Positions 1-64,000 of a DNA stretch of 64,000 nucleotides are shown here, piece by piece. Made by a program: the position numbers and the translations under genes. Source of the stretch: Corynebacterium pseudopelargi (GTDB lineage Bacteria > Actinomycetota > Actinomycetes > Mycobacteriales > Mycobacteriaceae); contig NZ_CP033898.1 in assembly GCF_003814005.1 (NCBI RefSeq), positions 620,001 to 684,000 on the forward strand. The letters run 5' to 3'. The notes under the pieces are model-generated. The model saw nothing but the letters and a program-made list of their open reading frames with translations, was not told the DNA's origin and ran no database searches. Every line of letters starts with the position of its first letter. The stretch's first letter is position 1.

Positions 1-1104
1 GGGTTTCCTGGTGAACTGCCCGTGATCACCACTGAGGCACCAAAGATCCAGCAATTCGACTTGCTGATCCTTCAAGGCAAAGCAAGCCCCAGCGGAGGGC
101 TCGGCAGAACCCTGTATGTGGCAGAGGATATCCACTACCTCGGTGCACAAGGTGGGCTTCAGCATCTTTCCTTGGTGATCAAGCTGCGCTTTCAGGCACT
201 TGTGCAGCAGCACTCCAATGGCGAGGCCATCGGCTTATTGCCGGCGATGATCCTTGGCGATGCCTCCTTGCAAGACACAGAGGCCAAACAACGCTACGCC
301 GCCACTGGGCTTGCGCACTTAAGTGCGGTCAGCGGAGGCAACGTGGCCATGCTCACCACCGCGGTACTAGCCATTGCCACGCTGCTCGGTGCCAGCAGAG
401 CGCTCGCATTGACAGCGGCACTGTTGAGCCTGGGCGCTTTTGTGTTCATCGTCGGCCCGGAGCCTTCGGTGCTGCGCGCTGGAGTGATGGGATCGCTCGC
501 CCTTGTGGCCATGATGGCGCAGACGCGCGCTCCGCCGATTCATGGGTTGAGCATCGCAATACTGGTGTTATTGCTGTATGAGCCCTCTTTGGCCACGTCC
601 TTTGGCATGAGCCTTTCCAGCTTTGCCACCGCGGGCATCATTGCCGCCTATCCGCTGATTTACCGCAGCATTGCAACGCCCTATTGGCCGGATGTGCTCA
701 GCCGCATGGTGGCGGTGGCGCTTGCTGCCGAGCTTGCCACCTTGCCGCTGGTGGTGGCGATGTCTCAGCGGGTGTCCTTGGTGGCGGTGCCGGCCAATGT
801 GCTGGTGGCGCCGGTGGTGCCGATCATTACTGTGGCTGGGTTATGTGCTGTGCTGTTAGAACCCACCGTGGTAGGTGCTGTGGTGATTCGCGCGATCACT
901 CCCTTGGCCAATTGGATTGCCAGGGTTGCTTACTATGGCTACAGCCTGCCCTTTGCGCGTGTGAACGTCCAAAGTGATCCGCTCACGCTGGCCTGGATGG
1001 TGCTGGCGGTGGCCTGGATTCTTTTTGCCCTAGCTTCTCGACGCCCAACCGTGATCATCCTCGTGTCCCTCAGCGTCGGATGCGTGCTCATGTTGCTGGC
1101 CTAG
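1..1104 (+). CDS. comEC: ComEC/Rec2-type DNA-uptake channel, 3' part
   Basis: The frame is open from the first base, so the gene begins upstream of the window and only about 367 C-terminal residues are present. The Competence-domain core is clear: a GLLPAMILGD segment followed by HLSAVSGGNVAML, then a run of hydrophobic helices to the stop at 1102-1104. ComEC proteins form the inner-membrane channel for single-stranded DNA in transformation. This copy ends after the membrane region with no metallo-beta-lactamase domain, as is common in actinobacterial forms. holA follows 19 bp downstream, the usual comEC-holA pairing. A TCAATGCGNNCG-type word (minus orientation) lies at 401-412. Confidence 0.9.
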   Translation, partial: GFPGELPVITTEAPKIQQFDLLILQGKASPSGGLGRTLYVAEDIHYLGAQGGLQHLSLVIKLRFQALVQQHSNGEAIGLLPAMILGDASLQDTEAKQRYAATGLAHLSAVSGGNVAMLTTAVLAIATLLGASRALALTAALLSLGAFVFIVGPEPSVLRAGVMGSLALVAMMAQTRAPPIHGLSIAILVLLLYEPSLATSFGMSLSSFATAGIIAAYPLIYRSIATPYWPDVLSRMVAVALAAELATLPLVVAMSQRVSLVAVPANVLVAPVVPIITVAGLCAVLLEPTVVGAVVIRAITPLANWIARVAYYGYSLPFARVNVQSDPLTLAWMVLAVAWILFALASRRPTVIILVSLSVGCVLMLLA

Positions 1105-1123
1105 GTGTGGCACCATTAGTGCC

Positions 1124-2071
1124 GTGAGCCAAGCAATTGCCCCCGTCCATCTCGTCCTCGGTGATGATGAATTCTTGCGCGAGCGCGCCCGCATCGCCAT
1201 TACGAGCAGCATTGCCGAACACTCCGAGGCAACTGTCAGCCGAGTACGCGCCGGCGAAATCACACAATCTGAGCTCTTAGAGCTGCTCAGCCCCTCACTT
1301 TTTGCTGAGCAACGCGTCATTGTGATCGAACACCTTGAAGATGCGGGCAAGGAACCAGCGCAGCTCGTGCTCGAAGCTGCAAGCAACCCCATCGACGGGA
1401 TGTACCTGATCATTTGCCACGCCGGTGGCGGACGCCAAAAGGCCATGGTGCCGAAGCTGAAAAAGCTTGCGCAAGTCCATGAGGTGGCCAAACTCAAACC
1501 CAACGAGCGCCCCGCATGGGTCACAGCGGAGTTTAGAAACCACGGCGTAAACCCCACCCCTGATGTAATCCATGCGCTTCTCGACGGCGTGGGGTCTGAT
1601 CTGCGCGAGCTTGCTTCAGCCGTGTCTCAACTCGTTTCAGATAACCCTGATGGTGTGGACGCATCGACAGTGCGAGCGTTTTATAACGGCATTGCCGAAG
1701 TTTCGGGCTTTGATATTGCAGACCTCGCTGTGAGTGGACAAACCGCCCGCGCCGTGGCCAGCACGCGCCGCGCATTGCAGCTCGGTGTATCGCCGGTGGC
1801 GCTGGCTACCGCCCTGAGCATGAAGGTGGGTGCGGTGGCGCGGCTCTATGGCAGTTGGAGAATTAATTCTCGTGAGTTAGCCGGAGAGTTAGGAATGGCG
1901 CCGTTTATTGTGGAAAAAACCTCGAAGGTGGCAAGACGCTGGTCAGGCGATGCGGTGAGCAAGGCCGTGATCCTCATGGCCGAACTTGATGCCACCGTCA
2001 AAGGCCAAGGCGGCGACCCTGAGTTTGCTATTGAGGATGCGGTGAGGCGCGTTTCCCAACTTGCTGGCTAA
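1124..2071 (+). CDS. holA: DNA polymerase III delta subunit
   Basis: A 315-residue protein with a GTG start. It begins with the HolA-type segment VHLVLGDDEFLRERA and has the AAA+-like architecture of the clamp-loader delta subunit, which opens the beta sliding clamp. Length fits the family. No convincing ribosome-binding site lies before the GTG, only 19 bp after comEC, so translation may depend on coupling or on a leaderless message. The downstream ankyrin gene starts a few bases after the stop. The identification is firm; the start codon is less so. Confidence 0.92.
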   Translation: MSQAIAPVHLVLGDDEFLRERARIAITSSIAEHSEATVSRVRAGEITQSELLELLSPSLFAEQRVIVIEHLEDAGKEPAQLVLEAASNPIDGMYLIICHAGGGRQKAMVPKLKKLAQVHEVAKLKPNERPAWVTAEFRNHGVNPTPDVIHALLDGVGSDLRELASAVSQLVSDNPDGVDASTVRAFYNGIAEVSGFDIADLAVSGQTARAVASTRRALQLGVSPVALATALSMKVGAVARLYGSWRINSRELAGELGMAPFIVEKTSKVARRWSGDAVSKAVILMAELDATVKGQGGDPEFAIEDAVRRVSQLAG

Positions 2072-2081
2072 ACTGTCACGC

Positions 2082-2483
2082 ATGCTGTCATCCGAACTAC
2101 CTGAAGACGTGCAAGCGTTAGCCAACAAGCTATTTCAGCTTGCGCGTTCTGGAGATCCGCGCAACCTGGCGGAATATCTCGACCACGGTGTTGATCCGAA
2201 CTTAAAAAACCATGAGGGCAATAGCCTGCTGATGTTGGCTGCCTATAGCGGCAACGAGGAAGCACTTGAGGTGCTGATTCAACGCGGCGCCGATGTTGAT
2301 GCTTTGAATGATCGAGGCCAGTCGCCACTGGCCGGGGCGATTTTTAAGAAGGAACAGGGGGTCGTCGAAAAGCTCATTCAAGCCGGCGCTGACCCTGCCC
2401 TGGGGCAGCCAAACGCCATTGAAACGGCGCGTATGTTTGGCCAAGACGAGCTTGTGCAACGGCTCGAAGGCCATGGAGCTTAA
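2082..2483 (+). CDS. small ankyrin-repeat protein
   Basis: 133 residues from ATG 2082; a TTG at 2061 inside the end of holA is a possible alternative start. The protein is about three ankyrin repeats, with signatures such as GNSLLMLAAYSGN, VLIQRGADVDALNDRGQSPL and LIQAGADPALG. It has no signal peptide or membrane helix, so it is probably cytoplasmic. Ankyrin repeats bind protein partners; the partner cannot be told from sequence. Its stop lies inside the start of the LysE-type gene (11-bp overlap), so the two are probably translated together. Confidence 0.8.
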   Translation: MLSSELPEDVQALANKLFQLARSGDPRNLAEYLDHGVDPNLKNHEGNSLLMLAAYSGNEEALEVLIQRGADVDALNDRGQSPLAGAIFKKEQGVVEKLIQAGADPALGQPNAIETARMFGQDELVQRLEGHGA

Positions 2484-3117
2484 CCAGATCGCCACGCTCG
2501 TCACCTTATATCTGGCTGGGATGATCAGCCCCGGACCCGATATTTTCCTGGTGATGCGCGTGGCCACCAAATCGCGCAAACATGGTCTGGCCACGGTCGC
2601 AGGCATTGTGACCGGGCTCGCGGTGTGGGTGACGCTCACCGTCACCGGCGCCTCAGCGCTGCTTACTGCCTACCCGTCGATTCTGAGCGCCATTCAACTG
2701 CTTGGCGGCGCCTGGATTGGGTATATGGGTGTGCAAATGCTTCGCGAGGCCAGAGAACAGTTCAAAGCGGACGCACGCATTGACTTAAAGCTCGAGGGCG
2801 TGCTGGGATCACCGTGGCGTTCCTACCGTCAGGGGCTGCTCACCAACTTGGCTAACCCTAAAGCGCTGCTGTACTTCGCTGCTGTGATCGCGCCGTTTTT
2901 GCCGCCAAATCCGAGCTTGGGGCTCAGCGTTGAGCTCATCTTCGTGCTGCTCTTTACCGCGCTTATCGGCTTCGGGCTGATCGCATTGGCGGTGGGATCG
3001 AAATTCCTGCGCAAACGGATGGTCAAGGCCGGGCCATATATTGATGGCGTTGCGGGTGCATTCTTTGTGTTCGCCGCGATTGCCTTGATGATTGCCGGCA
3101 TCCGCGGTTTCTTCTAA
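2473..3117 (+). CDS. LysE/RhtB-family amino-acid exporter
   Basis: 214 residues from ATG 2473, chosen because the family signature begins there; the longer open frame upstream overlaps the ankyrin gene in another frame. The N-terminal motif GMISPGPDIFLVMRVA is typical of the LysE/RhtB family, followed by hydrophobic helices and a family-typical LTNLANPKALLYF segment. These proteins export amino acids or homoserine lactones across the membrane, driven by proton motive force. The substrate cannot be assigned. It overlaps the ankyrin gene by 11 bp. Confidence 0.88.
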   Translation: MELNQIATLVTLYLAGMISPGPDIFLVMRVATKSRKHGLATVAGIVTGLAVWVTLTVTGASALLTAYPSILSAIQLLGGAWIGYMGVQMLREAREQFKADARIDLKLEGVLGSPWRSYRQGLLTNLANPKALLYFAAVIAPFLPPNPSLGLSVELIFVLLFTALIGFGLIALAVGSKFLRKRMVKAGPYIDGVAGAFFVFAAIALMIAGIRGFF

Positions 3118-3133
3118 CTACTCGCGATCGGCC

Positions 3134-3178
3134 CCTGCGGTAGTGCCCTGCGACGAAGCCTGCGGTAGTGCCCTGCGA
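3134..3178. repeat. two direct copies of a 20-bp unit
   Basis: The 20-mer CCTGCGGTAGTGCCCTGCGA occurs at 3134-3153 and again at 3159-3178, a period of 25 bp, in the short gap before the MOSC gene. It looks like a local duplication. No hairpin or T-run suggests a terminator. Confidence 0.8.
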
Positions 3179-3224
3179 TAAAGCGGGGCATAAAGCGGAG
3201 GATCTGCCCTTTGGAGTTATTAGT

Positions 3225-3881
3225 ATGAGGGGCATGAAGATCCTCAGCACCAATGTGGCCGTGCCCCAAGCTGATCCTGGTGGCGCGGATCGTGTGAGCG
3301 GCATTGATAAGAAGCCGCGCGAGTGCATCCGCGTGTTTACCCCCGGGCCTTCCTACGGGGATGGTTCGGGTGTGGAATCAGATGTGATTGGCGATACCAA
3401 GCATCACGGTGGCGCCGAAAAAGCGGTGTACGCCTTCGCCCGCGAGGAGCTGGATTATTGGCAGGAGCTGCTCGGCCGCGAATTGCCCCCTGGGGTGTTC
3501 GGCGAAAACCTCACCACCACGGGCGTGGATTGGTCTGCGCAACTGATCAACCAACGCATGCGCATCGGCACCGCGGTGCTTGAGGTATCCATTTCGCGCC
3601 AGCCTTGTCGAACCTTCGCCTCATGGCTTGAGCAGCGCGGATGGGTCAAACGCTTTGCAGATCATGGCGATTGCGGCGCCTACCTCCGCGTGATCGAGCC
3701 TGGGGATATTCGACCAGGTGATTCCATCGAGCTTTTCGACGCCCCAACGCACGCATTGACAATGCGGACGCTCTTCGCAGCGAATATGGGGGATCGCGAA
3801 GCCATGGCGGCTGTGCTCGAGGCCGATTGCGTGGCCCCGATGTACAGGGAGCGTTTTGAGAAGATGCTGCGCTCGCAATGA
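3225..3881 (+). CDS. MOSC-domain protein, YiiM-like
   Basis: 218 residues from ATG 3225, supported by GGAG about 8 nt upstream; ATG 3234 is a possible alternative. The fold signatures are DTKHHGGAEKAVYAF, LPPGVFGENLTTTG and SISRQPCRTF. The Cys in the last motif (about residue 128) is the residue MOSC proteins use to bind molybdenum cofactor or carry sulfur. YiiM-type proteins take part in reducing N-hydroxylated bases and related compounds. A back-to-back pair of TCAATGCG-type words lies at 3748-3770. The gene ends 30 bp before cas3. Confidence 0.88.
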   Translation: MRGMKILSTNVAVPQADPGGADRVSGIDKKPRECIRVFTPGPSYGDGSGVESDVIGDTKHHGGAEKAVYAFAREELDYWQELLGRELPPGVFGENLTTTGVDWSAQLINQRMRIGTAVLEVSISRQPCRTFASWLEQRGWVKRFADHGDCGAYLRVIEPGDIRPGDSIELFDAPTHALTMRTLFAANMGDREAMAAVLEADCVAPMYRERFEKMLRSQ

Positions 3882-3911
3882 CGATGGGGCCGTCCGGGGA
3901 AAGAGGCACAA

Positions 3912-5960
3912 GTGATTTTCCAGCGGGTTGATGCGTGGAAGCAGGAGCGCAGTGCTCAAGCGTGCGCACTGTGGGCCAAATCCGGACGCGAGGATGCATA
4001 CCTCACCCTGGTGCAGCACTTGGCCGATGCCGTGTCAGTTGCAGAATGGCTGTGGGAGCACTGGGTATCCGATGCGCTCAAAGCTCAACTGAGCCGGCTG
4101 TGGGGCTTAGAAGAAGATGAAGTAGCCAGGCTCTACTGTTTTCTGGCTGGAATCCACGATGTGGGCAAAGCTTCAGCGTCATTTCAACGCTTAGTCGAGC
4201 ACCGAAGCGGATCTGAATATTTGCTTGGCCCGCTTATCGATGCCGGCATTTCACTGGAATGGCCGCAGGGCGAAAGTGCAGAAACCAAGTTTCCGCACGG
4301 CACGGCCTCGGCCTTGCTATTGCGAAGGTGGCTAGAAAAAACGGAGCTGGATTTACTCAGAAGAAACGCCCTGGCCTCAATTGTCGATGCGCACCACGGA
4401 TTCACCAGCGATCCAATGATGGTGAAAAACCTCACCGATGCGACCGAGGGCAGGACATCGATCTTCGATGATATTGCCTACGAACTATTGGACTCGATGG
4501 CAGAACTGACCGAGGTTCACGAGGTCTTGGAGGAACTCGCTTGGAACGCTTCGCCTGATGCTGATGCTCTCCAAATCACCACTGGTTTGGTCATCATGGC
4601 TGACTGGATCGCTTCAAATGAGGATGCTTTTTGCTACCACCTGATACAGCCAGCCCCAGAGCGGCTGGCTAAGGCGATGGAATATATCGCTCTTCCAAAG
4701 CCTTGGGTACCGGTGGAAATTCCTGAAGGGGCACACGACTTATTCCGAAACACCTTCGGCTGGCCGGATAATTTTTCCGTGCGCCCCGTCCAACGCGCCG
4801 CGGCTGAGGTCGCCCGCGCAGCTACTGGCGCCACATTGATGATCATCGAGGCTCCAACGGGTGAGGGAAAGACAGAAGCTGGGTTAGCAGCAGCACACAT
4901 CCTTGGTGCCAAATCTGGTGCCCAGGGCGTATTTCTGGCTGCACCCACGATGGCAACGGCCAATGGTCTTTTCGAACGTGCATCACAGTGGGCTCGTCGC
5001 AGCTCCCGCGGCGGGGAAGTTGCTTCGATGTACTTGGCTCATTCGAAAAATAAGCTTTCGAAGCAGTATCAAGCGCTGCGGTATTCCTCAATTGCAGAAG
5101 ACGAACACGCATCGGGTTCCGATTCGCGCACAGCAAGGGGAGAGGTGGTGGCTACCCAATGGTTATCGAGCCGCAACCGAGGCATCTTGTCGGATTTCGT
5201 GGTCGGCACCGTAGACCAAGTATTGATGATGGCGCTTCAAACTCGCTTTTCCATGCTGCGCCATACCGGCTTGGCGGGCAAGATCATCATCATTGACGAG
5301 GTGCACGCGTATGACGCCTACATGTCTCAATACCTGTACCTCACCCTGGAATGGCTGGCGCGATACAGGGCGAGCGTGATCCTCATGTCTGCAACACTGC
5401 CGCCCCAGCAGAGAAAGCGCTTGGCTGCAGCCTATGCCTCGCAGTTGATCCATAAGCCGGAGCAAGCAGCAGAGGCCATCGATCTTCCTGGATACCCATT
5501 GATTAGCGTGGCAGACGCCAGCGGTATCCGGGCAATTGAAGTAGAGGCCGGAGCTGCGGATGTTGAGATTGCGACCGCTCGCATTGAAGATTCGATCGAT
5601 GCATTGTGCTCGACTGTGTGCTCGCAATTATCTGAGGGTGGCATCGCTTTGATCATTTGCAATACCATCGCGCGAGCTCAGGAAGCCTTTTCGGCTCTTG
5701 ATCGGCAGTATCCGGGAGAAGTGGAACTGCATCACTCGGCTTTTCTTGCCGTTCAACGAAGTGAAAAGGAAGATGCGCTGCGAGAGGCTTTGGGGCCAGC
5801 AGCGCGAAGGGGAAAGGGCCGCCCGTGGCGAAGCATTGTGGTGGCAACCCAAGTTGCTGAACAGAGTTTGGATATTGACGCCGACTTGTTGATCACCGAT
5901 ATTGCCCCTGTTATCGGGCGTGATTGGCATGTTGGCCGCGGCGCAGGGACGTCGGCGTAG
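3912..5960 (+). pseudogene. cas3: cas3 (type I-E), C-terminally truncated
   Basis: The open frame starts at GTG 3912 and encodes 682 residues; intact Cas3 proteins are usually near 900. The HD nuclease motifs are present (LVQHLAD near residue 36; GIHDVGKAS with H82-D83). So are Walker A (EAPTGEGKTEAG, ~residue 313), the DEVH box (~461), SATLP (~493) and the VATQVAEQSLDID helicase segment (~645). The Cas3 match ends at ITDIAPV. The QRxGRxxR motif VI that should follow is missing, and the last ~14 residues are cas5e DNA read in the wrong frame. Motif VI arginines contact ATP, so helicase function is very unlikely; the HD domain could still fold. Truncation was caused by a deletion joining cas3 to cas5e. 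Confidence 0.9.
5905..5925. other. deletion junction fusing cas3 to cas5e
   Basis: Up to about base 5912 the cas3 frame reads DIAPV, which in intact Cas3 leads into motif VI. From about 5914, one frame away, the reading is SGVIGMLAAA, the Cas5e segment that normally follows its N-terminal strand and FPTRSG-type motif. The seam is therefore within 5909-5916. By comparison with the standard I-E order, the missing DNA held the rest of cas3, cas8e (cse1), cse2, cas7e and the first ~33 codons of cas5e. My estimate is roughly 4 kb. Confidence 0.85.
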
Positions 5961-6522
5961 CGATCCCGTTGAAGATCTGGTTGATCTTGAGTTTGCTGTT
6001 CGTGTGGATCAGGCTGGATCTTTGTTGCGTGATTATCAGACTGCGCAGCCGTGGCAGAAAAATCCTCACGCAGATGCGAAGCTGGTAACCCGGTATTTTC
6101 TTGAAGATGCCGCCTTTGTGGCCGCCATCGGTTCGGATGACCGTGGACTTTTAGAAGAACTCCAACGCAACCTCCGGACCCCGGCGTATCCACTGTTTTT
6201 GGGTCGGCGTTCCTGCCCCGCACCTGCCAATCTCGACCTCGGAATTTTCGATGCTCCAGTGGTGGAGGCACTTCTTGGTTATGACACTTGGCATGCCACC
6301 ACGGTGCACAAAAAAGAACGCGCCCGAAACGTCGAGTTGCCGATTTATCGGGATGGAAAACCGGGCGAATACGGAAATCGGCGCCAAGACGTTCCCATTT
6401 CTTATGACCAAAAGCATAGGAAATATGGGTGGAGAACCGTCGTGTACGCAGGTTCTAAGACGATCGAAAACGACTTAGGCACCAACAACGATCCCTTCTT
6501 CGAGGCGGTGATTTCTTCATGA
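5914..6522 (+). pseudogene. cas5e: cas5e (casD), N-terminally truncated
   Basis: About 202 residues match Cas5e from its SGVIGMLAAA segment onward, with RRRSDPVEDL, LLRDYQT and the family hallmark YPLFLGRRSCPAP. The first ~33 residues of the ferredoxin-like fold are gone. The frame stays open back to a TTG at 5902 and contains ATG 5929, but neither has a good ribosome-binding site. Any product would come from reinitiation after the cas3 stop at 5958-5960. Cas5e holds the crRNA 5' handle in Cascade. With cas7e and cas8e absent here it has no local complex to join. cas6e starts within its stop codon (ATGA). Confidence 0.88.
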
Positions 6523-7187
6523 CCACATTTACAAAAGTGCTCATCAACCCTGAGCGCCGCAAAGGCCGCAAGTATCTGTTGAATCCAAATGCGCTCCATG
6601 CAGCGGTCCGTTACTGTTTTCCAGATGACGTGGACCAAAACGATCAGCGGATTCTTTGGCGCCTCGACCAGCGCGGACATGAGCATGCGTTATACATAGT
6701 CGGGCCAGAAAAGCCTACGGCCGCGCACATTGTCGAAGAAGCCGGCTGGGATACAAGGCCACAACAAACCGCTGACTATGGCCGCTTTTTATCCCAACTG
6801 AAAAAAGGCCAAAGGTGGAACTTTGAGCTGCTGGCCAACCCAACGAAAACCCTTAACCAGGGCCGAGACAAACGTGGCAAGGTGGTGGCTCACCTCAGTA
6901 ACGCAGAGCAAATGAAGTGGTTGCACAAGAAGGCCGAAACAATGGGCGTGAGTTTTGGTGATCTTGGCGATAGCACCGCCAGGATCATCGAGCGCAAAAC
7001 GCTAGATTTTCGCAAAACCCGTGCAGACGGCAGTGAAGGAGCCCGAGTCCACATCGTTACAGCCCGCTACGCAGGCACGCTGGAGGTTGTGGATGCGGAA
7101 AAACTCCAAGCGACGCTAGTAAAAGGGGTAGGGCGAGCAAAAGGCTACGGCTGCGGTTTGCTCACATTGGCGCAAATCAAGGGTTAG
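6519..7187 (+). CDS. cas6e: Cas6e crRNA endoribonuclease
   Basis: 222 residues; ATG overlaps the cas5e stop. It has the double RAMP fold of Cas6e/CasE, with the C-terminal glycine-rich loop GVGRAKGYGCGLLTLA. A His at residue 27 (NPNALHAAV) sits where the family's catalytic histidine lies. Cas6e cuts CRISPR repeat transcripts at the base of the repeat hairpin, leaving an 8-nt 5' handle. Length is normal and no frameshift is seen, so array transcripts could still be processed. cas1 follows 3 bp downstream. Confidence 0.93.
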   Translation: MTTFTKVLINPERRKGRKYLLNPNALHAAVRYCFPDDVDQNDQRILWRLDQRGHEHALYIVGPEKPTAAHIVEEAGWDTRPQQTADYGRFLSQLKKGQRWNFELLANPTKTLNQGRDKRGKVVAHLSNAEQMKWLHKKAETMGVSFGDLGDSTARIIERKTLDFRKTRADGSEGARVHIVTARYAGTLEVVDAEKLQATLVKGVGRAKGYGCGLLTLAQIKG

Positions 7188-7190
7188 AAC

Positions 7191-8135
7191 ATGGCTGAGA
7201 CTCCATCGGGTGCACCACTTGACCGGCTGTTATTGCCACGGCTAGAGGATCGCCTTTCGTTTCTTTATGTGGAGCGGGCGGTGGTGCATCGTGATGGCAA
7301 TGCCTTGACCATCCAAGACGTCCGTGGAATCGCACACGTTCCTGCCACACAGTTGGCTGTGCTGCTGCTTGGACCTGGAACCAAAGTCACCTATGCGGCT
7401 ATGGCATTGCTTGGCGACGCAGGCGCATCGGTAGTCTGGGTGGGCGAAAAATGTGTACGATACTACGCTCATGGTCGCCCACCAGCCAAAACGTCCCGCT
7501 TTGCCGAGGCGCATGCCAAAATCTGGTCCAATCAACGTTCCCGCCTAGCCTGTGCCCGGAAAATGTACGCGATGCGCTTTCCTGGTGAAGATGTATCCGG
7601 GCTCTCCATGTCACAACTGCGTGGCAGGGAGGGTGCCAGGATGAAGCGAGTGTATAGCCAAGAAGCGCAACGAACTGGTGTTGCGTGGAGTAGGCGCAGT
7701 TATGATCCGAATGATTTCGAGTCTGGCGATCCAATTAACCGGGCACTCACCGAAGGATCGGCCGCTCTCTACGGCATCGCCCATGCCGTCATCGTTGGGC
7801 TGGGCTTCATTCCATCACTTGGCATCATCCACACCGGTACCGACAGGGCATTCGTCTACGACGTAGCGGATCTGTATAAAGCTGAGATCTCAATCCCCGC
7901 GGCTTTTGAAGCCGTCGCAGCACTGCCAAGCGGAGATGACCTCAATGTTCGAAAACGGATCCGTGATCGAGTAGTGAGCACAAAACTCATGCAAAGGATG
8001 GTCCAGGATCTGCAGAATCTCATGGAGATTCCTGAGGAAGACACCTACACGGATGTTGACCTTCTCTTATGGAGTGAGCTGGAAGTCATCGCCGCCGGAA
8101 TGAACTGGGCGGATGGGGACAGTGTTGCCCAATGA
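7191..8135 (+). CDS. cas1: Cas1, type I-E integrase
   Basis: 314 residues, full length for Cas1e. Metal-binding residues can be placed: E147 in RGREGARMK, H214 in GIIHTGT, and D224/D227 in FVYDVADLYK. With Cas2 it forms the integrase that inserts new spacers at the leader end of the array. The gene lies 3 bp after cas6e and overlaps cas2 by ATGA. Nothing suggests decay. Confidence 0.95.
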   Translation: MAETPSGAPLDRLLLPRLEDRLSFLYVERAVVHRDGNALTIQDVRGIAHVPATQLAVLLLGPGTKVTYAAMALLGDAGASVVWVGEKCVRYYAHGRPPAKTSRFAEAHAKIWSNQRSRLACARKMYAMRFPGEDVSGLSMSQLRGREGARMKRVYSQEAQRTGVAWSRRSYDPNDFESGDPINRALTEGSAALYGIAHAVIVGLGFIPSLGIIHTGTDRAFVYDVADLYKAEISIPAAFEAVAALPSGDDLNVRKRIRDRVVSTKLMQRMVQDLQNLMEIPEEDTYTDVDLLLWSELEVIAAGMNWADGDSVAQ

Positions 8136-8482
8136 TGGTTTTAAATGTCACCGCAGTGCCTGCCGGTTTGCGTGGCGACCTTGGGAAGTGGCTGACCGAG
8201 ATTTCCCCAGGGGTTTTCGTCGGGAATCCCTCCGCGCGGATTCGCGACTTGCTCTGGCAACGCACCACTGAACTATGCAAGGACGGGCGTGCGCTGCTCA
8301 TTTTCTCAACGAATAATGAGCAAGGAATGGAATTTCGAACCCACCGCCATGACTGGGAACCGGTCGACTTTGACGGGATAACACTCATGATGCGGCCCGA
8401 TAAAAGCTCGAAACATGAAAAGAATCCGCGAAGAACAGGATGGTCCACTGCACGTAACCTACGAAGAAAACAGCGACGGTGA
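8132..8482 (+). CDS. cas2: Cas2, type I-E
   Basis: 116 residues, the compact Cas2e form: MMVLNVTAVPAGLRGDLGKW at the start, then an EISPGVFVGN segment and GRALLIFSTNNEQG. Cas2e dimers bridge two Cas1 dimers in the spacer-integration complex. The ATG overlaps the cas1 stop. The C-terminal tail is basic. It ends 180 bp before the first CRISPR repeat. Confidence 0.94.
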   Translation: MMVLNVTAVPAGLRGDLGKWLTEISPGVFVGNPSARIRDLLWQRTTELCKDGRALLIFSTNNEQGMEFRTHRHDWEPVDFDGITLMMRPDKSSKHEKNPRRTGWSTARNLRRKQRR

Positions 8483-8662
8483 GGCATGGCCATTGGATGA
8501 TGGGCAGTATGGGAGCCGAGCCCGATTCTCCCTCGCAAGTGTTAACTGAAGAGCTTAGTAAGAAGCCAGTAGACCGCACTCGAGTCCATTGGAGGCGTGA
8601 TTAGTGAAACCAAGCTGTATGTAAAATGGGCCTGGCTCAACCTAACGTGCTGGTAGTGAAGT
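8483..8662 (+). promoter_or_regulatory. CRISPR leader
   Basis: This 180-bp gene-free stretch lies between cas2 and the first repeat. Its 3' half is richer in A+T than the neighbouring genes. The leader side is fixed as left because repeats next to it are perfect, while degenerate repeats sit only at the right end. A promoter for the array should lie here; a TATGTA-like hexamer near 8620 is a weak candidate. The integration-factor site used in enterobacteria cannot be recognised by eye. Confidence 0.7.
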
Positions 8663-11235
8663 GTGTTCCCCGCGAAGGCGGGGATGAGCCCCCTCCCGTG
8701 CGCGCAGCGCTCGAATTGGCTACGTGTTCCCCGCGAAGGCGGGGATGAGCCCCAACGAGATCAACGAGGACATCACCAACGCCCGTGTTCCCCGCGAAGG
8801 CGGGGATGAGCCCGAGAAACGTACCAAGGGAAAGAAGTCGCTGGTGTGTTCCCCGCGAAGGCGGGGATGAGCCCGGGGTGCCTGCCTGTCGGCTTGCCGT
8901 TGGGGGGTGTTCCCCGCGAAGGCGGGGATGAGCCCTTTATGGAGGTAGCCGCGCCGTCGTTGGATGAGTGTTCCCCGCGAAGGCGGGGATGAGCCCTCCA
9001 TCACAGAGTCCTCGGTGTACGACCACGCGTGTTCCCCGCGAAGGCGGGGATGAGCCCGCTACGTTGATGCGCGTCCTGCGATGTGGATGGTGTTCCCCGC
9101 GAAGGCGGGGATGAGCCCGACCAGGGGAAAGTGGGCATCTTATCGGCCGGGTGTTCCCCGCGAAGGCGGGGATGAGCCCATCTATCAGTATGTCGCTGAT
9201 TACATGGGCAAGTGTTCCCCGCGAAGGCGGGGATGAGCCCCTTTGTGCCGGGCGGGAATGCGACTTCCTCAAGTGTTCCCCGCGAAGGCGGGGATGAGCC
9301 GGAGTTGCTGCACGGCGCGAATGTCATGGCTCGGTGTTCCCCGCGAAGGCGGGGATGAGCCCACCCACGGCTGCGTCTCCGTCTCCGACGTCCAGTGTTC
9401 CCCGCGAAGGCGGGGATGAGCCGCTGGACAGCATGCCCGTGTCGGAAAACGCCACGTGTTCCCCGCGAAGGCGGGGATGAGCCCAAATCCGGCACAACGG
9501 CCCGTAATTACAGGGAGTGTTCCCCGCGAAGGCGGGGATGAGCCTGGACGGTGACGGGGCCTGCTTCGATCATTTTGGTGTTCCCCGCGAAGGCGGGGAT
9601 GAGCCCGTCATGACCCAAATCAGTGCTGCTGGGCGTTTGTGTTCCCCGCGAAGGCGGGGATGAGCCCTCGGCACCGCACAACAAGGCCGCTTTGACCTCG
9701 TGTTCCCCGCGAAGGCGGGGATGAGCCCGCGCTGATGCAGGCCATTGTGCCTACGCAGAAGTGTTCCCCGCGAAGGCGGGGATGAGCCCACATAGTCGTT
9801 TACCTCTTGCACCCCACATACGTGTTCCCCGCGAAGGCGGGGATGAGCCCGCATCAACCTTATCCAAGGTGGATTGCACATTGTGTTCCCCGCGAAGGCG
9901 GGGATGAGCCTAGTCAGCGACAATGAATCGGGTGCCCTGGCGTGTGTTCCCCGCGAAGGCGGGGATGAGCCCGAACAGCTTCGGCCTGCGCATGGGCACT
10001 TTGCGTGTTCCCCGCGAAGGCGGGGATGAGCCCATGTCGCAGCGCTCTGGATCATCAGTCATTTCGTGTTCCCCGCGAAGGCGGGGATGAGCCGCACCCG
10101 AAGCAAATTGAAGCCATGGCGCGGTGGTGTTCCCCGCGAAGGCGGGGATGAGCCCTCTAGCACCCGAGGCAGTGCGTGCCATTGCCGGTGTTCCCCGCGA
10201 AGGCGGGGATGAGCCCGACGCCGTGATCTCACCACGAAGCGCGCCCTCGTGTTCCCCGCGAAGGCGGGTAGGCACCCCGGGCGGTGCAAATGTGTTCCCC
10301 GCGAAGGCGGGGATGAGCCCCCGCCCCGCCGGTAGCCCCCGGAATTCGCTTTGTGTTCCCCGCGAAGGCGGGGATGAGCCGCTGCCAGGCTACCACGGCC
10401 TTGAAGGTGCAGCGTGTTCCCCGCGAAGGCGGGGATGAGCCCAGTGGACCGGAAGGCCCAACTTGATCAATGCAGTGTTTCCCGCGAAGGCGGGGATGAG
10501 CCGAATTTGCCACCCGCCGACCAATACATGCCGGAGTGTTCCCCGCGAAGGCGGGGATGAGCCGTTAAGCGTTTGGCCGGTGGCCACGATATTGACGTGT
10601 TCCCCGCGAAGGCGGGGATGAGCCGCCTTACTCAAAGACACCACGCCCGCGCCGTGGGTGTTCCCCGCGAAAGGCGGGGATGAGCCCTGACCCAATGCCC
10701 ATTCGACAGGGTCAGTATCGTGTTCCCCGCGAAGGCGGGGATGAGCCGCCTTGGTGGGCTCGGGCGGTAGCTCTACCGGGGTGTTCCCCGCGAAGGCGGG
10801 GATGAGCCGGTTCCGCCGCCGAACATTTTGATGTCGTTGGAGTGTTCCCCGCGAAGGCGGGGATGAGCCCTTGTCATTCAACTGCGACATGGTGGCCACA
10901 TCGTGTTCCCCGCGAAGGCGGGGATGAGCCTGGTGATGTGTGCGCAATGGTCGCGGCTGTGAAGTGTTCCCCGCGAAGGCGGGGATGAGCCCACACCCGG
11001 CTCGTTCAAGATGCGTTCGACAGCGTGTTCCCCGCGAAGGCGGGGATGAGCCCACCCCCGTGGTTGAGGAGGGGTGAGCCAATAAGTGTTCCCCGCGAAG
11101 GCGGGGATGAGCCCAACGTCGCAGAGATTTGGGTCATGCAGCACTAGCGTTCCCCGCGTTGGCGGGGGTGAGCCCGTCAGGGCATCGAAATTCCACCACC
11201 AAATGCAGTGTTCCCCGCGTTCGCGGGGACACACA
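8663..11235 (+). CRISPR. type I-E CRISPR array, 43 repeats, 42 spacers
   Basis: Repeats start at 8663 and recur every 61 bp. The 28-bp core begins GTGTTCCCCGCGAAGG and ends CGGGGATGAGCC, with a CCCCGC/GCGGGG hairpin; spacers are 33 bp (32 if base 29 is counted as repeat). Exceptions are a truncated unit at 10249, where the next repeat begins after 43 bp; a C-to-T change in the repeat at 10475; and an extra A in the repeat at 10658. The repeats at 11147 and 11208 are degenerate, as expected at the leader-distal end. No two spacers looked identical on reading. Base 29 is C, G or T, never A. Confidence 0.97.
10249..10291 (+). repeat. truncated CRISPR repeat-spacer unit
   Basis: The repeat at 10249 keeps only its first 20 bases (to 10268). 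It runs into a 23-bp remnant and then the normal repeat at 10292. The unit is 43 bp instead of 61, so 18 bp spanning the 3' repeat end and the spacer start were lost. The repeat hairpin is damaged, so Cas6e should not cut here. Confidence 0.9.
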
Positions 11236-11553
11236 ACGTTCACGCACTGAGGGCCATTTTTGAGCACCCTGGTCGCCTGGGCTTCTAATGTTGCAGTTTT
11301 TCAGGCCGCGCAATTGCACTCAATTGGCTAACCTCGAACGGTTCTTGCACGTGGGTTGTGGATCCCGGTGGGGAAGGGGAGCGTCGAAAGGCGAAGGTCT
11401 ATGCGAGCCTTTGCTCTAGTTCGAAGGCGCTGACTGAAGTGCATTTTGGAGACTTCACCGAAGGCATTGCCTAAACACCGCTGGATTTTGAGGTCGCATT
11501 AGCTTGCGACTTGAATTCTTTAAGGTCGCGTGAGGTAGCGCGGCAGTAGAGGG
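11236..11553. other. gene-free stretch after the CRISPR array
   Basis: No credible coding frame was found. The stretch holds an inverted repeat GTCGCA...TGCGAC at 11493-11510 and a CGTCGAAAGGC sequence near 11383 that resembles the scattered GCTTNTCGACG word. It separates the CRISPR locus from the rpsT region. Confidence 0.5.
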
Positions 11554-11724
11554 TCAGTGTTCTACGTCGCCTGATCGGTGTTGCCTTGCCAGCTTCAATT
11601 CGTGGTTGATGCTTTTTAAGGTGTTGTAGATTTTTGCTCCAAAAATGACCACTGCAGTGATTATTGCAAGGGGGATCGCGATTAAGACCGCGATTAACGC
11701 GAGTTCGACAATGCCCAGACTCAT
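11554..11724 (-). CDS. 56-aa single-pass membrane protein
   Basis: Reading the minus strand from ATG at 11724 gives 56 residues. They start MSLGIVELALIAVLIAIPLA, continue as one hydrophobic helix, and end in a charged tail (KLARQHRSGDVEH). An AGAGGA ribosome-binding site lies 5 nt before the ATG, which argues that this is a real gene. It resembles no family I can name. It lies downstream of rpsT on the same strand but beyond the rpsT terminator, so it probably has its own promoter in 11730-11860. Confidence 0.7.
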   Translation of the reverse strand: MSLGIVELALIAVLIAIPLAIITAVVIFGAKIYNTLKSINHELKLARQHRSGDVEH

Positions 11725-11860
11725 TTGGTTCCTCTCATCGTTTCACTGTGCTCTTCAGTGTTGTTTAAAACGGATTTGAGTTCAATAGGAGCTCGTGCGA
11801 GCAGACTGAGGCCGGGGGCGCTCAAATGGAGCCGCTGGACGGTGCAGGGCAGAGGGCATG

Positions 11861-11894
11861 AAAAAACGCCACGTCCCGATGGGAGACGTGGCGT
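11861..11894 (-). terminator. rho-independent terminator of rpsT
   Basis: On the minus strand a 10-bp stem (ACGCCACGTC / GACGTGGCGT) with a short loop is followed by TTTTTT, just after the rpsT stop. A CGTCGAAAAGC word (11892-11902) abuts it. Confidence 0.9.
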
Positions 11895-11911
11895 CGAAAA
11901 GCTAAGAAGGC

Positions 11912-12175
11912 TTAGGCCATCTTGTTCAGGGCGCGAGCCATGTTGGACTTCTTGTTGGCTGCGTTGTTGCGGTGCAGCACGCCCTTGGAAACGGACTTGT
12001 CGAGCTTGCGGGAAGCTACGCGGAGCTGGGTCTCGGCAGCAGCCTTGTCGCCAGCCTCAACAGCCTCGTGGAACTTGCGGATCTCGGTGCGAACAGCGGA
12101 ACGCACGGACTTGTTGCGCAGACGAGCCTTCTCGTTGGTCAGAATGCGCTTCTTCTTGGACTTAATGTTTGCCAT
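11912..12175 (-). CDS. rpsT: 30S ribosomal protein S20
   Basis: 87 residues, start [20 protein letters not shown], very basic and helical, with the S20 segment [17 protein letters not shown] near the C-terminus. It binds 16S rRNA during assembly of the small subunit. An AGAGGT ribosome-binding site precedes the ATG and a strong terminator follows. The region 12176-12427 upstream holds its promoter and no other gene that I can see. Confidence 0.97.
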
Positions 12176-12427
12176 GGGAGTACCTCTTGGTTCTCGATCG
12201 TTTTCGAATGATCATCTACGCCCGCTCAATACAGAAACTGCTGTAAGGAGTGATGTTCGGTTGTGAACCCAAGGTCTTGTTCACCATAAGAACAGCACTA
12301 GGTGCATCTGATCGACAGCGGTTGTCTACCTTAGCAGGTGGTGAGGTGGGAATGATAATCCGCGCTTCACGTTCCCAATGATGGTGCTTGGATTGGCGGG
12401 GTTTTGTGGGAGGGGCGCAGGGGACGA

Positions 12428-12970
12428 CTAGCGCCAGCCGTATTCCTGCCTCAAACGATTCGCGATCCTCTCGAAGCGCTGCTGCGGCATCACGATGCCT
12501 TGGCGTCGAATGTGGGTTTCGGGCACGGTGACGATTTTGTCTACCCGCACCCAGGACTGGCGGCCACTTGCATCCCAGGGGCCTGAACCGATGTCCATCC
12601 AGTGGTCATCAGTCTCGTGATCCGGGTTAGGAGAGGTGAGAAGGCCATAGATCGACTCGGCGGTGCGCGCGACTACTACGAGCGAGCGTTCAACGACGTG
12701 TTGGGGCGAATGGTCTGAAGGCGCCCAAAACCACACGACCTCGCCGGGGTCGACTTGGCCGTCCATATCGGGCGCGTAAATGATGCTGCTTGGGATATCG
12801 CTTGCAGAGTGCACTTCGCATGCCAGGTGATCGGGTTTGGCCTCTTGATGTTCGCAGAGCCCAAGCCGCTCGGATAAGGCATTGAGGCCGTCTTCGATTG
12901 GGTCCTGAGCGCGCAGCGAACTGCTTATTCGCCGAATGAGCGAAGGCCTCTTGCGTGCTGCGTGCCTCAT
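12428..12970 (-). CDS. PemK/MazF-like protein
   Basis: 180 residues from ATG 12970, preceded by AAGGGTGA; a TTG at 12991 would add seven. The central and C-terminal parts look like a PemK/MazF-type beta-barrel: DPGEVVWFWAP, RSLVVVAR, IYGLLTSPNPDH, then WVRVDKIVTVPETHIRR. The basic N-terminal ~45 residues are not part of that fold. No antitoxin gene is adjacent. MazF-family toxins are endoribonucleases; whether this one cleaves RNA is unknown, and a housekeeping role is possible given its place between rpsT and lepA. Confidence 0.65.
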   Translation of the reverse strand: MRHAARKRPSLIRRISSSLRAQDPIEDGLNALSERLGLCEHQEAKPDHLACEVHSASDIPSSIIYAPDMDGQVDPGEVVWFWAPSDHSPQHVVERSLVVVARTAESIYGLLTSPNPDHETDDHWMDIGSGPWDASGRQSWVRVDKIVTVPETHIRRQGIVMPQQRFERIANRLRQEYGWR

Positions 12971-13259
12971 AGTGTCACCCTTATGTGCCAAGCGATTGTT
13001 CTTTCAAGTCTATCTAGCTTTGCAGCCGTGATGTTTCGCTATGTGTGAAGTTTTCCATTTGGGGGTTGCGGGGCTCGGTTGGGGGTTGCGGGTTCGCGGC
13101 CGCTCGCAGCGGCGGCGTGTTCGGTCGCAGCGGCTGTGGGTTCGCTCGCAGCGGCGGTGGGCTCGGCCGGGGGTTGTGGTTTGGCGGAGTGCTTTGTCAA
13201 TGCGTGCGTCGGGTAGTGTGTTTGTGACGTGTGATGAAAGGTGCGTGGAATCAAAAACG
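12971..13259. repeat. G-rich repetitive upstream region of lepA
   Basis: Between 13060 and 13185 the sequence is a patchwork of GGGGGTTGCGG and CGCTCGCAGCGGCGG-like units repeated two to three times. It is open in the lepA frame but has no coding character. A TCAATGCGTGCG word lies at 13197-13208. The lepA promoter is probably in 13190-13250, but I could not fix it. Confidence 0.6.
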
Positions 13260-15107
13260 ATGGCTGAGAAATTTGCGGAGAAGACGTTCACGGATCCCAA
13301 GCAGATCCGCAACTTCTGCATCATTGCCCACATTGACCACGGCAAATCCACCCTTGCCGACCGCATCTTGCAGCTTTCCAACGTCGTGGATGCGCGCGAC
13401 ATGCGCGATCAATACCTCGACAACATGGATATCGAGCGCGAACGCGGCATCACCATCAAGGCACAAAACGTGCGTTTACCTTGGATCCCGCGCTCCGGCC
13501 CCTTCGAGGGCGAACAAATCGTCATGCAGATGATCGACACCCCCGGCCACGTCGACTTCACCTACGAAGTCTCCCGTGCGCTCGAGGCGTGTGAGGGCGC
13601 CATTTTGCTTGTCGACGCCGCGCAAGGCATCGAGGCGCAAACACTAGCCAACCTGTACCTGGCCATGGAGAACGATCTTGAGATCATCCCGGTGCTCAAC
13701 AAGATCGACCTGCCCGCAGCAGACCCAGAGAAGTATTCCGAAGAAATCGCTCACATCATCGGCTGCGAACCTGAAGAAGTCCTTCGTGTTTCCGGCAAAA
13801 CCGGCGAGGGCGTGGCAGAGCTTCTAGATAAGGTCGTGGAGCTCGTTCCCGCGCCGACGACCGCACACTCTGACGATGCGCCCGCCCGCGCAATGATTTT
13901 CGACTCGGTGTACGACACCTACCGTGGCGTCGTCACCTATATCCGCATGATCGATGGCAAGCTCACGCCGCGCCAAAAGATCAAGATGATGTCTACCGGC
14001 GCGGTACACGAACTGCTCGAGATCGGCATCGTTTCGCCCACACCCAAAAAGTGCGACGGTCTTGGCCCGGGCGAAGTCGGCTACCTCATCACCGGTGTGA
14101 AAGACGTGCGCCAATCAAAGGTGGGCGACACGGTCACATGGGCGCACCACGGTGCAGAAGAACCACTGCAGGGCTATGAGGAGCCCAAGCCGATGGTGTA
14201 TTCGGGTCTGTTCCCAATTTCGCAGGCAGATTTCCCGGATCTGCGCGATGCTTTGGAGAAGCTGCAACTCAACGATGCGTCTTTGACCTTCGAGCCCGAA
14301 ACCTCTGTTGCCCTTGGTTTCGGTTTCCGTTGTGGCTTCTTAGGCCTGTTGCACATGGAGATCACCCGTGACCGTCTGCAGCGCGAATTCGATCTCGACC
14401 TCATTTCGACCGCACCGAGCGTGAATTATCGCGTGATTGCTGAAGATGGCACAGAAACGCGCGTGCACAATCCTTCCGACTGGCCCGGTGGCAAACTTCG
14501 CGAGGTATACGAGCCGATCGTGAAAACCACCATCATCGTCCCGAGCGAATTCGTCGGCTCCACCATGGAATTGTGCCAATCCAAGCGCGGCCAAATGGGC
14601 GGCATGGATTACCTTTCCGAAGATCGCGTCGAGCTGCGCTACACCATGCCGCTTGGCGAGATCATCTTTGACTTCTTCGACCAACTGAAATCTCGCACCA
14701 AGGGCTATGCCTCCCTCAACTACGAGGAAGCCGGCGAACAACTGGCAGATTTGGTGAAGGTGGACATCTTGCTCCAGGGCGATCCCGTCGATGCTTTCAG
14801 TGCGATCGTCCACCGCGACAATGCCCAGTGGTACGGCAACAAGATGACCAAGAAGCTCAAAGAGCTTATTCCTCGCCAGCAATTCGAGGTGCCCGTCCAG
14901 GCAGCTATCGGTGCCAAGATCATTTCCCGCGAGAACATCCGCGCTCTGCGCAAGGACGTGCTGGCCAAGTGTTACGGCGGCGATATTTCCCGTAAGCGCA
15001 AGCTGCTGGAAAAGCAGAAGGAAGGCAAAAAGCGCATGAAGTCGATTGGTTCTGTGGCAGTGCCGCAGGAGGCCTTCGTTGCGGCATTATCTACCGACGA
15101 GGCATAA
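13260..15107 (+). CDS. lepA: elongation factor 4 (LepA GTPase)
   Basis: 615 residues from ATG 13260, chosen because family homology starts there; the upstream open frame is repetitive. The G1 loop is in [15 protein letters not shown], switch regions follow with [12 protein letters not shown], and [11 protein letters not shown] gives G4. The LepA-specific C-terminal domain ends in [18 protein letters not shown]4 back-translocates or remodels stalled ribosomes. GAAAGG lies upstream of the start. A strong terminator follows. Confidence 0.96.
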
Positions 15108-15125
15108 CCTACCTCCGCGCTTTTA

Positions 15126-15160
15126 TAGCCCCTTTCGCTTCGCGGCGAAAGGGGCTTTTT
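15126..15160 (+). terminator. lepA terminator
   Basis: A perfect GC-rich stem (AGCCCCTTTCGC / GCGAAAGGGGCT) with a short loop is followed by TTTTT. The opposite gene ends a few bases away, so it may serve both directions. Confidence 0.92.
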
Positions 15161-15164
15161 GCTG

Positions 15165-16175
15165 CTAAAGCTCAGCGGACAGCTCCTGCACGATCTCTTC
15201 AGCGCTTGCTTGTGTGCACGAACGGTATCCAGTGCCGGCCCATAAATTCAGGTGCTCAAAGTTGCCTTGTGCGTTCGCTTGCTTGCGAGCCTCAGCCGTG
15301 AGGTAGTGCACCTCCGGGTACAGCGATGGCGAGAATTTCGTCAATGCGTCCGTCCACTCGTTGCGAATGGCGCGAGCTGTTCGGCCAGAAAACGACCGGG
15401 TTAGCACAGTCTCGCGCTCCAAGTTCAGCAGTGCTGCGCGGTGGGTAGATTTTGTTCCCGCTTCTTCGGCGGTGAGAAATCGGGTGCCAACTTGCACTGC
15501 TTTGGCTCCAAGCCTGATGAGTGCTCGGACGTCTTGGGCGGTGGCCACCCCGCCTGCTGCAATCACCGGTAGGCCATAGTCGGTGGCCATGTTTAGTAGT
15601 TCTTTGGTGCTGTAGTTGGCTCCGTGAGCCTCATCAAGCGGTGATGCTCGGTGTCCGCCGGCTTCTTTGCCTTGGACGATGATCACATCGCCAAGTTCGG
15701 CGGCAGCAGCGACTTCCTCGCTCGTGGTGGCGTTAAGTGCGATCAAGGAGCCTTGTTCACGCAAGCGATCGGCGACCTCGGGGGTGGGATTGCCGAAGGT
15801 AAACGAGACTACGGGGACGCTCGCATTGACAAGGACGGCGACCTTCTTCTCGTAATCATCGTCCGACCACGTTGGGGATTGGGGCAGGGGAGCGTCGACA
15901 AGCTGGGAAAGATGCTCGCGATATTGCAGCCATGCGTCGGTGTCGTCGTGGCGTTTTCCAGGCACGAACAGGTTCACGCCGAACGGTCGAGAAGTCAATG
16001 CGCGCGTACGGGCGATCTGGGCGGAAAGTTCGTCGGGGCTGTGATAACCGGAGGCCAGGAAGCCGAAGCCGCCGGCGTTGCACACCGCGGCGCAGAGTTC
16101 GGGCGTGGACGGGCCACCCGCCATGGGGGCGAGGACGATGGGGCGCGCGAGATTGGCGAGCACGTCGGTGTTCAT
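15165..16175 (-). CDS. nitronate monooxygenase (2-nitropropane dioxygenase family)
   Basis: 336 residues. The FMN TIM-barrel signatures are LAPMAGGPSTPELCAAV, FGFLASGYHSP, FGVNLFVPG, VIIVQGKEAGGHRAS, PVIAAGGVATAQDVRALI and GAKAVQVGTRFL. Such enzymes oxidise alkyl nitronates with flavin and detoxify propionate 3-nitronate. The gene stands alone between lepA (convergent) and the small HTH operon. Four copies of the scattered words lie inside it (15341, 15818, 15893 and 15996). Confidence 0.92.
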   Translation of the reverse strand: MNTDVLANLARPIVLAPMAGGPSTPELCAAVCNAGGFGFLASGYHSPDELSAQIARTRALTSRPFGVNLFVPGKRHDDTDAWLQYREHLSQLVDAPLPQSPTWSDDDYEKKVAVLVNASVPVVSFTFGNPTPEVADRLREQGSLIALNATTSEEVAAAAELGDVIIVQGKEAGGHRASPLDEAHGANYSTKELLNMATDYGLPVIAAGGVATAQDVRALIRLGAKAVQVGTRFLTAEEAGTKSTHRAALLNLERETVLTRSFSGRTARAIRNEWTDALTKFSPSLYPEVHYLTAEARKQANAQGNFEHLNLWAGTGYRSCTQASAEEIVQELSAEL

Positions 16176-16216
16176 GCGGGGCTCCGTTCTGATGTTGCTC
16201 TCGGTACCACGCTAGC

Positions 16217-16243
16217 GAAAAGCCGCAACCTGCTGGCTGCGGC
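16217..16243 (-). terminator. terminator of the HTH/membrane-protein operon
   Basis: On the minus strand a stem GCCGCA...TGCGGC is followed by TTTT, about 70 bp past the stop of the membrane-protein gene. Confidence 0.6.
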
Positions 16244-16251
16244 GGAGGTTT

Positions 16252-16300
16252 GGGTTGGGGTTGGGCGAGGTTGGACGATGTTGGGCGATGTTGGGCGAGG
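16252..16300. repeat. short tandem repeat, GATGTTGGGC-like
   Basis: Four to five imperfect 10-11-bp units (GTTGGGCGAG, GTTGGACGAT, GTTGGGCGAT, GTTGGGCGAG) lie in the gap between two minus-strand genes. No coding potential. Confidence 0.75.
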
Positions 16301-16309
16301 CGCGGGCGG

Positions 16310-16771
16310 CTAGTCCTCGAGTTCAGCGTCAATGCGAGCGGTATCGCGCTTGTGTTGCTTGCGGCTATAAACCGGCGCGATAAGCAGCACGACCACAACG
16401 CCGACGATCCCGCCGATGATAAAGGATGAATCACCGCCAAGCTTCCAGCTAAAGATCAAAAGCCAAATGAAGGTCAAAATGAGCGTGACGATGGTGTGTT
16501 TGCGCATCGCCGGGCTGAAAGGTTTCGGAATCACCGGCGCGGGAATTTCTTTGCGCATGCGTGATGTGCCGATGCTATTGGCGATGCCGACTGTTGCGAG
16601 GGGGATAAATGAAAGCCATGGGTTGTCTGCGAGCACGGCGATGGCGATGCAGCCGATGAGGGTTAGGTACATCGACAGCGTCAGCGTGTAGGTGCTGGCT
16701 TCGTGGTACTTGCGGATGTGAAACTCGTCGCCCAATGCGCGTTCTGTCGCACGGATTGTTTGCTGGATCAT
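16310..16771 (-). CDS. membrane protein, partner of HTH regulator
   Basis: 153 residues with about four hydrophobic helices, first helix near YTLTLSMYLTLIGCIAIAVLA, and a charged C-terminus (SRKQHKRDTARIDAELED). I do not recognise a specific family. Its start overlaps the stop of the upstream HTH gene by 4 bp, so the two are translationally coupled. Small XRE-type regulators paired with a multi-pass membrane protein are a common bacterial arrangement; the job of this pair is unknown. Confidence 0.75.
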   Translation of the reverse strand: MIQQTIRATERALGDEFHIRKYHEASTYTLTLSMYLTLIGCIAIAVLADNPWLSFIPLATVGIANSIGTSRMRKEIPAPVIPKPFSPAMRKHTIVTLILTFIWLLIFSWKLGGDSSFIIGGIVGVVVVLLIAPVYSRKQHKRDTARIDAELED

Positions 16772-16989
16772 TGTGGGTCTCCTTCGTCGGCGTTGATGGG
16801 GAAGAGTGTTTCCACCGTCAATGCGAGCGTTCGGGCGATCCTGAGTGCCAAGTACACCGAGGGCGCGTAGCTGCCGCGTTCGATGTTGGCGATCGTTTGT
16901 CTGGACACGCCGGCCGCCTCTGCGAGCGCCTGTTGACTCATGCCGAGCGCTCGCCTTGAAGCTTTGACATTGTTCCCGGATTCGCTCAT
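16768..16989 (-). CDS. XRE/Cro-type HTH regulator
   Basis: 73 residues from ATG 16989. The helix-turn-helix is clear: ALGMSQQALAEAAGVSRQTIANIERG, then PSVYLALRIARTLALTVETLF. The ATG lies 6 nt after a -10 hexamer, so the message is probably leaderless; an alternative TTG at 17007 would sit within the promoter. A dyad between -35 and -10 suggests it represses itself. It is the first gene of a two-gene operon. Confidence 0.88.
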   Translation of the reverse strand: MSESGNNVKASRRALGMSQQALAEAAGVSRQTIANIERGSYAPSVYLALRIARTLALTVETLFPINADEGDPQ

Positions 16990-16995
16990 ACCCAA

Positions 16996-17024
16996 AATGT
17001 AAACCAAACTTTACAAACCGTCAA
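16996..17024 (-). promoter_or_regulatory. promoter with embedded dyad operator
   Basis: On the minus strand TTGACG (17019-17024) and TACATT (16996-17001) are 17 bp apart, a near-consensus sigma-70-type promoter. Between them lies the dyad GTAAA-N6-TTTAC (16999-17014), well placed for binding by the HTH protein it drives. It overlaps the ends of yggS (17032) by only a few bases. Confidence 0.75.
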
Positions 17025-17031
17025 GGATTCT

Positions 17032-17706
17032 TTACATAGCTTGTCGACGCCCAAAGAGCGCACTCCCAACGCGAACAGAGGTAGCACCCTCCTCAATCGC
17101 CCACTCGAAGTCCCCAGACATCCCCATAGACAGCTCGCGTACTTGAGGAAAATCCGGAAGCAAAGCATCGCGAAGCTCACGCAAATCAGCGAAATTCTTC
17201 CTCACTACGGCCTCATCGTCATTGCGAGCGATCGTCATCAAGCCCCGCACCCGCAGATGCTCGTGAGTAAGCGCCGCTAAAAACTCCGCCGCATCTTCAG
17301 GAGCAACGCCGGACTTTTGCTGCTCGCCAGAAACATTGACCTGGACGAACACATCCAAGGTGCGCTCGAGCCTGCGCTCTAAAGCATCGGCAACCTTTAG
17401 CGAATCAAGCGCGTGAAACTCATCAGCGTGCGCGGCAATATCTTTGGCCTTATTCCTCTGAAGCTGGCCGATGGCGCACCACGTGGCGTCGACAAGCTGC
17501 GGCGCCTTAGCGGCGAGCTCTTGGGGGCGATTCTCGCCGAAGGTGTGCATGCCCGCCTCGCGCGCGAGTTGAACAAGCTCGATGGGGTGCGTCTTGGTCA
17601 CCGCGATAAGGCGAACGTCCTCCTTGGCGCCGGCGCGAGCGCTCGCATCTTCAATGCGAGCGCACACATCCTCGTAATTCCTGCGAATTTCATCCAAAGT
17701 GATCAC
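17032..17706 (-). CDS. PLP homeostasis protein YggS/PROSC family
   Basis: 224 residues. The PLP-binding Lys is K38 in LIAVTKTHP. Family motifs GENRPQELAAK, WCAIGQLQRNKAK, VNVSGEQQKSGV, GLMTIA and LSMGMSGDFEWAIEEGATSVRVGSALFG all follow in order. The protein buffers pyridoxal phosphate and affects amino-acid pools. It is divergent from the proline iminopeptidase-like gene 50 bp away. A pyridoxal kinase gene is elsewhere in the window (56998). Confidence 0.95.
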   Translation of the reverse strand: MITLDEIRRNYEDVCARIEDASARAGAKEDVRLIAVTKTHPIELVQLAREAGMHTFGENRPQELAAKAPQLVDATWCAIGQLQRNKAKDIAAHADEFHALDSLKVADALERRLERTLDVFVQVNVSGEQQKSGVAPEDAAEFLAALTHEHLRVRGLMTIARNDDEAVVRKNFADLRELRDALLPDFPQVRELSMGMSGDFEWAIEEGATSVRVGSALFGRRQAM

Positions 17707-17756
17707 AAAGCAAGTCTAAAACGCCATAAGAATCGCTCAACCTAGACTCGTAGGTT

Positions 17757-19037
17757 ATGACTCTGCGCACGACCACATCCCGCCACCTCGGCCTGACCAT
17801 CAAAGAACACCGACTCAGCGTGCCCTGGGACCACGACAATCCCTCCGAAACCTTCGATTTATTCGCCCGCGAGCTCATCCCGGCCGGCGGCGAAACCCTG
17901 CCAGTGATGGTGTACTTCCAGGGCGGCCCCGGTTTTCCCGCGCCGCGACCCGAGAGCATCCAAGGTCTAATCGGCGAAGCGCTTCGGCACTACCGAGTGA
18001 TCTTGTTGGATCAGCGCGGCACCGGGCGTTCGGCCAGGATCGATGATCGAAACCTTCGTGGGGATCTTCTGCCACTGTTGCGCCAGGAGTTCATTGTTCG
18101 CGACGCTGAACTGCTCCGCGAAGCGCTCGCATTGAAGCAGTGGACGCTCTACGGCCAAAGTTTCGGTGGATTTTGTATCACCACGTACCAATCACTGTTT
18201 CCTGAGTCCATTGAAAACGCCTACCTCACCGGTGGTTTGCCGGCGCTGTTCGATAGTGCTGATCAGCTTTATAAAACGACCTTCGAGAAGCTTCGTCGAC
18301 GCCATCTGGAGTTCTATCGCGAGTACCCGTGGATCGAAAATCGGATTCGTGAGGTGTGCCACCACCTCGACTGCTCGGATGAACGCCTCCCAACCGGCGA
18401 GCGGCTATCTTCACGACGCCTGCGAACCCTTGGCATCAACCTCGGCCGAGGCACCGGATTTCACACACTGGCCTACCTTTTCGAGCAACCATTCAGTGTG
18501 TGCAAAGGCGAAAAGCGCCTCGACTCCGCCTTCTTGCAAGCAATAAGTCAGCAAGTGTCCTTCGCTGGAGCGCCTCTTTATGCAGCGATCCATGAGTCGA
18601 TTTACGGCGGCATCGTCAATGCGGGCGCTCCGACTAACTGGGCAGCCCACCGCGTGCGTGCCACGATGCCAGGCTTTGAAGAGGACGCAGACCCCAAGGC
18701 AAAAGAACCGTTTTTCCTTACCGGCGAGCACATCTTCCCCTGGCAATTTGAAGAAGACCCCGCACTTCGCCCCTTCAAGTCGAGCGCGCAAGCCCTGGCC
18801 GAACACCCATGGCCTGCATCCCCATACGACGCCGAGGCGATCAGAGAACACGCCGCAACCTCGGCGGCGGCGATTTACGTCGACGACATTTTCGTCCCCT
18901 TTGAGCAATCCATGGAGACTGCACGCACCTACAAAGACTTGCGACCCTACATCACCAACACCTATCAACATGACGGGATCCGCGCTGATGGTGCAGCAAT
19001 TTTCGCGCGACTCCGGGCGCTTATGACCGACCACTGA
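17757..19037 (+). CDS. alpha/beta hydrolase, proline iminopeptidase-like
   Basis: 426 residues. The oxyanion segment VYFQGGPGFPAPRP, LLDQRGTGRSARID and the nucleophile elbow GQSFGGF (Ser ~136) match the S33 prolyl aminopeptidase family. Candidate acid and base are in YVDDIFVPFEQ and NTYQHDGIR. These enzymes release N-terminal proline from peptides. There is no signal peptide, so it should act in the cytoplasm. It is divergent from yggS and followed 42 bp later by a CPBP protease gene. Confidence 0.88.
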   Translation: MTLRTTTSRHLGLTIKEHRLSVPWDHDNPSETFDLFARELIPAGGETLPVMVYFQGGPGFPAPRPESIQGLIGEALRHYRVILLDQRGTGRSARIDDRNLRGDLLPLLRQEFIVRDAELLREALALKQWTLYGQSFGGFCITTYQSLFPESIENAYLTGGLPALFDSADQLYKTTFEKLRRRHLEFYREYPWIENRIREVCHHLDCSDERLPTGERLSSRRLRTLGINLGRGTGFHTLAYLFEQPFSVCKGEKRLDSAFLQAISQQVSFAGAPLYAAIHESIYGGIVNAGAPTNWAAHRVRATMPGFEEDADPKAKEPFFLTGEHIFPWQFEEDPALRPFKSSAQALAEHPWPASPYDAEAIREHAATSAAAIYVDDIFVPFEQSMETARTYKDLRPYITNTYQHDGIRADGAAIFARLRALMTDH

Positions 19038-19079
19038 TTCAATGCGACCGGACCGCAGCAACAATAAGTAGGCAGAAAA

Positions 19080-19721
19080 ATGACACCACAACACAATTTG
19101 CGCCTCTCGGTACTGATGCATGGACTGATGCATGCACTGGTGCTTGTCGCAGGAGCGATCTGTCTCGGCATCGCTTTGCATAGTGATTTCGGCTCACTTC
19201 GCTTTAGTGTGTCTGCGCTGTGTATGGCGGGTGTGTGGTTGCTCGGTGTGGCCATTCGCCCAGTGCGGATTTCTCGTTCGGACTTTCAGGTCCGTGCGTT
19301 GCTGCCGCACATCCTTGCCGCGTTGGTTCTGCTGTGCGTCACCGTTGTTGGCGCGCTTGTTGTGCCGTTGTTGCCTTGGTTGGAATCTCGCGTTGTGGCG
19401 CTGGTGTCGCAATTGGTTGGGTCGAGCGTTTGGACGCTCGCTTTGATTGCTGCGGTCGGTGGTATCGCGGAGGAGCTCTATTTCCGCGGCGCCCTTTTCG
19501 ATGCGTTCCCTCGCTCTGCGGCGATCTTGGGCAGCACGGTGACGTACGTTGCTGTCGTTAGTGCTTCGGGCATGCTCGTGCTCATGCTCGCTGCCGCGGT
19601 GTTGGGGTTGTTGGCGGCTTTTCTGCGCGGTCGCTTTGACAATGTGGTCGGCTGCGCGGTGTTTCATGTGGCTTGGTCTGTGCCTGTTTTGTTGATCGTT
19701 CCGCACCTTTTACCTGCTTAA
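19080..19721 (+). CDS. CPBP-family intramembrane protease
   Basis: 213 residues, about six to seven hydrophobic helices. The ABI/CPBP motifs are present: EELYFRG (E131, E132, R136) and a downstream His in AVFHVAWS (H196). Known relatives cleave prenylated proteins or act in bacteriocin immunity and stress signalling; the substrate here is unknown. ATG 19080 follows a modest AG-rich site. Its stop is about 95 bp before the HNH gene. Confidence 0.85.
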   Translation: MTPQHNLRLSVLMHGLMHALVLVAGAICLGIALHSDFGSLRFSVSALCMAGVWLLGVAIRPVRISRSDFQVRALLPHILAALVLLCVTVVGALVVPLLPWLESRVVALVSQLVGSSVWTLALIAAVGGIAEELYFRGALFDAFPRSAAILGSTVTYVAVVSASGMLVLMLAAAVLGLLAAFLRGRFDNVVGCAVFHVAWSVPVLLIVPHLLPA

Positions 19722-19815
19722 ATGCCTTTTTGGTCTATCTATTGCGCGAATCGAAAAGTTGTTCTAGTATTCGGTTTTGTAAGGCAATGTTCGTGGTCAT
19801 TGAGGGGGAACCACT

Positions 19816-20922
19816 ATGCAGCAGGGGAATTACGTTCACATGCAATCTGGGGATTTCGCGGATTTTCAGCGCGAGATCAACCGGCAAACCATCGAGTTTT
19901 GGGTCCAGCATCCGCCGCATGGTGATCAGGATTTTCATACCCAGCTTGCCGACGTCGCCACGTCGATGAATATCAGCCGAGGTGAAGCGCGGCAGGCGTT
20001 GAGAATTGGGGAGATGCTTCGCCGATTCCCTAAATTCTTAGCCTGTTTGCGCGCTTGGTATCACGTGAATTTTCACAGGCTTGCGGTCGTCGAAAAGCAA
20101 GTGATGGCGGTAAAACCAGAATTCCATGATGCATTAGATGAGTTTTTAACAGAATATTTCACGCCAAAGCATGCCGACGAGGTGCTGGCGCAGGCTCAAA
20201 CTGTGGCGAAACATCTCCGGGCGTTTATTGCCACGTTAGACCCCGAGGCCGCAATGAAGCCGCAGGAAACTAAACGTCGGGCGCGTTTTACGCGCTGCCA
20301 CAACGGTTTAACGCGGTTTAGTGCAACGCTGAGCGACGCCGAGGCGAAGCGACTTGAGCTGGGAATACGCAAGCATGAACGCGCCGATGATGAGTCAAGC
20401 GCCGATGGTTTTGTGCGCCTGCTTGAAAGCAAAACACTCACTTCCATCACGCTCAATACCTTCGCCGACCCGACAGGCGTTCAGCATATTATTTCCGGTG
20501 GGCTCGCAGGCGCACTGGAAGCCGACAAGCAACGGTCAATCAACCACAACGCTGAGACCGATCAATACCGGCCAACTCCTGAGATTCGCACCGCCGTCCA
20601 GCTTCTCGACGGCACCTGCCGCTACCCGGGCTGCTCAACTCCTGCAGACCAGTGCGACCTCGACCACGTGATCAACTACGACGAAGGCGGCAAAACGACC
20701 GCAGCGAACCTCGCCTGCTTATGTCGCTTCCACCACACGCAAAAAACCTCAGGACGCGTCCAATACTCCATGGACGAACACCGCGTAACCACATGGCATT
20801 TCCCCAACGGCAACACCAAAACAACCCGCCCAGCAGGCGAAGCCGCAATAGCGCCGATGTTCGGCCAATCCTGGCAGCGCCACGAAGCCAAGCGAGTGCA
20901 AAAGAGGCGCTCAGCCGCCTAA
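19816..20922 (+). CDS. HNH endonuclease-domain protein (DUF222/13E12 type)
   Basis: 368 residues with GAGGGGG before ATG 19816. The N-terminal ~250 residues are helical, DUF222-like. The C-terminus carries an HNH nuclease: CRYPGCSTPADQCDLDHVI followed by ANLACLCRFHH. This family occurs in several copies in many actinobacteria and in some cases is SOS-associated. The leader has an AT-rich CGAAT...ATTCG arrangement (about 19747-19773), too imperfect to call a LexA box. It is convergent with the ABC importer operon, with the two coding regions overlapping by 4 bp at their 3' ends. Confidence 0.85.
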   Translation: MQQGNYVHMQSGDFADFQREINRQTIEFWVQHPPHGDQDFHTQLADVATSMNISRGEARQALRIGEMLRRFPKFLACLRAWYHVNFHRLAVVEKQVMAVKPEFHDALDEFLTEYFTPKHADEVLAQAQTVAKHLRAFIATLDPEAAMKPQETKRRARFTRCHNGLTRFSATLSDAEAKRLELGIRKHERADDESSADGFVRLLESKTLTSITLNTFADPTGVQHIISGGLAGALEADKQRSINHNAETDQYRPTPEIRTAVQLLDGTCRYPGCSTPADQCDLDHVINYDEGGKTTAANLACLCRFHHTQKTSGRVQYSMDEHRVTTWHFPNGNTKTTRPAGEAAIAPMFGQSWQRHEAKRVQKRRSAA

Positions 20923-22358
20923 TCCAGTCGAGGAATCGCCTCGAGTAGCTGCTTGGTATAAGCATGCCCTGGCGACTGGAAAATTTCCTCAGTCGGCCCG
21001 TATTCCACCAGGCGACCCTGGTGCATGACAGCGACGCTATCGCACACCGCGCGCACGACCGATAAATCATGCGACACGAACACCATGGTCAGGTTGTGAC
21101 TCTCCACCAAACGGTCCAACAGACCCAACACCTTCGCGCGCACTGACACATCCAACGCTGAGACGGGCTCATCAGCCAGAAGGATGTCGGGTCGCCCCAT
21201 CAATGCGCGCGCAATAGATATTCGCTGCCGTTGGCCGCCGGAAAACTGATGCGGGAACTTCGTCAATGCGTCCGGTTCGATGCCGACCTCGGCCAGGGCT
21301 TCCTGCATTTCAGCGGTGCTAGCTTCGGGTGCAGACTCCGCCAGGATTTGGGCGATGGTCATTTTCGGATCGAGCGAGCTCATCGGGTCTTGGAATACTG
21401 TCCTGGTGCTTCCTTGAACGCGCAATGAACCTGAAGTTGGTTCTAGTAAACCGCCGATCATCCTCAAGAGGGTGGTTTTACCTGAGCCTGACCCGCCGAC
21501 GATTCCGAGTCTCTGACCACGGCGAACTTCTAGCGAAACGTCCTTGACTACCGTCGAACGCCCGAATTGACGATTCACCCCATCCACGGTGACGATCGTG
21601 TCTTGATATCTGGCCGGCCGCGCGGACTGCAATGTGGAGGCGCTGATCAGCATCTTCGTGTACTCGTGCTGCGGATTGTGAAGAATTTCTTGTGTGGTTC
21701 CGCGCTCGACAATCTCTCCCTTGCGCATCACCAGAATTTTCTCGCAGGTGTTGGCAATGAGTCCGAGGTCGTGCGAAATGAAAAGTAGGCCGCGGTCTTG
21801 AGCCAAACGCAAGATCAGTTCCACAACGGCCCTTTGCGACGTCACATCCAATGCTGTTGTGGGCTCGTCGCAAATGAGCAGGCGAGGATTATTGATCAAC
21901 GCCATGGCGATCAAGATTCTTTGGCGTTGACCACCAGAAAGCTCGTGCGGATACCGCCCCGCGATCGAGGCGTCGAGCTCGACTTCTTTGAGCGCTTGTT
22001 CAACTCGTGCGTTCGCTTCCTTCCTGCTGAGCCGTTGATGCACCTTCGCAGCCTCGCGAATTTGCTTCCCAACCTGCATGAGCGGATCCAGCGCGGTCAT
22101 CGGCTCCTGGAACACCATTGCCATATCTTTCCCGCGCACGCGACACAGCTCGGGTTCCTTCAATGCGGTCAAATCTGCGCCGTCGAGTGAAATTTTGCCG
22201 GCATCCGGATCCATCAGTCGCATGATCGCGAGGGCTGTCAAGGTTTTTCCAGAACCGGACTCACCGATGATTCCTACGCGTTCACCAGGCTTGACGACGA
22301 AACTTATGTCTTTAACGATGCCTGCAATTGATAAGCGCTGGACGTCGAGAAGCTTCAT
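20919..22358 (-). CDS. oligopeptide ABC importer, fused double ATPase
   Basis: 479 residues holding two ATP-binding domains (DppD- and DppF-like) in one chain. Walker A motifs are GESGSGKTLTA and GGSGSGKTTLL; signatures LSGGQRQRI and FSGGQRQRI; Walker B LLICDEPTTALD and ILLADEPVSALD. It powers uptake through the two permeases encoded upstream. It is last in a four-gene operon, overlapping the permease gene by 4 bp. Confidence 0.93.
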   Translation of the reverse strand: MKLLDVQRLSIAGIVKDISFVVKPGERVGIIGESGSGKTLTALAIMRLMDPDAGKISLDGADLTALKEPELCRVRGKDMAMVFQEPMTALDPLMQVGKQIREAAKVHQRLSRKEANARVEQALKEVELDASIAGRYPHELSGGQRQRILIAMALINNPRLLICDEPTTALDVTSQRAVVELILRLAQDRGLLFISHDLGLIANTCEKILVMRKGEIVERGTTQEILHNPQHEYTKMLISASTLQSARPARYQDTIVTVDGVNRQFGRSTVVKDVSLEVRRGQRLGIVGGSGSGKTTLLRMIGGLLEPTSGSLRVQGSTRTVFQDPMSSLDPKMTIAQILAESAPEASTAEMQEALAEVGIEPDALTKFPHQFSGGQRQRISIARALMGRPDILLADEPVSALDVSVRAKVLGLLDRLVESHNLTMVFVSHDLSVVRAVCDSVAVMHQGRLVEYGPTEEIFQSPGHAYTKQLLEAIPRLD

Positions 22359-23179
22359 GCGCGTACGCTCGTTTCGTGTCGGGGATCGACTTGATCACGC
22401 AGACCATCGCCGAACAAATTGAAGCCGAGGACGGTCAGCGCGATGGCAGCGCCGGGCCAAATCGCAAGCCAGGGGGCAGACGATAAGGAAGACTGTGCGC
22501 TTTGGAGCATGCGTCCCCATGATGGCTCTGGTGGCGGAGTGCCAAGCCCGAGGAAGCTGAGCCCCGCTTCGGCCAAGATGGCCAGGGCAAACGCGATCGA
22601 AGCCTGGACGATGGCCACCCCGAGGATGTTCGGCAGCACATGGCGGATGGCGATGGAGAAGGTGCTGCGCTGGGCGTCTTTGGCGGCCAAGATGAAGTCT
22701 TGAGACATGATTCGCATGGTTGAGGCTCGGGTCACTCGCGCGAAGGCCGGAACGCTCGCAATGCCAATGGCCACCATTGCAGTGGTGGTGCTCGAACCAA
22801 ACATTGCCGTGGCAACGATGGCCATCAGAAGCGCTGGGAAGGCAAGCAGCACATCGGATAGGCGCATGATCACTGCATCCCACACGCCGCGGTTCATCCC
22901 AGCGGCGATTCCGAGCGGGACACCGATTACTGCGGCCACTGTCACGGCAACGACACCCACGAGCAGTGAAATCCTCGAACCGACCATGATTTGAGAAAGC
23001 ACATCGCGGCCGTAACGGTCGGTTCCCATCCAATGTTGTGCGCTGGATCCTTCAAGGCGTTCGTTCGGGATGGCGTGGAGTGGGTCGTAGGGGGTCCAAA
23101 AAATGGAGAGGAGTGCGACGGCCAGTACGCACGCAATGACGAAGAGACCGGCCTTAGCGTTGGCGTTGAGGCTTTTCAT
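22355..23179 (-). CDS. oligopeptide ABC importer permease (DppC-type)
   Basis: 274 residues with one N-terminal helix followed by the BPD_transp_1 domain. The N-terminal segment HWMGTDRYGRDVLSQIM and the EAA-like loop EAGLSFLGLGTPPPEPSWG are hallmarks of DppC/OppC proteins. It forms the membrane channel with the DppB-type subunit. It overlaps both neighbours by 4 bp in the operon. Confidence 0.93.
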   Translation of the reverse strand: MKSLNANAKAGLFVIACVLAVALLSIFWTPYDPLHAIPNERLEGSSAQHWMGTDRYGRDVLSQIMVGSRISLLVGVVAVTVAAVIGVPLGIAAGMNRGVWDAVIMRLSDVLLAFPALLMAIVATAMFGSSTTTAMVAIGIASVPAFARVTRASTMRIMSQDFILAAKDAQRSTFSIAIRHVLPNILGVAIVQASIAFALAILAEAGLSFLGLGTPPPEPSWGRMLQSAQSSLSSAPWLAIWPGAAIALTVLGFNLFGDGLRDQVDPRHETSVRA

Positions 23180-24129
23180 CGGCTGCTCCTTTTGGTGCGT
23201 GGGTCTACGAGGGCGTAGGTGACGTCGACAAGCGCGTTGACGAAGATGGTGAGCACGACAAGCATCATGACTGTCGTTTGGACTGTGGGCAGGTCGCGGT
23301 TGCTTACTGCTTGCAGCAGCATTGAGCCCAGGCCGGGGATGACGAACACTTTTTCAATGACGACGGCGCCAATGAGCAGCGAGGTCAGTTGCATGCCGGC
23401 GACGGTCAGCACTGGTAGGGCGGCGTTGCGCAGGCCGTGTCGGAATAGTGCTTGCACGGGGCTTAGGCCGATGGCGCGGGCGGTGCGCATGTAGTCGTTG
23501 TGGAGGATGTCGAGAATCGCGGTGCGCACGTAGCGGGTCATGATTGCTGCTTGGACCAGGCCAAGCGCTACGCACGGCAAGATGATGCGGGCGAGGAAGG
23601 CGCCTGGGTCTTCTCGTGGCACCACCCAGCCATTGGGTGGCAGCCAGCCAAGGTGCACAGAAAATAGGGCGATGAGCAGGATGCCGGTGAGGAAGCTGGG
23701 TATGGCGATGCCGATTTGGCTGAGCGCGCTGACGAGCACGCCGTCAATGCGAGCGCTCCGCTGCGCGGCCCACATGCCCATGGGCACTGCGATGATTAAG
23801 GCAAGCACCATGGCGATGGTGACGAGGATCAGGCTGACTTGAAGCCGGTCGAGCACCATTGATGAGATGTCGGCGCCCGATACGATGGATTGTCCGAAGT
23901 TTCCTTGGAGCATGCCGGTGACCCAGTGCAGGTATTGCTGCCAGGCGGGTTGGTCGAGGCCCATGTCGGCTTCGAGTTTGGCCACGCTTTCTTCGGTTGC
24001 GGTGACGCCGAGTGCGATTTCGGCGGGGTTGCCGGGGATGATGCGAAGCGCGAGGAAGATGAGCACGCTGGCGATGATGAGGGTGATGGCGTAGCGCGAG
24101 AGGTGCTTGGCCACGGCGCGAAGTTTCAT
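23176..24129 (-). CDS. oligopeptide ABC importer permease (DppB-type)
   Basis: 317 residues. The N-terminal RIIPGNPAEIALG, the extracytoplasmic LGLDQPAWQQYLHWVTG region and the EAA-like loop (HGLRNAALPVLTVAG, IPGLGSMLLQAV) are typical of DppB/OppB permeases. It has six predicted membrane helices. It overlaps the binding-protein gene upstream and the second permease downstream by 4 bp each. Confidence 0.93.
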   Translation of the reverse strand: MKLRAVAKHLSRYAITLIIASVLIFLALRIIPGNPAEIALGVTATEESVAKLEADMGLDQPAWQQYLHWVTGMLQGNFGQSIVSGADISSMVLDRLQVSLILVTIAMVLALIIAVPMGMWAAQRSARIDGVLVSALSQIGIAIPSFLTGILLIALFSVHLGWLPPNGWVVPREDPGAFLARIILPCVALGLVQAAIMTRYVRTAILDILHNDYMRTARAIGLSPVQALFRHGLRNAALPVLTVAGMQLTSLLIGAVVIEKVFVIPGLGSMLLQAVSNRDLPTVQTTVMMLVVLTIFVNALVDVTYALVDPRTKRSSR

Positions 24130-25643
24130 CGATCCTCCTTGCGTACTTGGGCGAGTTCGAGTCCGTCGCCGACCGCATTGACGGGAAGGCCGCTGACGTC
24201 TTTTGTGACGATGATGCTGGGCAGGTTGTACAGGGTGTCTGCTCCTGCTTGGTCCACGATGCGTTCGATGGCTTGTTGCATCGTTGGAATGTAGTCGTCT
24301 TCGGCGGCGGTGTCGGCTTGGTTGAGCAGGCGTTGTACTTCTGCGTCGTTAAATCCGAGGTAGTACTCGGCGGTGCCGAACATGGTGGGGATGTCGCGGG
24401 CTTCGACGTGTGCGACTAGTGATAGGTCGTAGTCTTTGCCTTGATACACCTTTGATAGCCACACGGCTGGAAATTCCACGGATTCGATGTGGACGTCGAA
24501 GCCGATCTCGCTGAGTTGCGAGTACAGCAGCTCGGATGCTGTTTGCGCATAGGGCAGTGAGGGCACGGAGATGGTGATGCTGGTGCCGATGGCGTTCGCT
24601 TCTTTCATCAATGCGAGCGCACGCTGTCGGTCGTATGGAAAGCGTTGCGACTCGTAGTACCAAGGATCCGTCGGTGCTGCGGGCACGCCGCCGGTATCGA
24701 CCCCATAGCCTTCCCAGGTGGTGTCGATGATGGCTTGACGATCCACCCCGTACATCACCGCTTGGCGCACGCGCACATCGTCAAAGGGGGCGCGCTGGTT
24801 GTTCATGCTGAGCAGCACTTCGCCGTTGGTCGTGCCGACTTCCACGCTTAGCGATTCGTCGGCGCGGATTGCGTCGAGAAGCTCAGGCGACTGCAAGCCT
24901 ACGACCGCATTGACATCGTGGGTGCGCACCGCGTTGCTCAGCGCCGTGGCATCGCCAAAATACCGCAGCACCGCGCGTTCATTGGCCGCAGGTTCGCCCC
25001 AGTAATCCGCCCGCGCCTTCAATGCGAGCGACTCGCCAACCGCCCACCGTTCCACCTCATAAGGCCCGGTGCCGATTGGTTGACTTTCAAGCTTGTCGAC
25101 GCCCGCCGGGTGCATCATCGCGCCCACAAGGGTGCCCATGTTCCAAAGCCAGTCATTGGATCGGTGTTTCAGTGTGACTTCGAGCGTGTTGCTGTCGATC
25201 ACCCGGGTGGAGTCCACCACATCCATCTTCGACTTCAAGCCATTGCTCCACGCATCGGAGCGCACCCTGTCGATGGAAAACTTGGCGGTATTCGCGTCGA
25301 ATGGTTCACCGTTTGAGAAGGTCACTCCTTGGCGGAGGTGGAAGGTATAGGTCTTTCCGTCATCTGAAATTTCCCACCGCTGTGCGAGCGCTGCTTCAAT
25401 GCGACCGGTCTGCGAGATGCGCACGAGGCCTTCATAGACGTTGTCCATGAGTGCTTGAGGAATAGCCGCGCCCGCGGTGGTGGTGAAGTCGAGGGATGCG
25501 GGTGCGGTGCTAAGCCCAATGACGACGGTGCCGGGGGTATCGGCGCTGTATTGGCTGGTTTGTGTGGCGGTTTCGCCAGCGCTGCAGGCTGCGATTCCGC
25601 AGGTCAGTGCCAGTGCCGCTGCGGCTGTGCGGAGTTGAGGCAT
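24126..25643 (-). CDS. oligopeptide-binding lipoprotein (SBP family 5)
   Basis: 505 residues from ATG 25643, where a lipoprotein signal begins; longer frames upstream are low-complexity. The lipobox is GIAAC with Cys20. Family-5 signatures follow: YEGLVRISQTGRIEAALAQRWEIS, TYTFHLRQGVTFSNGEPFDA and QAVMYGVDRQAI. It delivers peptides to the permeases. No ribosome-binding site is obvious; TATCCT lies 7 nt before the ATG, so the operon mRNA may be leaderless. First gene of the operon. Confidence 0.9.
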   Translation of the reverse strand: MPQLRTAAAALALTCGIAACSAGETATQTSQYSADTPGTVVIGLSTAPASLDFTTTAGAAIPQALMDNVYEGLVRISQTGRIEAALAQRWEISDDGKTYTFHLRQGVTFSNGEPFDANTAKFSIDRVRSDAWSNGLKSKMDVVDSTRVIDSNTLEVTLKHRSNDWLWNMGTLVGAMMHPAGVDKLESQPIGTGPYEVERWAVGESLALKARADYWGEPAANERAVLRYFGDATALSNAVRTHDVNAVVGLQSPELLDAIRADESLSVEVGTTNGEVLLSMNNQRAPFDDVRVRQAVMYGVDRQAIIDTTWEGYGVDTGGVPAAPTDPWYYESQRFPYDRQRALALMKEANAIGTSITISVPSLPYAQTASELLYSQLSEIGFDVHIESVEFPAVWLSKVYQGKDYDLSLVAHVEARDIPTMFGTAEYYLGFNDAEVQRLLNQADTAAEDDYIPTMQQAIERIVDQAGADTLYNLPSIIVTKDVSGLPVNAVGDGLELAQVRKEDR

Positions 25644-25699
25644 GCGTTTGAGGATATCCCTTTGCCCTTCAGGCAGCGAAAAGGGGAGTGGGGAGTGCC

Positions 25700-25870
25700 T
25701 CAGATGGAGGTATCGCCGCCCCAGAACCAGCCCCAGAACCCAACCCCAACAATCACCCCAGAACCCGCCCCAGAACCCACCCAAAACCCCACCAATCCCT
25801 TGCGCTCCAGGCCGGTGGAAAACCTTGAGCCAATAATTGCTTCGTGGGCAAAATTAGCGCGCATACCTGG
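25700..25870. repeat. low-complexity CCAGAACC repeats
   Basis: Imperfect CCCCAGAACCCA units recur many times between the importer operon and the BCCT gene. They give a proline-rich frame (PEPAPEPTQNP) that I regard as non-coding, because the BCCT family homology starts well downstream. The promoter region of the importer operon lies at its left edge. Confidence 0.7.
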
Positions 25871-25976
25871 GGTGTCGATGGGGTGTGCCTTTGGGGGTTC
25901 GATAAGAAATGATGAACGTTTTGGCGTAATCTTTAGCAACCGTAACCGACCGTTTGAACCATTTGAGTTGATTATT

Positions 25977-27746
25977 TTGTCTGAAAAGAGTGATACGGCT
26001 GGTGTGCGCCAGTCGGAGAAGCGCAGGGGTGTGAAGTCGGATCCCTTCATCTTTTTTGCTTCTTTGGGTTTTATCGTCGTCTTCGTCTTGCTGACGATCC
26101 TGCTGGGCACGACCGCTCGCGATGCGTTTAGCACCGTGGCGCAGGGGCTGATGCGCACCACCGGCTGGCTGTATATCTCCGGCGTGAGCGTGATCTTCAT
26201 TTTCTTGATCGCCGTGTTCGTTTCTCGCTATGGCCGTTTGCGCTTGGGTGATGATGACGGCGAGCCCGAGTACAGTTTGCCGGCGTGGTTTTCCATGCTT
26301 TTCGCCGGTGGCGTGGGTGCTGTGTTGATGTTCTGGGGCGTTGCTGAGCCTTTGAATCACGCGGTGAATGTGCCTCGTCAGGATGCGGATCCGATGAGCG
26401 AAGCTGCGATTCGTGAGGCGTTTGCCTACACCTTCTATCACTTCGGCATTCACATGTGGGCCATTTTGGCGCTGCCGGGCCTTGCGTTGGGCTATTTCAT
26501 TTATAAGCGCAAGCTGCCGCCGCGTGTGAGCTCGGTGTTTGCCCCGATTCTGGGTTCGAAGATCTACGACGTTCCCGGCAAGCTTATCGACGTCCTGGCC
26601 ATCATCGCCACCACCTTCGGTATCGCAGTCTCGGTTGGTTTGGGTGTGCTGCAAATCAATGCTGGCCTGAACATGCTGTGGGATGTGCCGGTGGTGAGCT
26701 GGGCTCAGTTGATGATCATCGTGATTATCACTGGCGTGGCCTGCATTTCGGTGGCCGTGGGCTTAGACCGTGGCATTAAGACCTTGTCCAATCTCAACAT
26801 TGGTCTTGCCGTGCTGCTGATGATCTTCGTGTTGATCGCAGGCCCAACCCTTACGCTGTTGCGTTTTGCCGCTGAGTCTTTCGGCATTTATGCGGATCAA
26901 TTGCCAGAAATCATGTTCTGGACTGACTCCTTCGGCGATAACCCCGGTTGGCAGGGCAAGTGGACGGTGTTCTACTGGGCATGGACCATCTGCTGGTCGC
27001 CTTTCGTGGGCATGTTCGTCGCCCGCATTTCGCGCGGGCGCACTGTGCGCGAGTACATCGGTGGCGTGTTGGCGTTGCCGGCGATCTTCTCGGTGATCTG
27101 GTTCGCCATCTTCGGCCGTGCGGGCGTAGAAATTGAGCTCAGCGATCCAGGCAAACTCTCGATCCCGGTGGTTGAAGAAGGCGACGTGCCTTTCGCTCTG
27201 TTCGGCTTCCTTCAGGAATATCCCTGGACCGGTGCTGTAAGTGTGCTTGCGCTGGTGGTGGTGATCATCTTCTTCGTCACCTCCATGGACTCTGCCGGCA
27301 TGATTAACGACATGTTCGCCACTGGCGAAGAGGCCGTGACCCCCACCTGGTATCGCGTGCTGTGGGTGGTTGCCATCGGTGCGGTGGCTGGTGCCTTGCT
27401 CATCATCTCTCCTGGTGTGGGCATTAAGACCCTCCAGGAAGTGGTGATCATCGTTGCCTTCCCCTTCTTTATCACCCAATTCATCATGATGTACTCGCTG
27501 GTAAAGGGCATGATGGACGACTCTGCGGCAGAACGCGCGATTAAGACCCGCCGCTGGGAGAAGACAGATACTCCCGAGAAGCTGGAAGCACATGAGGCAA
27601 TGCCAGCTCCGGGCTACGACGAGGAAGGCAACGAACTCGCCGTGGTGGCTCTGGAGCAGGATGCTGAGGGCAATATCGTCATCCCCGGCAATGTGGTGAT
27701 TGAGGGTGATCTTGGCGTACAGGGGGACGTCGACAAGCAAAGCTAA
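25977..27746 (+). CDS. BCCT-family compatible-solute/carnitine-type transporter
   Basis: 589 residues from TTG 25977 (reading SEKSDTAG next); the true start is uncertain because the frame is open far upstream and no strong ribosome-binding site is seen. Twelve hydrophobic helices carry BCCT motifs: AGGVGAVLMFWGVAEPLNH, HFGIHMWAILALPGLALGY and YWAWTICWSPFVGMFVARISRGRT. BetP-type carriers import betaine, ectoine or related solutes with sodium. The acidic C-terminal tail differs from BetP's basic osmosensing tail, so it is closer to other corynebacterial BCCT carriers. The substrate is unknown. Confidence 0.88.
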   Translation: MSEKSDTAGVRQSEKRRGVKSDPFIFFASLGFIVVFVLLTILLGTTARDAFSTVAQGLMRTTGWLYISGVSVIFIFLIAVFVSRYGRLRLGDDDGEPEYSLPAWFSMLFAGGVGAVLMFWGVAEPLNHAVNVPRQDADPMSEAAIREAFAYTFYHFGIHMWAILALPGLALGYFIYKRKLPPRVSSVFAPILGSKIYDVPGKLIDVLAIIATTFGIAVSVGLGVLQINAGLNMLWDVPVVSWAQLMIIVIITGVACISVAVGLDRGIKTLSNLNIGLAVLLMIFVLIAGPTLTLLRFAAESFGIYADQLPEIMFWTDSFGDNPGWQGKWTVFYWAWTICWSPFVGMFVARISRGRTVREYIGGVLALPAIFSVIWFAIFGRAGVEIELSDPGKLSIPVVEEGDVPFALFGFLQEYPWTGAVSVLALVVVIIFFVTSMDSAGMINDMFATGEEAVTPTWYRVLWVVAIGAVAGALLIISPGVGIKTLQEVVIIVAFPFFITQFIMMYSLVKGMMDDSAAERAIKTRRWEKTDTPEKLEAHEAMPAPGYDEEGNELAVVALEQDAEGNIVIPGNVVIEGDLGVQGDVDKQS

Positions 27747-27755
27747 ACATCACTG

Positions 27756-27790
27756 AAGCTCCCGGATCGTCAATGCGGCCGGGAGCTTTT
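27756..27790 (+). terminator. BCCT gene terminator
   Basis: The stem AAGCTCCCGG / CCGGGAGCTTTT closes a loop made of the scattered word TCAATGCGGCCG (27770-27781). CGTCGACAAGC, the second word, lies just upstream at 27728-27738. It probably also ends the convergent APC gene. Confidence 0.88.
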
Positions 27791-27791
27791 G

Positions 27792-29114
27792 CTATACCTC
27801 GCTCATTTCTGGTGGCTGACGTTTGAAGCCCTTGGTTACGACCGCGAGGACGGCCACGCCGATGCCTAACCAGATCACTCCGATGGTCTTGGCGTGAATG
27901 TCGAGTTGGGTGAGCAATCCGATACACACCACTGCGCCGATAGCTGGTGCGATGGCGTAGGAAAAGACGTTGAGTGTGGTGCCCTGGCCGCGTTGGCGGA
28001 AGAAGTAGAAGATCACGCCAAGGTTGACAGAAGCGAAGGCGACGAATCCGCCGAAGTTTACAAAAGACGTTGAGGTAGAAACGCTCATGACGATCGCAAT
28101 GAGGCCAACGGCGGCGGAAATTAGCACGTTGACCGCCGGGGTGGAAAAACGCGAAAGGCGCCCGAATACCGCTTTGGGCAACACACCGTCGCGGCCCATG
28201 GCGTAGAGCAGGCGCGAGGCGCTGGCCTGTGCTGCGATGCCGGAGGCGAATTGAGCAAGCACAAGCCCGGCAAGGAACACCGCACCGAAGGCGGTGCCAC
28301 CAATGTTGAGCGCAAGATCCATGGCGGCGGAATCGGGGTCCTGGAAGCTAAAACCGGGGTGAACCAACTGCGCCAGGTAGGCCAGGGCAATAAAGATCAG
28401 CCCGCCAATCAGGGCGATTAAGAAGATTGCGCGGGGCATGCGCTTTTCTGGCTCAATCGTTTCCTCAGTCAGCGTGGTGACTGCGTCAAAACCAAGAAAT
28501 GAGTACGCGGCGATGGCGGCACCTGCCACGATGTAGCCCGGCCCGGACTGATCGTTGATGAAAGGGTCGAGGCTAAAGGCGGTGGCGTCGCTGTGGAGGA
28601 TAAAGCGGATGCTGAGCACAGCAAAGAAGAAGATGACCAGGCCCTGGAACGCCATGAGCAGGGTATTGGCGCGCTCTGCCACTTGGATTCCCACGATGTT
28701 GAGCACCGAGGTCAAAGCGATGAATAACAAAATCCACACAGGCTTGGGCACGGCGGGGAATTGGGCACCTAGGTAGGAAGCGCCAATGAGCCAAATCACC
28801 ATGGGCAAAAAGAGGTAATCCAACAGCACTGCCCACCCCACCATGAAGCCTGCGTGCGGTTGGATGGTTTTTCGCACATAGGTGTAGGCGGAGCCTGAAA
28901 CTGGGTACGCCTTGGCCATGCGCCCGTAGGAATGGGCGGTAAAGAGCATGGCAATCATCGCCACCAGATAGGCCGCCGGGGCTGCACCGTGGGTTGCTAC
29001 CGAAATCACGCCGAAGATCGATAGCACCACCATCGGCGTGAGATACGCCAAGCCGAAAAGCACCAAGGCCTTCGTCTTGAGCGTCCTTTTTAGTTGAAAC
29101 GATTCTTCACTCAT
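27792..29114 (-). CDS. APC-family amino-acid/polyamine permease
   Basis: 440 residues, about twelve helices. It opens with LKRTLKTKALVLFGLAYLTP and has AYPVSGSAYTYVRK and AAYSFLGFDAVTTLTEET, the arrangement of PuuP-like APC permeases. It is probably a proton symporter for an amino acid or amine. The carbon-nitrogen hydrolase gene 38 bp upstream on the same strand and the divergent GABA-type aminotransferase suggest a polyamine or amino-acid amide catabolic set; that is inference from context. Confidence 0.85.
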   Translation of the reverse strand: MSEESFQLKRTLKTKALVLFGLAYLTPMVVLSIFGVISVATHGAAPAAYLVAMIAMLFTAHSYGRMAKAYPVSGSAYTYVRKTIQPHAGFMVGWAVLLDYLFLPMVIWLIGASYLGAQFPAVPKPVWILLFIALTSVLNIVGIQVAERANTLLMAFQGLVIFFFAVLSIRFILHSDATAFSLDPFINDQSGPGYIVAGAAIAAYSFLGFDAVTTLTEETIEPEKRMPRAIFLIALIGGLIFIALAYLAQLVHPGFSFQDPDSAAMDLALNIGGTAFGAVFLAGLVLAQFASGIAAQASASRLLYAMGRDGVLPKAVFGRLSRFSTPAVNVLISAAVGLIAIVMSVSTSTSFVNFGGFVAFASVNLGVIFYFFRQRGQGTTLNVFSYAIAPAIGAVVCIGLLTQLDIHAKTIGVIWLGIGVAVLAVVTKGFKRQPPEMSEV

Positions 29115-29151
29115 TGGGGTCGCCTTTGGTTAGAGGTATGCGCCAAGCAAT

Positions 29152-30066
29152 TCAGGATGGGTTTGCTTCGGAATCGGTTGTTTTACCTGGCTCATCAGGT
29201 TCAATATTCCAGGTGGCCGGGTCGATCCTTCCCTGGTAAAGCGGCAGCGGTACCACCGGGTCGGTGTCGCGGAATTGAGCCCAGGGGCGATTTACTCCCG
29301 CAGTTCCGTGGTCGCGGATGTGGCGTAGCGCATCCAAATCCAACGTGGCGCTGAGCACCTCTGGGCCTTCGCCCCGAGCGCTCGCAATGACATCGCCATC
29401 GGGGGCGACGATCATGCTGTGGCCTTTGCCGGTGGGCGCTGCGACGTTCACGCTGACGAAAAACACTTGGTTTACGATGGCATTCGCCCTGGCCAAGATG
29501 AGTTCTTGGGCTCGATCCTCGCTGGTGGTTTTGACTACGTTGAGGATGATTTCTGCTCCCATCCACGCGAGGTGGCGTGTGGTTTCTGGGAACCAGGAGT
29601 CGTAGCAGATATGCAGGCCGAGGGTGGTGTTTGCGGCTTTGGCGGTAACGAAGGTATCGCCGATGTCGTAGGGTTCGTGCGGGCGCCAGGGGAAAATTTT
29701 GCGGTAGCTGGCAACGAGTTCCCCTTGAGGGGATAACACCAGTTGGGTGTTAAAGAGTTCGCCGTTTGCTCCGCGTTCGCACACGCTGCCGGGTACGAGC
29801 CAGATGCCGAGTTCGGCTGCGATGGCTTTGAGCGCTTGTACCCGGGGTCCGTCGAGTGCTTCGGCTGCTGCTTCGAGTGCGCTGCGTCGGGCTTGGTCGG
29901 GGTTGCCGTCGCCAAAAAGGTGCAGTTCAGGAAAGACGAGCAGCTCGGTTTTGGGGTGTTGTTCAAGGATTGTTTGGGCTTGTTCTTTGAAGTGCTCGAG
30001 GGGTTCGCCAATGAGCAGGGGGTTGGCTTGGACGGCGGTGACCGTGAGTGTGCGGGGTGTGTCCAT
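29152..30066 (-). CDS. carbon-nitrogen hydrolase (nitrilase superfamily)
   Basis: 304 residues. The catalytic triad can be seen: E47 in VFPELHLFG, K123 in SYRKIFPW and C154 in HICYDSWFPE. The superfamily hydrolyses amides, nitriles or N-carbamoyl groups; N-carbamoylputrescine amidase and omega-amidase are both possible here. It is followed by the APC permease gene and is divergent from the aminotransferase gene (167-bp gap), fitting uptake and breakdown of an amide-bearing amine. Exact substrate unknown. Confidence 0.88.
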   Translation of the reverse strand: MDTPRTLTVTAVQANPLLIGEPLEHFKEQAQTILEQHPKTELLVFPELHLFGDGNPDQARRSALEAAAEALDGPRVQALKAIAAELGIWLVPGSVCERGANGELFNTQLVLSPQGELVASYRKIFPWRPHEPYDIGDTFVTAKAANTTLGLHICYDSWFPETTRHLAWMGAEIILNVVKTTSEDRAQELILARANAIVNQVFFVSVNVAAPTGKGHSMIVAPDGDVIASARGEGPEVLSATLDLDALRHIRDHGTAGVNRPWAQFRDTDPVVPLPLYQGRIDPATWNIEPDEPGKTTDSEANPS

Positions 30067-30233
30067 GGTGGGGTCCTTGGGGTTTGTGGGGGCGCTCGGA
30101 GGCTATGGGGTAGGGCACGAAAAACAAATTTTGACGATTATGTCACGGTTTTTGCGTGTTTAGTTATACACTCATCAGGACACCTCACCCGTGGTGCCGT
30201 TTGTGCACCATAAACACCCAAGAAAGGCGTGGA
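30067..30233. promoter_or_regulatory. divergent promoter region, hydrolase / aminotransferase
   Basis: This 167-bp gap drives both directions. Toward the aminotransferase, TATACA near 30164-30169 is a good -10 candidate. GAAAGG lies before the ATG at 30234. No clear operator dyad was recognised. Confidence 0.5.
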
Positions 30234-31562
30234 ATGAAAGATCTGGAGTACCGCTTGGCGCAGGAGCGTCGCGTAGCCTCTGAGCTGCCCGGTCAGCAAA
30301 GCAAGGCGTTGGATGAACGTCGACAAGCTGCCGTCGCTCGAGCCTTGGCTCCTGGCCTGCCGGGGTTTGTCGTCGACGCTGATGGCGGAGTGCTTGTCGA
30401 CGCCGATGGCAACTCCTTTATCGACTTCGCTTCAGGCATCGCTGTCACCACCGTCGGCGCTTCCAACCCGCACGTTGCTGAAGCCATTGCAGAATCTGCA
30501 CGCCACTTCACCCACACCAGCTTCATGGTCTCTCCCTACGAGTCTTATGTTGCTGTAGCCGAGCGACTCAACGAACTCACCCCCGGCGACTTCGATAAGA
30601 AGTCCGTGCTGCTCAACTCCGGTGCCGAGGCAGTAGAAAACGCCGTGAAGATCGCCCGCGCCTACACCAAGAAAAACGCCGTGGTGGTCTTTGACAATGG
30701 CTACCACGGGCGCACCAACCTCACCTTGGCCATGACCGCGAAGAACAAGCCATATAAGACCGGCTTTGGACCATTCGCCGGCGATGTCTACCGCGCGCCC
30801 ATGAGCTACCCGCTTCGCGATGGCCTCAGCGGCAAAGAAGCAGCCGATCGCGCCATCAAGATGATCGAGCAGGAAGTCGGCGCCGAAAACCTCGCCTGCG
30901 TCGTCATCGAACCCATCCAGGGCGAAGGCGGCTTCATCGTCCCCGCCGAGGGCTTCCTGCCCGCCATCGTGGACTGGTGTCGAGCCAACGACGTGGTCTT
31001 TGTTGCCGACGAAATCCAAGCCGGCCTGACCCGTGCGGGCAAGTGGTTCGCCAGCGAGCACTTCGGCATCGAACCCGACCTGGTGTGCATCGCCAAGGGT
31101 GTAGCCGGCGGCATGCCCCTGTCGCTTGTGACCGGCCGCGCTGAAATCATGGACGCTCCCGTCCCCGGTGGCCTCGGCGGCACCTACGGCGGCAACCCCG
31201 TGGCTTGTGCCGCAGCCTTGGCCTCACTCGACCAGATGCGCGACCTCGACCTCAATGCGCGCGCACTCGAAATCGAGCAGATCGTTCGCGAAGAATTTGC
31301 CGAGCTGCTCGAATTGGACGTGGTAGCCGAATTGCGCGGCCACGGCGCCATGATGGCCCTTGAGCTTGTCGACGCCTCCGGCGCCCCCAACGCCGAGCTC
31401 ACCGCAAAGGCAGCCGCCGCCTGCAAGCAAAACGGTGTGCTCATCTTGACCTGCGGCCTCGACGGCAACGTCATCCGCCTGCTTCCTCCGCTCACCATCC
31501 CTGAAGCGCTGCTGCGCGAAGGCCTACAAGAGCTGGTGGCACAGATCAAGGCACACGCCTAA
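30234..31562 (+). CDS. gabT: 4-aminobutyrate-type aminotransferase
   Basis: 442 residues from ATG 30234 with GAAAGG upstream. Class-III aminotransferase motifs are intact: LLNSGAEAVENAVKIAR, FDNGYHGRTNLTLAMTAK, VIEPIQGEGGFIVP, FVADEIQAGLTRAGKWFA and the PLP lysine in CIAKGVAGGMPLS. It transfers the amino group of GABA or a similar omega-amine to 2-oxoglutarate. No succinate-semialdehyde dehydrogenase is next to it, which is unusual for gabT, so the substrate may be another omega-amino acid. Confidence 0.88.
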   Translation: MKDLEYRLAQERRVASELPGQQSKALDERRQAAVARALAPGLPGFVVDADGGVLVDADGNSFIDFASGIAVTTVGASNPHVAEAIAESARHFTHTSFMVSPYESYVAVAERLNELTPGDFDKKSVLLNSGAEAVENAVKIARAYTKKNAVVVFDNGYHGRTNLTLAMTAKNKPYKTGFGPFAGDVYRAPMSYPLRDGLSGKEAADRAIKMIEQEVGAENLACVVIEPIQGEGGFIVPAEGFLPAIVDWCRANDVVFVADEIQAGLTRAGKWFASEHFGIEPDLVCIAKGVAGGMPLSLVTGRAEIMDAPVPGGLGGTYGGNPVACAAALASLDQMRDLDLNARALEIEQIVREEFAELLELDVVAELRGHGAMMALELVDASGAPNAELTAKAAAACKQNGVLILTCGLDGNVIRLLPPLTIPEALLREGLQELVAQIKAHA

Positions 31563-31577
31563 ACCCCACAGCTACCG

Positions 31578-31617
31578 ATGCTGCCCCCGCACCGAAACAT
31601 CGCGACGAGGGCAGCAT
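31578..31617. terminator. bidirectional hairpin between aminotransferase and LLM gene
   Basis: Arms ATGCTGCCC and GGGCAGCAT flank a ~22-nt loop in the gap between two convergent genes. Only a weak T-run follows, so its role as terminator is a guess. Confidence 0.5.
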
Positions 31618-31623
31618 TGCTTA

Positions 31624-32559
31624 TTAGTCGGCCAAGGCCTCAGCACAATCACGCAAAGAGCGCTGCGCAGTCTCTGCATCCGGGGCGCGCATAACCAACA
31701 TGAGCTCATCAGCGTCGGTGCGTTGCATAAACGCACCGGCGCTTTCGCGTACCTGCTGGGCATCACCGCAGGCGAAATGCTCGAGCATCGTCAATGCGCG
31801 CGCACGCGCCATCGGTGTTGCATGAGGCCCTGCGAAGGCAGCCACATGCTGTTCGCGAACCTTCTCAATATCGCTTGGCTGCTCGGTGCACAGCGCATTC
31901 ATCGCCACCATCACATAGGGCGAATCCAATTGAGCACTGGGCTGGAACTGCTGCCGATACAAGCTCAAAGCCTGATCCAAATGATCCGGGGCAAAATGCG
32001 AGGCAAATACATAGGGCAGCCCCATCTTCGCAGCCAACCCTGCGCTATAGAGCGAAGAACCAAGCAAATACAAAGGCACATTGCTGCCAGCGCCCGGCAC
32101 ACACGTCACGCCCGGGATTGGGGAACGCCCGGCAAGAAAGCCCTGTAAGTCCTCTACATCCTGGTCAAAGCCCGCAGCCCCAGGTTGACGACGCAAAGCG
32201 CGGCCCAAGGTGAGCGGGTCTGTACCCGGTGCACGACCGATCCCTACGTCAATGCGACCGGGATACAGCGCCTCAAGCGTGCCAAATTGCTCAGCCACCA
32301 CATACGGGGCGTGATTCGGCAGCATCACCCCGCCGGAACCTAGCCGAATCCGCTCAGTGTGCGCCGCGGCATGCGCAATGAGCACCGCAGGCGTTGCAGC
32401 AGCCACCCTGGGAATGTTGTGGTGTTCGGTAAACCAGAGTCGGTGATAGCCAAGCGCTTCGGCCATCTGCGCAGTTTGAGCTATTCGACGCAACGCCAAA
32501 GCCGCAGAATCTTGCTCATACACGCTGGCGAACTCCAGCAGTGAAGTCCTATACCGCAT
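31624..32559 (-). CDS. LLM-class flavin-dependent oxidoreductase (luciferase-like)
   Basis: 311 residues from ATG 32559. Luciferase-like monooxygenase family features: LLEFASVYEQDSAALALRR, LWFTEHHNIPRVAAATP, RIRLGSGGVMLPNHAPYVVAEQFGTL and RIDVGIGRAPGTDPLT. Such YhbW-like enzymes use FMN; substrate unknown. Its start overlaps the end of brnQ by 11 bp. The aecD-brnQ-LLM order matches what is known for C. glutamicum, so the three probably belong together. Confidence 0.9.
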   Translation of the reverse strand: MRYRTSLLEFASVYEQDSAALALRRIAQTAQMAEALGYHRLWFTEHHNIPRVAAATPAVLIAHAAAHTERIRLGSGGVMLPNHAPYVVAEQFGTLEALYPGRIDVGIGRAPGTDPLTLGRALRRQPGAAGFDQDVEDLQGFLAGRSPIPGVTCVPGAGSNVPLYLLGSSLYSAGLAAKMGLPYVFASHFAPDHLDQALSLYRQQFQPSAQLDSPYVMVAMNALCTEQPSDIEKVREQHVAAFAGPHATPMARARALTMLEHFACGDAQQVRESAGAFMQRTDADELMLVMRAPDAETAQRSLRDCAEALAD

Positions 32560-33913
32560 GAACGCGCCCACCTTTCTTCGAAAGTTGAATCAGATCGGCC
32601 GCCAAGCCTACTGCGTAAGCACCAATGGCCGGCAGTACCCATGCCAACTCCTGGCTCGCCAAGGGCCACGCCCCAAGCCCAATATCGATTACTCCAAGCT
32701 GTTCCAACAACGCCCAGGCCGAGAAGAAAGCCGCGGTCCAAGCCGAAAGACGAAACGCCCACAGCGTTGGATCAGCGTTGAGGCGAGCGCTCGCTTTGAA
32801 GATGCGACCGACCAACGTGGCTACGACCAGGGTGATCACGATGGGGTAGATAAAGGCGATAATTGGCGCAGCGATCTGCAAAACGGCTGAAAGCCCAAGG
32901 CTTGCGATGGCAAATGAGATGAAGCTAAACGTGCAGAGCCATGCACGGTAGCTCACCCCTGGGATGAGTCGGTGGAAAAACTCACTGGTGGCAGCCAGAA
33001 GGCCAACGGCTGTGGTCATGCATGCCAACAGGACGGTCAGGCCGAAGGCAAGTTGGCCGTATGGGCCTAGAACCTCATGGGCTGCTTGGGCGAGCATCAC
33101 GGCGCCATCGTCAAAGTGTTCGGTGGTGTGCAAACCAATCAAACCAAGCCCCACATACACCGTGGCAAGCAGCGCGCCGGCAATCAAACTAACGATCACC
33201 GCTCGAGACACAATCGAACTTCCAGCGCCTTCTGATGCCTCGGCGGGCTTGCCTTGTGAACGCAACGCAGCAATGACCAAGATGCCAAAAGCCAGCGCAG
33301 CAATGGAATCCATGGTGAGGTATCCCTGCAAAAAGCCCGCACTTAAAGGCGCATGATCATAGGGCGGCTGCGGGCTTTGGGGCTGCACATGGGACTTATT
33401 GCTCAGCACCAACCCCAGCAACAAAAGCAATAAACCAAGCAGGATGGGGGTGAGCACCTTGCCTAGGTTGGCCACGATCTTTCCGGGATACAGCGCAAGC
33501 AATAGCGCTAGTGAGAAGAACAAGGCATTAAAGCCAGCATGCGCCACCATCGCGCTCGATTCGCCTACTGGCTCGAGCACCGGATCAACGACCGCCGAAT
33601 AGCTCACCGCGCCCGTTCGTGGGATGGCGTACATCGCACCGACGGAAAGGTAGGCCACCACGCAGAACGCGATATTGAATACTTTGCCGGCGCGGGCACC
33701 GAGGCTTCGCACATCGGAGCCAGTCATTGCCATGGTGATGATGGTTAAAACAGGTAAGCCGATGCCGCCCAATAAGAACCCGAGCATCGCCGGGAGGAAA
33801 TGTTCACCGGCGGCTTGTCCGAGCATGGGTGGGAAAATCAGATTGCCCGCACCAAAGAACATCGAAAATAACGTAAGCGCGGTGGGAATGATCACGCCAG
33901 CAGAACGTCGCAC
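32549..33913 (-). CDS. brnQ: branched-chain amino acid carrier BrnQ
   Basis: 454 residues from GTG 33913, preceded by GAAGGA. LIVCS-family signatures are at the N-terminus (TLFSMFFGAGNLIFPPMLGQ) with about twelve membrane helices. BrnQ imports leucine, isoleucine and valine with sodium; in C. glutamicum it also takes up methionine. It lies downstream of aecD, with a hairpin between them, and overlaps the LLM oxidoreductase start. Confidence 0.95.
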   Translation of the reverse strand: MRRSAGVIIPTALTLFSMFFGAGNLIFPPMLGQAAGEHFLPAMLGFLLGGIGLPVLTIITMAMTGSDVRSLGARAGKVFNIAFCVVAYLSVGAMYAIPRTGAVSYSAVVDPVLEPVGESSAMVAHAGFNALFFSLALLLALYPGKIVANLGKVLTPILLGLLLLLLGLVLSNKSHVQPQSPQPPYDHAPLSAGFLQGYLTMDSIAALAFGILVIAALRSQGKPAEASEGAGSSIVSRAVIVSLIAGALLATVYVGLGLIGLHTTEHFDDGAVMLAQAAHEVLGPYGQLAFGLTVLLACMTTAVGLLAATSEFFHRLIPGVSYRAWLCTFSFISFAIASLGLSAVLQIAAPIIAFIYPIVITLVVATLVGRIFKASARLNADPTLWAFRLSAWTAAFFSAWALLEQLGVIDIGLGAWPLASQELAWVLPAIGAYAVGLAADLIQLSKKGGRVHAV

Positions 33914-33950
33914 AAGAGTCCTTCTTTCGTTTCTTTAAACGCACGCATTG

Positions 33951-33991
33951 AAAAAGAGGGCGGCCTGTTCTACCTAGCACCGCCCTCGATG
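33951..33991 (-). terminator. hairpin between aecD and brnQ
   Basis: On the minus strand GAGGGCGG...CCGCCCTC is followed by TTTTT and then by the word TCAATGCGTGCG (33940-33951). It should end or attenuate the aecD message before brnQ, so brnQ may be expressed separately or at a reduced level. Confidence 0.8.
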
Positions 33992-34004
33992 AAGAACATG
34001 CGAT

Positions 34005-35129
34005 CTATGAACGCTGATCCAAAGCCTTGGCCATGCGCTCGAGTGCAGTTTCGAGAATCTCGCGAGAGGTAGCGAAATTAAGGCGCGCGTAGCCGCGGCC
34101 GAGTTCGCCAAACATGGTGCCCTCGTTGAGCGCTACGCGAGCGTGCTCGAGGAAGAACGCCGCCGGCTGCTCTAGACCACAATCGCGGAAGTCGATCCAC
34201 AGCAAGTAGGTGGCATCAATGTTGCGAACCTTCGCGCCGGGCAGGCGCTTCGGAATCTCGCGGACAAGGAAGTCGCGGTTGGCTTGAAGATACGCCAGTT
34301 CTTCATCTAAGAATTCGCGTCCCTTGGAATAGGCAACTTCGGCGGCGAGCAAACCGAGGGTGGAAACGCCATCTTTGGTCACAGGGCTGAGCTGCTCCCA
34401 GCGCTGCACATCTTCAGGGTTGCTGAAAATAATTTGGGCGCACTTTAAGCCAGCGGTATTCCAAGCCTTGGAGGTAGCCGTGATGGTGATGCATTGCTTG
34501 GCTGCCAGTTCGGAAATCCCGGCGGCAACGATGTGGGTGTCTTCGTAGACGAGGGGCGCGTGGATTTCGTCGACAAGCAAACGAACATCATTGGCAGCGG
34601 CGAGTTCCACGATGCGCTCGAGCTCTTCGCGGCTGAAGGTAAAACCGAGCGGATTATAAGGGTTGCACAGCAGCATCGAACCGGCCGCTTTGAAAGCGCG
34701 CTCGAGTTCATCGAAGTCAAGGCCGTTGCTGACATCCAAGAAAATGCCCTCGCGATCAGTGGCGTCGAGCACCTGGAAGAACGGCGGGTAGGCGGGAACG
34801 GGCACGACCACCTTGGAGCCCGGTTGGCTAAATTCCTGGATGCCGATATACAAACCGCGCACCACATCAGGCAGCGGGAAGATCCACTCCGGGCGCGCAG
34901 GGAAACCATAACGATCCTGGTAGAACTGCGCGCAGGCCTGCTGCAAGCCCTCGGCCGATGGGGGATAGCCAAAGCGTTCTTCTTCCACAGCGGTGCGCAA
35001 AGCCTGGTGGATTTCAGGGCAGGTGGCGAAGTCAGATTCGGCCACCCACAAAGGGATCACATCCTCGTCGTGGCGAGTCCATTTCATGGTGTGGCGGGCA
35101 CGGAGACGTTCATATTCGGGAAAATCCAT
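34005..35129 (-). CDS. aecD: cystathionine beta-lyase AecD (MalY/PatB type)
   Basis: 374 residues from ATG 35129, where the protein aligns in memory with the N-terminus of C. glutamicum AecD; GGAGGG lies unusually close (1-2 nt) to this ATG, so an upstream start cannot be excluded. Fold-type-I PLP motifs: DVIPLWVAESDF, LLCNPYNPLG, LLVDEIHAPLVYE and the PLP lysine in ITATSKAWNTAGLK. It cleaves cystathionine and other C-S compounds. Neighbours brnQ and LLM oxidoreductase lie downstream. Confidence 0.93.
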   Translation of the reverse strand: MDFPEYERLRARHTMKWTRHDEDVIPLWVAESDFATCPEIHQALRTAVEEERFGYPPSAEGLQQACAQFYQDRYGFPARPEWIFPLPDVVRGLYIGIQEFSQPGSKVVVPVPAYPPFFQVLDATDREGIFLDVSNGLDFDELERAFKAAGSMLLCNPYNPLGFTFSREELERIVELAAANDVRLLVDEIHAPLVYEDTHIVAAGISELAAKQCITITATSKAWNTAGLKCAQIIFSNPEDVQRWEQLSPVTKDGVSTLGLLAAEVAYSKGREFLDEELAYLQANRDFLVREIPKRLPGAKVRNIDATYLLWIDFRDCGLEQPAAFFLEHARVALNEGTMFGELGRGYARLNFATSREILETALERMAKALDQRS

Positions 35130-35234
35130 ACCCTCCAAGGTAGCCAAAGCCACCCCAAGAGGTTTCACTAGCTCGTTCAAGCCGTGAGGTGCAGGCCGTG
35201 GAGCCAGCGATGCGCCAAAGCAGCCGGCGTGCGA

Positions 35235-37100
35235 TCAGGCCTGGAAGCCGAAAGCCTTGAGGCGTTCGCGAGATACTTCGTTGCTATTGGCGGTCAGTTC
35301 GAGCAGCTCGGCGTAGATGCCACCAGAGGTGGCCAGATCGGCTGGGGCGCCAATTTCGTCAATGCGGCCGTTCTTCAGCGTGACAATGGTGTCTACATCG
35401 GCGATGGTGGAAAGGCGGTGCGCGATGATGATGGTGGTGCGACCTTGCATCAGTTCATCCAAACCGGCTTGGACTGCGAGCTCGCTTTTGGTGTCGAGCG
35501 CTGAGGTGGCCTCGTCAAGCACGAGCACGGGGGCGTCTTTGAGCATGGCGCGGGCAACGGCAACGCGTTGTTTTTGGCCACCGGAAAGACGCAAACCACG
35601 CTCGCCAATGACGGTGTCGTAACCATCGGGGAATGCAGAGATGAAGTCGTGGGCGTTGGCGCGCTTGGCCACGGCGATGATTTCTTCATCGCTGGCATCG
35701 GGGCGTGCGTACGCGATGTTTTCGCGGATTGTGCCCGAAAAGAGGCTGGATTCCTGGAACACCACACCAACAGAGGCACGCAATTGCTCGGCGGAGACTT
35801 CGCTGATGTCGCGGCCGCATAAAGAAAGGTGGCCGTGGGTTGGGCGATAAAGGCCAAGCAGCAAATTAATCATGGTGGTTTTGCCGCCGCCGGATTCGCC
35901 CACCAAGGCGATGCGCTCGCCTGCTGCTGCGCGCAGGGAAATGTCTTTGAGCACCGGTTCGCCCTCGGAGTACTCAAAATAGACGTGATCGAATTGCACC
36001 GCCGGGACTTTGGCCTCGCTGTGCGGCGATGAGGGCAGGGCAAGGGGAGCGACGTGGGCGTCGACAAGCTCGGGCACATCATCGGTATGGGTAGCGGCGG
36101 CGATCTCGGGATTCACCGTGGCCTCGAGTTCCAAATCCATGACCTCGAAGTAGTCCTTCGAACCGGCGATGGCGCGCTGAGTGGTATCAACAACCCAGCT
36201 CATCATGGTCATGGGCATGCGAGCCATATTGACCAACTGGATCAGCAACACCATGTCGCCGATGGTGAAATAACCGTGCAAAGTGCGAAGAAACAGCGTG
36301 AGATAAATGCCGAAGAAGATCAGATTCATCGACGCCCCACGCAAGGTATCCATGAAATGCCACCAAGAAGACTGCCGCCTAGTCAAAGTGACCGTCTCAC
36401 GGAAACGCCCAGCAAAGCTGCTGAGCTCGCGCACCTCCGCAACGAAACTTTTGACCACCTTCACCTGGCCGACGACCTCGGCAAAACGACCGCCCGCCAA
36501 GTCGATCTGACGGTTTTTCTGCCCCTCGATCTTCTGCCAACGCTTAGAAGTCAGCGAAGTCAGCCACATATAAATCGGAATGATCACTGCCAACAACACA
36601 GCCAGCGGCCAATAGTAACTAGCCGAAACACCCAACACCGCCACCATGGTGATGATCATGGGGAAGAAATTATTCGCCACCGCCTGCAGCGCCTGCGTAA
36701 TCGAAGTGATCGAACGATCAAGCCGAGCAATGATGGTGCCAGTGACCTGATCATCAAAATAGCGCTGAGGCATGCCCAACAGCTTGGCAAAGTAGCGAGT
36801 AGAAAGAATCTGCCGCAAACGAGCAGCCATCACATCACCGATATAGCCACCAATGTTGTTAAACAACGTATTGGCAAACTGCACCGCCAACAGCGCAAGC
36901 GCCAACCAAATCACATGAGTGCTCACATCAGAAGCATCAACCTCGCCAGTAGTGGCAGCGACGATAGTATCCGTGGCGTTTTTAATGATGAAAGGAGTAA
37001 GCAGCGCCAGCACCGAAACCAGCACCGCATTGAGCACCACGCCAAGATAAAAAGGCCAGAGCACCCAGGCAGAGCGCAAAATTTTGCCGATTGCTTGCAT
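35235..37100 (-). CDS. ABC exporter, fused membrane and ATPase domains
   Basis: 621 residues from ATG 37100 with GGAG 8 nt upstream; the longer open frame above it is the repetitive region and is not counted. The first ~320 residues form a six-helix ABC_membrane domain. The ATPase follows, with GESGGGKTTMINLLLG (Walker A), LSGGQKQRVAVARAM and VLVLDEATSALD. It is a half-transporter that would work as a homodimer, in the family of lipid and drug exporters. No neighbour indicates the substrate. Confidence 0.92.
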   Translation of the reverse strand: MQAIGKILRSAWVLWPFYLGVVLNAVLVSVLALLTPFIIKNATDTIVAATTGEVDASDVSTHVIWLALALLAVQFANTLFNNIGGYIGDVMAARLRQILSTRYFAKLLGMPQRYFDDQVTGTIIARLDRSITSITQALQAVANNFFPMIITMVAVLGVSASYYWPLAVLLAVIIPIYMWLTSLTSKRWQKIEGQKNRQIDLAGGRFAEVVGQVKVVKSFVAEVRELSSFAGRFRETVTLTRRQSSWWHFMDTLRGASMNLIFFGIYLTLFLRTLHGYFTIGDMVLLIQLVNMARMPMTMMSWVVDTTQRAIAGSKDYFEVMDLELEATVNPEIAAATHTDDVPELVDAHVAPLALPSSPHSEAKVPAVQFDHVYFEYSEGEPVLKDISLRAAAGERIALVGESGGGKTTMINLLLGLYRPTHGHLSLCGRDISEVSAEQLRASVGVVFQESSLFSGTIRENIAYARPDASDEEIIAVAKRANAHDFISAFPDGYDTVIGERGLRLSGGQKQRVAVARAMLKDAPVLVLDEATSALDTKSELAVQAGLDELMQGRTTIIIAHRLSTIADVDTIVTLKNGRIDEIGAPADLATSGGIYAELLELTANSNEVSRERLKAFGFQA

Positions 37101-37464
37101 AAGGAGGCTCCTTCGGTTGTGTTTCGGTTGCGTATCTGTTGCGTTTCGGTTGTGGCTTCTTAGAAGCAGCGCCGCACGTTGCGGTCGCTCGGTCGTAGCG
37201 GTTGCTGCCGCCGTAGCGGTCGCCCAGTCGCTGCCTCGCCCAGTCGCTGCCGCCGTAGCGCTCGCTTTGACGTTGCGGACGCTCGCTTTGACACTGCGCT
37301 CGACCACAAGGGCGTCGGCCAGCCCCAAACGCTGCGAACGATTAGAAAACCGGCTCATCTTTACACAAATTGCGGCAAATGGCACTTTGGGATTGTTTGT
37401 CGAATCAATTCAGGCGCTAGAGTTGCAGGTGTTGATGCACGCGAAGAACTGCGAGGAATACGTC
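37101..37464. repeat. repetitive intergenic region upstream of ABC exporter and lipoprotein
   Basis: Between 37158 and 37305 short units (GTCGCTC, CCCAGTCGCTGCC, CCGCCGTAGCG) recur in a patchwork like that before lepA. Two copies of CGCTCGCTTTGAC (about 37259 and 37283) are one-base variants of the scattered CGCTCGCATTGA word. No real gene is seen. Promoters for the two divergent genes must lie here. Confidence 0.6.
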
Positions 37465-37971
37465 TTGAAAAGCACACAGTTGCTCAAAGCTACGTCCGCT
37501 GCGGCGTTGCTGTCGTTGGCTTTAGTTGCCTGCGGTGGTTCGGAGACGGATGACGCTGCGGCGTCGATTAGCGCTAATGCGCCGGCTACTCCGGAGTTTG
37601 AGGCGAAGGACGTAGACGTTACAACGGTTGATGTTTCCCGCGACGCTGAGCACGACGATGGCCTGAACACCACCGTTCGTTTGCAGAGCGCGAATTACAA
37701 CAGCCAGGGTGGAGGCTCGGTGATTTATGTGTTGCTCACCAACGACAATGATGCCCCGCTGCCTGCCGACGCATTCTCCGATCCCACTTTGACCGTCAAT
37801 GGGGAAAGCATCGATCGGGTAGAAAACGGCACCGTTGATCTTGAGCTTCCGCTTGAGGCTCACGCTTCTACCAACCTCGCTTATGCTTTCGATGTGAATT
37901 TCGGCAATTTAAGCGATGCTGAATTCCAGATCGGCAACCTGAAGTTCAAGGGCAACTTCACCAATATCTAA
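37465..37971 (+). CDS. secreted lipoprotein with Ig-like C-terminal domain
   Basis: 168 residues from TTG 37465, chosen for GAGGAA 7 nt upstream and for the signal peptide that begins there. The lipobox is LVAC (Cys23) followed by GGSETDD. The rest is acidic and beta-rich, with DEAD-free text such as VYVLLTNDNDAPLPADAF that resembles DUF4352-type extracellular domains. It should sit on the outer face of the cytoplasmic membrane. Function unknown; a terminator-like GC stem follows at 37978-38015. Confidence 0.8.
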   Translation: MKSTQLLKATSAAALLSLALVACGGSETDDAAASISANAPATPEFEAKDVDVTTVDVSRDAEHDDGLNTTVRLQSANYNSQGGGSVIYVLLTNDNDAPLPADAFSDPTLTVNGESIDRVENGTVDLELPLEAHASTNLAYAFDVNFGNLSDAEFQIGNLKFKGNFTNI

Positions 37972-38549
37972 GCTTTTGCAGTCCCGTCGCGGGGGTGGCT
38001 CGCGGCGGGGCTTTTGCATGCCTTGAGCTGTATCAATGCGTCATTCTGTGCTGGCGCGGGGGTGGGCCGAGGAAATGAGGTGGGATCCTCGGGCTGCGTT
38101 TTTACGTCAAACATATAGTGAGCACGGTTGCGACACCGCTTGAAGCAACCGCAGCCTGAGCCCAAGGAGACCACCGAGGCCTTCACGGCAGGTGGTTCGG
38201 GGGCGTCGAAAAAGTGGGGCAGCTTGGGGGAGCTGCAGGGGGCTTTTCGACGGGGCCGCTGCGGGGTGTTCGCAGCCGTGCTTCCTTTTGGGGCAAGGTT
38301 TTTAGCTTTTCGACGCCACCGCACCCACCCCCTCTGCCATCCACCCTTCTTAGCGCCGATATGCAGCAGGTGTGCTGTTCGTGGGTGCTGTGTTGGCAAT
38401 CATGACGTCACTGCTTGGCTAGCCCCTCGGGGGTAGTGCTTTAGAAAAACTTTTGGATTTGAGGGAACCGTTCGCCCGGAATTTCGTCTAACAGAAGTAG
38501 CAGGGTTTTCTGCCCTGCCGACATTGTTGAATACGGAAGGAAACCTCCC
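37972..38549. other. long non-coding stretch with inverted word copies
   Basis: A GC-rich stem (GTCGCGGGGG...CGCGGCGGGGC) at 37982-38013 may end the lipoprotein message. Between 38206 and 38315 three copies of the GCTTTTCGACG-type word occur: 38206-38216 inverted and imperfect, then 38242-38252 and 38305-38315. They form an inverted arrangement. Open frames here are compositionally odd and lack starts, so I do not call a gene. The promoter of the next lipoprotein gene probably lies after 38420. Confidence 0.5.
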
Positions 38550-39266
38550 GTGCAGAAATTGGGTCTACATAACGGCAACACGCAACCTGCCTTCTATGCC
38601 CGGCGAAGCTTATGGAGTCTTGGTTGCCTGGCTTTCATGCTCACCAGTTGCGCTTTGGGTGCAGGAGGAGGAGCAGGAACAGAAACCTCAAGCGGCAGTG
38701 TCGCTAAGGGGCTGCAAGGTGTTGGCGATGATCGTGCTGGCGGTACTGATGGGCAAGCAGGCGAATTTACGGCTGATGGTAAAAGAATTTATCTCGGGGA
38801 AGTTTTTGCGCCCAACGTAAATGAGACTGACTTCTTTGACGTGTGCAGTGCGGTGCCAGAGTCCTTGTTGCAGGAATACAAGCTCACGTTGGCTCCAGAA
38901 GAAATGCAACACCCGTCGCATAACCCGGCCAGGGGAGTGGCGATGTGTAGCTATTTCATGGGAGGACCAGGGCCTGATCCTATTGGGACTTTGAGCTTCA
39001 TGTCGACGCTTCAAAGCAATGAAGTTCGCGAGGCCTTTGCCAGGGAAGAGTTCTTCCAGTTCCATGATGATGCGCTTCCGGATGCCAGGTATTTCGGAGA
39101 TCCGGTGGACTTCGAATCGATGTGTGAAGTATCTGTTGATACCTCGCGGGGGAGAATTGCAGTTTCTGGAAGTTATGGGATTTTCAATACTGAGCTAGAA
39201 AAGCAATGCCGGCAGAATGCGGGAATCCTGCACCAGATTATTGCCATCTCGAAGGGGGACCAATGA
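38550..39266 (+). CDS. DUF3558-like lipoprotein
   Basis: 238 residues from GTG 38550 with GGAAGGAAA upstream. The lipobox is LTSC (Cys34) after a long basic n-region. The mature part has a Gly/Thr-rich linker, then DFFDVCSAVPESLL and RGVAMCSYFMGGP, the paired-cysteine layout of actinobacterial DUF3558 lipoproteins. Its stop overlaps the start of the PPE-like gene by ATGA, so the two are co-translated and probably work together at the cell surface. Confidence 0.78.
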   Translation: MQKLGLHNGNTQPAFYARRSLWSLGCLAFMLTSCALGAGGGAGTETSSGSVAKGLQGVGDDRAGGTDGQAGEFTADGKRIYLGEVFAPNVNETDFFDVCSAVPESLLQEYKLTLAPEEMQHPSHNPARGVAMCSYFMGGPGPDPIGTLSFMSTLQSNEVREAFAREEFFQFHDDALPDARYFGDPVDFESMCEVSVDTSRGRIAVSGSYGIFNTELEKQCRQNAGILHQIIAISKGDQ

Positions 39267-40951
39267 AGGTTCAATTCAGTTCGTCGCAGCTTGCTTCCAC
39301 CGCAGCGGCGCTTCAGACAATCACAGCATCATCATTTTTATCGACCACTATTTCAAGCGCCGCACCGGCGCTCGCCACGTTCTCACCTGTGTCTGGCCTT
39401 GATCAGCTTGGTGCCCAGCATGCGCTGGTGTTGGCAGGAGCACCGGGCTCCGCGGCGAGCGTCGCTAAGTCACTTTCACACCAGGTGGCCTGGCTATATG
39501 AGGCGCTTAAAGCAACCGCAAGTAGCCTGGGCATGCAAAATGACTTCGTTCAGCGCGCAATGGACGTTGCAGATGAGGGCGGCTATGTGGGGGACATGGC
39601 CGCCCTTTTTCCTATGCGTCCTATCCCAACCATTCCGGGTTTTTCTTTCGCGCCTCCGGTGATGGTGCCAGCTACGAGTGTTGAGCAGCTCGTTGCACAA
39701 TTTAACGCCACGAACGAGGCTGGCGGCCTTGAAGGGGCAAGGCAGTGGACGCAGCTCGGTGCGGCCGCGGCAAGCCTGGCCACATCGCTTGAGTCGGTCG
39801 CAGCCCAATTGCTGGCCACGACTGAAGGCATCGCCTTTGATCGTGCTGCGGCAAAGATCAGTGAGGTGGCCGCAACAGCAGGCAACTTTGCGGCCAACTG
39901 TGAGGTGATGGCTGCAAGTGTGAGCTCGATGGTGGGCATCCACCAACGCCACCTGCCCCAGGTATTAGCTGCGCAGGCACAGGTGCAGGCAGCGAGTGAT
40001 CCTCGGGCCAAGATGCTCGCAGAACAATCTGCCCTAGCGCAGCTCAACCCAGCTATTGCTGCTGATCTTCCTACTGGTATGCCCATGATCCGTAGTTTGG
40101 TGGCACCCGCAGTGGCGGGGCTTGGTGGAGGCCTGGCTCGCACGGGCATGGGGGTGATTCCTGGGAAAGGAAAGCTCAATACCGCAGGTTTGGGCGCAAC
40201 GGGTACACCTTCTGAGCCATTGCGTGCGTCGGTGCACACGCCTGGTGGCAGTTTCGAGGCAGTGGCTACCGGTGCAAGTGAGGCGAGTCCGCAGGTGCTT
40301 GGTGATGCCGCCACCACCCAAGCCTCCGTTGCCCAAGCACCTGGGCAATTTGCGCAGGCGAGCGCCCAGCAACTCGGTGCGGGCGCTGGGCAACCAGCAC
40401 CACTTTCGGCCGCCTCGCAGCCTTCTTCGCACAGTCCTGGTGCCCCTATCGCGGGGTTGGGCACCCCGGTGCATCAGCAATCGCTGGCAACAGGTGCGCC
40501 GTCTTCGCAGGGCAGTGTGAGCGGCGCGCACACTTCGCGTCGCGCGAAACACGCCGGCGCTGCCGCCTTGGGAGCCCTGGCTACTGGTGGGGCGGCGATG
40601 GGGATGGGCGGGCTTGGTGGCTCAGGCTTGGCACACGCTGGTGGCTATCCCGGCGGTGCGGCCGGCAATGCTGGTGGCATGCGTGGTATGGCAGGGCCTT
40701 CTGCTGCTACCGCACCCAATGGCCTTGCGGGCGCCGGGGGTGCTGGCGGTGGGGCGTCGACAAGCGCGATGCGTGGAAGCACTGGCGGTCTTGCGCCGAT
40801 GATGGGGGCGCAGCCAGGTGGGCGTGAGCGCAAGAACACCAAGGTAAAAGGCATTACTCAAGCGGTGGAAAAGAACCACAACCTGAAAATGCTGCTTGGG
40901 CAGCAGGAACCGGTGGTGCCGCGGGCGATTGGGGCGTGGGTTCGCCAATAA
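39263..40951 (+). CDS. PPE-like, Gly/Ala-rich protein (putative ESX-type substrate)
   Basis: 562 residues from ATG 39263 with GAAGGGGG upstream. Residues 1-~270 are alanine-rich helices; 270-~520 are a Gly/Ala/Ser/Pro-rich low-complexity region. The end is conserved-looking, with LLGQQEPVVPRAIGAW, resembling the LLG..P.VVPPVIG tail found on many actinobacterial PPE/WXG-related proteins. There is no Sec signal peptide, so export, if it occurs, would be by another route such as type VII. No ESX apparatus genes are in the window. The family call is inference. Confidence 0.55.
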   Translation: MKVQFSSSQLASTAAALQTITASSFLSTTISSAAPALATFSPVSGLDQLGAQHALVLAGAPGSAASVAKSLSHQVAWLYEALKATASSLGMQNDFVQRAMDVADEGGYVGDMAALFPMRPIPTIPGFSFAPPVMVPATSVEQLVAQFNATNEAGGLEGARQWTQLGAAAASLATSLESVAAQLLATTEGIAFDRAAAKISEVAATAGNFAANCEVMAASVSSMVGIHQRHLPQVLAAQAQVQAASDPRAKMLAEQSALAQLNPAIAADLPTGMPMIRSLVAPAVAGLGGGLARTGMGVIPGKGKLNTAGLGATGTPSEPLRASVHTPGGSFEAVATGASEASPQVLGDAATTQASVAQAPGQFAQASAQQLGAGAGQPAPLSAASQPSSHSPGAPIAGLGTPVHQQSLATGAPSSQGSVSGAHTSRRAKHAGAAALGALATGGAAMGMGGLGGSGLAHAGGYPGGAAGNAGGMRGMAGPSAATAPNGLAGAGGAGGGASTSAMRGSTGGLAPMMGAQPGGRERKNTKVKGITQAVEKNHNLKMLLGQQEPVVPRAIGAWVRQ

Positions 40952-40983
40952 CGTCGCGGCCGAGGCGGTGTTAGGATCCTCGC

Positions 40984-41547
40984 ATGCATGCAGAGGAATT
41001 GGTCGTACTTGCTAACTCTGAAGGCAAGCCCACCGGCACCGCCTTAAAAGCCACCGTCCACAGCACCGAAACACCCCTGCACCTGGCTTTTTCCTGCTAT
41101 GTGCTCAACGGCGAGGGGCAACTTTTGCTCACCCGCCGCGCCTTAGCCAAAAAGACCTGGCCTGGGGTGTGGACCAATTCCGCTTGCGGGCACCTCGCGC
41201 CACAAGAAAGCGCCGCCGAGGCCGTGGCACGCCGGGTGCCCTTCGAGCTGGGAATCCCACAAAGCCAGCTTTTCGACGTCACCTGCGTGCTTCCTGACTT
41301 CCGCTACAAAGCGGTAGACGCCAGCGGCATTGTCGAGTGGGAAATTTGTCCCGTGTTCATCGCCCGCACGAACGCCACCGTGGCGCCCGAACGCGAAGAA
41401 GTAGCCGAGCTGCACTGGACAAGCCCAGCCCAACTCATCGCAGCGGTAGACGCAACACCTTTCGCCTTTAGCCCCTGGATGGTCGAACAGCTCGGGCATG
41501 CAGAGCTTCGCCAAGCGCTTCTTAGCCAAAGCGAGCAGCAACGCTAG
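40984..41547 (+). CDS. idi: isopentenyl-diphosphate delta-isomerase, type I
   Basis: 187 residues. The Nudix-like enzyme carries its catalytic Cys68 in TNSACGHLAP and acidic residues in GIVEWEICPVF and EREEVAELHW. It interconverts IPP and DMAPP for isoprenoid synthesis, for example decaprenyl phosphate and menaquinone. ATG 40984 lies 32 bp after the PPE-like gene, in which no terminator is apparent. It is convergent with the maltokinase-like gene. Confidence 0.95.
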   Translation: MHAEELVVLANSEGKPTGTALKATVHSTETPLHLAFSCYVLNGEGQLLLTRRALAKKTWPGVWTNSACGHLAPQESAAEAVARRVPFELGIPQSQLFDVTCVLPDFRYKAVDASGIVEWEICPVFIARTNATVAPEREEVAELHWTSPAQLIAAVDATPFAFSPWMVEQLGHAELRQALLSQSEQQR

Positions 41548-41550
41548 GCA

Positions 41551-42582
41551 CTAGAACAACGCATCTGCAAACAACGCATCAGCATCACGTAACGGCACTG
41601 CCACCCAATCGGGGCGGTGCCGTTTTTCGTATGCCACTTCATAGGCAAAGCGATCCACCACGCAGGCGTGCACGAGAATTTCGTCAATGCGACCGTACGC
41701 CGCGAGCAATTCGCTGGGATAATCCAGGCCGGCGTAGTGGAAGGATCGAATAAGCCCCGCCAGGTCATAGGCCACAGGTAACAGCGCGGTGCGTTGGCTG
41801 AGGCTTTGGTCGGGCTCGCCTTCAAAGTCCACAACATGCCACCCATTGGCCCAGAGCACCTGCCCAAGGTGTAAATCACCGTGGATGCGTTGGGTGGCGA
41901 TGCTGCCTTCGAGTGCATCGAAGCTTGCGTGTATGCGCTCGGCATAGGGGCGAAGCTCGGGGGCTTGGGCTATGTGTGCTTCGGCGCGGGCGTGCATGTG
42001 TTGGGCAAGTTCGCGCCCTGCCACCGTGCTGGTGGGAAGCTTTGTTCTGAGGTCGTGGTGGATGTCTTTGAGGGCGCGGCCCATGTCTGCGCTGTGATCG
42101 AGCAGCAGCGCGCGTTTGTGTGAGGTGCCAAGGCTCCAGGCATCGGTGGCGTTGGGGATAAATTGCGTGGCCACCGCCAGTGTGTAGTTTTGGCCTGCGA
42201 TCTCGATGCTCACATGCGCCTGGTAGGCGGGCACATGCGCGCGCACTACTTGAGGAATCTCCACATCAGGATGCACCCCTGGGCTAATACTGCGATAAAA
42301 CTTCCACATGCTCGCCGCGGTATGCAGCGAGGCATTGGTTTGCTGCCCGCTTATTGCCTCAAGCTGCTCCATTGCCTTGTCGACGACCCGCCTATCGCCA
42401 TGAAACTGTATCGCCGGGTGCTCACGCCACGCACGCAACAAGCCCTGGACGTATGCGGGCTGCTGAAAACAGTCATGCTGCCCGGCGCGAAGCGTTTGTT
42501 CATATTGGGCGTGCTGCTTTGAGCCAGGTGCTGCTTGAAGCGCCCACTGCGCCTTGCCGATGGCGATATGTATGCTGCTCAT
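41551..42582 (-). CDS. maltokinase-like phosphotransferase
   Basis: 343 residues. The kinase active site is present: RIHGDLHLGQVLW (Brenner-type HGDxHxxQ) and VVDFEGEPDQSLSQR. The N-terminus is shorter than in Pep2/Mak proteins of ~450 residues. Mak phosphorylates maltose in the TreS-Mak-GlgE route from trehalose to glucan. No treS gene is next to it, though malQ is 4 kb away. Its ATG overlaps the stop of the carboxylesterase gene. Aminoglycoside phosphotransferase-like activity is an alternative reading. Confidence 0.8.
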   Translation of the reverse strand: MSSIHIAIGKAQWALQAAPGSKQHAQYEQTLRAGQHDCFQQPAYVQGLLRAWREHPAIQFHGDRRVVDKAMEQLEAISGQQTNASLHTAASMWKFYRSISPGVHPDVEIPQVVRAHVPAYQAHVSIEIAGQNYTLAVATQFIPNATDAWSLGTSHKRALLLDHSADMGRALKDIHHDLRTKLPTSTVAGRELAQHMHARAEAHIAQAPELRPYAERIHASFDALEGSIATQRIHGDLHLGQVLWANGWHVVDFEGEPDQSLSQRTALLPVAYDLAGLIRSFHYAGLDYPSELLAAYGRIDEILVHACVVDRFAYEVAYEKRHRPDWVAVPLRDADALFADALF

Positions 42583-43913
42583 GGGGTGCTAAAGCCTGCG
42601 CGCAGATGGGCAAAAGGATCACGGCTGATCGACTCTGCGCCCGTTGCCACATTCAATGCGAGCGTCTCGCGGTGCTCTGGGTAGCTTGGCCAATCGGGCA
42701 GGTGGCCGTGCAGAAAATCTTGCACAATCTGGGCAACTCTTGCGGTGGTGTGCTCGGCTGGGTGCTCAATATGTTCTGCAGTGCCAGGTTCGACATAGGC
42801 TTCGCTTTGCAGCACCCAAGGAATATCGCAGCAATGCACCGCGGGTTGCTCATTGCTTCCCGTGTAATGGATCACCCAGGTACGGGGTTGGGCTGCAGCG
42901 GCGATGTGGTCAACTTGGCGTCGAATAGCTGAATCGCCAACGACCTTGGCCATGAAGCGTGCTTCTTCTGCTTCGTGCTCTACGTAATTGGCGTTGGCGT
43001 GAAAGTGCCGCGCCACGAGCGGGCGTAAGGCTTTGGGCAGGCGCGCGTCGATGCGAGCGGTGCGTCGAGAAGCAAACCACTCCTGCTCAGTGCAGCTCAG
43101 AATCAGCGGCACGTCGGCCAGCTCTGCGCCATCAAGGCCAGTAGGTCCCATGGCCAGGTCGGTGGGAACGTAGCGCTTGTACTTGCGATAGCCGCGGCTT
43201 AACTTATCGGCAGAAAGCTTACTTAAACTTTTGCGGGTAATCGCGCGGCCAAGCGCGAAACGCAGCCTGGGTTTGTGCTGCTCAAAGCTCTTGCGGGCAA
43301 ACGCAGGCGATAACGCTATCGCGCGACGAAACGTGCCTTTGTAATGGTCTTTCCTACACAGCCACAACGCGATGGTGGCGCCGGCGGACTGCCCAATGAG
43401 CGTGACATTGGTGGGGTCACCGCCGAAGGCCTCGGCATTGCCCTGGAGCCAATCTAGTGCAGTCTGGCAGTCGCTAATACCCCGGTAGGAATCGGGCTCA
43501 TCTTCAGGAAAACGCGCGAAGCCATACACGCCGAGGCGGTAGTCGATGCTCACCATCATCACCCGCTGCGCTGCGAGCCCGCCGCCATGAAACCAGTGCT
43601 CATTGCGCCAACCGGAATCAAAACCGCCGCCGTGGATAAAGGCGACGATGGGAAGATCCTCGCCAAGCTCGGCATCTGCCGGAATGCTCACCCTCAACAG
43701 CAAGGGGCATTGATCAGGCCTGCCAACGTGTTGGGAGATCTCTGTGCGCATCGTGGGGGCATCAAAGGGTTGCTCCACGCTGGCGTAGGCGATGTGATCA
43801 AAAATGGCCACATCCGCCTCGGCTTGATCGCGAGATGGCTCAATATAGCCATGAAAGCGTTGGCCGCGGGCGTTCGTACCTGGTGATTGGCAAGGTTTCG
43901 CATTGGTGCTCAC
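42579..43913 (-). CDS. type-B carboxylesterase
   Basis: 444 residues from GTG 43913; the frame is open further upstream but overlaps the opposite gene. Carboxylesterase motifs: VAFIHGGGFDSGW (oxyanion hole), SIDYRLGVYGFARF, SDCQTALDWL and the Ser elbow in LIGQSAGATIALWLC. It hydrolyses carboxylic esters. No signal peptide is evident, so it is probably cytoplasmic. It is upstream of and overlaps the maltokinase-like gene by 4 bp. Confidence 0.87.
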   Translation of the reverse strand: MSTNAKPCQSPGTNARGQRFHGYIEPSRDQAEADVAIFDHIAYASVEQPFDAPTMRTEISQHVGRPDQCPLLLRVSIPADAELGEDLPIVAFIHGGGFDSGWRNEHWFHGGGLAAQRVMMVSIDYRLGVYGFARFPEDEPDSYRGISDCQTALDWLQGNAEAFGGDPTNVTLIGQSAGATIALWLCRKDHYKGTFRRAIALSPAFARKSFEQHKPRLRFALGRAITRKSLSKLSADKLSRGYRKYKRYVPTDLAMGPTGLDGAELADVPLILSCTEQEWFASRRTARIDARLPKALRPLVARHFHANANYVEHEAEEARFMAKVVGDSAIRRQVDHIAAAAQPRTWVIHYTGSNEQPAVHCCDIPWVLQSEAYVEPGTAEHIEHPAEHTTARVAQIVQDFLHGHLPDWPSYPEHRETLALNVATGAESISRDPFAHLRAGFSTP

Positions 43914-44037
43914 GGCATCGATGCTACCGCGCGGGCAGGTAGCGTTTGCGGCGCTAGGATAGCTAGCGAGATACACAAAAGCGTGCGCACGCATTGAAGA
44001 AGCGGGCGTAACAGCGAGGCATCTAAAGGAGGTTGCT

Positions 44038-44310
44038 ATGTGGGAATGGCTCACTGACCTGGGCGATCGCACCGCACAGTTTTTAACAACCTCTCCGCTG
44101 TGGTTGCAGGTGACCTTAGTGATCGCCGTGGCCGTGCCCCTATGCGCGGTGTTGGCATTGCTGTGGCTGCGAGTGGTAGACCGTGTGGGCTCTTTGCTTG
44201 CACGGGGTGGTGCTAGAGCACGGGCGCGGGCACAGGCTAAGGTTAGTCTGGATCGAATGACTCGCAACGATGCAGAAAGAGTGGCCTCGGCTAAACATGG
44301 CGAACCCTGA
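44038..44310 (+). CDS. 90-aa membrane protein
   Basis: A strong AAAGGAGG ribosome-binding site lies before ATG 44038. The protein starts MWEWLTDLGDRTAQFL, has one long membrane helix (LQVTLVIAVAVPLCAVLALLW) and a basic RARARAQAK tail. I do not recognise a family. It is followed by an overlapping 46-aa membrane protein gene, so the two may form a small complex. It is divergent from the carboxylesterase gene. Confidence 0.82.
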   Translation: MWEWLTDLGDRTAQFLTTSPLWLQVTLVIAVAVPLCAVLALLWLRVVDRVGSLLARGGARARARAQAKVSLDRMTRNDAERVASAKHGEP

Positions 44311-44437
44311 GGAATTGCGCAAGCAGGATCAAAAGCGCGCACAAGGCCAGCGCAAATACCCACAGTCGCGTGTGCGCCAAGCCCTATACCTGCTGCTTGC
44401 GTTGATGATATTGGCCTGGCTTATCTCTGCAATGTAA
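44297..44437 (+). CDS. 46-aa single-pass membrane protein
   Basis: ATG 44297 opens a frame of 46 residues: MANPEELRKQDQKRAQGQRK, then a basic stretch and one hydrophobic helix (ALYLLLALMILAWLISAM) reaching the stop at 44435-44437. It overlaps the preceding 90-aa membrane protein gene by 14 bp, so translation is probably coupled. The positive N-terminus and C-terminal helix suggest a tail-anchored protein facing the cytoplasm. Function unknown. Confidence 0.7.
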   Translation: MANPEELRKQDQKRAQGQRKYPQSRVRQALYLLLALMILAWLISAM

Positions 44438-44527
44438 CTGCCTTTTAAGGTTTACCCCCGGCAGTGAACTTTGACTGGGGCAGCGCGCGGCTGTGCGACG
44501 TTGCCTCCCCACACCACCCGAGCGCCC

Positions 44528-44551
44528 TGCTACCGCATTAGGTAGCAGGAA
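44528..44551 (-). terminator. hairpin after malQ
   Basis: Perfect arms CCTGCTACC / GGTAGCAGG with a 6-nt loop lie 17 bp past the malQ stop. No T-run follows on the minus strand, so it may be an RNA-stabilising or factor-dependent end. Confidence 0.5.
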
Positions 44552-44568
44552 ATGGCCAAGTTGGTTGC

Positions 44569-46788
44569 TTATCGACGAGAAGCCCTCGCTACCTGCTGGT
44601 ACAGCGGGTAGGTTTGAAGATCTTCAATGAGTACCGCCTGGCCATCGCCATCGCATAGGGGAATGCACCAGTTGGGGTACTGGTCTTTTGTTGTACCGGG
44701 CTGATTTTGAGCCCTGGTATCACCAACCATGTCCACCAAAGACACACAGCTCAGTGCGGATGGGGTGTGCGCGATAAAGCGGTAGAGCCCCTCGATGAGG
44801 GTGTGGAGGTCGCCGCGTTGCTCGCGCTCAAGGCCATGGAAGTGCTCGGGCACCCGGCCTGCCTGAGCGCTCGGAGCAGCAGCATCTTCGGCATGCTCGG
44901 CGTTTTCGGCGTTTTCGGCTCGGAAGCCGCCTTGTTCGGCTACTCGCTCTAATACTTGCGCCTGCCAGTGCAGATCTTGGGCATGCTCGGTTGCCACATC
45001 GGATTCGAGTAGGCCTAAGCGGTGACGTAGCTCAATGTGCTCGCCGCCGAGATACCCAGCCGTAGGTGGCAGGTCGTGGGTGTTAACGGAGGTGAGGGCG
45101 AGCTGGCGATAGTGCTCCTGGCGCAGCGGATTGCCCTCCCAGTCGCTTTCAAACCACACAATGGAGGTGCCCATCACGCCGCGGTCTGCTAAGTATTCCT
45201 GCACCCAAGGCTCGAAGGTGCCCAGATCTTCGCCAATAACCACAGCACCTGCGCGCTCGGCTTCGAGGGCCAAAATACCGATGAGCGCCTGGTGGTCGTA
45301 GCGCACATAGGTGCCGGTGGTGGGTGCTTGGCCGCGGGGGATCCAAAAGAGGCGGAACAGCCCAAGGATGTGGTCAATACGGATGCCACCGGAGTGCCTA
45401 AGTACTGTGCGCAACAAATCGCGCCAGGGAATATAGCCAGCTTCTGCCAGCTTTTCTGGGTGCCATGGTGGCTGGGACCAGTCTTGTCCCTGGTGGTTAT
45501 AGGCATCCGGTGGTGCACCCACCGAGGCCTGTTGGACGAGCACATCTGCCAAATTGTGGGCGTCGGCACCGCCGGGGTGAATACCCACGGCAAGATCGGC
45601 CATGATGCCGATGCGCATGCCGGCGTCGGTGGCTGCTGATTGAGCGGCGCCAAGTTGTTGCTCGCAGATCCACTGCAGCCACATATAAAACTCGGCCAGC
45701 TCATCAATGTCTGGGGCTTGGGCGTGATTGCCATCGACACCGAGTTCTTCGGCTTCGCGCTTAGCGCACCAGGTGGCAAAGTGCTGAAGCCCTTCGCCTT
45801 CGCGGGCGATAAAGTCACGGAAGTCTTGTTCGCGGGCCTGCTCGCGGCCGGCCGCGAAGATTTCTCGAAGCACCTGAAGCTTCGTGGCGTAAATATCGTC
45901 GCGGCGAATCTGTGCCGCGGTGGTGTTGAGGGTTTGGAAATCCGCGCCGATTTCTTCAATCTCCTCGCGGGTGGCCTCATCTAAGGTGAGCAGCTCGGGA
46001 ATCTGATCAATGTCGATATAGATGGGGTTGATAAAGCGCCTGGACGTAGGCAAATAGGGTGAGTCTTCTACTGGCGGGTAGGGCTCGGCTGCGTGCAGGG
46101 GATTAATCAACAGGAAGTCGAAGCCATCCTCGGCCACGGTTGCGGCAAGCCTGCCAAGGTCGCTGAAATCACCCATGCCCCAGGAGTGCTTGGAACGGAC
46201 TGAATACAGTTGCGCCATCACGCCGGCGGCCGGGCGCTCAACAAAGGCATCTGAAGTAGGAATCCGGTGCGGGGTAACGACAAGGAAGCCGCTGGAGGTG
46301 AAGTCGTCGGATTCTAAGGTCAGCGTGTGCCAACCCAGGGGCAGATCCTCGGGCAAACGGAACGAGGCCTCGCCCCACACCACGCCGTCGATCTCGCGGG
46401 GCTGGGTCCAGTTTTCTACCTGCTCTGCTTCGCATACGCTGCCATCTTCGAGCGTGACGTTCACCCGGGCGCTCGCGCCATCATGGACATGGACATGCAC
46501 CACATAGGGATAGCCATGGGTGGCTACCACGCATGGGGGCAGCGGCCGGCTAAAACGATCTGCCTCTACCCGCGCAAGTGCTGCCTCGAGGGCTTCTTGG
46601 CTGGGGTTTTCCGCCTCTACGGCAAAGACCGAATCCTGCCAGCCTTCTGGCTCGTTGCCAAAGTGCACACCGTAGGCGCGCAGGGTTTTCAGCAGCGTGT
46701 CTTCACTCACGTGCACGGTTTGGCCAGCGGTGTCTTGATAAGACCACGCAATGTTGTGGGCATCGGCCAGGGCTCGCAGCGTATCCAT
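44569..46788 (-). CDS. malQ: 4-alpha-glucanotransferase (amylomaltase)
   Basis: 739 residues from ATG 46788 (DTLRALADAH follows); ATG 46815 is an alternative. The GH77 barrel contains LLINPLHAAEPYPPVEDSPYLP, MADLAVGIHPGGADA, RIDHILGLFRLFWIPRG, VIGEDLGTF and SVNTHDLPPTAGY, with an N-terminal beta domain as in corynebacterial MalQ. It transfers glucan chains and allows growth on maltodextrins. A ~40-residue Ala/Glu-rich insertion (AENAENAEHAEDAA) near residue 630 is unusual. It is divergent from the fadD-type gene across 419 bp. Confidence 0.93.
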   Translation of the reverse strand: MDTLRALADAHNIAWSYQDTAGQTVHVSEDTLLKTLRAYGVHFGNEPEGWQDSVFAVEAENPSQEALEAALARVEADRFSRPLPPCVVATHGYPYVVHVHVHDGASARVNVTLEDGSVCEAEQVENWTQPREIDGVVWGEASFRLPEDLPLGWHTLTLESDDFTSSGFLVVTPHRIPTSDAFVERPAAGVMAQLYSVRSKHSWGMGDFSDLGRLAATVAEDGFDFLLINPLHAAEPYPPVEDSPYLPTSRRFINPIYIDIDQIPELLTLDEATREEIEEIGADFQTLNTTAAQIRRDDIYATKLQVLREIFAAGREQAREQDFRDFIAREGEGLQHFATWCAKREAEELGVDGNHAQAPDIDELAEFYMWLQWICEQQLGAAQSAATDAGMRIGIMADLAVGIHPGGADAHNLADVLVQQASVGAPPDAYNHQGQDWSQPPWHPEKLAEAGYIPWRDLLRTVLRHSGGIRIDHILGLFRLFWIPRGQAPTTGTYVRYDHQALIGILALEAERAGAVVIGEDLGTFEPWVQEYLADRGVMGTSIVWFESDWEGNPLRQEHYRQLALTSVNTHDLPPTAGYLGGEHIELRHRLGLLESDVATEHAQDLHWQAQVLERVAEQGGFRAENAENAEHAEDAAAPSAQAGRVPEHFHGLEREQRGDLHTLIEGLYRFIAHTPSALSCVSLVDMVGDTRAQNQPGTTKDQYPNWCIPLCDGDGQAVLIEDLQTYPLYQQVARASRR

Positions 46789-47207
46789 GTATGTCACAAG
46801 GCAACATTGTGCCATGTCAGCCCGGAAGTGTCGGAAGTGCAGCACACGATTGGCTGTGAAAAACGGCTACTTCTTCAATGCGTGCGTACACGGTGGTGCT
46901 TTTTGGCAGCAAAACCAAGGTACAAACCAAGCCAGAAACCAAGCCAGAAACCAAGCCACAAACCAAGACAAAACCAATGCGAAACTAAAACGCGGTACCC
47001 TCGGACAAAACGCTGCTTTTTGCCTCAAGTTTTTTCCTTGGGGCAGCCAGGAGGCCCAACAACGCTTAAAGGCGCATCGAGCTTAAAGGCGCACCAAAAA
47101 CCGATGCGCACTCATAGCCAAGGCGTGGCAACGCTGAGGGCGCATTGTTGAGTGGGTCCTGGTGGGGCAGTGATTGTTTTGAAAAGACCTTGAAGGAGTA
47201 AAGCGCC
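46789..47207. other. intergenic region with tandem AAACCAAGCCAG repeats
   Basis: No gene is seen. 46913-46978 holds about five 12-bp units of AAACCAAGCCAG type, the last two decayed. A second pair, GCTTAAAGGCGCA, occurs near 47064 and 47080. A TCAATGCGTGCG word is at 46875-46886. Promoters of malQ and the acyl-CoA synthetase gene must lie here. Confidence 0.7.
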
Positions 47208-49037
47208 GTGCAAGAAGTGAGCACGAAAGCCGAGTACACGGTAGGTGAGCATGACACCTGCCTGACTGCCCTGATGAGCACCGCCAAGGCGCGGCCGTAT
47301 GGGGTGATGTTTACTCGGCCGAAGAATTACGAGTGGGTCAATGTCACGGCTGCGGAATTTATCAATGAGGTCTTTGAGGTAGCGAAGGGCTTTATTAATG
47401 CAGGTGTGGAGCAAGGTGATCGCATCGCGTTGCTTTCTTCTACCCGCTATGAGTGGGCCTTGTTGGATTTTGCCATTTGGGCTGCCGGTGCGGTGAGCGT
47501 GCCGATTTATGATTCTTCTTCGCTCAAGCAGATCGAGTGGATCATTGAAGATTCAGGTGCGGTGTTCGCCATCACGGAAACGCGCGATCACACTGAGCTG
47601 ATGAGCCACCTGGTGCTGCAAGAAGACGGCGAGCCGGCCTTGAAGGGGTCCGAGTCGAAGCTGCGTCGCATCCTCGAGATCAACGCCTCGGCCATTGAAA
47701 CCTTGAAGTTTGAGGGTCGCACGGTCGATTCTTCCGAGGTTGATGCCCGCATCGCTAATACCCACTCCAAGGATCTTGCATCTTTGGTGTACACCTCAGG
47801 CACTACTGGCAGGCCTAAGGGCTGCAAGCTCACGCACTTCAACTGGCTTTCCGAGGCCCAGGCGCTGCTGACCAACTCCATTGGCCATATCGCAGTGCCC
47901 GGTACTCGCGTGCTCACTTTCTTGCCCATGGCGCACGTGCTGGCGCGCGCGGTCGCGCTTGCGGTGGCCATCGGTGGCGCCACCCAATCGCACTGGTCTG
48001 ATTTTTCCACCATTGCCATGGAGTTCCAGCGTGCTCGGCCGAACATGATTTTGGGTGTGCCGCGCGTTTTTGAAAAGGTGCGCAACTCTGCGGCGGCGAA
48101 TGCCCAGTCCGGCGGCCCGCTCAAGGCTGCGATGTTTAAGCAGGCAGAGCAGGTGGCGCAGGAGTATTCTCGCGCGCTCGATACTGCTGAGGGGCCGTCT
48201 CGTGCTTTGCAGCTCAAGCACAAGACCTTTGACAAGCTGGTGTATTCGAAGATCCGCGCGGCTATGGGCTCGGCGGTGAAGTATTGCATCTCTGGTGGTT
48301 CTGCCATCGGCCCTGATCTTTTGCACTTTTATCGGGGCATCGGTGTGCCGGTGTATGAGGGCTATGGGCTTACAGAAACTTGTGCTGCTGCCACGGTGTC
48401 CTATGACAATCAGAAGATCGGCACCGTCGGTTTGCCGGTGGGTGGTACCAGCATCAAGATCAATGAAAACGGCGAGATCTTGGTCAAGGGCAATATCTTG
48501 TTCGATGGCTACTGGAAAAACGATGAGGCCACCCAGGAGTCGATGGAAGGCGAGTGGTTTAATACCGGCGACCTGGGCGAGTTGCTCGATTCTGGCCATT
48601 TGATGATCACGGGCCGAAAGAAAGAGCTCATCGTTACCGCAGGCGGCAAGAATGTTTCGCCAGGGCCTTTGGAAGACGCCATCCGCGCGCACCCGCTGAT
48701 CAGCCAGGCCATGGTGGTAGGCGACGGCAAGCCCTTTATTGGTTTGTTGGTCACCTTGGATGAGGAGGCTTTGCAGCGCTGGAAGCTTAACCGCAACATT
48801 CCTGCCTCCAAGACGGTGCGCGATTTAAGCGATGATCCCTTCTTAAGGGCAGAGGTCCAAGACGCCGTGAACTCGGCTAATGCCATGGTCTCTCATGCGG
48901 AGTCCATTAAGAAGTTCATCATCCTCGATCGCGATCTCACCGAGGAAGATGACGAGCTGACCCCAACGATGAAGGTGAAGCGCAACGTCGTCACTCGACG
49001 CTATTCGGATGCGATCGACCGCTTGTATCGTCGATAA
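47208..49037 (+). CDS. long-chain acyl-CoA synthetase, FadD15-like
   Basis: 609 residues from GTG 47208 with GAAGGAG upstream. Adenylate-forming enzyme motifs: SLVYTSGTTGRPKGCKLTH (ATP loop), YEGYGLTETCAAATVSY, GEWFNTGDLGEL and the hinge ITGRKKELIVTAGGKNVSPGPLED. It activates fatty acids to acyl-CoA via acyl-AMP. It is a soluble protein, first of a run that continues with a hypothetical gene and hemW. Confidence 0.93.
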   Translation: MQEVSTKAEYTVGEHDTCLTALMSTAKARPYGVMFTRPKNYEWVNVTAAEFINEVFEVAKGFINAGVEQGDRIALLSSTRYEWALLDFAIWAAGAVSVPIYDSSSLKQIEWIIEDSGAVFAITETRDHTELMSHLVLQEDGEPALKGSESKLRRILEINASAIETLKFEGRTVDSSEVDARIANTHSKDLASLVYTSGTTGRPKGCKLTHFNWLSEAQALLTNSIGHIAVPGTRVLTFLPMAHVLARAVALAVAIGGATQSHWSDFSTIAMEFQRARPNMILGVPRVFEKVRNSAAANAQSGGPLKAAMFKQAEQVAQEYSRALDTAEGPSRALQLKHKTFDKLVYSKIRAAMGSAVKYCISGGSAIGPDLLHFYRGIGVPVYEGYGLTETCAAATVSYDNQKIGTVGLPVGGTSIKINENGEILVKGNILFDGYWKNDEATQESMEGEWFNTGDLGELLDSGHLMITGRKKELIVTAGGKNVSPGPLEDAIRAHPLISQAMVVGDGKPFIGLLVTLDEEALQRWKLNRNIPASKTVRDLSDDPFLRAEVQDAVNSANAMVSHAESIKKFIILDRDLTEEDDELTPTMKVKRNVVTRRYSDAIDRLYRR

Positions 49038-49219
49038 GCTAAAAAACACTGCTCGCCTGCGCTTACCTGGAGATCTTCGGGTTTGCTCGGGCGAGTTTTG
49101 TATTGCTCGGGCGTGGCGCGCGCGGGAATGGCACAGAAAGTTTTAAGGTTGCATGCAGCGCTTCCCTCAAGGCGCGCATGAAGGTTTGATACGAGTCTCT
49201 ATTGGAAAGGCCGACGCGG

Positions 49220-49900
49220 ATGCAGGTTACGGATGCCACCTTGCGGCACCGCGAGCTCACTCAAGAGCTCTTTAACATCGGCGATGAAATGGCCACCTAT
49301 ATCGAGAATCTGATCGAGGCCATCCGCGACTGGGATATTGAGCTTGTCGACGACTGCGTGGCCGAATTCGAAGAGATCGCCCAGGACGCACGCAATGACG
49401 CAAGAAGCGTCAGCGCAGAACTCCTCGGGCTGCGCCAAGCCCTCGTATCCGGGGTGGCATCGGGCCGGATCGCAACAACAACGGCACCGGCCAAGCGCGT
49501 AGCCGAACCCAAACTCTTCCACGCAGCAGCACTGCGCATGGCCTATCCCATTCAGCAGCAGCCGGTGGTGGTTCGCGAGCTCACCTCCTCGCTCGACGCC
49601 CGCGCAGCGGCCGTGATCGACGCCCTCGAAGGCTGCGTGGAGTGGGTACTGGCAGAAACTGAACGCGGTGCCCGCGACTTGCAGGTACTCAACCTATCCA
49701 GGCTCTATGCGCACTGCCACGACATTGTGTGCGCCATCGTCCAAGCCTGGCGTGAAGCCGTAGCACTCGAGCACCCCGGCTATGCGCGCACCATGCGAGG
49801 GACGAATCCGCCGCAGTTTCTCAACGAGCGCGCTCGCATTGACGCTGTGGTAGCCAAAGTAGCTGCCAAGCGCCACGCCGCTGGAGCATCGGTTGGATAA
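49220..49900 (+). CDS. conserved helical protein of unknown function
   Basis: 226 residues from ATG 49220 with GGAAAGG about 10 nt upstream. It is all-helical, with no signal peptide or membrane segment and no motif I recognise; acidic segments such as IELVDDCVAEFEEIAQDARNDA suggest coiled coils. Its stop overlaps the TTG of hemW by 8 bp, so the two are co-expressed. A role with hemW or heat-shock genes downstream cannot be inferred. Confidence 0.75.
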   Translation: MQVTDATLRHRELTQELFNIGDEMATYIENLIEAIRDWDIELVDDCVAEFEEIAQDARNDARSVSAELLGLRQALVSGVASGRIATTTAPAKRVAEPKLFHAAALRMAYPIQQQPVVVRELTSSLDARAAAVIDALEGCVEWVLAETERGARDLQVLNLSRLYAHCHDIVCAIVQAWREAVALEHPGYARTMRGTNPPQFLNERARIDAVVAKVAAKRHAAGASVG

Positions 49901-51014
49901 ACCACCCTTCGGGCTGTATATCCACGTGCCCTTTTGTGCCACGCGTTGCGGCTACTGCGACTTCAACACCTACACCCCCGGTGAGCTTGGCAGCGCCACC
50001 TCACCTGCGCAATACCTTGACGCGCTCGAACAAGAACTTGCCTTAGCCCACACCCAGCCTGTGAGCAGCATTTTTATCGGCGGTGGTACTCCTTCCATGC
50101 TTGGCTGGGAGGGGTTGGTGCGCATCTTGGGCATGATCAGGCGTGAGGTGGGTATCCAGCCGGGGGCGGAAATCACCACCGAATCCAACCCGGAATCCAC
50201 CTCGCCGCTGTTTTTCCAGCAGCTCCGCGAGGCCGGTTTCACGCGCATTTCTTTAGGCATGCAATCTGCAAGCAGTCGTGTCTTAGAAATTCTCGGCCGC
50301 GCCCATACCCCTGGCAGGGCTTTTGAGGCGGCCACCGAGGCGAAGGCTGCGGGCTTTGAGCATGTGAATTTAGACATGATCTACGGCACCCCTTATGAGC
50401 ACGACCTGGACGTAGCCCACACACTTGATCGTGTGCTGGAAACTGGCGTGGATCATGTCAGTGCCTATTCGCTGATCGTGGAAGATGGCACGGCCATGGC
50501 TAGGAAGGTGCGCAAAGGGGAGCTGCATGCACCGGATGAAGATGTGTATGCCGATCGCTACGCCATGATCGATGCGCGCCTGCAAGAGGCAGGGTTTGAG
50601 TGGTACGAGGTATCGAACTGGGCCAAGCCGGGCGGGCAGTGCGAACACAATCTTTTGTATTGGCGCGACGGCAATTGGTGGGGCGCAGGTCCTGGTGCGC
50701 ACTCGCATATTGGCAATGAGCGCTTCTTTAACGTCAAACACCCCGCCACCTATGCCGCGCAGTTGGCCCAAGGCGCATTGCCCATTCAAGATCGTGAGCT
50801 TTTAAGTGCCGAGCAGCGCCATGAAGAACGGGTGATGCTGGGGCTTCGTATCCGCGAAGGTGTGCCGCTTGAGCTTTTTAATGCCTCCGAGCGTGAGGTG
50901 CTTGCTCGCTATGAGGCGATGGACTTGGTAGAAGTGGGGCAGCGGGTGCGTGTGAGAAAGGCTGGCAGATTGTTGGCAGATGGGATCATCGCCGATATCC
51001 TCACCGCTAGGTAG
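49893..51014 (+). CDS. hemW: heme chaperone HemW (radical SAM)
   Basis: 373 residues from TTG 49893. The radical-SAM cluster motif is [10 protein letters not shown]; further motifs are [11 protein letters not shown] and the HemN_C-like end. HemW-type proteins lack the extra N-terminal region of true HemN oxidases and insert heme into respiratory proteins. hrcA and dnaJ follow, a common order. Confidence 0.92.
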
Positions 51015-51040
51015 CCAAGAAAAGGAAAGGGGCAGCGCAG

Positions 51041-52078
51041 GTGGCAAGTAGTACGAGTCAGCGTCGCACGAAGGTGTTGCATGCCATCGTGGCCGACTAT
51101 ATTGCGCGCCAAGATCCAGTGGGCTCCAAGGCATTATTGGAACGCCACAACCTCAATGTTTCTTCTGCCACGATCCGCAATGACATGGCAGCGCTTGAGG
51201 CCGAGGGCTATATCGTGCAGCAGCATGCTAGTTCCGGTCGCATCCCCACTGAGCGGGCGTATAGGGAATTCGTCGATTCCATCCACGACGTCAAGCCCCT
51301 ATCCCAGGCAGAGCGCACCGCCATCTTGAATTTTCTTGAAGGGGGAGTAGACCTCGAAGATGTGCTGCATCGCAGCGTGCGCCTGCTTTCCCAGCTCACC
51401 CGCCAAGCCGCGGTGGTGCAGTTGCCCAATTTGGCGGTCGCGCGCGTCAAGCACTTAGAGGTGGTGGCGTTGACCCCGCTTCGCCTGTTGTTGGTGCTCA
51501 TCACTGATACCGGCCGGGTGGATCAAAGGAATGTGGAGCTCGATCGCCCCTGTAATGCCGAGCAAGTGGCCATGCTTCGCGATGTGCTGAATAAGACCTT
51601 AGAGGGGCGCACGCTTGCCGACGCCTCCGTCTCCCTTACCCAACTGGCCGATCCTGCCGATACTGCCATGCCCTTGGATCCAGAGATCCAGATGATTGCG
51701 TTGCGGTGCATTACGGTGCTCGTCGAAACGCTCGTAGAGCAGCCGAATGACAAGATCATCGTGGCTGGGGCATCACAGTTGGCCAAGGCCACGCAGCACC
51801 TTTCCCATGAATTGCTTGAGGCCTTAGAGGAACAAGTGGTGGTCTTGCGCCTATTGGCAAATGTGCAGGAATTAGGCCAGGTGCAGGTGCATATTGGCCA
51901 GGAAAATTCCGAGGCCGGCTTGCCCGGGGCTTCGGTGGTGAGCACTGGATATGGTGCCCAAGGAGCCACGTTGGGTGGTTTGGCTGTGGTTGGGCCTACC
52001 TTTATGGATTACTCGGGAACAATGTCCAAGGTGCATGCTGTTGCAAGTTACGTATCCCGCGTTTTAGGCGGCGAGTAG
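51041..52078 (+). CDS. hrcA: heat-inducible transcription repressor HrcA
   Basis: 345 residues from GTG 51041, with GGAAAGG upstream. The winged-helix region includes [25 protein letters not shown] and [18 protein letters not shown], then [16 protein letters not shown]; the GAF-like effector half follows. HrcA represses chaperone genes through CIRCE elements. No CIRCE dyad (TTAGCACTC-N9-GAGTGCTAA) is seen before hrcA or dnaJ here. Confidence 0.95.
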
Positions 52079-52148
52079 TATTATCGTTTCGCTTCCAATT
52101 CGCTGATGTACGCGACAATTCACAAGGTGTTAGGACCGCTAGAGACTT

Positions 52149-53288
52149 ATGGCTCGAGACTATTACGGCATTTTGGGCGTCGACCGTGACGCCAGCGAGA
52201 ACGAGATTAAAAAGGCGTATCGCAAATTAGCCCGCAAATACCACCCGGATGTCAACGACACCGAGGAGGCAGCAGCGAAGTTCAGTGAGATTTCGCTGGC
52301 CCAGGAGGTGCTGCTGGATGCAGAAAAGCGTCGCATCGTGGATATGGGTGGCGACCCAATGGCCCAAGGCGGCGGTGGCGCCGGTGGTTTTGGTGGCGCC
52401 AACTTCGGCGGCGGTTTGGGCGATATTTTCGAGGCCTTCTTTGGCCAAGGTGGTGGGGCAAGTCGCCCGCCGCGTTCGCGCGTGCAGCCCGGCAACGACG
52501 CCCTTTTGCGCACCGAGCTCACCTTAGAAGAAGCATTCAATGGCGTGAAAAAGCCGGTGACCATCGATACGGCCATTTTGTGTGATCGTTGCGAGGGAAG
52601 CGGCTCTCAAACCAAGGCCAAGCCCATTACCTGCGATAACTGCGGCGGTGCCGGCGAGGTGCAGCAGGTGCAGCGTTCCTTCCTCGGCAATGTGCTCACC
52701 ACCTCCACCTGCCCCAAGTGCCGTGGTGTGGGCGAGATCGTGCCTGATCCTTGCGAAAAATGCGCCGGCGAAGGCCGTGTGAAGGCTCGTCGTGATCTCA
52801 CGGTGAATATCCCCGCAGGTATTGCCGATGGCATGCGCGTGCGCATGTCCGGCCAGGGCGAAGTTGGCCACGGCGGCGGCCCTGCAGGCGATCTCTATGT
52901 GGAAGTACACCTTGCACCCCATGCCGTATTCCAGCGCGACGGCAATGATCTGCATGTGCAGATCGATACCCCCATGGCCGATGCCGCGTTGGGCACCACC
53001 GTGCAGGTGATGGGCTTAGACGAGCAGCCCATCGATGTGGAAATTCCTGAAGGGACCCAGCCTGGCGAGCGCGTCATCATCGCCGGCAAGGGCATGCCAA
53101 AGATCAACCAGGACGGCCGCGGCGATCTCGTAGCCAGCATCGAGGTACACACCCCGGCGCAGCTTGATCAAAAAACCCGCAGCCTGCTCGAGCAGTTGCG
53201 TGAGCACAACGGTGATCATGCCGAGGTGCGCAGCCGCAGCCAGCAAGACGGCTTTTTCGGACGTTTTAGAAACCGCTTCCGCCGCTAA
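52149..53288 (+). CDS. dnaJ: chaperone DnaJ (DnaJ2)
   Basis: 379 residues. The J-domain has [20 protein letters not shown] and YHPDV with the HPD tripeptide. A Gly-rich linker, then four zinc-binding CxxCxGxG repeats ([32 protein letters not shown]) follow. It partners DnaK in protein folding. rsmE overlaps its stop by 1 nt. Confidence 0.96.
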
Positions 53289-54016
53289 TGTCCCTTCAGG
53301 TTTTTATCGCCGATTCCCTCGAGGGCGACACCCTCAGCCTGGATGGCCCCGAGGGCAAACACGCAGTGACGGTCAAGCGCACCGCCGTGGGCGAGCACAT
53401 CAAGCTTGTCGACGCCAACGGTGCCTTCGCCATCTGTGAAGTCATCGAGCTTCCTGCCAAAGATCGCCTCATCGCGCGTGTGCTTGAGCGCGGCACAGAA
53501 CCTTTGCCCAAGCCCTCGGTGACGGTTTTCCAAGCAGTGCCAAAATCAGAACGTTCTGAACTCACCGTCGATTTGCTCACCCAAGCAGGCGTGGATGTGG
53601 TGGTGCCCTGGCAAGCCTCGCGCTGCGTGGCCAAGTGGCAGGGCGCAAAGCGCGACAAGGCTGTGGCCAAGTGGGAGCAGGCCGCGCGTGCTGCCGCCAA
53701 ACAATCGCGTAGGGCCAGGCTGCCGCGCATTGAACAACCTCACAGCACCCAAGAGGTCGCCGCACGCTTAGATGCCTTTGATGCGGTGTATGTGCTGCAT
53801 GAATCGGCCACGGTTGGCATCAAGGATTGTGAGCTTGGTGCCGCAGCGTCGCTGGCGTTAATTATTGGCCCTGAAGGTGGCATTAGCCCCGAAGAACTCG
53901 AGGCGTTTTCAGCCCGTGGAGCGCTCGCATTGAAGCTGGGGCCGGAGGTGTTGCGCACGGCTACTGCGGGCATGGTGGCTCTTGCTGCAATCGGCATGAA
54001 GACTTCGCGCTGGTAA
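53288..54016 (+). CDS. rsmE: 16S rRNA (uracil1498-N3)-methyltransferase
   Basis: 242 residues. SPOUT-fold signatures: LIIGPEGGISPEELEAF and LGPEVLRTATAGMVALAAI; an N-terminal PUA-like domain precedes. It methylates U1498 in 16S rRNA. The gene is coupled to dnaJ. A CGCTCGCATTGA word lies in its C-terminal coding part (53922-53933), read as ALAL. Confidence 0.95.
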   Translation: MSLQVFIADSLEGDTLSLDGPEGKHAVTVKRTAVGEHIKLVDANGAFAICEVIELPAKDRLIARVLERGTEPLPKPSVTVFQAVPKSERSELTVDLLTQAGVDVVVPWQASRCVAKWQGAKRDKAVAKWEQAARAAAKQSRRARLPRIEQPHSTQEVAARLDAFDAVYVLHESATVGIKDCELGAAASLALIIGPEGGISPEELEAFSARGALALKLGPEVLRTATAGMVALAAIGMKTSRW

Positions 54017-54074
54017 GGTGTGGCGCGAAAGCGATCCTGCTTCTGTTCCCAAACTTCTGTGAAGGTAGATCAAT

Positions 54075-55040
54075 TTGGCAAAGCATGCCTCCACCACCCG
54101 CACTGTCGGGGTGGACGCCCAGCACCTGCAAACGATCATGGGGATTCATGATGAAAACCTCAAGGTCCTAGAAAACCAACTCGATGTCAGTATCTTTGCT
54201 CGCGGCGATGCGGTGTCTATTGCCGGCGCTGAACACGAGGTGGCTCGTGCGGTGCGGGTCTTAAAAGAACTGCAGTCGGTCGCGCGTCGCGGCCATGTGA
54301 TTACTCCAGATACCGTCAAACACACCGTGACCATGGTCAGCGTGGAGGCCCCCGAGTCGGTGGCCACCATGGTCGGTAGCGATATTTTGGCCCGCCGCGG
54401 CAAGGTGATTCGGCCAAAAACTTATGGTCAGAAGCGCTATGTGGATGCTATTGACGAAAACACCATCGTGTTTGGTTTAGGCCCTGCAGGTTCGGGTAAG
54501 ACGTATTTGGCTATGGCCAAGGCGGTGCAGGCGTTGCACGCGAAGGAAGTAAGCCGCATCATCTTGACTCGTCCTGCTGTGGAGGCGGGAGAAAAGCTGG
54601 GCTTTTTGCCGGGCACGTTGAATGAGAAGATCGATCCCTATTTGCGCCCGCTGCATGATGCGCTGCGCGATATGGTCGATCCAGAGATCATTCCTAAGTT
54701 GATGGAGTCTGGGATTGTCGAGGTCGCCCCGCTTGCCTATATGCGCGGGCGCACCTTAAACGATGCCTTTGTCATTTTGGATGAGGCTCAAAACACCACA
54801 CCTGCGCAGATGAAGATGTTTTTAACTCGTTTGGGCTTTGGTTCCAAGATGGTGGTGACAGGGGATGTGACCCAGGTGGATTTGCCGGGTGGTCAGCGTT
54901 CTGGCCTGCGGGTAGTCAAAGACATTTTGCAAGGTGTTGAAGGGATCCACTTTGCCGAGTTGGGCGCCGAAGATGTGGTGCGCCACCAGCTCGTCGGCCG
55001 CATCGTGGAGGCCTATGAGGAATTCGAGGAGCAGCAGTGA
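54075..55040 (+). CDS. PhoH-like ATPase
   Basis: 321 residues from TTG 54075, with GAAGGT upstream. A KH-like N-terminal part precedes the ATPase: [20 protein letters not shown] (Walker A), [18 protein letters not shown] and [21 protein letters not shown] (Walker B). It is thought to act in RNA metabolism, often beside ybeY. ybeY overlaps its stop by 4 bp (GTGA). Confidence 0.95.
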
Positions 55041-55618
55041 GCATCGAGATCATTAATGAATCAGCCTTCGATGGCGTCAACGAGGAGATGCTTGTCGACG
55101 TCGCGAGCTTCGTCCTAGCTGCCATGGATATCCATAGCGACGCCGAGGCCACCATCTCTTTGGTGGATACCCCGACGATGAGCGATCTGCACCTGCGTTG
55201 GATGGACCTTGAAGGCCCTACTGATGTGATGAGCTTTCCTATGGATGAGCTCAGCCCCGGCCAGCCGCGCCCCGATGCGCAGCCCTTTGGCCCGGAGATG
55301 CTTGGCGATATCATCATTTGCCCAGAATTCGCCGCAAAGCAGGCCATTAAGGCAGGCCATGATCTAGGCCATGAGCTTGCGTTGCTTACCACCCATGGCT
55401 GTTTGCACCTGCTGGGCTATGACCATATTGAGCCTGAAGAGGAACAAAAGATGTTCGCTCTTCAGAATGCTTTGCTCAAGGATTGGTACGCCCAGCTTGA
55501 GGTTGAATACCAACCAAAGCCTTCGAATGCCGGTGCTTTTCCCACCCCGCAGCAGCGCGCGGCTTTGGATAAGGAAGTTCCAGGCGGCGGCATCCCTGCA
55601 ATTGGTGAGCCTTCATGA
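55037..55618 (+). CDS. ybeY: endoribonuclease YbeY
   Basis: 193 residues from GTG 55037. The metal motif is [19 protein letters not shown] (HxxxHxxxxxH). Family segment [25 protein letters not shown] precedes. YbeY matures 16S rRNA and controls ribosome quality. The C-terminal ~35 residues form a Pro/Gly-rich tail longer than in enterobacterial YbeY. It overlaps phoH and the CNNM/CBS gene. Confidence 0.95.
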
Positions 55619-56937
55619 GCATGGCACTTGCCGGGCTGATTACCGTGGCAGCACTGCTGCTGTCCGGTTTGATCGGCACCGTTGAGGCGGCAGTAAGCTC
55701 CATTTCCCGCGCGCGGGTGGAGCACATGGTCAAAGAAGAAGAGCAGCGCAATGCCCGCAGCCTTCTGCGCGTGCTGGATCATCGCGCCGAGTACATCAAC
55801 TTACTGGTGCTGCTGAAAACGCTGCTTGATGCTACCGCTGCGGTGTTTGCCAGCCTGGTCAGCTTGGAGCTGATCCACCATGTTGGTTGGGCGCTTACCG
55901 CCGCCATCATTGGTACCTCGCTGGTGACCTTCGCGGTAGTCGGTGTGTTTTCGCGCACTGTGGGTAAAAAGAACCCCTATAGCGTGTCTTTGGGCAGCGC
56001 GCTGCTGCTGAATATCGTGGCCAAAATCTTAGGCCCGATCTCCAGCTTGCTTATCCGCGTGGGCAACCTATTTGCCCCTGGTCTTGGTTTTAGAGACGGC
56101 CCTTATTCCACCGAGGTGGAATTGCGCGAGATGGTCGATATTGCCCAAGAACGTGGGGTAGTAGAGGTAGAAGAGCGCCGCATGATCCAGTCGGTGTTTG
56201 ATCTTGCCTCCACCACCGCGCGTTCGGTGATGGTGCCTCGCCCGGAGATGGTGTGGATCGAGTCAGGAAAAACGGCCGGCCAAGCCACCAGCTTGTGTGT
56301 GCGTTCTGGGTTTTCTCGCATCCCCGTCATTGGCGAGACGGTCGACGACATCATCGGCGTGGTCTACCTCAAAGACTTAGTGCAGCAGACCTACTACAGC
56401 ACCGATGGTGGCCGTAGCGTGGCCGTCGATGATGTGATGCGTGAGGCCACCTTCGTTCCCGATTCCAAGAACCTCGATGCCCTGTTGCACGAGATGCAGC
56501 GCGATCGCAACCACATTGCCATGCTTGTCGACGAATACGGCGGCATCGCAGGCCTGATCTCCATTGAAGACATCCTCGAAGAGATCGTGGGCGAGATCGC
56601 AGATGAATACGACGCCCGCGAAGTAGCCCCCATCGAGGCCCTTGAGCAACCCTCCACCTACCGCGTGGTGGCGCGTTTGAGCCTGGATGATCTTGGCGAG
56701 CGCGTCGAAGAAGACCTTGGTATTACCCTCGATTTTTCTGAAGAGGTAGAAAACCAGGTTGATACCGTCGGCGGGCTGCTCGCCTTTGAGATGGGCCGTG
56801 TGCCCCTGCCCGGATCCACGGTACGAGTAGGCAGGCTGGAGTTGCGTGCCGAAGGAGGCCGCGACCGTCGTGGCCGGGTGCGCGTTGGCTCGGTGATCGT
56901 TCGGGTGCACGAGCACAAGGAAGACCCGGAGCAATAA
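55615..56937 (+). CDS. CNNM/CBS-domain transporter (CorC/HlyC family)
   Basis: 440 residues from ATG 55615. Four N-terminal helices form a DUF21/CNNM domain ([20 protein letters not shown]). Two CBS domains follow ([41 protein letters not shown]) and a CorC_HlyC C-terminal domain. Relatives export or regulate magnesium and cobalt. It lies in the phoH-ybeY-corC block by ATGA overlap. Confidence 0.93.
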
Positions 56938-56997
56938 ACTTCAGGCGCTGGGTGTGCCAAGTTGTTTGTGTGCAGCGCAGTCGCGCATGATGGAGTT

Positions 56998-57849
56998 ATG
57001 AGTATCCTTTCCATCCAGTCGCATGTGAGCTTCGGCCACGTTGGTAATTCGGCGGCAGTGTTTCCTTTGCAGCGCATCGGCCTTGAAGTATGGCCTGTGT
57101 ACACCGTCAATTTTTCCAACCACACCGGTTATGGGGACTGGGGTGGCGACCTCATCCCTGCCGATCAGATTCGCAGCGTGATCGAGGGCATTGGGCGTCG
57201 AGGTGGATTCGAGCAGATTGATGCGATCGTTTCTGGCTACCAGGGTGGCAAGGAAATTGCGCAGGTCATTATCGACGCAGTGGCAGAGATTAAGAAGGTC
57301 AACCCCAAGGCCGTCTATGCCTGCGATCCCGTGATGGGTTCGAAGACCACTGGCTGCTTTGTCGACGACGCCATCCCGCCGCTGTTGCGCGATAAGGTCG
57401 TGCCCGTTGCCGATATCATCACCCCGAACCAATTCGAGTTGGGCTACCTCACCGGCGTTGAGGCAAGCGATATTGCAAGCACCCTTGAGGCCATTGACGC
57501 CGCACGCGCCATGGGCCCTGAGGTGGTGCTGGTGACGTCGGTGCGTCGGCCCGAGGCTCCGGAGAACACCATCGAGATGATCGCTGCTGATGGCGAAGCC
57601 GCCTACATGGTGCAGACCCCTTGGGTGGGCACCAAGCTCACTGGTACTGGTGATGTGACCACCGCGCTGTTTAGTGGGCACCTGGTGCAAACTGGCAGCA
57701 TCAAGGAGGCTTTGGAGCGCACCACCGCCAGCGTATTCAACTTGATTGATTACACCTTTACACAGCAGGAGAGCGAGCTTGCCCTTATTGCTGGCCAAGA
57801 GGCCTTCGTTGCACCTGCTCAAACCTTTAGCGCCGAGCGAATCCGCTAA
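56998..57849 (+). CDS. pdxY: pyridoxal kinase
   Basis: 283 residues from ATG 56998; GGAG is only 2-3 nt away, so ATG at 56998 may be leaderless or the start may differ. PfkB/PdxK features: SILSIQSHVSFGHVGNSAAV, VDAIVSGYQGG-like, VYACDPVMG, ADIITPNQFELGYLTG and the C-terminal TGTGDVTTALF phosphoryl-transfer motif. It phosphorylates pyridoxal to PLP. The gene is inserted between the CNNM/CBS gene and era. PdxK is an alternative name. Confidence 0.88.
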   Translation: MSILSIQSHVSFGHVGNSAAVFPLQRIGLEVWPVYTVNFSNHTGYGDWGGDLIPADQIRSVIEGIGRRGGFEQIDAIVSGYQGGKEIAQVIIDAVAEIKKVNPKAVYACDPVMGSKTTGCFVDDAIPPLLRDKVVPVADIITPNQFELGYLTGVEASDIASTLEAIDAARAMGPEVVLVTSVRRPEAPENTIEMIAADGEAAYMVQTPWVGTKLTGTGDVTTALFSGHLVQTGSIKEALERTTASVFNLIDYTFTQQESELALIAGQEAFVAPAQTFSAERIR

Positions 57850-57875
57850 GCGCCCCAACTACAACGAGGAGACGC

Positions 57876-58796
57876 GTGAGCTTCCAAGACACACCTGAGG
57901 GCTTTAAGTCTGGGTTTATCAGCTTTGTGGGCAGGCCAAATACCGGCAAATCCACCCTGACCAATGCGCTGGTTGGCCAAAAAATTGCCATTACTGCCGA
58001 TCAGCCAGAAACCACCCGCCACCCAATTCGCGGTATTGTGCACCGCCCTGATGCGCAGGTGATCGTGGTGGATACCCCTGGTCTGCACCGCCCTCGCACC
58101 TTGCTTGGCGAGCGTCTCAACGACGTAGTCAAAGACACCTACCAGGACATGGACCTGATTGGTCTGTGCATCCCTGCAAATGAGAAGATCGGCCCTGGCG
58201 ATCGCTGGATCCTTGATGCCGTGCGCAAACTTGCGCCGAACACTCCGGTGCTGGGGATCGTGACCAAGGCAGATGCAGCCTCCCGTGACCAGGTGGGCGC
58301 GCAATTATTGGCCGTGCACGAGATGCTCGGTGGCGAATCGGAGGTCGTGCCAGTATCGGCGGTGACCGGCGAGCAGCGCGATGTGCTTCTAGATGTGATT
58401 GTGGATCTGTTGCCTGAAGGGCCAAAGTTTTATCCCGATGATCACGTCACTGATGATGACACCAACACCCGAATCGCAGAGTTGATCCGCGAGGCCGCCC
58501 TTCAGGGTTTGCGCGATGAGCTGCCGCACTCGGTGGCAGTGGAGGTCGATGAGATCATTCCGAATGAAGAGCGCGAAGGCGTGCTCGATGTGCACGCGTT
58601 GATCTATGTGGAACGAGAAGGCCAAAAGCGCATCATCGCTGGGCGTGACGGTAAGCGCATGGGGCGCATTGTGCATGCGGCCCGCCCGCAGATTATTGAG
58701 CTGCTTGGCCAAAACGTCTACTTGGATCTGCGCATGAAGGTGCTGAAGAATTGGCAGCAGGATCCTAAGTTGCTGGGGCGCTTGGGATTTGCCTAG
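57876..58796 (+). CDS. era: GTPase Era
   Basis: 306 residues from GTG 57876, with GAGGAG upstream. G1 GRPNTGKST, G3 DTPGLHRPRTLLGERLND, G4 TKAD, and a C-terminal KH domain (YVEREGQKRIIAGRDGKRM). It assembles the 30S subunit and binds 16S rRNA. recO overlaps its stop by 8 bp. Confidence 0.96.
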   Translation: MSFQDTPEGFKSGFISFVGRPNTGKSTLTNALVGQKIAITADQPETTRHPIRGIVHRPDAQVIVVDTPGLHRPRTLLGERLNDVVKDTYQDMDLIGLCIPANEKIGPGDRWILDAVRKLAPNTPVLGIVTKADAASRDQVGAQLLAVHEMLGGESEVVPVSAVTGEQRDVLLDVIVDLLPEGPKFYPDDHVTDDDTNTRIAELIREAALQGLRDELPHSVAVEVDEIIPNEEREGVLDVHALIYVEREGQKRIIAGRDGKRMGRIVHAARPQIIELLGQNVYLDLRMKVLKNWQQDPKLLGRLGFA

Positions 58797-59514
58797 ACCT
58801 GCACGCAGGCTGCGCGCCCTGGTGGTGCGCAGCTATGACTTTGGCGAGGCTGATCGCATCGTCGTATTGCTCAGCCGTGAAGAAGGGCTTGTCCGTGCGG
58901 TGGCCAAGGGTGTGAGGCGTGCAAAAAGCCGCTTTGGTTCCAGGCTGCAGCCCTTTGTGGAATTAGACGTCCAGCTCTACCCGGGCCGCAACCTTAGCCT
59001 GATCACCCAGGCCGATACCGTGTCCTATTTTGCTTCAGGACTTATCGACGACCCACGTCGCTTCACCGCCGCCTGCACAGTATTGGAAGCAGCCGAGTCC
59101 CTATCCCAGGCCCACGAAGACCCTGCGTTATACGATCTCAGCGTCAAAGCGATCGTACAGATCGCCCAGGATCCCGATCCGATTGTGGCCCTGGATGGTT
59201 ATTTCTTGCAGGCCATGGAGCTTGCCGGTTGGGCGCCAAGCCTCTTTGATTGCGCCCAGTGTTCAGCGCGTGGGCCGCATCATGCCTTTCATCCTGCAGC
59301 CGGCGGGGCGGTGTGCGTGCACTGCAGGCCGCCTGGATCGAGCGAGGTGGATCCAGAAACGCTGCATTTGCTGTGGCTTTTAGCCCATGGGCATTCACCA
59401 AGCCAGGTGCTTACGCCTCAACGTGGTGCGCAGGGGCACCAATTGCTCAAAAGCTATCTGCAATACCACCTTGAACGCAGGTTAAAGAGCCTGCAGGTGT
59501 TGGATGAAGTGTGA
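58789..59514 (+). CDS. recO: DNA repair protein RecO
   Basis: 241 residues from TTG 58789. N-terminal OB-fold: [21 protein letters not shown] and [17 protein letters not shown]; a zinc motif of CAQC and CVHC follows. It loads RecA on SSB-coated DNA in RecFOR repair. It overlaps era by 8 bp and uppS by 11 bp. Confidence 0.95.
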
Positions 59515-60271
59515 AAATGGCACAATACTCCACGTGAGTGAAGCGATGAACGTGCCAGATATTCCTGCTGAGTTTTTACCCAAGCACATTGCCTTAGTCA
59601 TGGACGGCAATGGGCGATGGGCGCAGCAGCGCGGCTTAAAGCGCACCGAGGGGCACAAGCGCGGCGAGAAAGTGCTGCTGTCCATGGTGGATGCCTGCCT
59701 GGCAATGGGGGTGCCGTATCTTTCGGCCTATGCCTTTTCTACTGAAAACTGGCGTCGTTCCACCGATGAGGTGCGCTTTTTGATGGGCTTTAATCGCGAT
59801 GTGCTGCGCCGCCAACGCGAGTATCTTCACCAGCACAATGTGCGCATCCGCTGGGTGGGGCGCAGGCCACGGCTGTGGCGCAGCGTGATTCGTGAGCTCG
59901 AGGCCGCGGAGGAATTGACCAAGGACAACACCGCCATGACCTTGGCCATGTGCGTGAATTATGGTGGCCGCGCGGAAATCGTCGATGCCGCCCGTGCGAT
60001 CGCCGCCGAGGCGGCAGCGGGGAAGTTGCGCCCCGAGGCGATTACCGAGTCGAGCTTCTCGCAGTTTTTAGATGAGCCCGACATGCCCGATGTGGATTTG
60101 TTCTTGCGCCCTTCGGGAGAACAGCGCACCTCAAATTTCTTGCTCTGGCAATCGGCCTATGCCGAGATGGTGTATCAGGACAAGCTCTTTCCCGACTACA
60201 CCCCGGATGACCTTTTTGCCGCGGTGGAAGAATACGCTCGCAGGGATAGGCGATTCGGGGGCACAAAATGA
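59504..60271 (+). CDS. uppS: isoprenyl (decaprenyl-type) diphosphate synthase
   Basis: Up to 255 residues from ATG 59504; GTG 59534 and ATG 59546 are also plausible and the homology starts just after the latter. Cis-prenyltransferase motifs: [42 protein letters not shown] and [19 protein letters not shown]. It makes the polyprenyl carrier for cell-wall synthesis, using IPP from the Idi pathway. The end overlaps mbfA by ATGA. Confidence 0.94.
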
Positions 60272-61344
60272 GCACCTCACCCACCCCAGCCCAGATTCGA
60301 CGTTGGCGGCAGTATCTTGCCAATGAACGCGCAGAAGCAGCGGTGTATCGAGAGCTGGCCAAGCGCAAGCAGGGTGAGGAGCGAGAGATTCTGCTCGCTG
60401 TGGCCGAGGCTGAGTCGCGCCATGAAGAACACTGGCGCAACCTTTTAGGCGCAGATGTGGGCTTGCCCAAGCAGCCGGATTTCTCTACCCGGATGTTGGC
60501 GTTTTTGGCTAAGAATTTTGGCTCGGTATTCACGCTCGCATTGATGCAGACAGCAGAACAGCGCAGCCCTTATGCCCAAGATGCTGATGCTACGGATCAG
60601 ATGAAAGCCGATGAGGCGATCCACGCTGAGGTGGTGCGAGGTTTAGCCGCGCGCGGGCGTGAACAGATGAGTGGCAGCTTCCGCGCCGCGGTGTTTGGCG
60701 CCAATGATGGCCTGGTGTCTAATTTGGCCCTGGTGCTCGGTGTGATGGCCTCCGGGGTCAGCCCTGGCGTGGTGTTGATTACCGGCGTCTCTGGCCTTTT
60801 AGCCGGTGCCTTGTCGATGGGTGCGGGCGAATACATCTCGGTAAAAAGCCAAGATGAGCTGCTTGAGGCCTCTACGCCGCACCCTGAGGCGGATCAGGCC
60901 ATCCCGAAACTTGATGTGAATGCCAATGAGCTCGCCTTGGTCTACCGTGCTCGGGGAATGAGCGAGCAGGAAGCCGAGCACAAAGCCCAGCAGGTGTTTA
61001 CCCGCATGCAGCACCCCAGCGCGAAGTCTTTCGTCTCTGGTATCGAGGCCACAGATCGCACCACCGTGGGCGGGGCATGGCAGGCTGCTATTTCTAGTTT
61101 CTGCTTCTTTGCCTCTGGTGCCTTGATCCCGATCATCCCCTTCTTCTTCAATATCTCAACGCTTGTGGCATCGTTGATTGCCTTGGTGGCGGTGGGGCTG
61201 ACGTTGATGATCACCGGTGCGATCACGGGAATTCTCAGCGGAAAGCCACCCCTGAAGCGCGCCTTGCGCCAGCTCGCCATTGGGCTGGGGGCTGCGGGTG
61301 TGACCTTCGGACTCGGTCACCTCTTCGGGGTGGCTGTGGCCTAA
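60268..61344 (+). CDS. membrane-bound ferritin, ferritin-like plus VIT1 domains (MbfA type)
   Basis: 358 residues. The first ~130 form a rubrerythrin/ferritin-like four-helix domain with [25 protein letters not shown] and [11 protein letters not shown] as candidate iron ligands. The rest is a CCC1/VIT1 transporter domain, starting [21 protein letters not shown] and ending in three helices. MbfA proteins export iron or manganese and protect against oxidative stress. It is convergent with zur. Confidence 0.9.
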
Positions 61345-61361
61345 AGAAGAAGGCTTTGGCT

Positions 61362-61790
61362 TTAGGCTTCTTTTTCCGCACACGGCTTGCATAGGCCGTA
61401 GATTTCGGCGTCGTGGCCGGTCATTTGGTAGCCGTGCTGGGCTGCGACATCCTTGGCCCACTGCTCGACGGGGCCACCTTCAATTTCTTCGGTCTTGCCG
61501 CAGCGCATGCACACCAAGTGGTGGTGGTGTGCATCGGAGCTGCAGTGGCGGTAGAGGGTTTCGCCGTTGCTCATCTGCAGTACGTCTACGGCTTCGATTT
61601 CTGCGAGTGACTGCAGCGTGCGGTAGACGGTGGTGAGTCCCACTTTGAGGTCGCGGTCGGTGATCTCGCGGTGGATGACCTTGGCGGAGGCGAAGGTATC
61701 CATATCTTGGAGCACCTGCACGACGGCGCTGCGCTGGCGGGTGTTGCGCACGCCAAGCTTGGGTACGTTCGGGTCTACTACAGGGGACAT
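61362..61790 (-). CDS. zur: zinc uptake regulator, Fur family
   Basis: 142 residues. FUR-type winged helix: VGLTTVYRTLQSLAEIEAVDVL; metal sites SDAHHHHLVCMRCGK and the C-terminal CKPCAEKEA. It represses zinc acquisition genes when zinc is plentiful. The arsR-type gene lies upstream on the same strand; the two with glyS match the zur-znr-glyS order known in C. glutamicum. The gap 61791-61878 is AT-rich; I could not identify a Zur box with confidence. Confidence 0.92.
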   Translation of the reverse strand: MSPVVDPNVPKLGVRNTRQRSAVVQVLQDMDTFASAKVIHREITDRDLKVGLTTVYRTLQSLAEIEAVDVLQMSNGETLYRHCSSDAHHHHLVCMRCGKTEEIEGGPVEQWAKDVAAQHGYQMTGHDAEIYGLCKPCAEKEA

Positions 61791-61878
61791 TGATGTTCTC
61801 GCTCTCGTTACTTTTAGCGCTTTCCTTCAGGCTTATCGGAAATGCAATGGAAAATGGTACGCATCACCGAAAATGAAA

Positions 61879-61913
61879 CACCCCCGTTATAAAACGGGGG
61901 TGTACGAGAGATG
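61879..61913 (-). terminator. terminator after the ArsR-type gene
   Basis: Perfect arms ACACCCCCGTT / AACGGGGGTGT around a 4-nt loop, followed on the minus strand by TTTCATTTT. It separates the ArsR-type gene from zur. Confidence 0.85.
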
Positions 61914-61922
61914 GAGTGTCAC

Positions 61923-62330
61923 CTAATGCACTCGCTGCAACAGGCGGCGATCCAGGCGTTCAATGAGCGCTTCGGCCATATCTGCGATTTCAGTGACGCT
62001 GGTATCTACCAGGTGGTATGTCATCTGACGCCCCTTGCGTTCGGCGCTTACAAGCCCTGCCTCTTTTAATACGCGCAGGTGCTGGCTCACCAGAGGCTGG
62101 CTAGCACCGAGCAGGGCGACGATCTCGTGTACGAAGTGATCGCGCTGCTGGAGCAGGTGCAGGATGCGCAAACGGATAGGGGAGTCGAGCGCACCAAAGA
62201 TTTGGGCGGTGCGGCTAAAATCGCGTGCTTGGTCGAGGAGCTCGGCGCTTTGGATCCCGGGATTTTGTTGCAGTTCTACCGGGTCGAGCGCATGCGAGGT
62301 GAACGACGCGAGCTGGGGTTGGTTATCCAT
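61923..62330 (-). CDS. ArsR/SmtB-family metal-responsive repressor
   Basis: 135 residues from ATG 62330, preceded at some distance by GAAGG; a TTG at 62375 would add 15 residues encoded by a 12-bp tandem repeat (CCGATTTGTCGT), so the shorter start is preferred. HTH region: RLRILHLLQQRDHFVHEIVALLG and SQPLVSQHLRVLKEAGLVSAERKG. By position it is the Znr-type zinc sensor beside zur. It is divergent from glyS. Confidence 0.9.
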   Translation of the reverse strand: MDNQPQLASFTSHALDPVELQQNPGIQSAELLDQARDFSRTAQIFGALDSPIRLRILHLLQQRDHFVHEIVALLGASQPLVSQHLRVLKEAGLVSAERKGRQMTYHLVDTSVTEIADMAEALIERLDRRLLQRVH

Positions 62331-62582
62331 TCGGAGTTGAGCCACCTTCGACAAATCGGACGACAAATCGGACAAAAACGAACTATAAACTTTATGGTAT
62401 CAGTGGATATTAATCCATCTAACCACGCCCGACGCCGATACGGTAGGGATAATTTCGTATCCTACTATGAACTGCGTTGACGTGCCACAACGGTGGGCGT
62501 CGAAAAGCTAGCGGGCGGCGGGTTAGACTGTAGCGAAGCAATTTTTCGCAGCAACACGTTATATAAGGAGTCGTGCTCGCCC

Positions 62583-63983
62583 GTGTCATCCAACGCGAAC
62601 GCAAACACCAACTTGGTGGAAACCGTAGTGAACCTCTGCAAGCGCCGTGGTCTGGTGTACCCCTCCGGTGAAATCTACGGCGGCACCCGCTCGGCATGGG
62701 ACTACGGCCCGCTTGGCACCGAGCTCAAAGAGAACATCAAAAAGCAGTGGTGGCGCACCTTCGTGCAATCGCGCGCCGATGTTGTAGGCCTGGATTCCTC
62801 CATCATCTTGCCGCGTCAGGTCTGGCACGCATCCGGCCACGTGGCCACCTTTACCGACCCGCTGGTGGAATCACTGCACACCCACAAGCGCTACCGCGCC
62901 GATCACCTCATTGAAGCCTATGAGGCAAAGCATGGGCACAAGCCGGAAAATGGCCTGGCCGATATTCCCGATCCAGAGACCGGCCAGCCCGGCAACTGGA
63001 CCGAACCGCAAATGTTCTCCGGGTTGATGAAGACCTACCTCGGCCCCGTGGACAACGAACAAGGCCTGCACTACCTGCGCCCCGAAACCGCCCAGGGCAT
63101 CTTCGTGAACTTCAAAAACGTGATGACCACCGCGCGCATGAAGCCCCCATTCGGCATCGCACAGGTAGGTAAGTCCTTCCGCAACGAGATCACCCCAGGC
63201 AACTTCATCTTCCGCACCCGCGAATTTGAGCAGATGGAAATCGAGTACTTCGTTGCTCCCGAAGAAGCCGACGCCAAGTTCGATGAATGGGTAGACGCCT
63301 GCTGGGATTGGTTCATCGACCTGGGTATTAACCCAGACAATATGCGCAAATTCGACGTGCCTGAAGACGAGCGCGCGCACTACTCCAATGGCACCATCGA
63401 CATGGAGTACCGCTTCGGCTTCCAAGGCTCCGAGTGGGGCGAGCTCATGGGTGTGGCCAACCGCACCGACTACGACTTGGGCTGCCACATCAAGGAATCC
63501 GGCGAGGATCTTTCCTACTTTGATCAGCAAAGCGGCGAACGCTACGTGCCGTGGGTGATCGAGCCTTCCTTCGGCCTGACCCGTGCGCTCATGGCATTCC
63601 TAGTGGATGCCTACCACGAGGATGAAGCACCCAACTCCAAAGGTGGGGTGGATAAGCGCGTGGTGCTCAAGCTGGATCCGCGCCTAGCACCAGTCAAGAT
63701 CGCCGTGCTGCCGCTGTCGAAGAAAGACACCCTCACCCCAACTGCAGAGGCTGTGGCCGATACCCTGCGCAAGCACTGGAATATCGACTACGACACCTCC
63801 GGTGCCATTGGTCGCCGCTACCGCCGTCAAGATGAAATCGGCACGCCGTATTGCGTCACCGTGGACTTCGACACCCTCGAAGATCAGGCCGTTACCGTTC
63901 GCGATCGCGACACCATGGAACAAACCCGCGTGAAAATCGACGAGCTTGAGGCCTACTTTGCCCAGCGTCTGATTGGTTGCTAA
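62583..63983 (+). CDS. glyS: glycyl-tRNA synthetase (dimeric type)
   Basis: 466 residues from GTG 62583; AAGGAG lies 12 nt upstream. Class-II motifs: [45 protein letters not shown], and [21 protein letters not shown]. The C-terminal anticodon-binding domain ends at 63983. TAGACT near 62524 is a likely -10 hexamer. The window ends 17 bp after the stop. Confidence 0.96.
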
Positions 63984-64000
63984 ACCATGGCATGGAATTA

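What the first reader, a model, noticed from the sequence alone, without database searches (positions are those of the whole stretch)
401..60544. Scattered 12-base word TCAATGCGNNCG on both strands
By eye I count 34 copies in 64 kb, where about 0.1 is expected for ten fixed bases. Plus: 13197, 15341, 15996, 16329, 16818, 17651, 18616, 19039, 21200, 21263, 23744, 24608, 25019, 25396, 27770, 31252, 31791, 32249, 35359, 41684, 42653, 46875. Minus: 401, 2772, 3748, 15818, 18124, 24170, 24902, 33940, 43986, 49831, 53922, 60533. NN is mostly AG, AC, CG, TC, GC or TG. Copies lie in coding regions in several frames (read ALAL, ARID, HALT, VNAG, LNAR) and in terminator or intergenic DNA, so selection acts on DNA. 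It could be an uptake signal, a Chi-like or chromosome-organising site, or a protein target.
Basis: partly seen in the sequence, partly recalled or inferred. Interest (0 to 1): 0.75.

Follow-up and report, generated by a model that had tools for sequence, protein, structure and literature searches.

The report
Nuclease genes with private word fields
In some corynebacteria, genes for little-understood DNA-cutting proteins each sit at the centre of dozens of conserved copies of a DNA word found almost only around that gene, which suggests that each protein has a marked territory on the chromosome and gives a way to learn what these proteins do.

Summary
The word is real: 35 exact copies in the window, 0.25 expected. 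It is not genome-wide: 41 of the genome's 56 copies lie in one 131-kb stretch. The site is really a 23-bp dyad, about CGNNCGCATTGNCAATGCGNNCG, kept at the same places in two related species, also at silent codon positions.

The field is centred on a DUF222-HNH endonuclease-like gene (window 19816-20922). Two other HNH-type genes of the same chromosome each sit at the centre of a field of a different word, in all three species. A second Corynebacterium clade has a fourth word around its own HNH gene at the same locus. Best reading: each word is the target of the HNH protein encoded at its centre. What the field does is open; I favour a local sink that holds the protein near its gene.

No binding was shown. 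One of the four fields (717 kb) is only weakly above controls. Of 24 related genes seen, 13 have no detectable field: 12 distant relatives in other species and one fragment. Two Tsukamurella genes have none either.

The parts
19816..20922 (+). DUF222-HNH (13E12-type, name recalled) endonuclease-like gene, 368 aa, at the centre of the word field; proposed reader of the word
   Evidence: Pfam DUF222 and HNH above cut-off; orthologues 93% and 69% near the field centre in G007 and G174; HNH and zinc residues conserved
401..60544 (.). Part of the word field in the window (whole field about 554-692 kb of the contig, interrupted by a 43-kb insertion without sites)
401..412 (-). word copy
2772..2783 (-). 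word copy
3748..3759 (-). word copy (near-perfect dyad)
13197..13208 (+). word copy
15341..15352 (+). word copy
15818..15829 (-). word copy
15995..16006 (+). word copy
16329..16340 (+). word copy
16818..16829 (+). word copy
17651..17662 (+). word copy (strong dyad)
18124..18135 (-). word copy
18616..18627 (+). word copy
19039..19050 (+). word copy, intergenic
21200..21211 (+). word copy
21263..21274 (+). word copy
23744..23755 (+). word copy
24170..24181 (-). word copy
24608..24619 (+). word copy
24902..24913 (-). word copy
25019..25030 (+). word copy
25396..25407 (+). word copy
27770..27781 (+). word copy, intergenic
31252..31263 (+). word copy
31791..31802 (+). word copy
32249..32260 (+). 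word copy
33940..33951 (-). word copy, intergenic
35359..35370 (+). word copy
41684..41695 (+). word copy
42653..42664 (+). word copy
43986..43997 (-). word copy
46875..46886 (+). word copy, intergenic
49831..49842 (-). word copy
53922..53933 (-). word copy
60533..60544 (-). word copy
1327..59155 (.). 20 further dyad sites that vary the word (12-bp core starts): 1327-, 1656-, 3870-, 6722-, 13862-, 17219+, 17346-, 19628-, 21559-, 23052+, 23128-, 24781+, 29379-, 32788-, 33111+, 34682-, 37259-, 37280-, 49387-, 59144+
   Evidence: weight-matrix score above 17

Best explanation
Each word field is the target array of the HNH protein encoded at its centre (inferred; I put this step at about 0.7). In this window the DUF222-HNH gene at 19816-20922 reads the 23-bp dyad built on TCAATGCG. 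Two other HNH-type genes of the same chromosome (545972-547153 and 717403-718581), of a different HNH family, read two other words. A fourth, in another Corynebacterium clade, reads TTCCCCACGG. Shown: the fields, their centring on the genes, one word per gene, and conservation of the words. Not shown: any binding or cutting. My reading of the purpose (about 0.35, given the first step) is a local sink: newly made protein meets its words near its own gene and is held there, so that a potentially harmful nuclease is kept on a leash. That would explain why sites are kept only within some tens of kb of the gene and why their orientation and distance do not matter.
For: Local field, 23-bp dyad; a matrix trained on another species finds 62 sites in 75.9 kb against 5 in 219 kb and 1 in 80 kb of control. 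Sites kept in place: 55 of 61 alignable in G007 and 34 of 49 in G174; column-permuted matrices keep 3 of 13 and 3 of 12. Field median to gene: +2.7, +0.1, -1.5 kb for this word in G000, G007, G174 (arithmetic); -0.7, -2.3, +2.1 kb (546-kb gene) and +0.2, -0.3, -0.2 kb (717-kb gene). Each word clusters at its own gene only, in all three species, e.g. G000 38/2/1, 20/0/0, 24/1/2. Independent case: G068 and G043, another word, another HNH family than the window gene, same locus. Third-codon identity inside against outside the word: 0.941 v 0.717 and 0.766 v 0.561; 0.966 v 0.734 and 0.887 v 0.570, 0.905 v 0.746 and 0.835 v 0.632; 0.926 v 0.697. For the sink: an actinobacterial HNH nuclease kills cells when over-expressed (PMC9416677, abstract and passages); the passages seen do not say whether it is DUF222-type.
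Against: Of 24 related genes in the fetched DNA, 13 have no detectable field (12 in other species, at most 29% identical to a central protein where tblastn found them, and one fragment in G000); 2 Tsukamurella genes have none. 9 of 47 field-less genomes carry such a gene within about 45 kb of this locus. The 717-kb word is the weakest: z 9.3-10.4 against 72 control windows with 95th percentile 10.6, and its silent-position excess in G174 lies within that of ordinary control words. Control words also show a silent excess, up to +0.12 (G007) and +0.23 (G174), so that test alone is not decisive. In G068 the broader site set has its median 6.8 kb from the gene. The opp operon next door is about as near the centre as the HNH gene at this locus. 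The 546- and 717-kb proteins score just under the Pfam HNH cut-off and do not match DUF222. No structure was predicted; the tool never ran.
Confidence: 0.42

Rival explanations
1. Selfish spread: the HNH protein acts on its words to promote transfer or recombination of the surrounding DNA, so words that travel with the gene are favoured; recombination tract length sets the width of the field.
For: HNH enzymes include homing endonucleases (recalled); the median distance of sites from the gene is of one scale in all cases, about 6-12 kb; different HNH genes occupy this locus in different clades.
Against: All three genes and fields are retained at the same places in three species. Little sign of mobile carriers: the 717-kb protein has no match on 72,556 plasmid records, the window protein three partial ones at about 35% identity, the 546-kb protein none in 50,697 phage records. 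A cut at a word would tend to lose it on repair, yet the words are conserved.
Confidence: 0.2
2. Chromosome-domain organiser: the word is a MatP/matS-like site and the protein folds or tethers the domain around its gene.
For: Dense, conserved dyad sites in one domain; three fields spaced 78-94 kb in G000 and 46-71 kb in the other two species.
Against: The field is not at a fixed place relative to origin or terminus: about 0.64 Mb from dnaA in G000 and about 0.55 Mb from it on the other arm in G174; in G043 the locus lies 1.13 Mb into a 2.34-Mb contig with ParB near its end.
Confidence: 0.15
3. Another, unlinked protein reads the word and the HNH genes at the centres are bystanders.
For: No binding shown; related genes without a field; the opp operon is also at the centre at this locus.
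Against: Three different words in one genome each centre on a different HNH gene, in three species, and a fourth word does so in another clade; the 546- and 717-kb genes are not next to this opp operon.
Confidence: 0.15
4. The small Cro/C1 helix-turn-helix protein with its membrane partner (window 16310-17007) reads the word and tethers the region.
For: DNA-binding gene next to a membrane gene inside the dense part, conserved in the three species.
Against: The membrane partner has matches in 94 of 242 genomes, while 80 kb around the pair in 5 other species shows no comparable local word; upstream of the HTH gene lies a conserved TGTAAA..TTTACA repeat, unlike the word.
Confidence: 0.03
5. Codon usage or chance produces the word.
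For: 59 of 65 sites are in coding DNA, close to the coding fraction of 0.87; ordinary words also show some silent-position excess.
Against: 35 against 0.25 expected; about 20- to 36-fold local excess in one genome with one codon usage; conservation in place far above permuted matrices.
Confidence: 0.01

Closest known systems
DUF222/13E12 HNH family and related HNH proteins of actinobacteria
   Same: The window gene matches Pfam DUF222 and HNH above cut-off; the other three central proteins match Pfam HNH at 20.3-23.9 bits (cut-off 21.4) and share the HNH and zinc residues
   Different: Only the window gene passes for DUF222; the searches made found no report of a target word or of a field of sites around such genes (listings only)
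Free-standing homing endonucleases (HNH, e.g. of phages; recalled)
   Same: HNH motif in a gene of its own; a target region near the gene
   Different: A homing endonuclease's own genome normally lacks the uncut site (recalled); here the presumed target is present in about 25-75 conserved copies around the gene
MatP/matS and other site-specific domain organisers
   Same: Short sites repeated through one chromosomal domain, kept by selection
   Different: About one site per kb and centred on a nuclease-like gene, against 23 sites in 800 kb for matS (start of abstract of PMC3330122); different words around different genes of one chromosome
DNA uptake sequences (Neisseria, Haemophilus; recalled)
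   Same: Short words kept by selection, differing by clade
   Different: Local, not genome-wide

Membership tests
DUF222/13E12 HNH family | Pfam DUF222 match of the window gene | tested here: met
   28.1 bits, cut-off 24.4
DUF222/13E12 HNH family | Pfam DUF222 match of the other three central proteins | tested here: not met
   G068 14.1 bits, below 24.4; none for the 546- and 717-kb proteins. They are 33-34% identical to the G068 protein, 18-21% to the window protein
HNH endonucleases | Pfam HNH match | tested here: inconclusive
   window 23.5 and G068 23.9 bits above the cut-off of 21.4; 546-kb 20.9 and 717-kb 20.3 just below
HNH endonucleases | HNH and zinc-binding residues intact | tested here: met
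   C268, C273, H284, N298, C303, H306 invariant in 11 of 11 aligned proteins; their assignment is by recalled HNH layout
Free-standing homing endonuclease | Own genome lacks or masks the target | tested here: not met
   if the word is the target, it is present in dozens of copies
Free-standing homing endonuclease | Site-specific cutting | not testable with these tools
   needs purified protein
MatP/matS-type organiser | Dyad sites confined to one domain | tested here: met
MatP/matS-type organiser | Domain is the terminus | tested here: not met
   dnaA at 487 of a 2.345-Mb contig, field at 0.55-0.69 Mb
ParB/parS | A ParB-family reader beyond the usual one | tested here: not met
   one ParB_N match in each of the three genomes
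DNA uptake sequence | Genome-wide over-representation | tested here: not met
   15 copies outside the field in 2.2 Mb, within the background of other genomes
Chi or KOPS | Genome-wide distribution | tested here: not met
   local; 31 forward and 25 reverse copies in the genome
Restriction-modification | Target avoided or methylated genome-wide | tested here: inconclusive
   no avoidance outside the field; methylation not testable here

The most novel reading that the evidence does not exclude
Actinobacterial HNH proteins of the DUF222/13E12 type and a related family, common and without known function, are sequence-specific proteins that each own a chromosomal territory: the host genome gains and keeps dozens of copies of a private word around each gene, so that protein, word and neighbourhood co-evolve, and the word differs when the HNH gene at a locus differs.
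Probability: 0.5. Interest if true: 0.92.

Novelty: categorically new. Interest (0 to 1): 0.86.

Why it matters
It ties common proteins of unknown role to concrete DNA targets that can be tested at the bench at once, gene by gene. It also shows that a bacterial chromosome can carry gene-centred fields of conserved words inside ordinary housekeeping genes, with different words for neighbouring genes. That would be a new kind of cis-acting chromosome feature and a hidden constraint on coding sequence.

Tried and rejected
A high-order Markov k-mer ranking missed the word because its own sub-words are enriched; a lower-order model found it. A HTH-membrane pair looked like the binder at first and was rejected. 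An extra ParB was looked for and not found. Search for local words at the same locus in 8 further species with 80 kb and 40 with 20 kb found a clear one only in G206, which has the G068 word. A near-against-far word test around related genes of other species is not usable: 33 arbitrary centres score a median of 7.6 and up to 20.2, and TGCGCCAC near the G173 gene (10.3) shows no longer motif. A word CGTCGANAAGCT was first taken for a polar KOPS-like sequence from the order of a listing; counting by strand showed no polarity. A family-level search outside the genus found no genome but the three above 4 copies in 401. TGGCCAAG in G238 looks like in-frame codon usage.
Full report
What was claimed and what is there. 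The word TCAATGCGNNCG occurs 35 times in the window; dinucleotide-preserving shuffles give 0.25 on average and never more than 2 in 100. The 34 listed copies are real (one off by a base) and one was missed at 5576. The window is 620001-684000 of a 2.345-Mb contig whose dnaA lies at its start. Of 56 copies in the genome, 41 lie between 554.6 and 685.3 kb and 15 in the other 2.2 Mb. So this is a local field, not a genome-wide word.

The site. Aligning the copies shows further conserved bases on both sides. Iterated weight matrices give a 23-bp dyad, roughly CGNNCGCATTGNCAATGCGNNCG, one half strong and the other weaker. The strong half matches 8.6 of 9 dyad bases on average, the weak half 5.2 of 9 against 2.4 by chance. 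A matrix trained on another species (G174) finds 62 sites in the 75.9-kb core of the field in this genome, 5 in the 19.8 kb on its left, none in a 42.9-kb insertion, 5 in 219 kb elsewhere and 1 in 80 kb of distant control.

Who has it. In the 242 Corynebacterium genomes searched, a dyad pattern gives 25 copies here, 27 in G007 and 14 in G174; the other 239 have at most 5. In 401 genomes of the family only these three exceed 4 copies of a stricter pattern. No tool named the window's own species.

Conservation. The field is syntenic in the three species. Of 66 sites here above score 17, 61 align to G007 and 55 of those keep a site; 49 align to G174 and 34 keep one, at a flanking identity of 0.88 and 0.77. 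Matrices with permuted columns keep 3 of 13 and 3 of 12. Third codon positions inside the site core are 0.941 identical against 0.717 elsewhere (G007) and 0.766 against 0.561 (G174), and the difference holds base by base. Ordinary control words taken from elsewhere in G174 also differ from their surroundings, by -0.05 to +0.12 in G007 and by +0.02 to +0.23 in G174 (a CRISPR-repeat word left out). So the G007 excess of +0.22 is beyond the controls and the G174 excess of +0.21 is near their top, which is held by TCGACGCC, a word that overlaps the genus-wide word described under things noticed. 59 of 65 sites lie in coding DNA, 39 antisense and 20 sense to the gene; one antisense frame would read a stop codon, which may explain the frame bias (inference). 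A 4-kb segment that G000 and G007 have and G174 lacks at this place carries sites, and the 43-kb insertion found only in G000 has none. I infer that sites are gained over time and kept by selection on DNA.

The centre. The dense part holds ordinary genes (lepA, an opp transporter, other transporters, a HTH-membrane pair, and in G000 and G174 a type I-E CRISPR locus). The density of sites peaks 0-5.5 kb from the HTH gene in all three species. Measured from the DUF222-HNH gene at window 19816-20922, the median site lies at +2.7, +0.1 and -1.5 kb in G000, G007 and G174 (arithmetic; a notebook entry of mine said about 0 for the last).

A second clade, a second word. In G068 and G043 the same locus carries a bell-shaped field of a different word, TTCCCCACGG with further G on its right: TCCCCACG occurs 70 and 69 times in 80 kb, on both strands, at irregular spacing; 16 other stretches of 64-100 kb have 1-5 copies. 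A 20-kb stretch in G206 has it too. Silent positions in the word are 0.926 identical against 0.697 elsewhere between G068 and G043. Near the centre lies an HNH gene (G068 793549-794766; Pfam HNH above cut-off, DUF222 below it). The median word lies 3.3 kb (G068) and 4.7 kb (G043) from it, with bootstrap intervals that include the gene; with a broader site set the G068 offset is 6.8 kb.

Third and fourth words in the window's own genome. The G068 protein has 33-34% identical relatives in G000 at 546 and 717 kb. Around 545972-547153 the word is TCCTAACT..AAAGTTAGGAGGG (AGTTAGGA 26 times in 40 kb, 0.2 expected). Around 717403-718581 it is TTTCYTGAAGGGG. Both recur around the orthologues in G007 and G174. 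Medians lie at -0.7, -2.3 and +2.1 kb and at +0.2, -0.3 and -0.2 kb from the gene. Each word clusters at its own gene: sites within 15 kb of the own gene against the other two are 38/2/1, 20/0/0 and 24/1/2 in G000, and alike in the other two species. Silent identity is 0.966 v 0.734 and 0.887 v 0.570 for the first, 0.905 v 0.746 and 0.835 v 0.632 for the second. In a sliding scan of the fetched DNA of the three species the window word and the 546-kb word stand out (up to z 16.9 and 20.9), while the 717-kb word (10.4-12.2) is hardly above other words (up to 11.5). It is local, though: 30 of its 57 G000 sites fall in the homologous 70 of 364 kb, whereas seven control words have 20-36% of theirs in 13-28% of the DNA.

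The proteins. The window gene matches Pfam DUF222 and HNH. The 546- and 717-kb proteins match only HNH, at 20.9 and 20.3 bits against a cut-off of 21.4. All 11 aligned central proteins share the HNH and zinc residues. So the fields go with two HNH families, 15-21% identical to each other.

Limits. A profile built from the central proteins and relatives finds 24 such genes in the fetched DNA. The 9 in the three species and the 2 in G068 and G043 have a field. Twelve in other species and one fragment have none that I could detect; seven of the twelve were found by tblastn at 22-29% identity, five by the profile only. Two Tsukamurella genes have none. In 72 control windows the top 8-mer score has a median of 7.9 and a 95th percentile of 10.6; the highest are G206 (same field, 23.1) and 13.1. 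The word scores at the genes are 12.9-17.9 (window gene), 10.8-20.9 (546 kb), 9.3-10.4 (717 kb) and 29-30 (G068, G043). At this locus 53 genomes were examined and 6 have a field. So the link between gene and word rests on four loci in two clades, one of them weak.

How it may work. That the central protein reads the word is inferred from centring, from one word per gene, and from the different word where the HNH gene at one locus differs. Three facts constrain the purpose: sites are kept near the gene; the word is not avoided elsewhere; site strength shows no significant dependence on distance. I favour a local sink that holds a potentially harmful nuclease near its gene. Over-expression of an actinobacterial HNH nuclease kills cells and the pure enzyme cuts chromosomal DNA (PMC9416677, abstract and 12 passages seen). 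Selfish linked transfer and domain organisation remain open.

Literature. Searches for DUF222 or 13E12 with HNH, and for nuclease genes with clustered sites, gave no report of such fields (listings only). The library lacks most subscription papers.

Noticed in passing
window, e.g. 2363, 11892, 15893, 17487, 49029; all over G000: A second dispersed word, CGTCGANAAGCT, is genome-wide: 337 copies in G000 against 25 for the reversed control. Its 11-base form CGTCGANAAGC is about equally frequent on both strands, present in the stretches of 17 of 18 Corynebacterium genomes counted and absent from that of G015; 33 of 38 copies in 616.7-692.4 kb are within coding DNA. It could be an uptake signal or a binding site.
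   Followed up: partly
window 3912-11180: Type I-E CRISPR-cas locus with a long array inside the field; in G174 the cas proteins are 96-99% identical in a background of about 76% DNA identity, and G007 lacks the locus here: recent exchange or loss.
   Followed up: partly
window 16310-17007: Small Cro/C1 helix-turn-helix protein overlapping a membrane-protein gene; the pair was present in all 12 loci looked at, and the membrane protein has matches in 94 of 242 genomes; conserved TGTAAA..TTTACA upstream of the HTH gene in the three species. Function unknown.
   Followed up: partly
G000 contig 573.8-616.6 kb (outside the window): 43-kb insertion absent at this place from G007 and G174 and without a single site of the field; it looks like a recent mobile element.
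   Followed up: no
G000 739.7-755.4 kb against G174: A 15.6-kb stretch is 92% identical between G000 and G174 where the neighbourhood is about 77%: probably recent exchange between species.
   Followed up: no
G206 C1:209579-210773: The HNH relative beside the G206 field appears in two pieces, one with in-frame stops, which suggests a broken gene while its word field persists.
   Followed up: no
L169, L170 (Tsukamurella tyrosinosolvens records labelled plasmids): Records labelled plasmid carry housekeeping genes such as glnA, lipA and ctaD, so they look like chromosomal pieces; a word CACCGTCG is enriched in the centre and flanks of both stretches.
   Followed up: no
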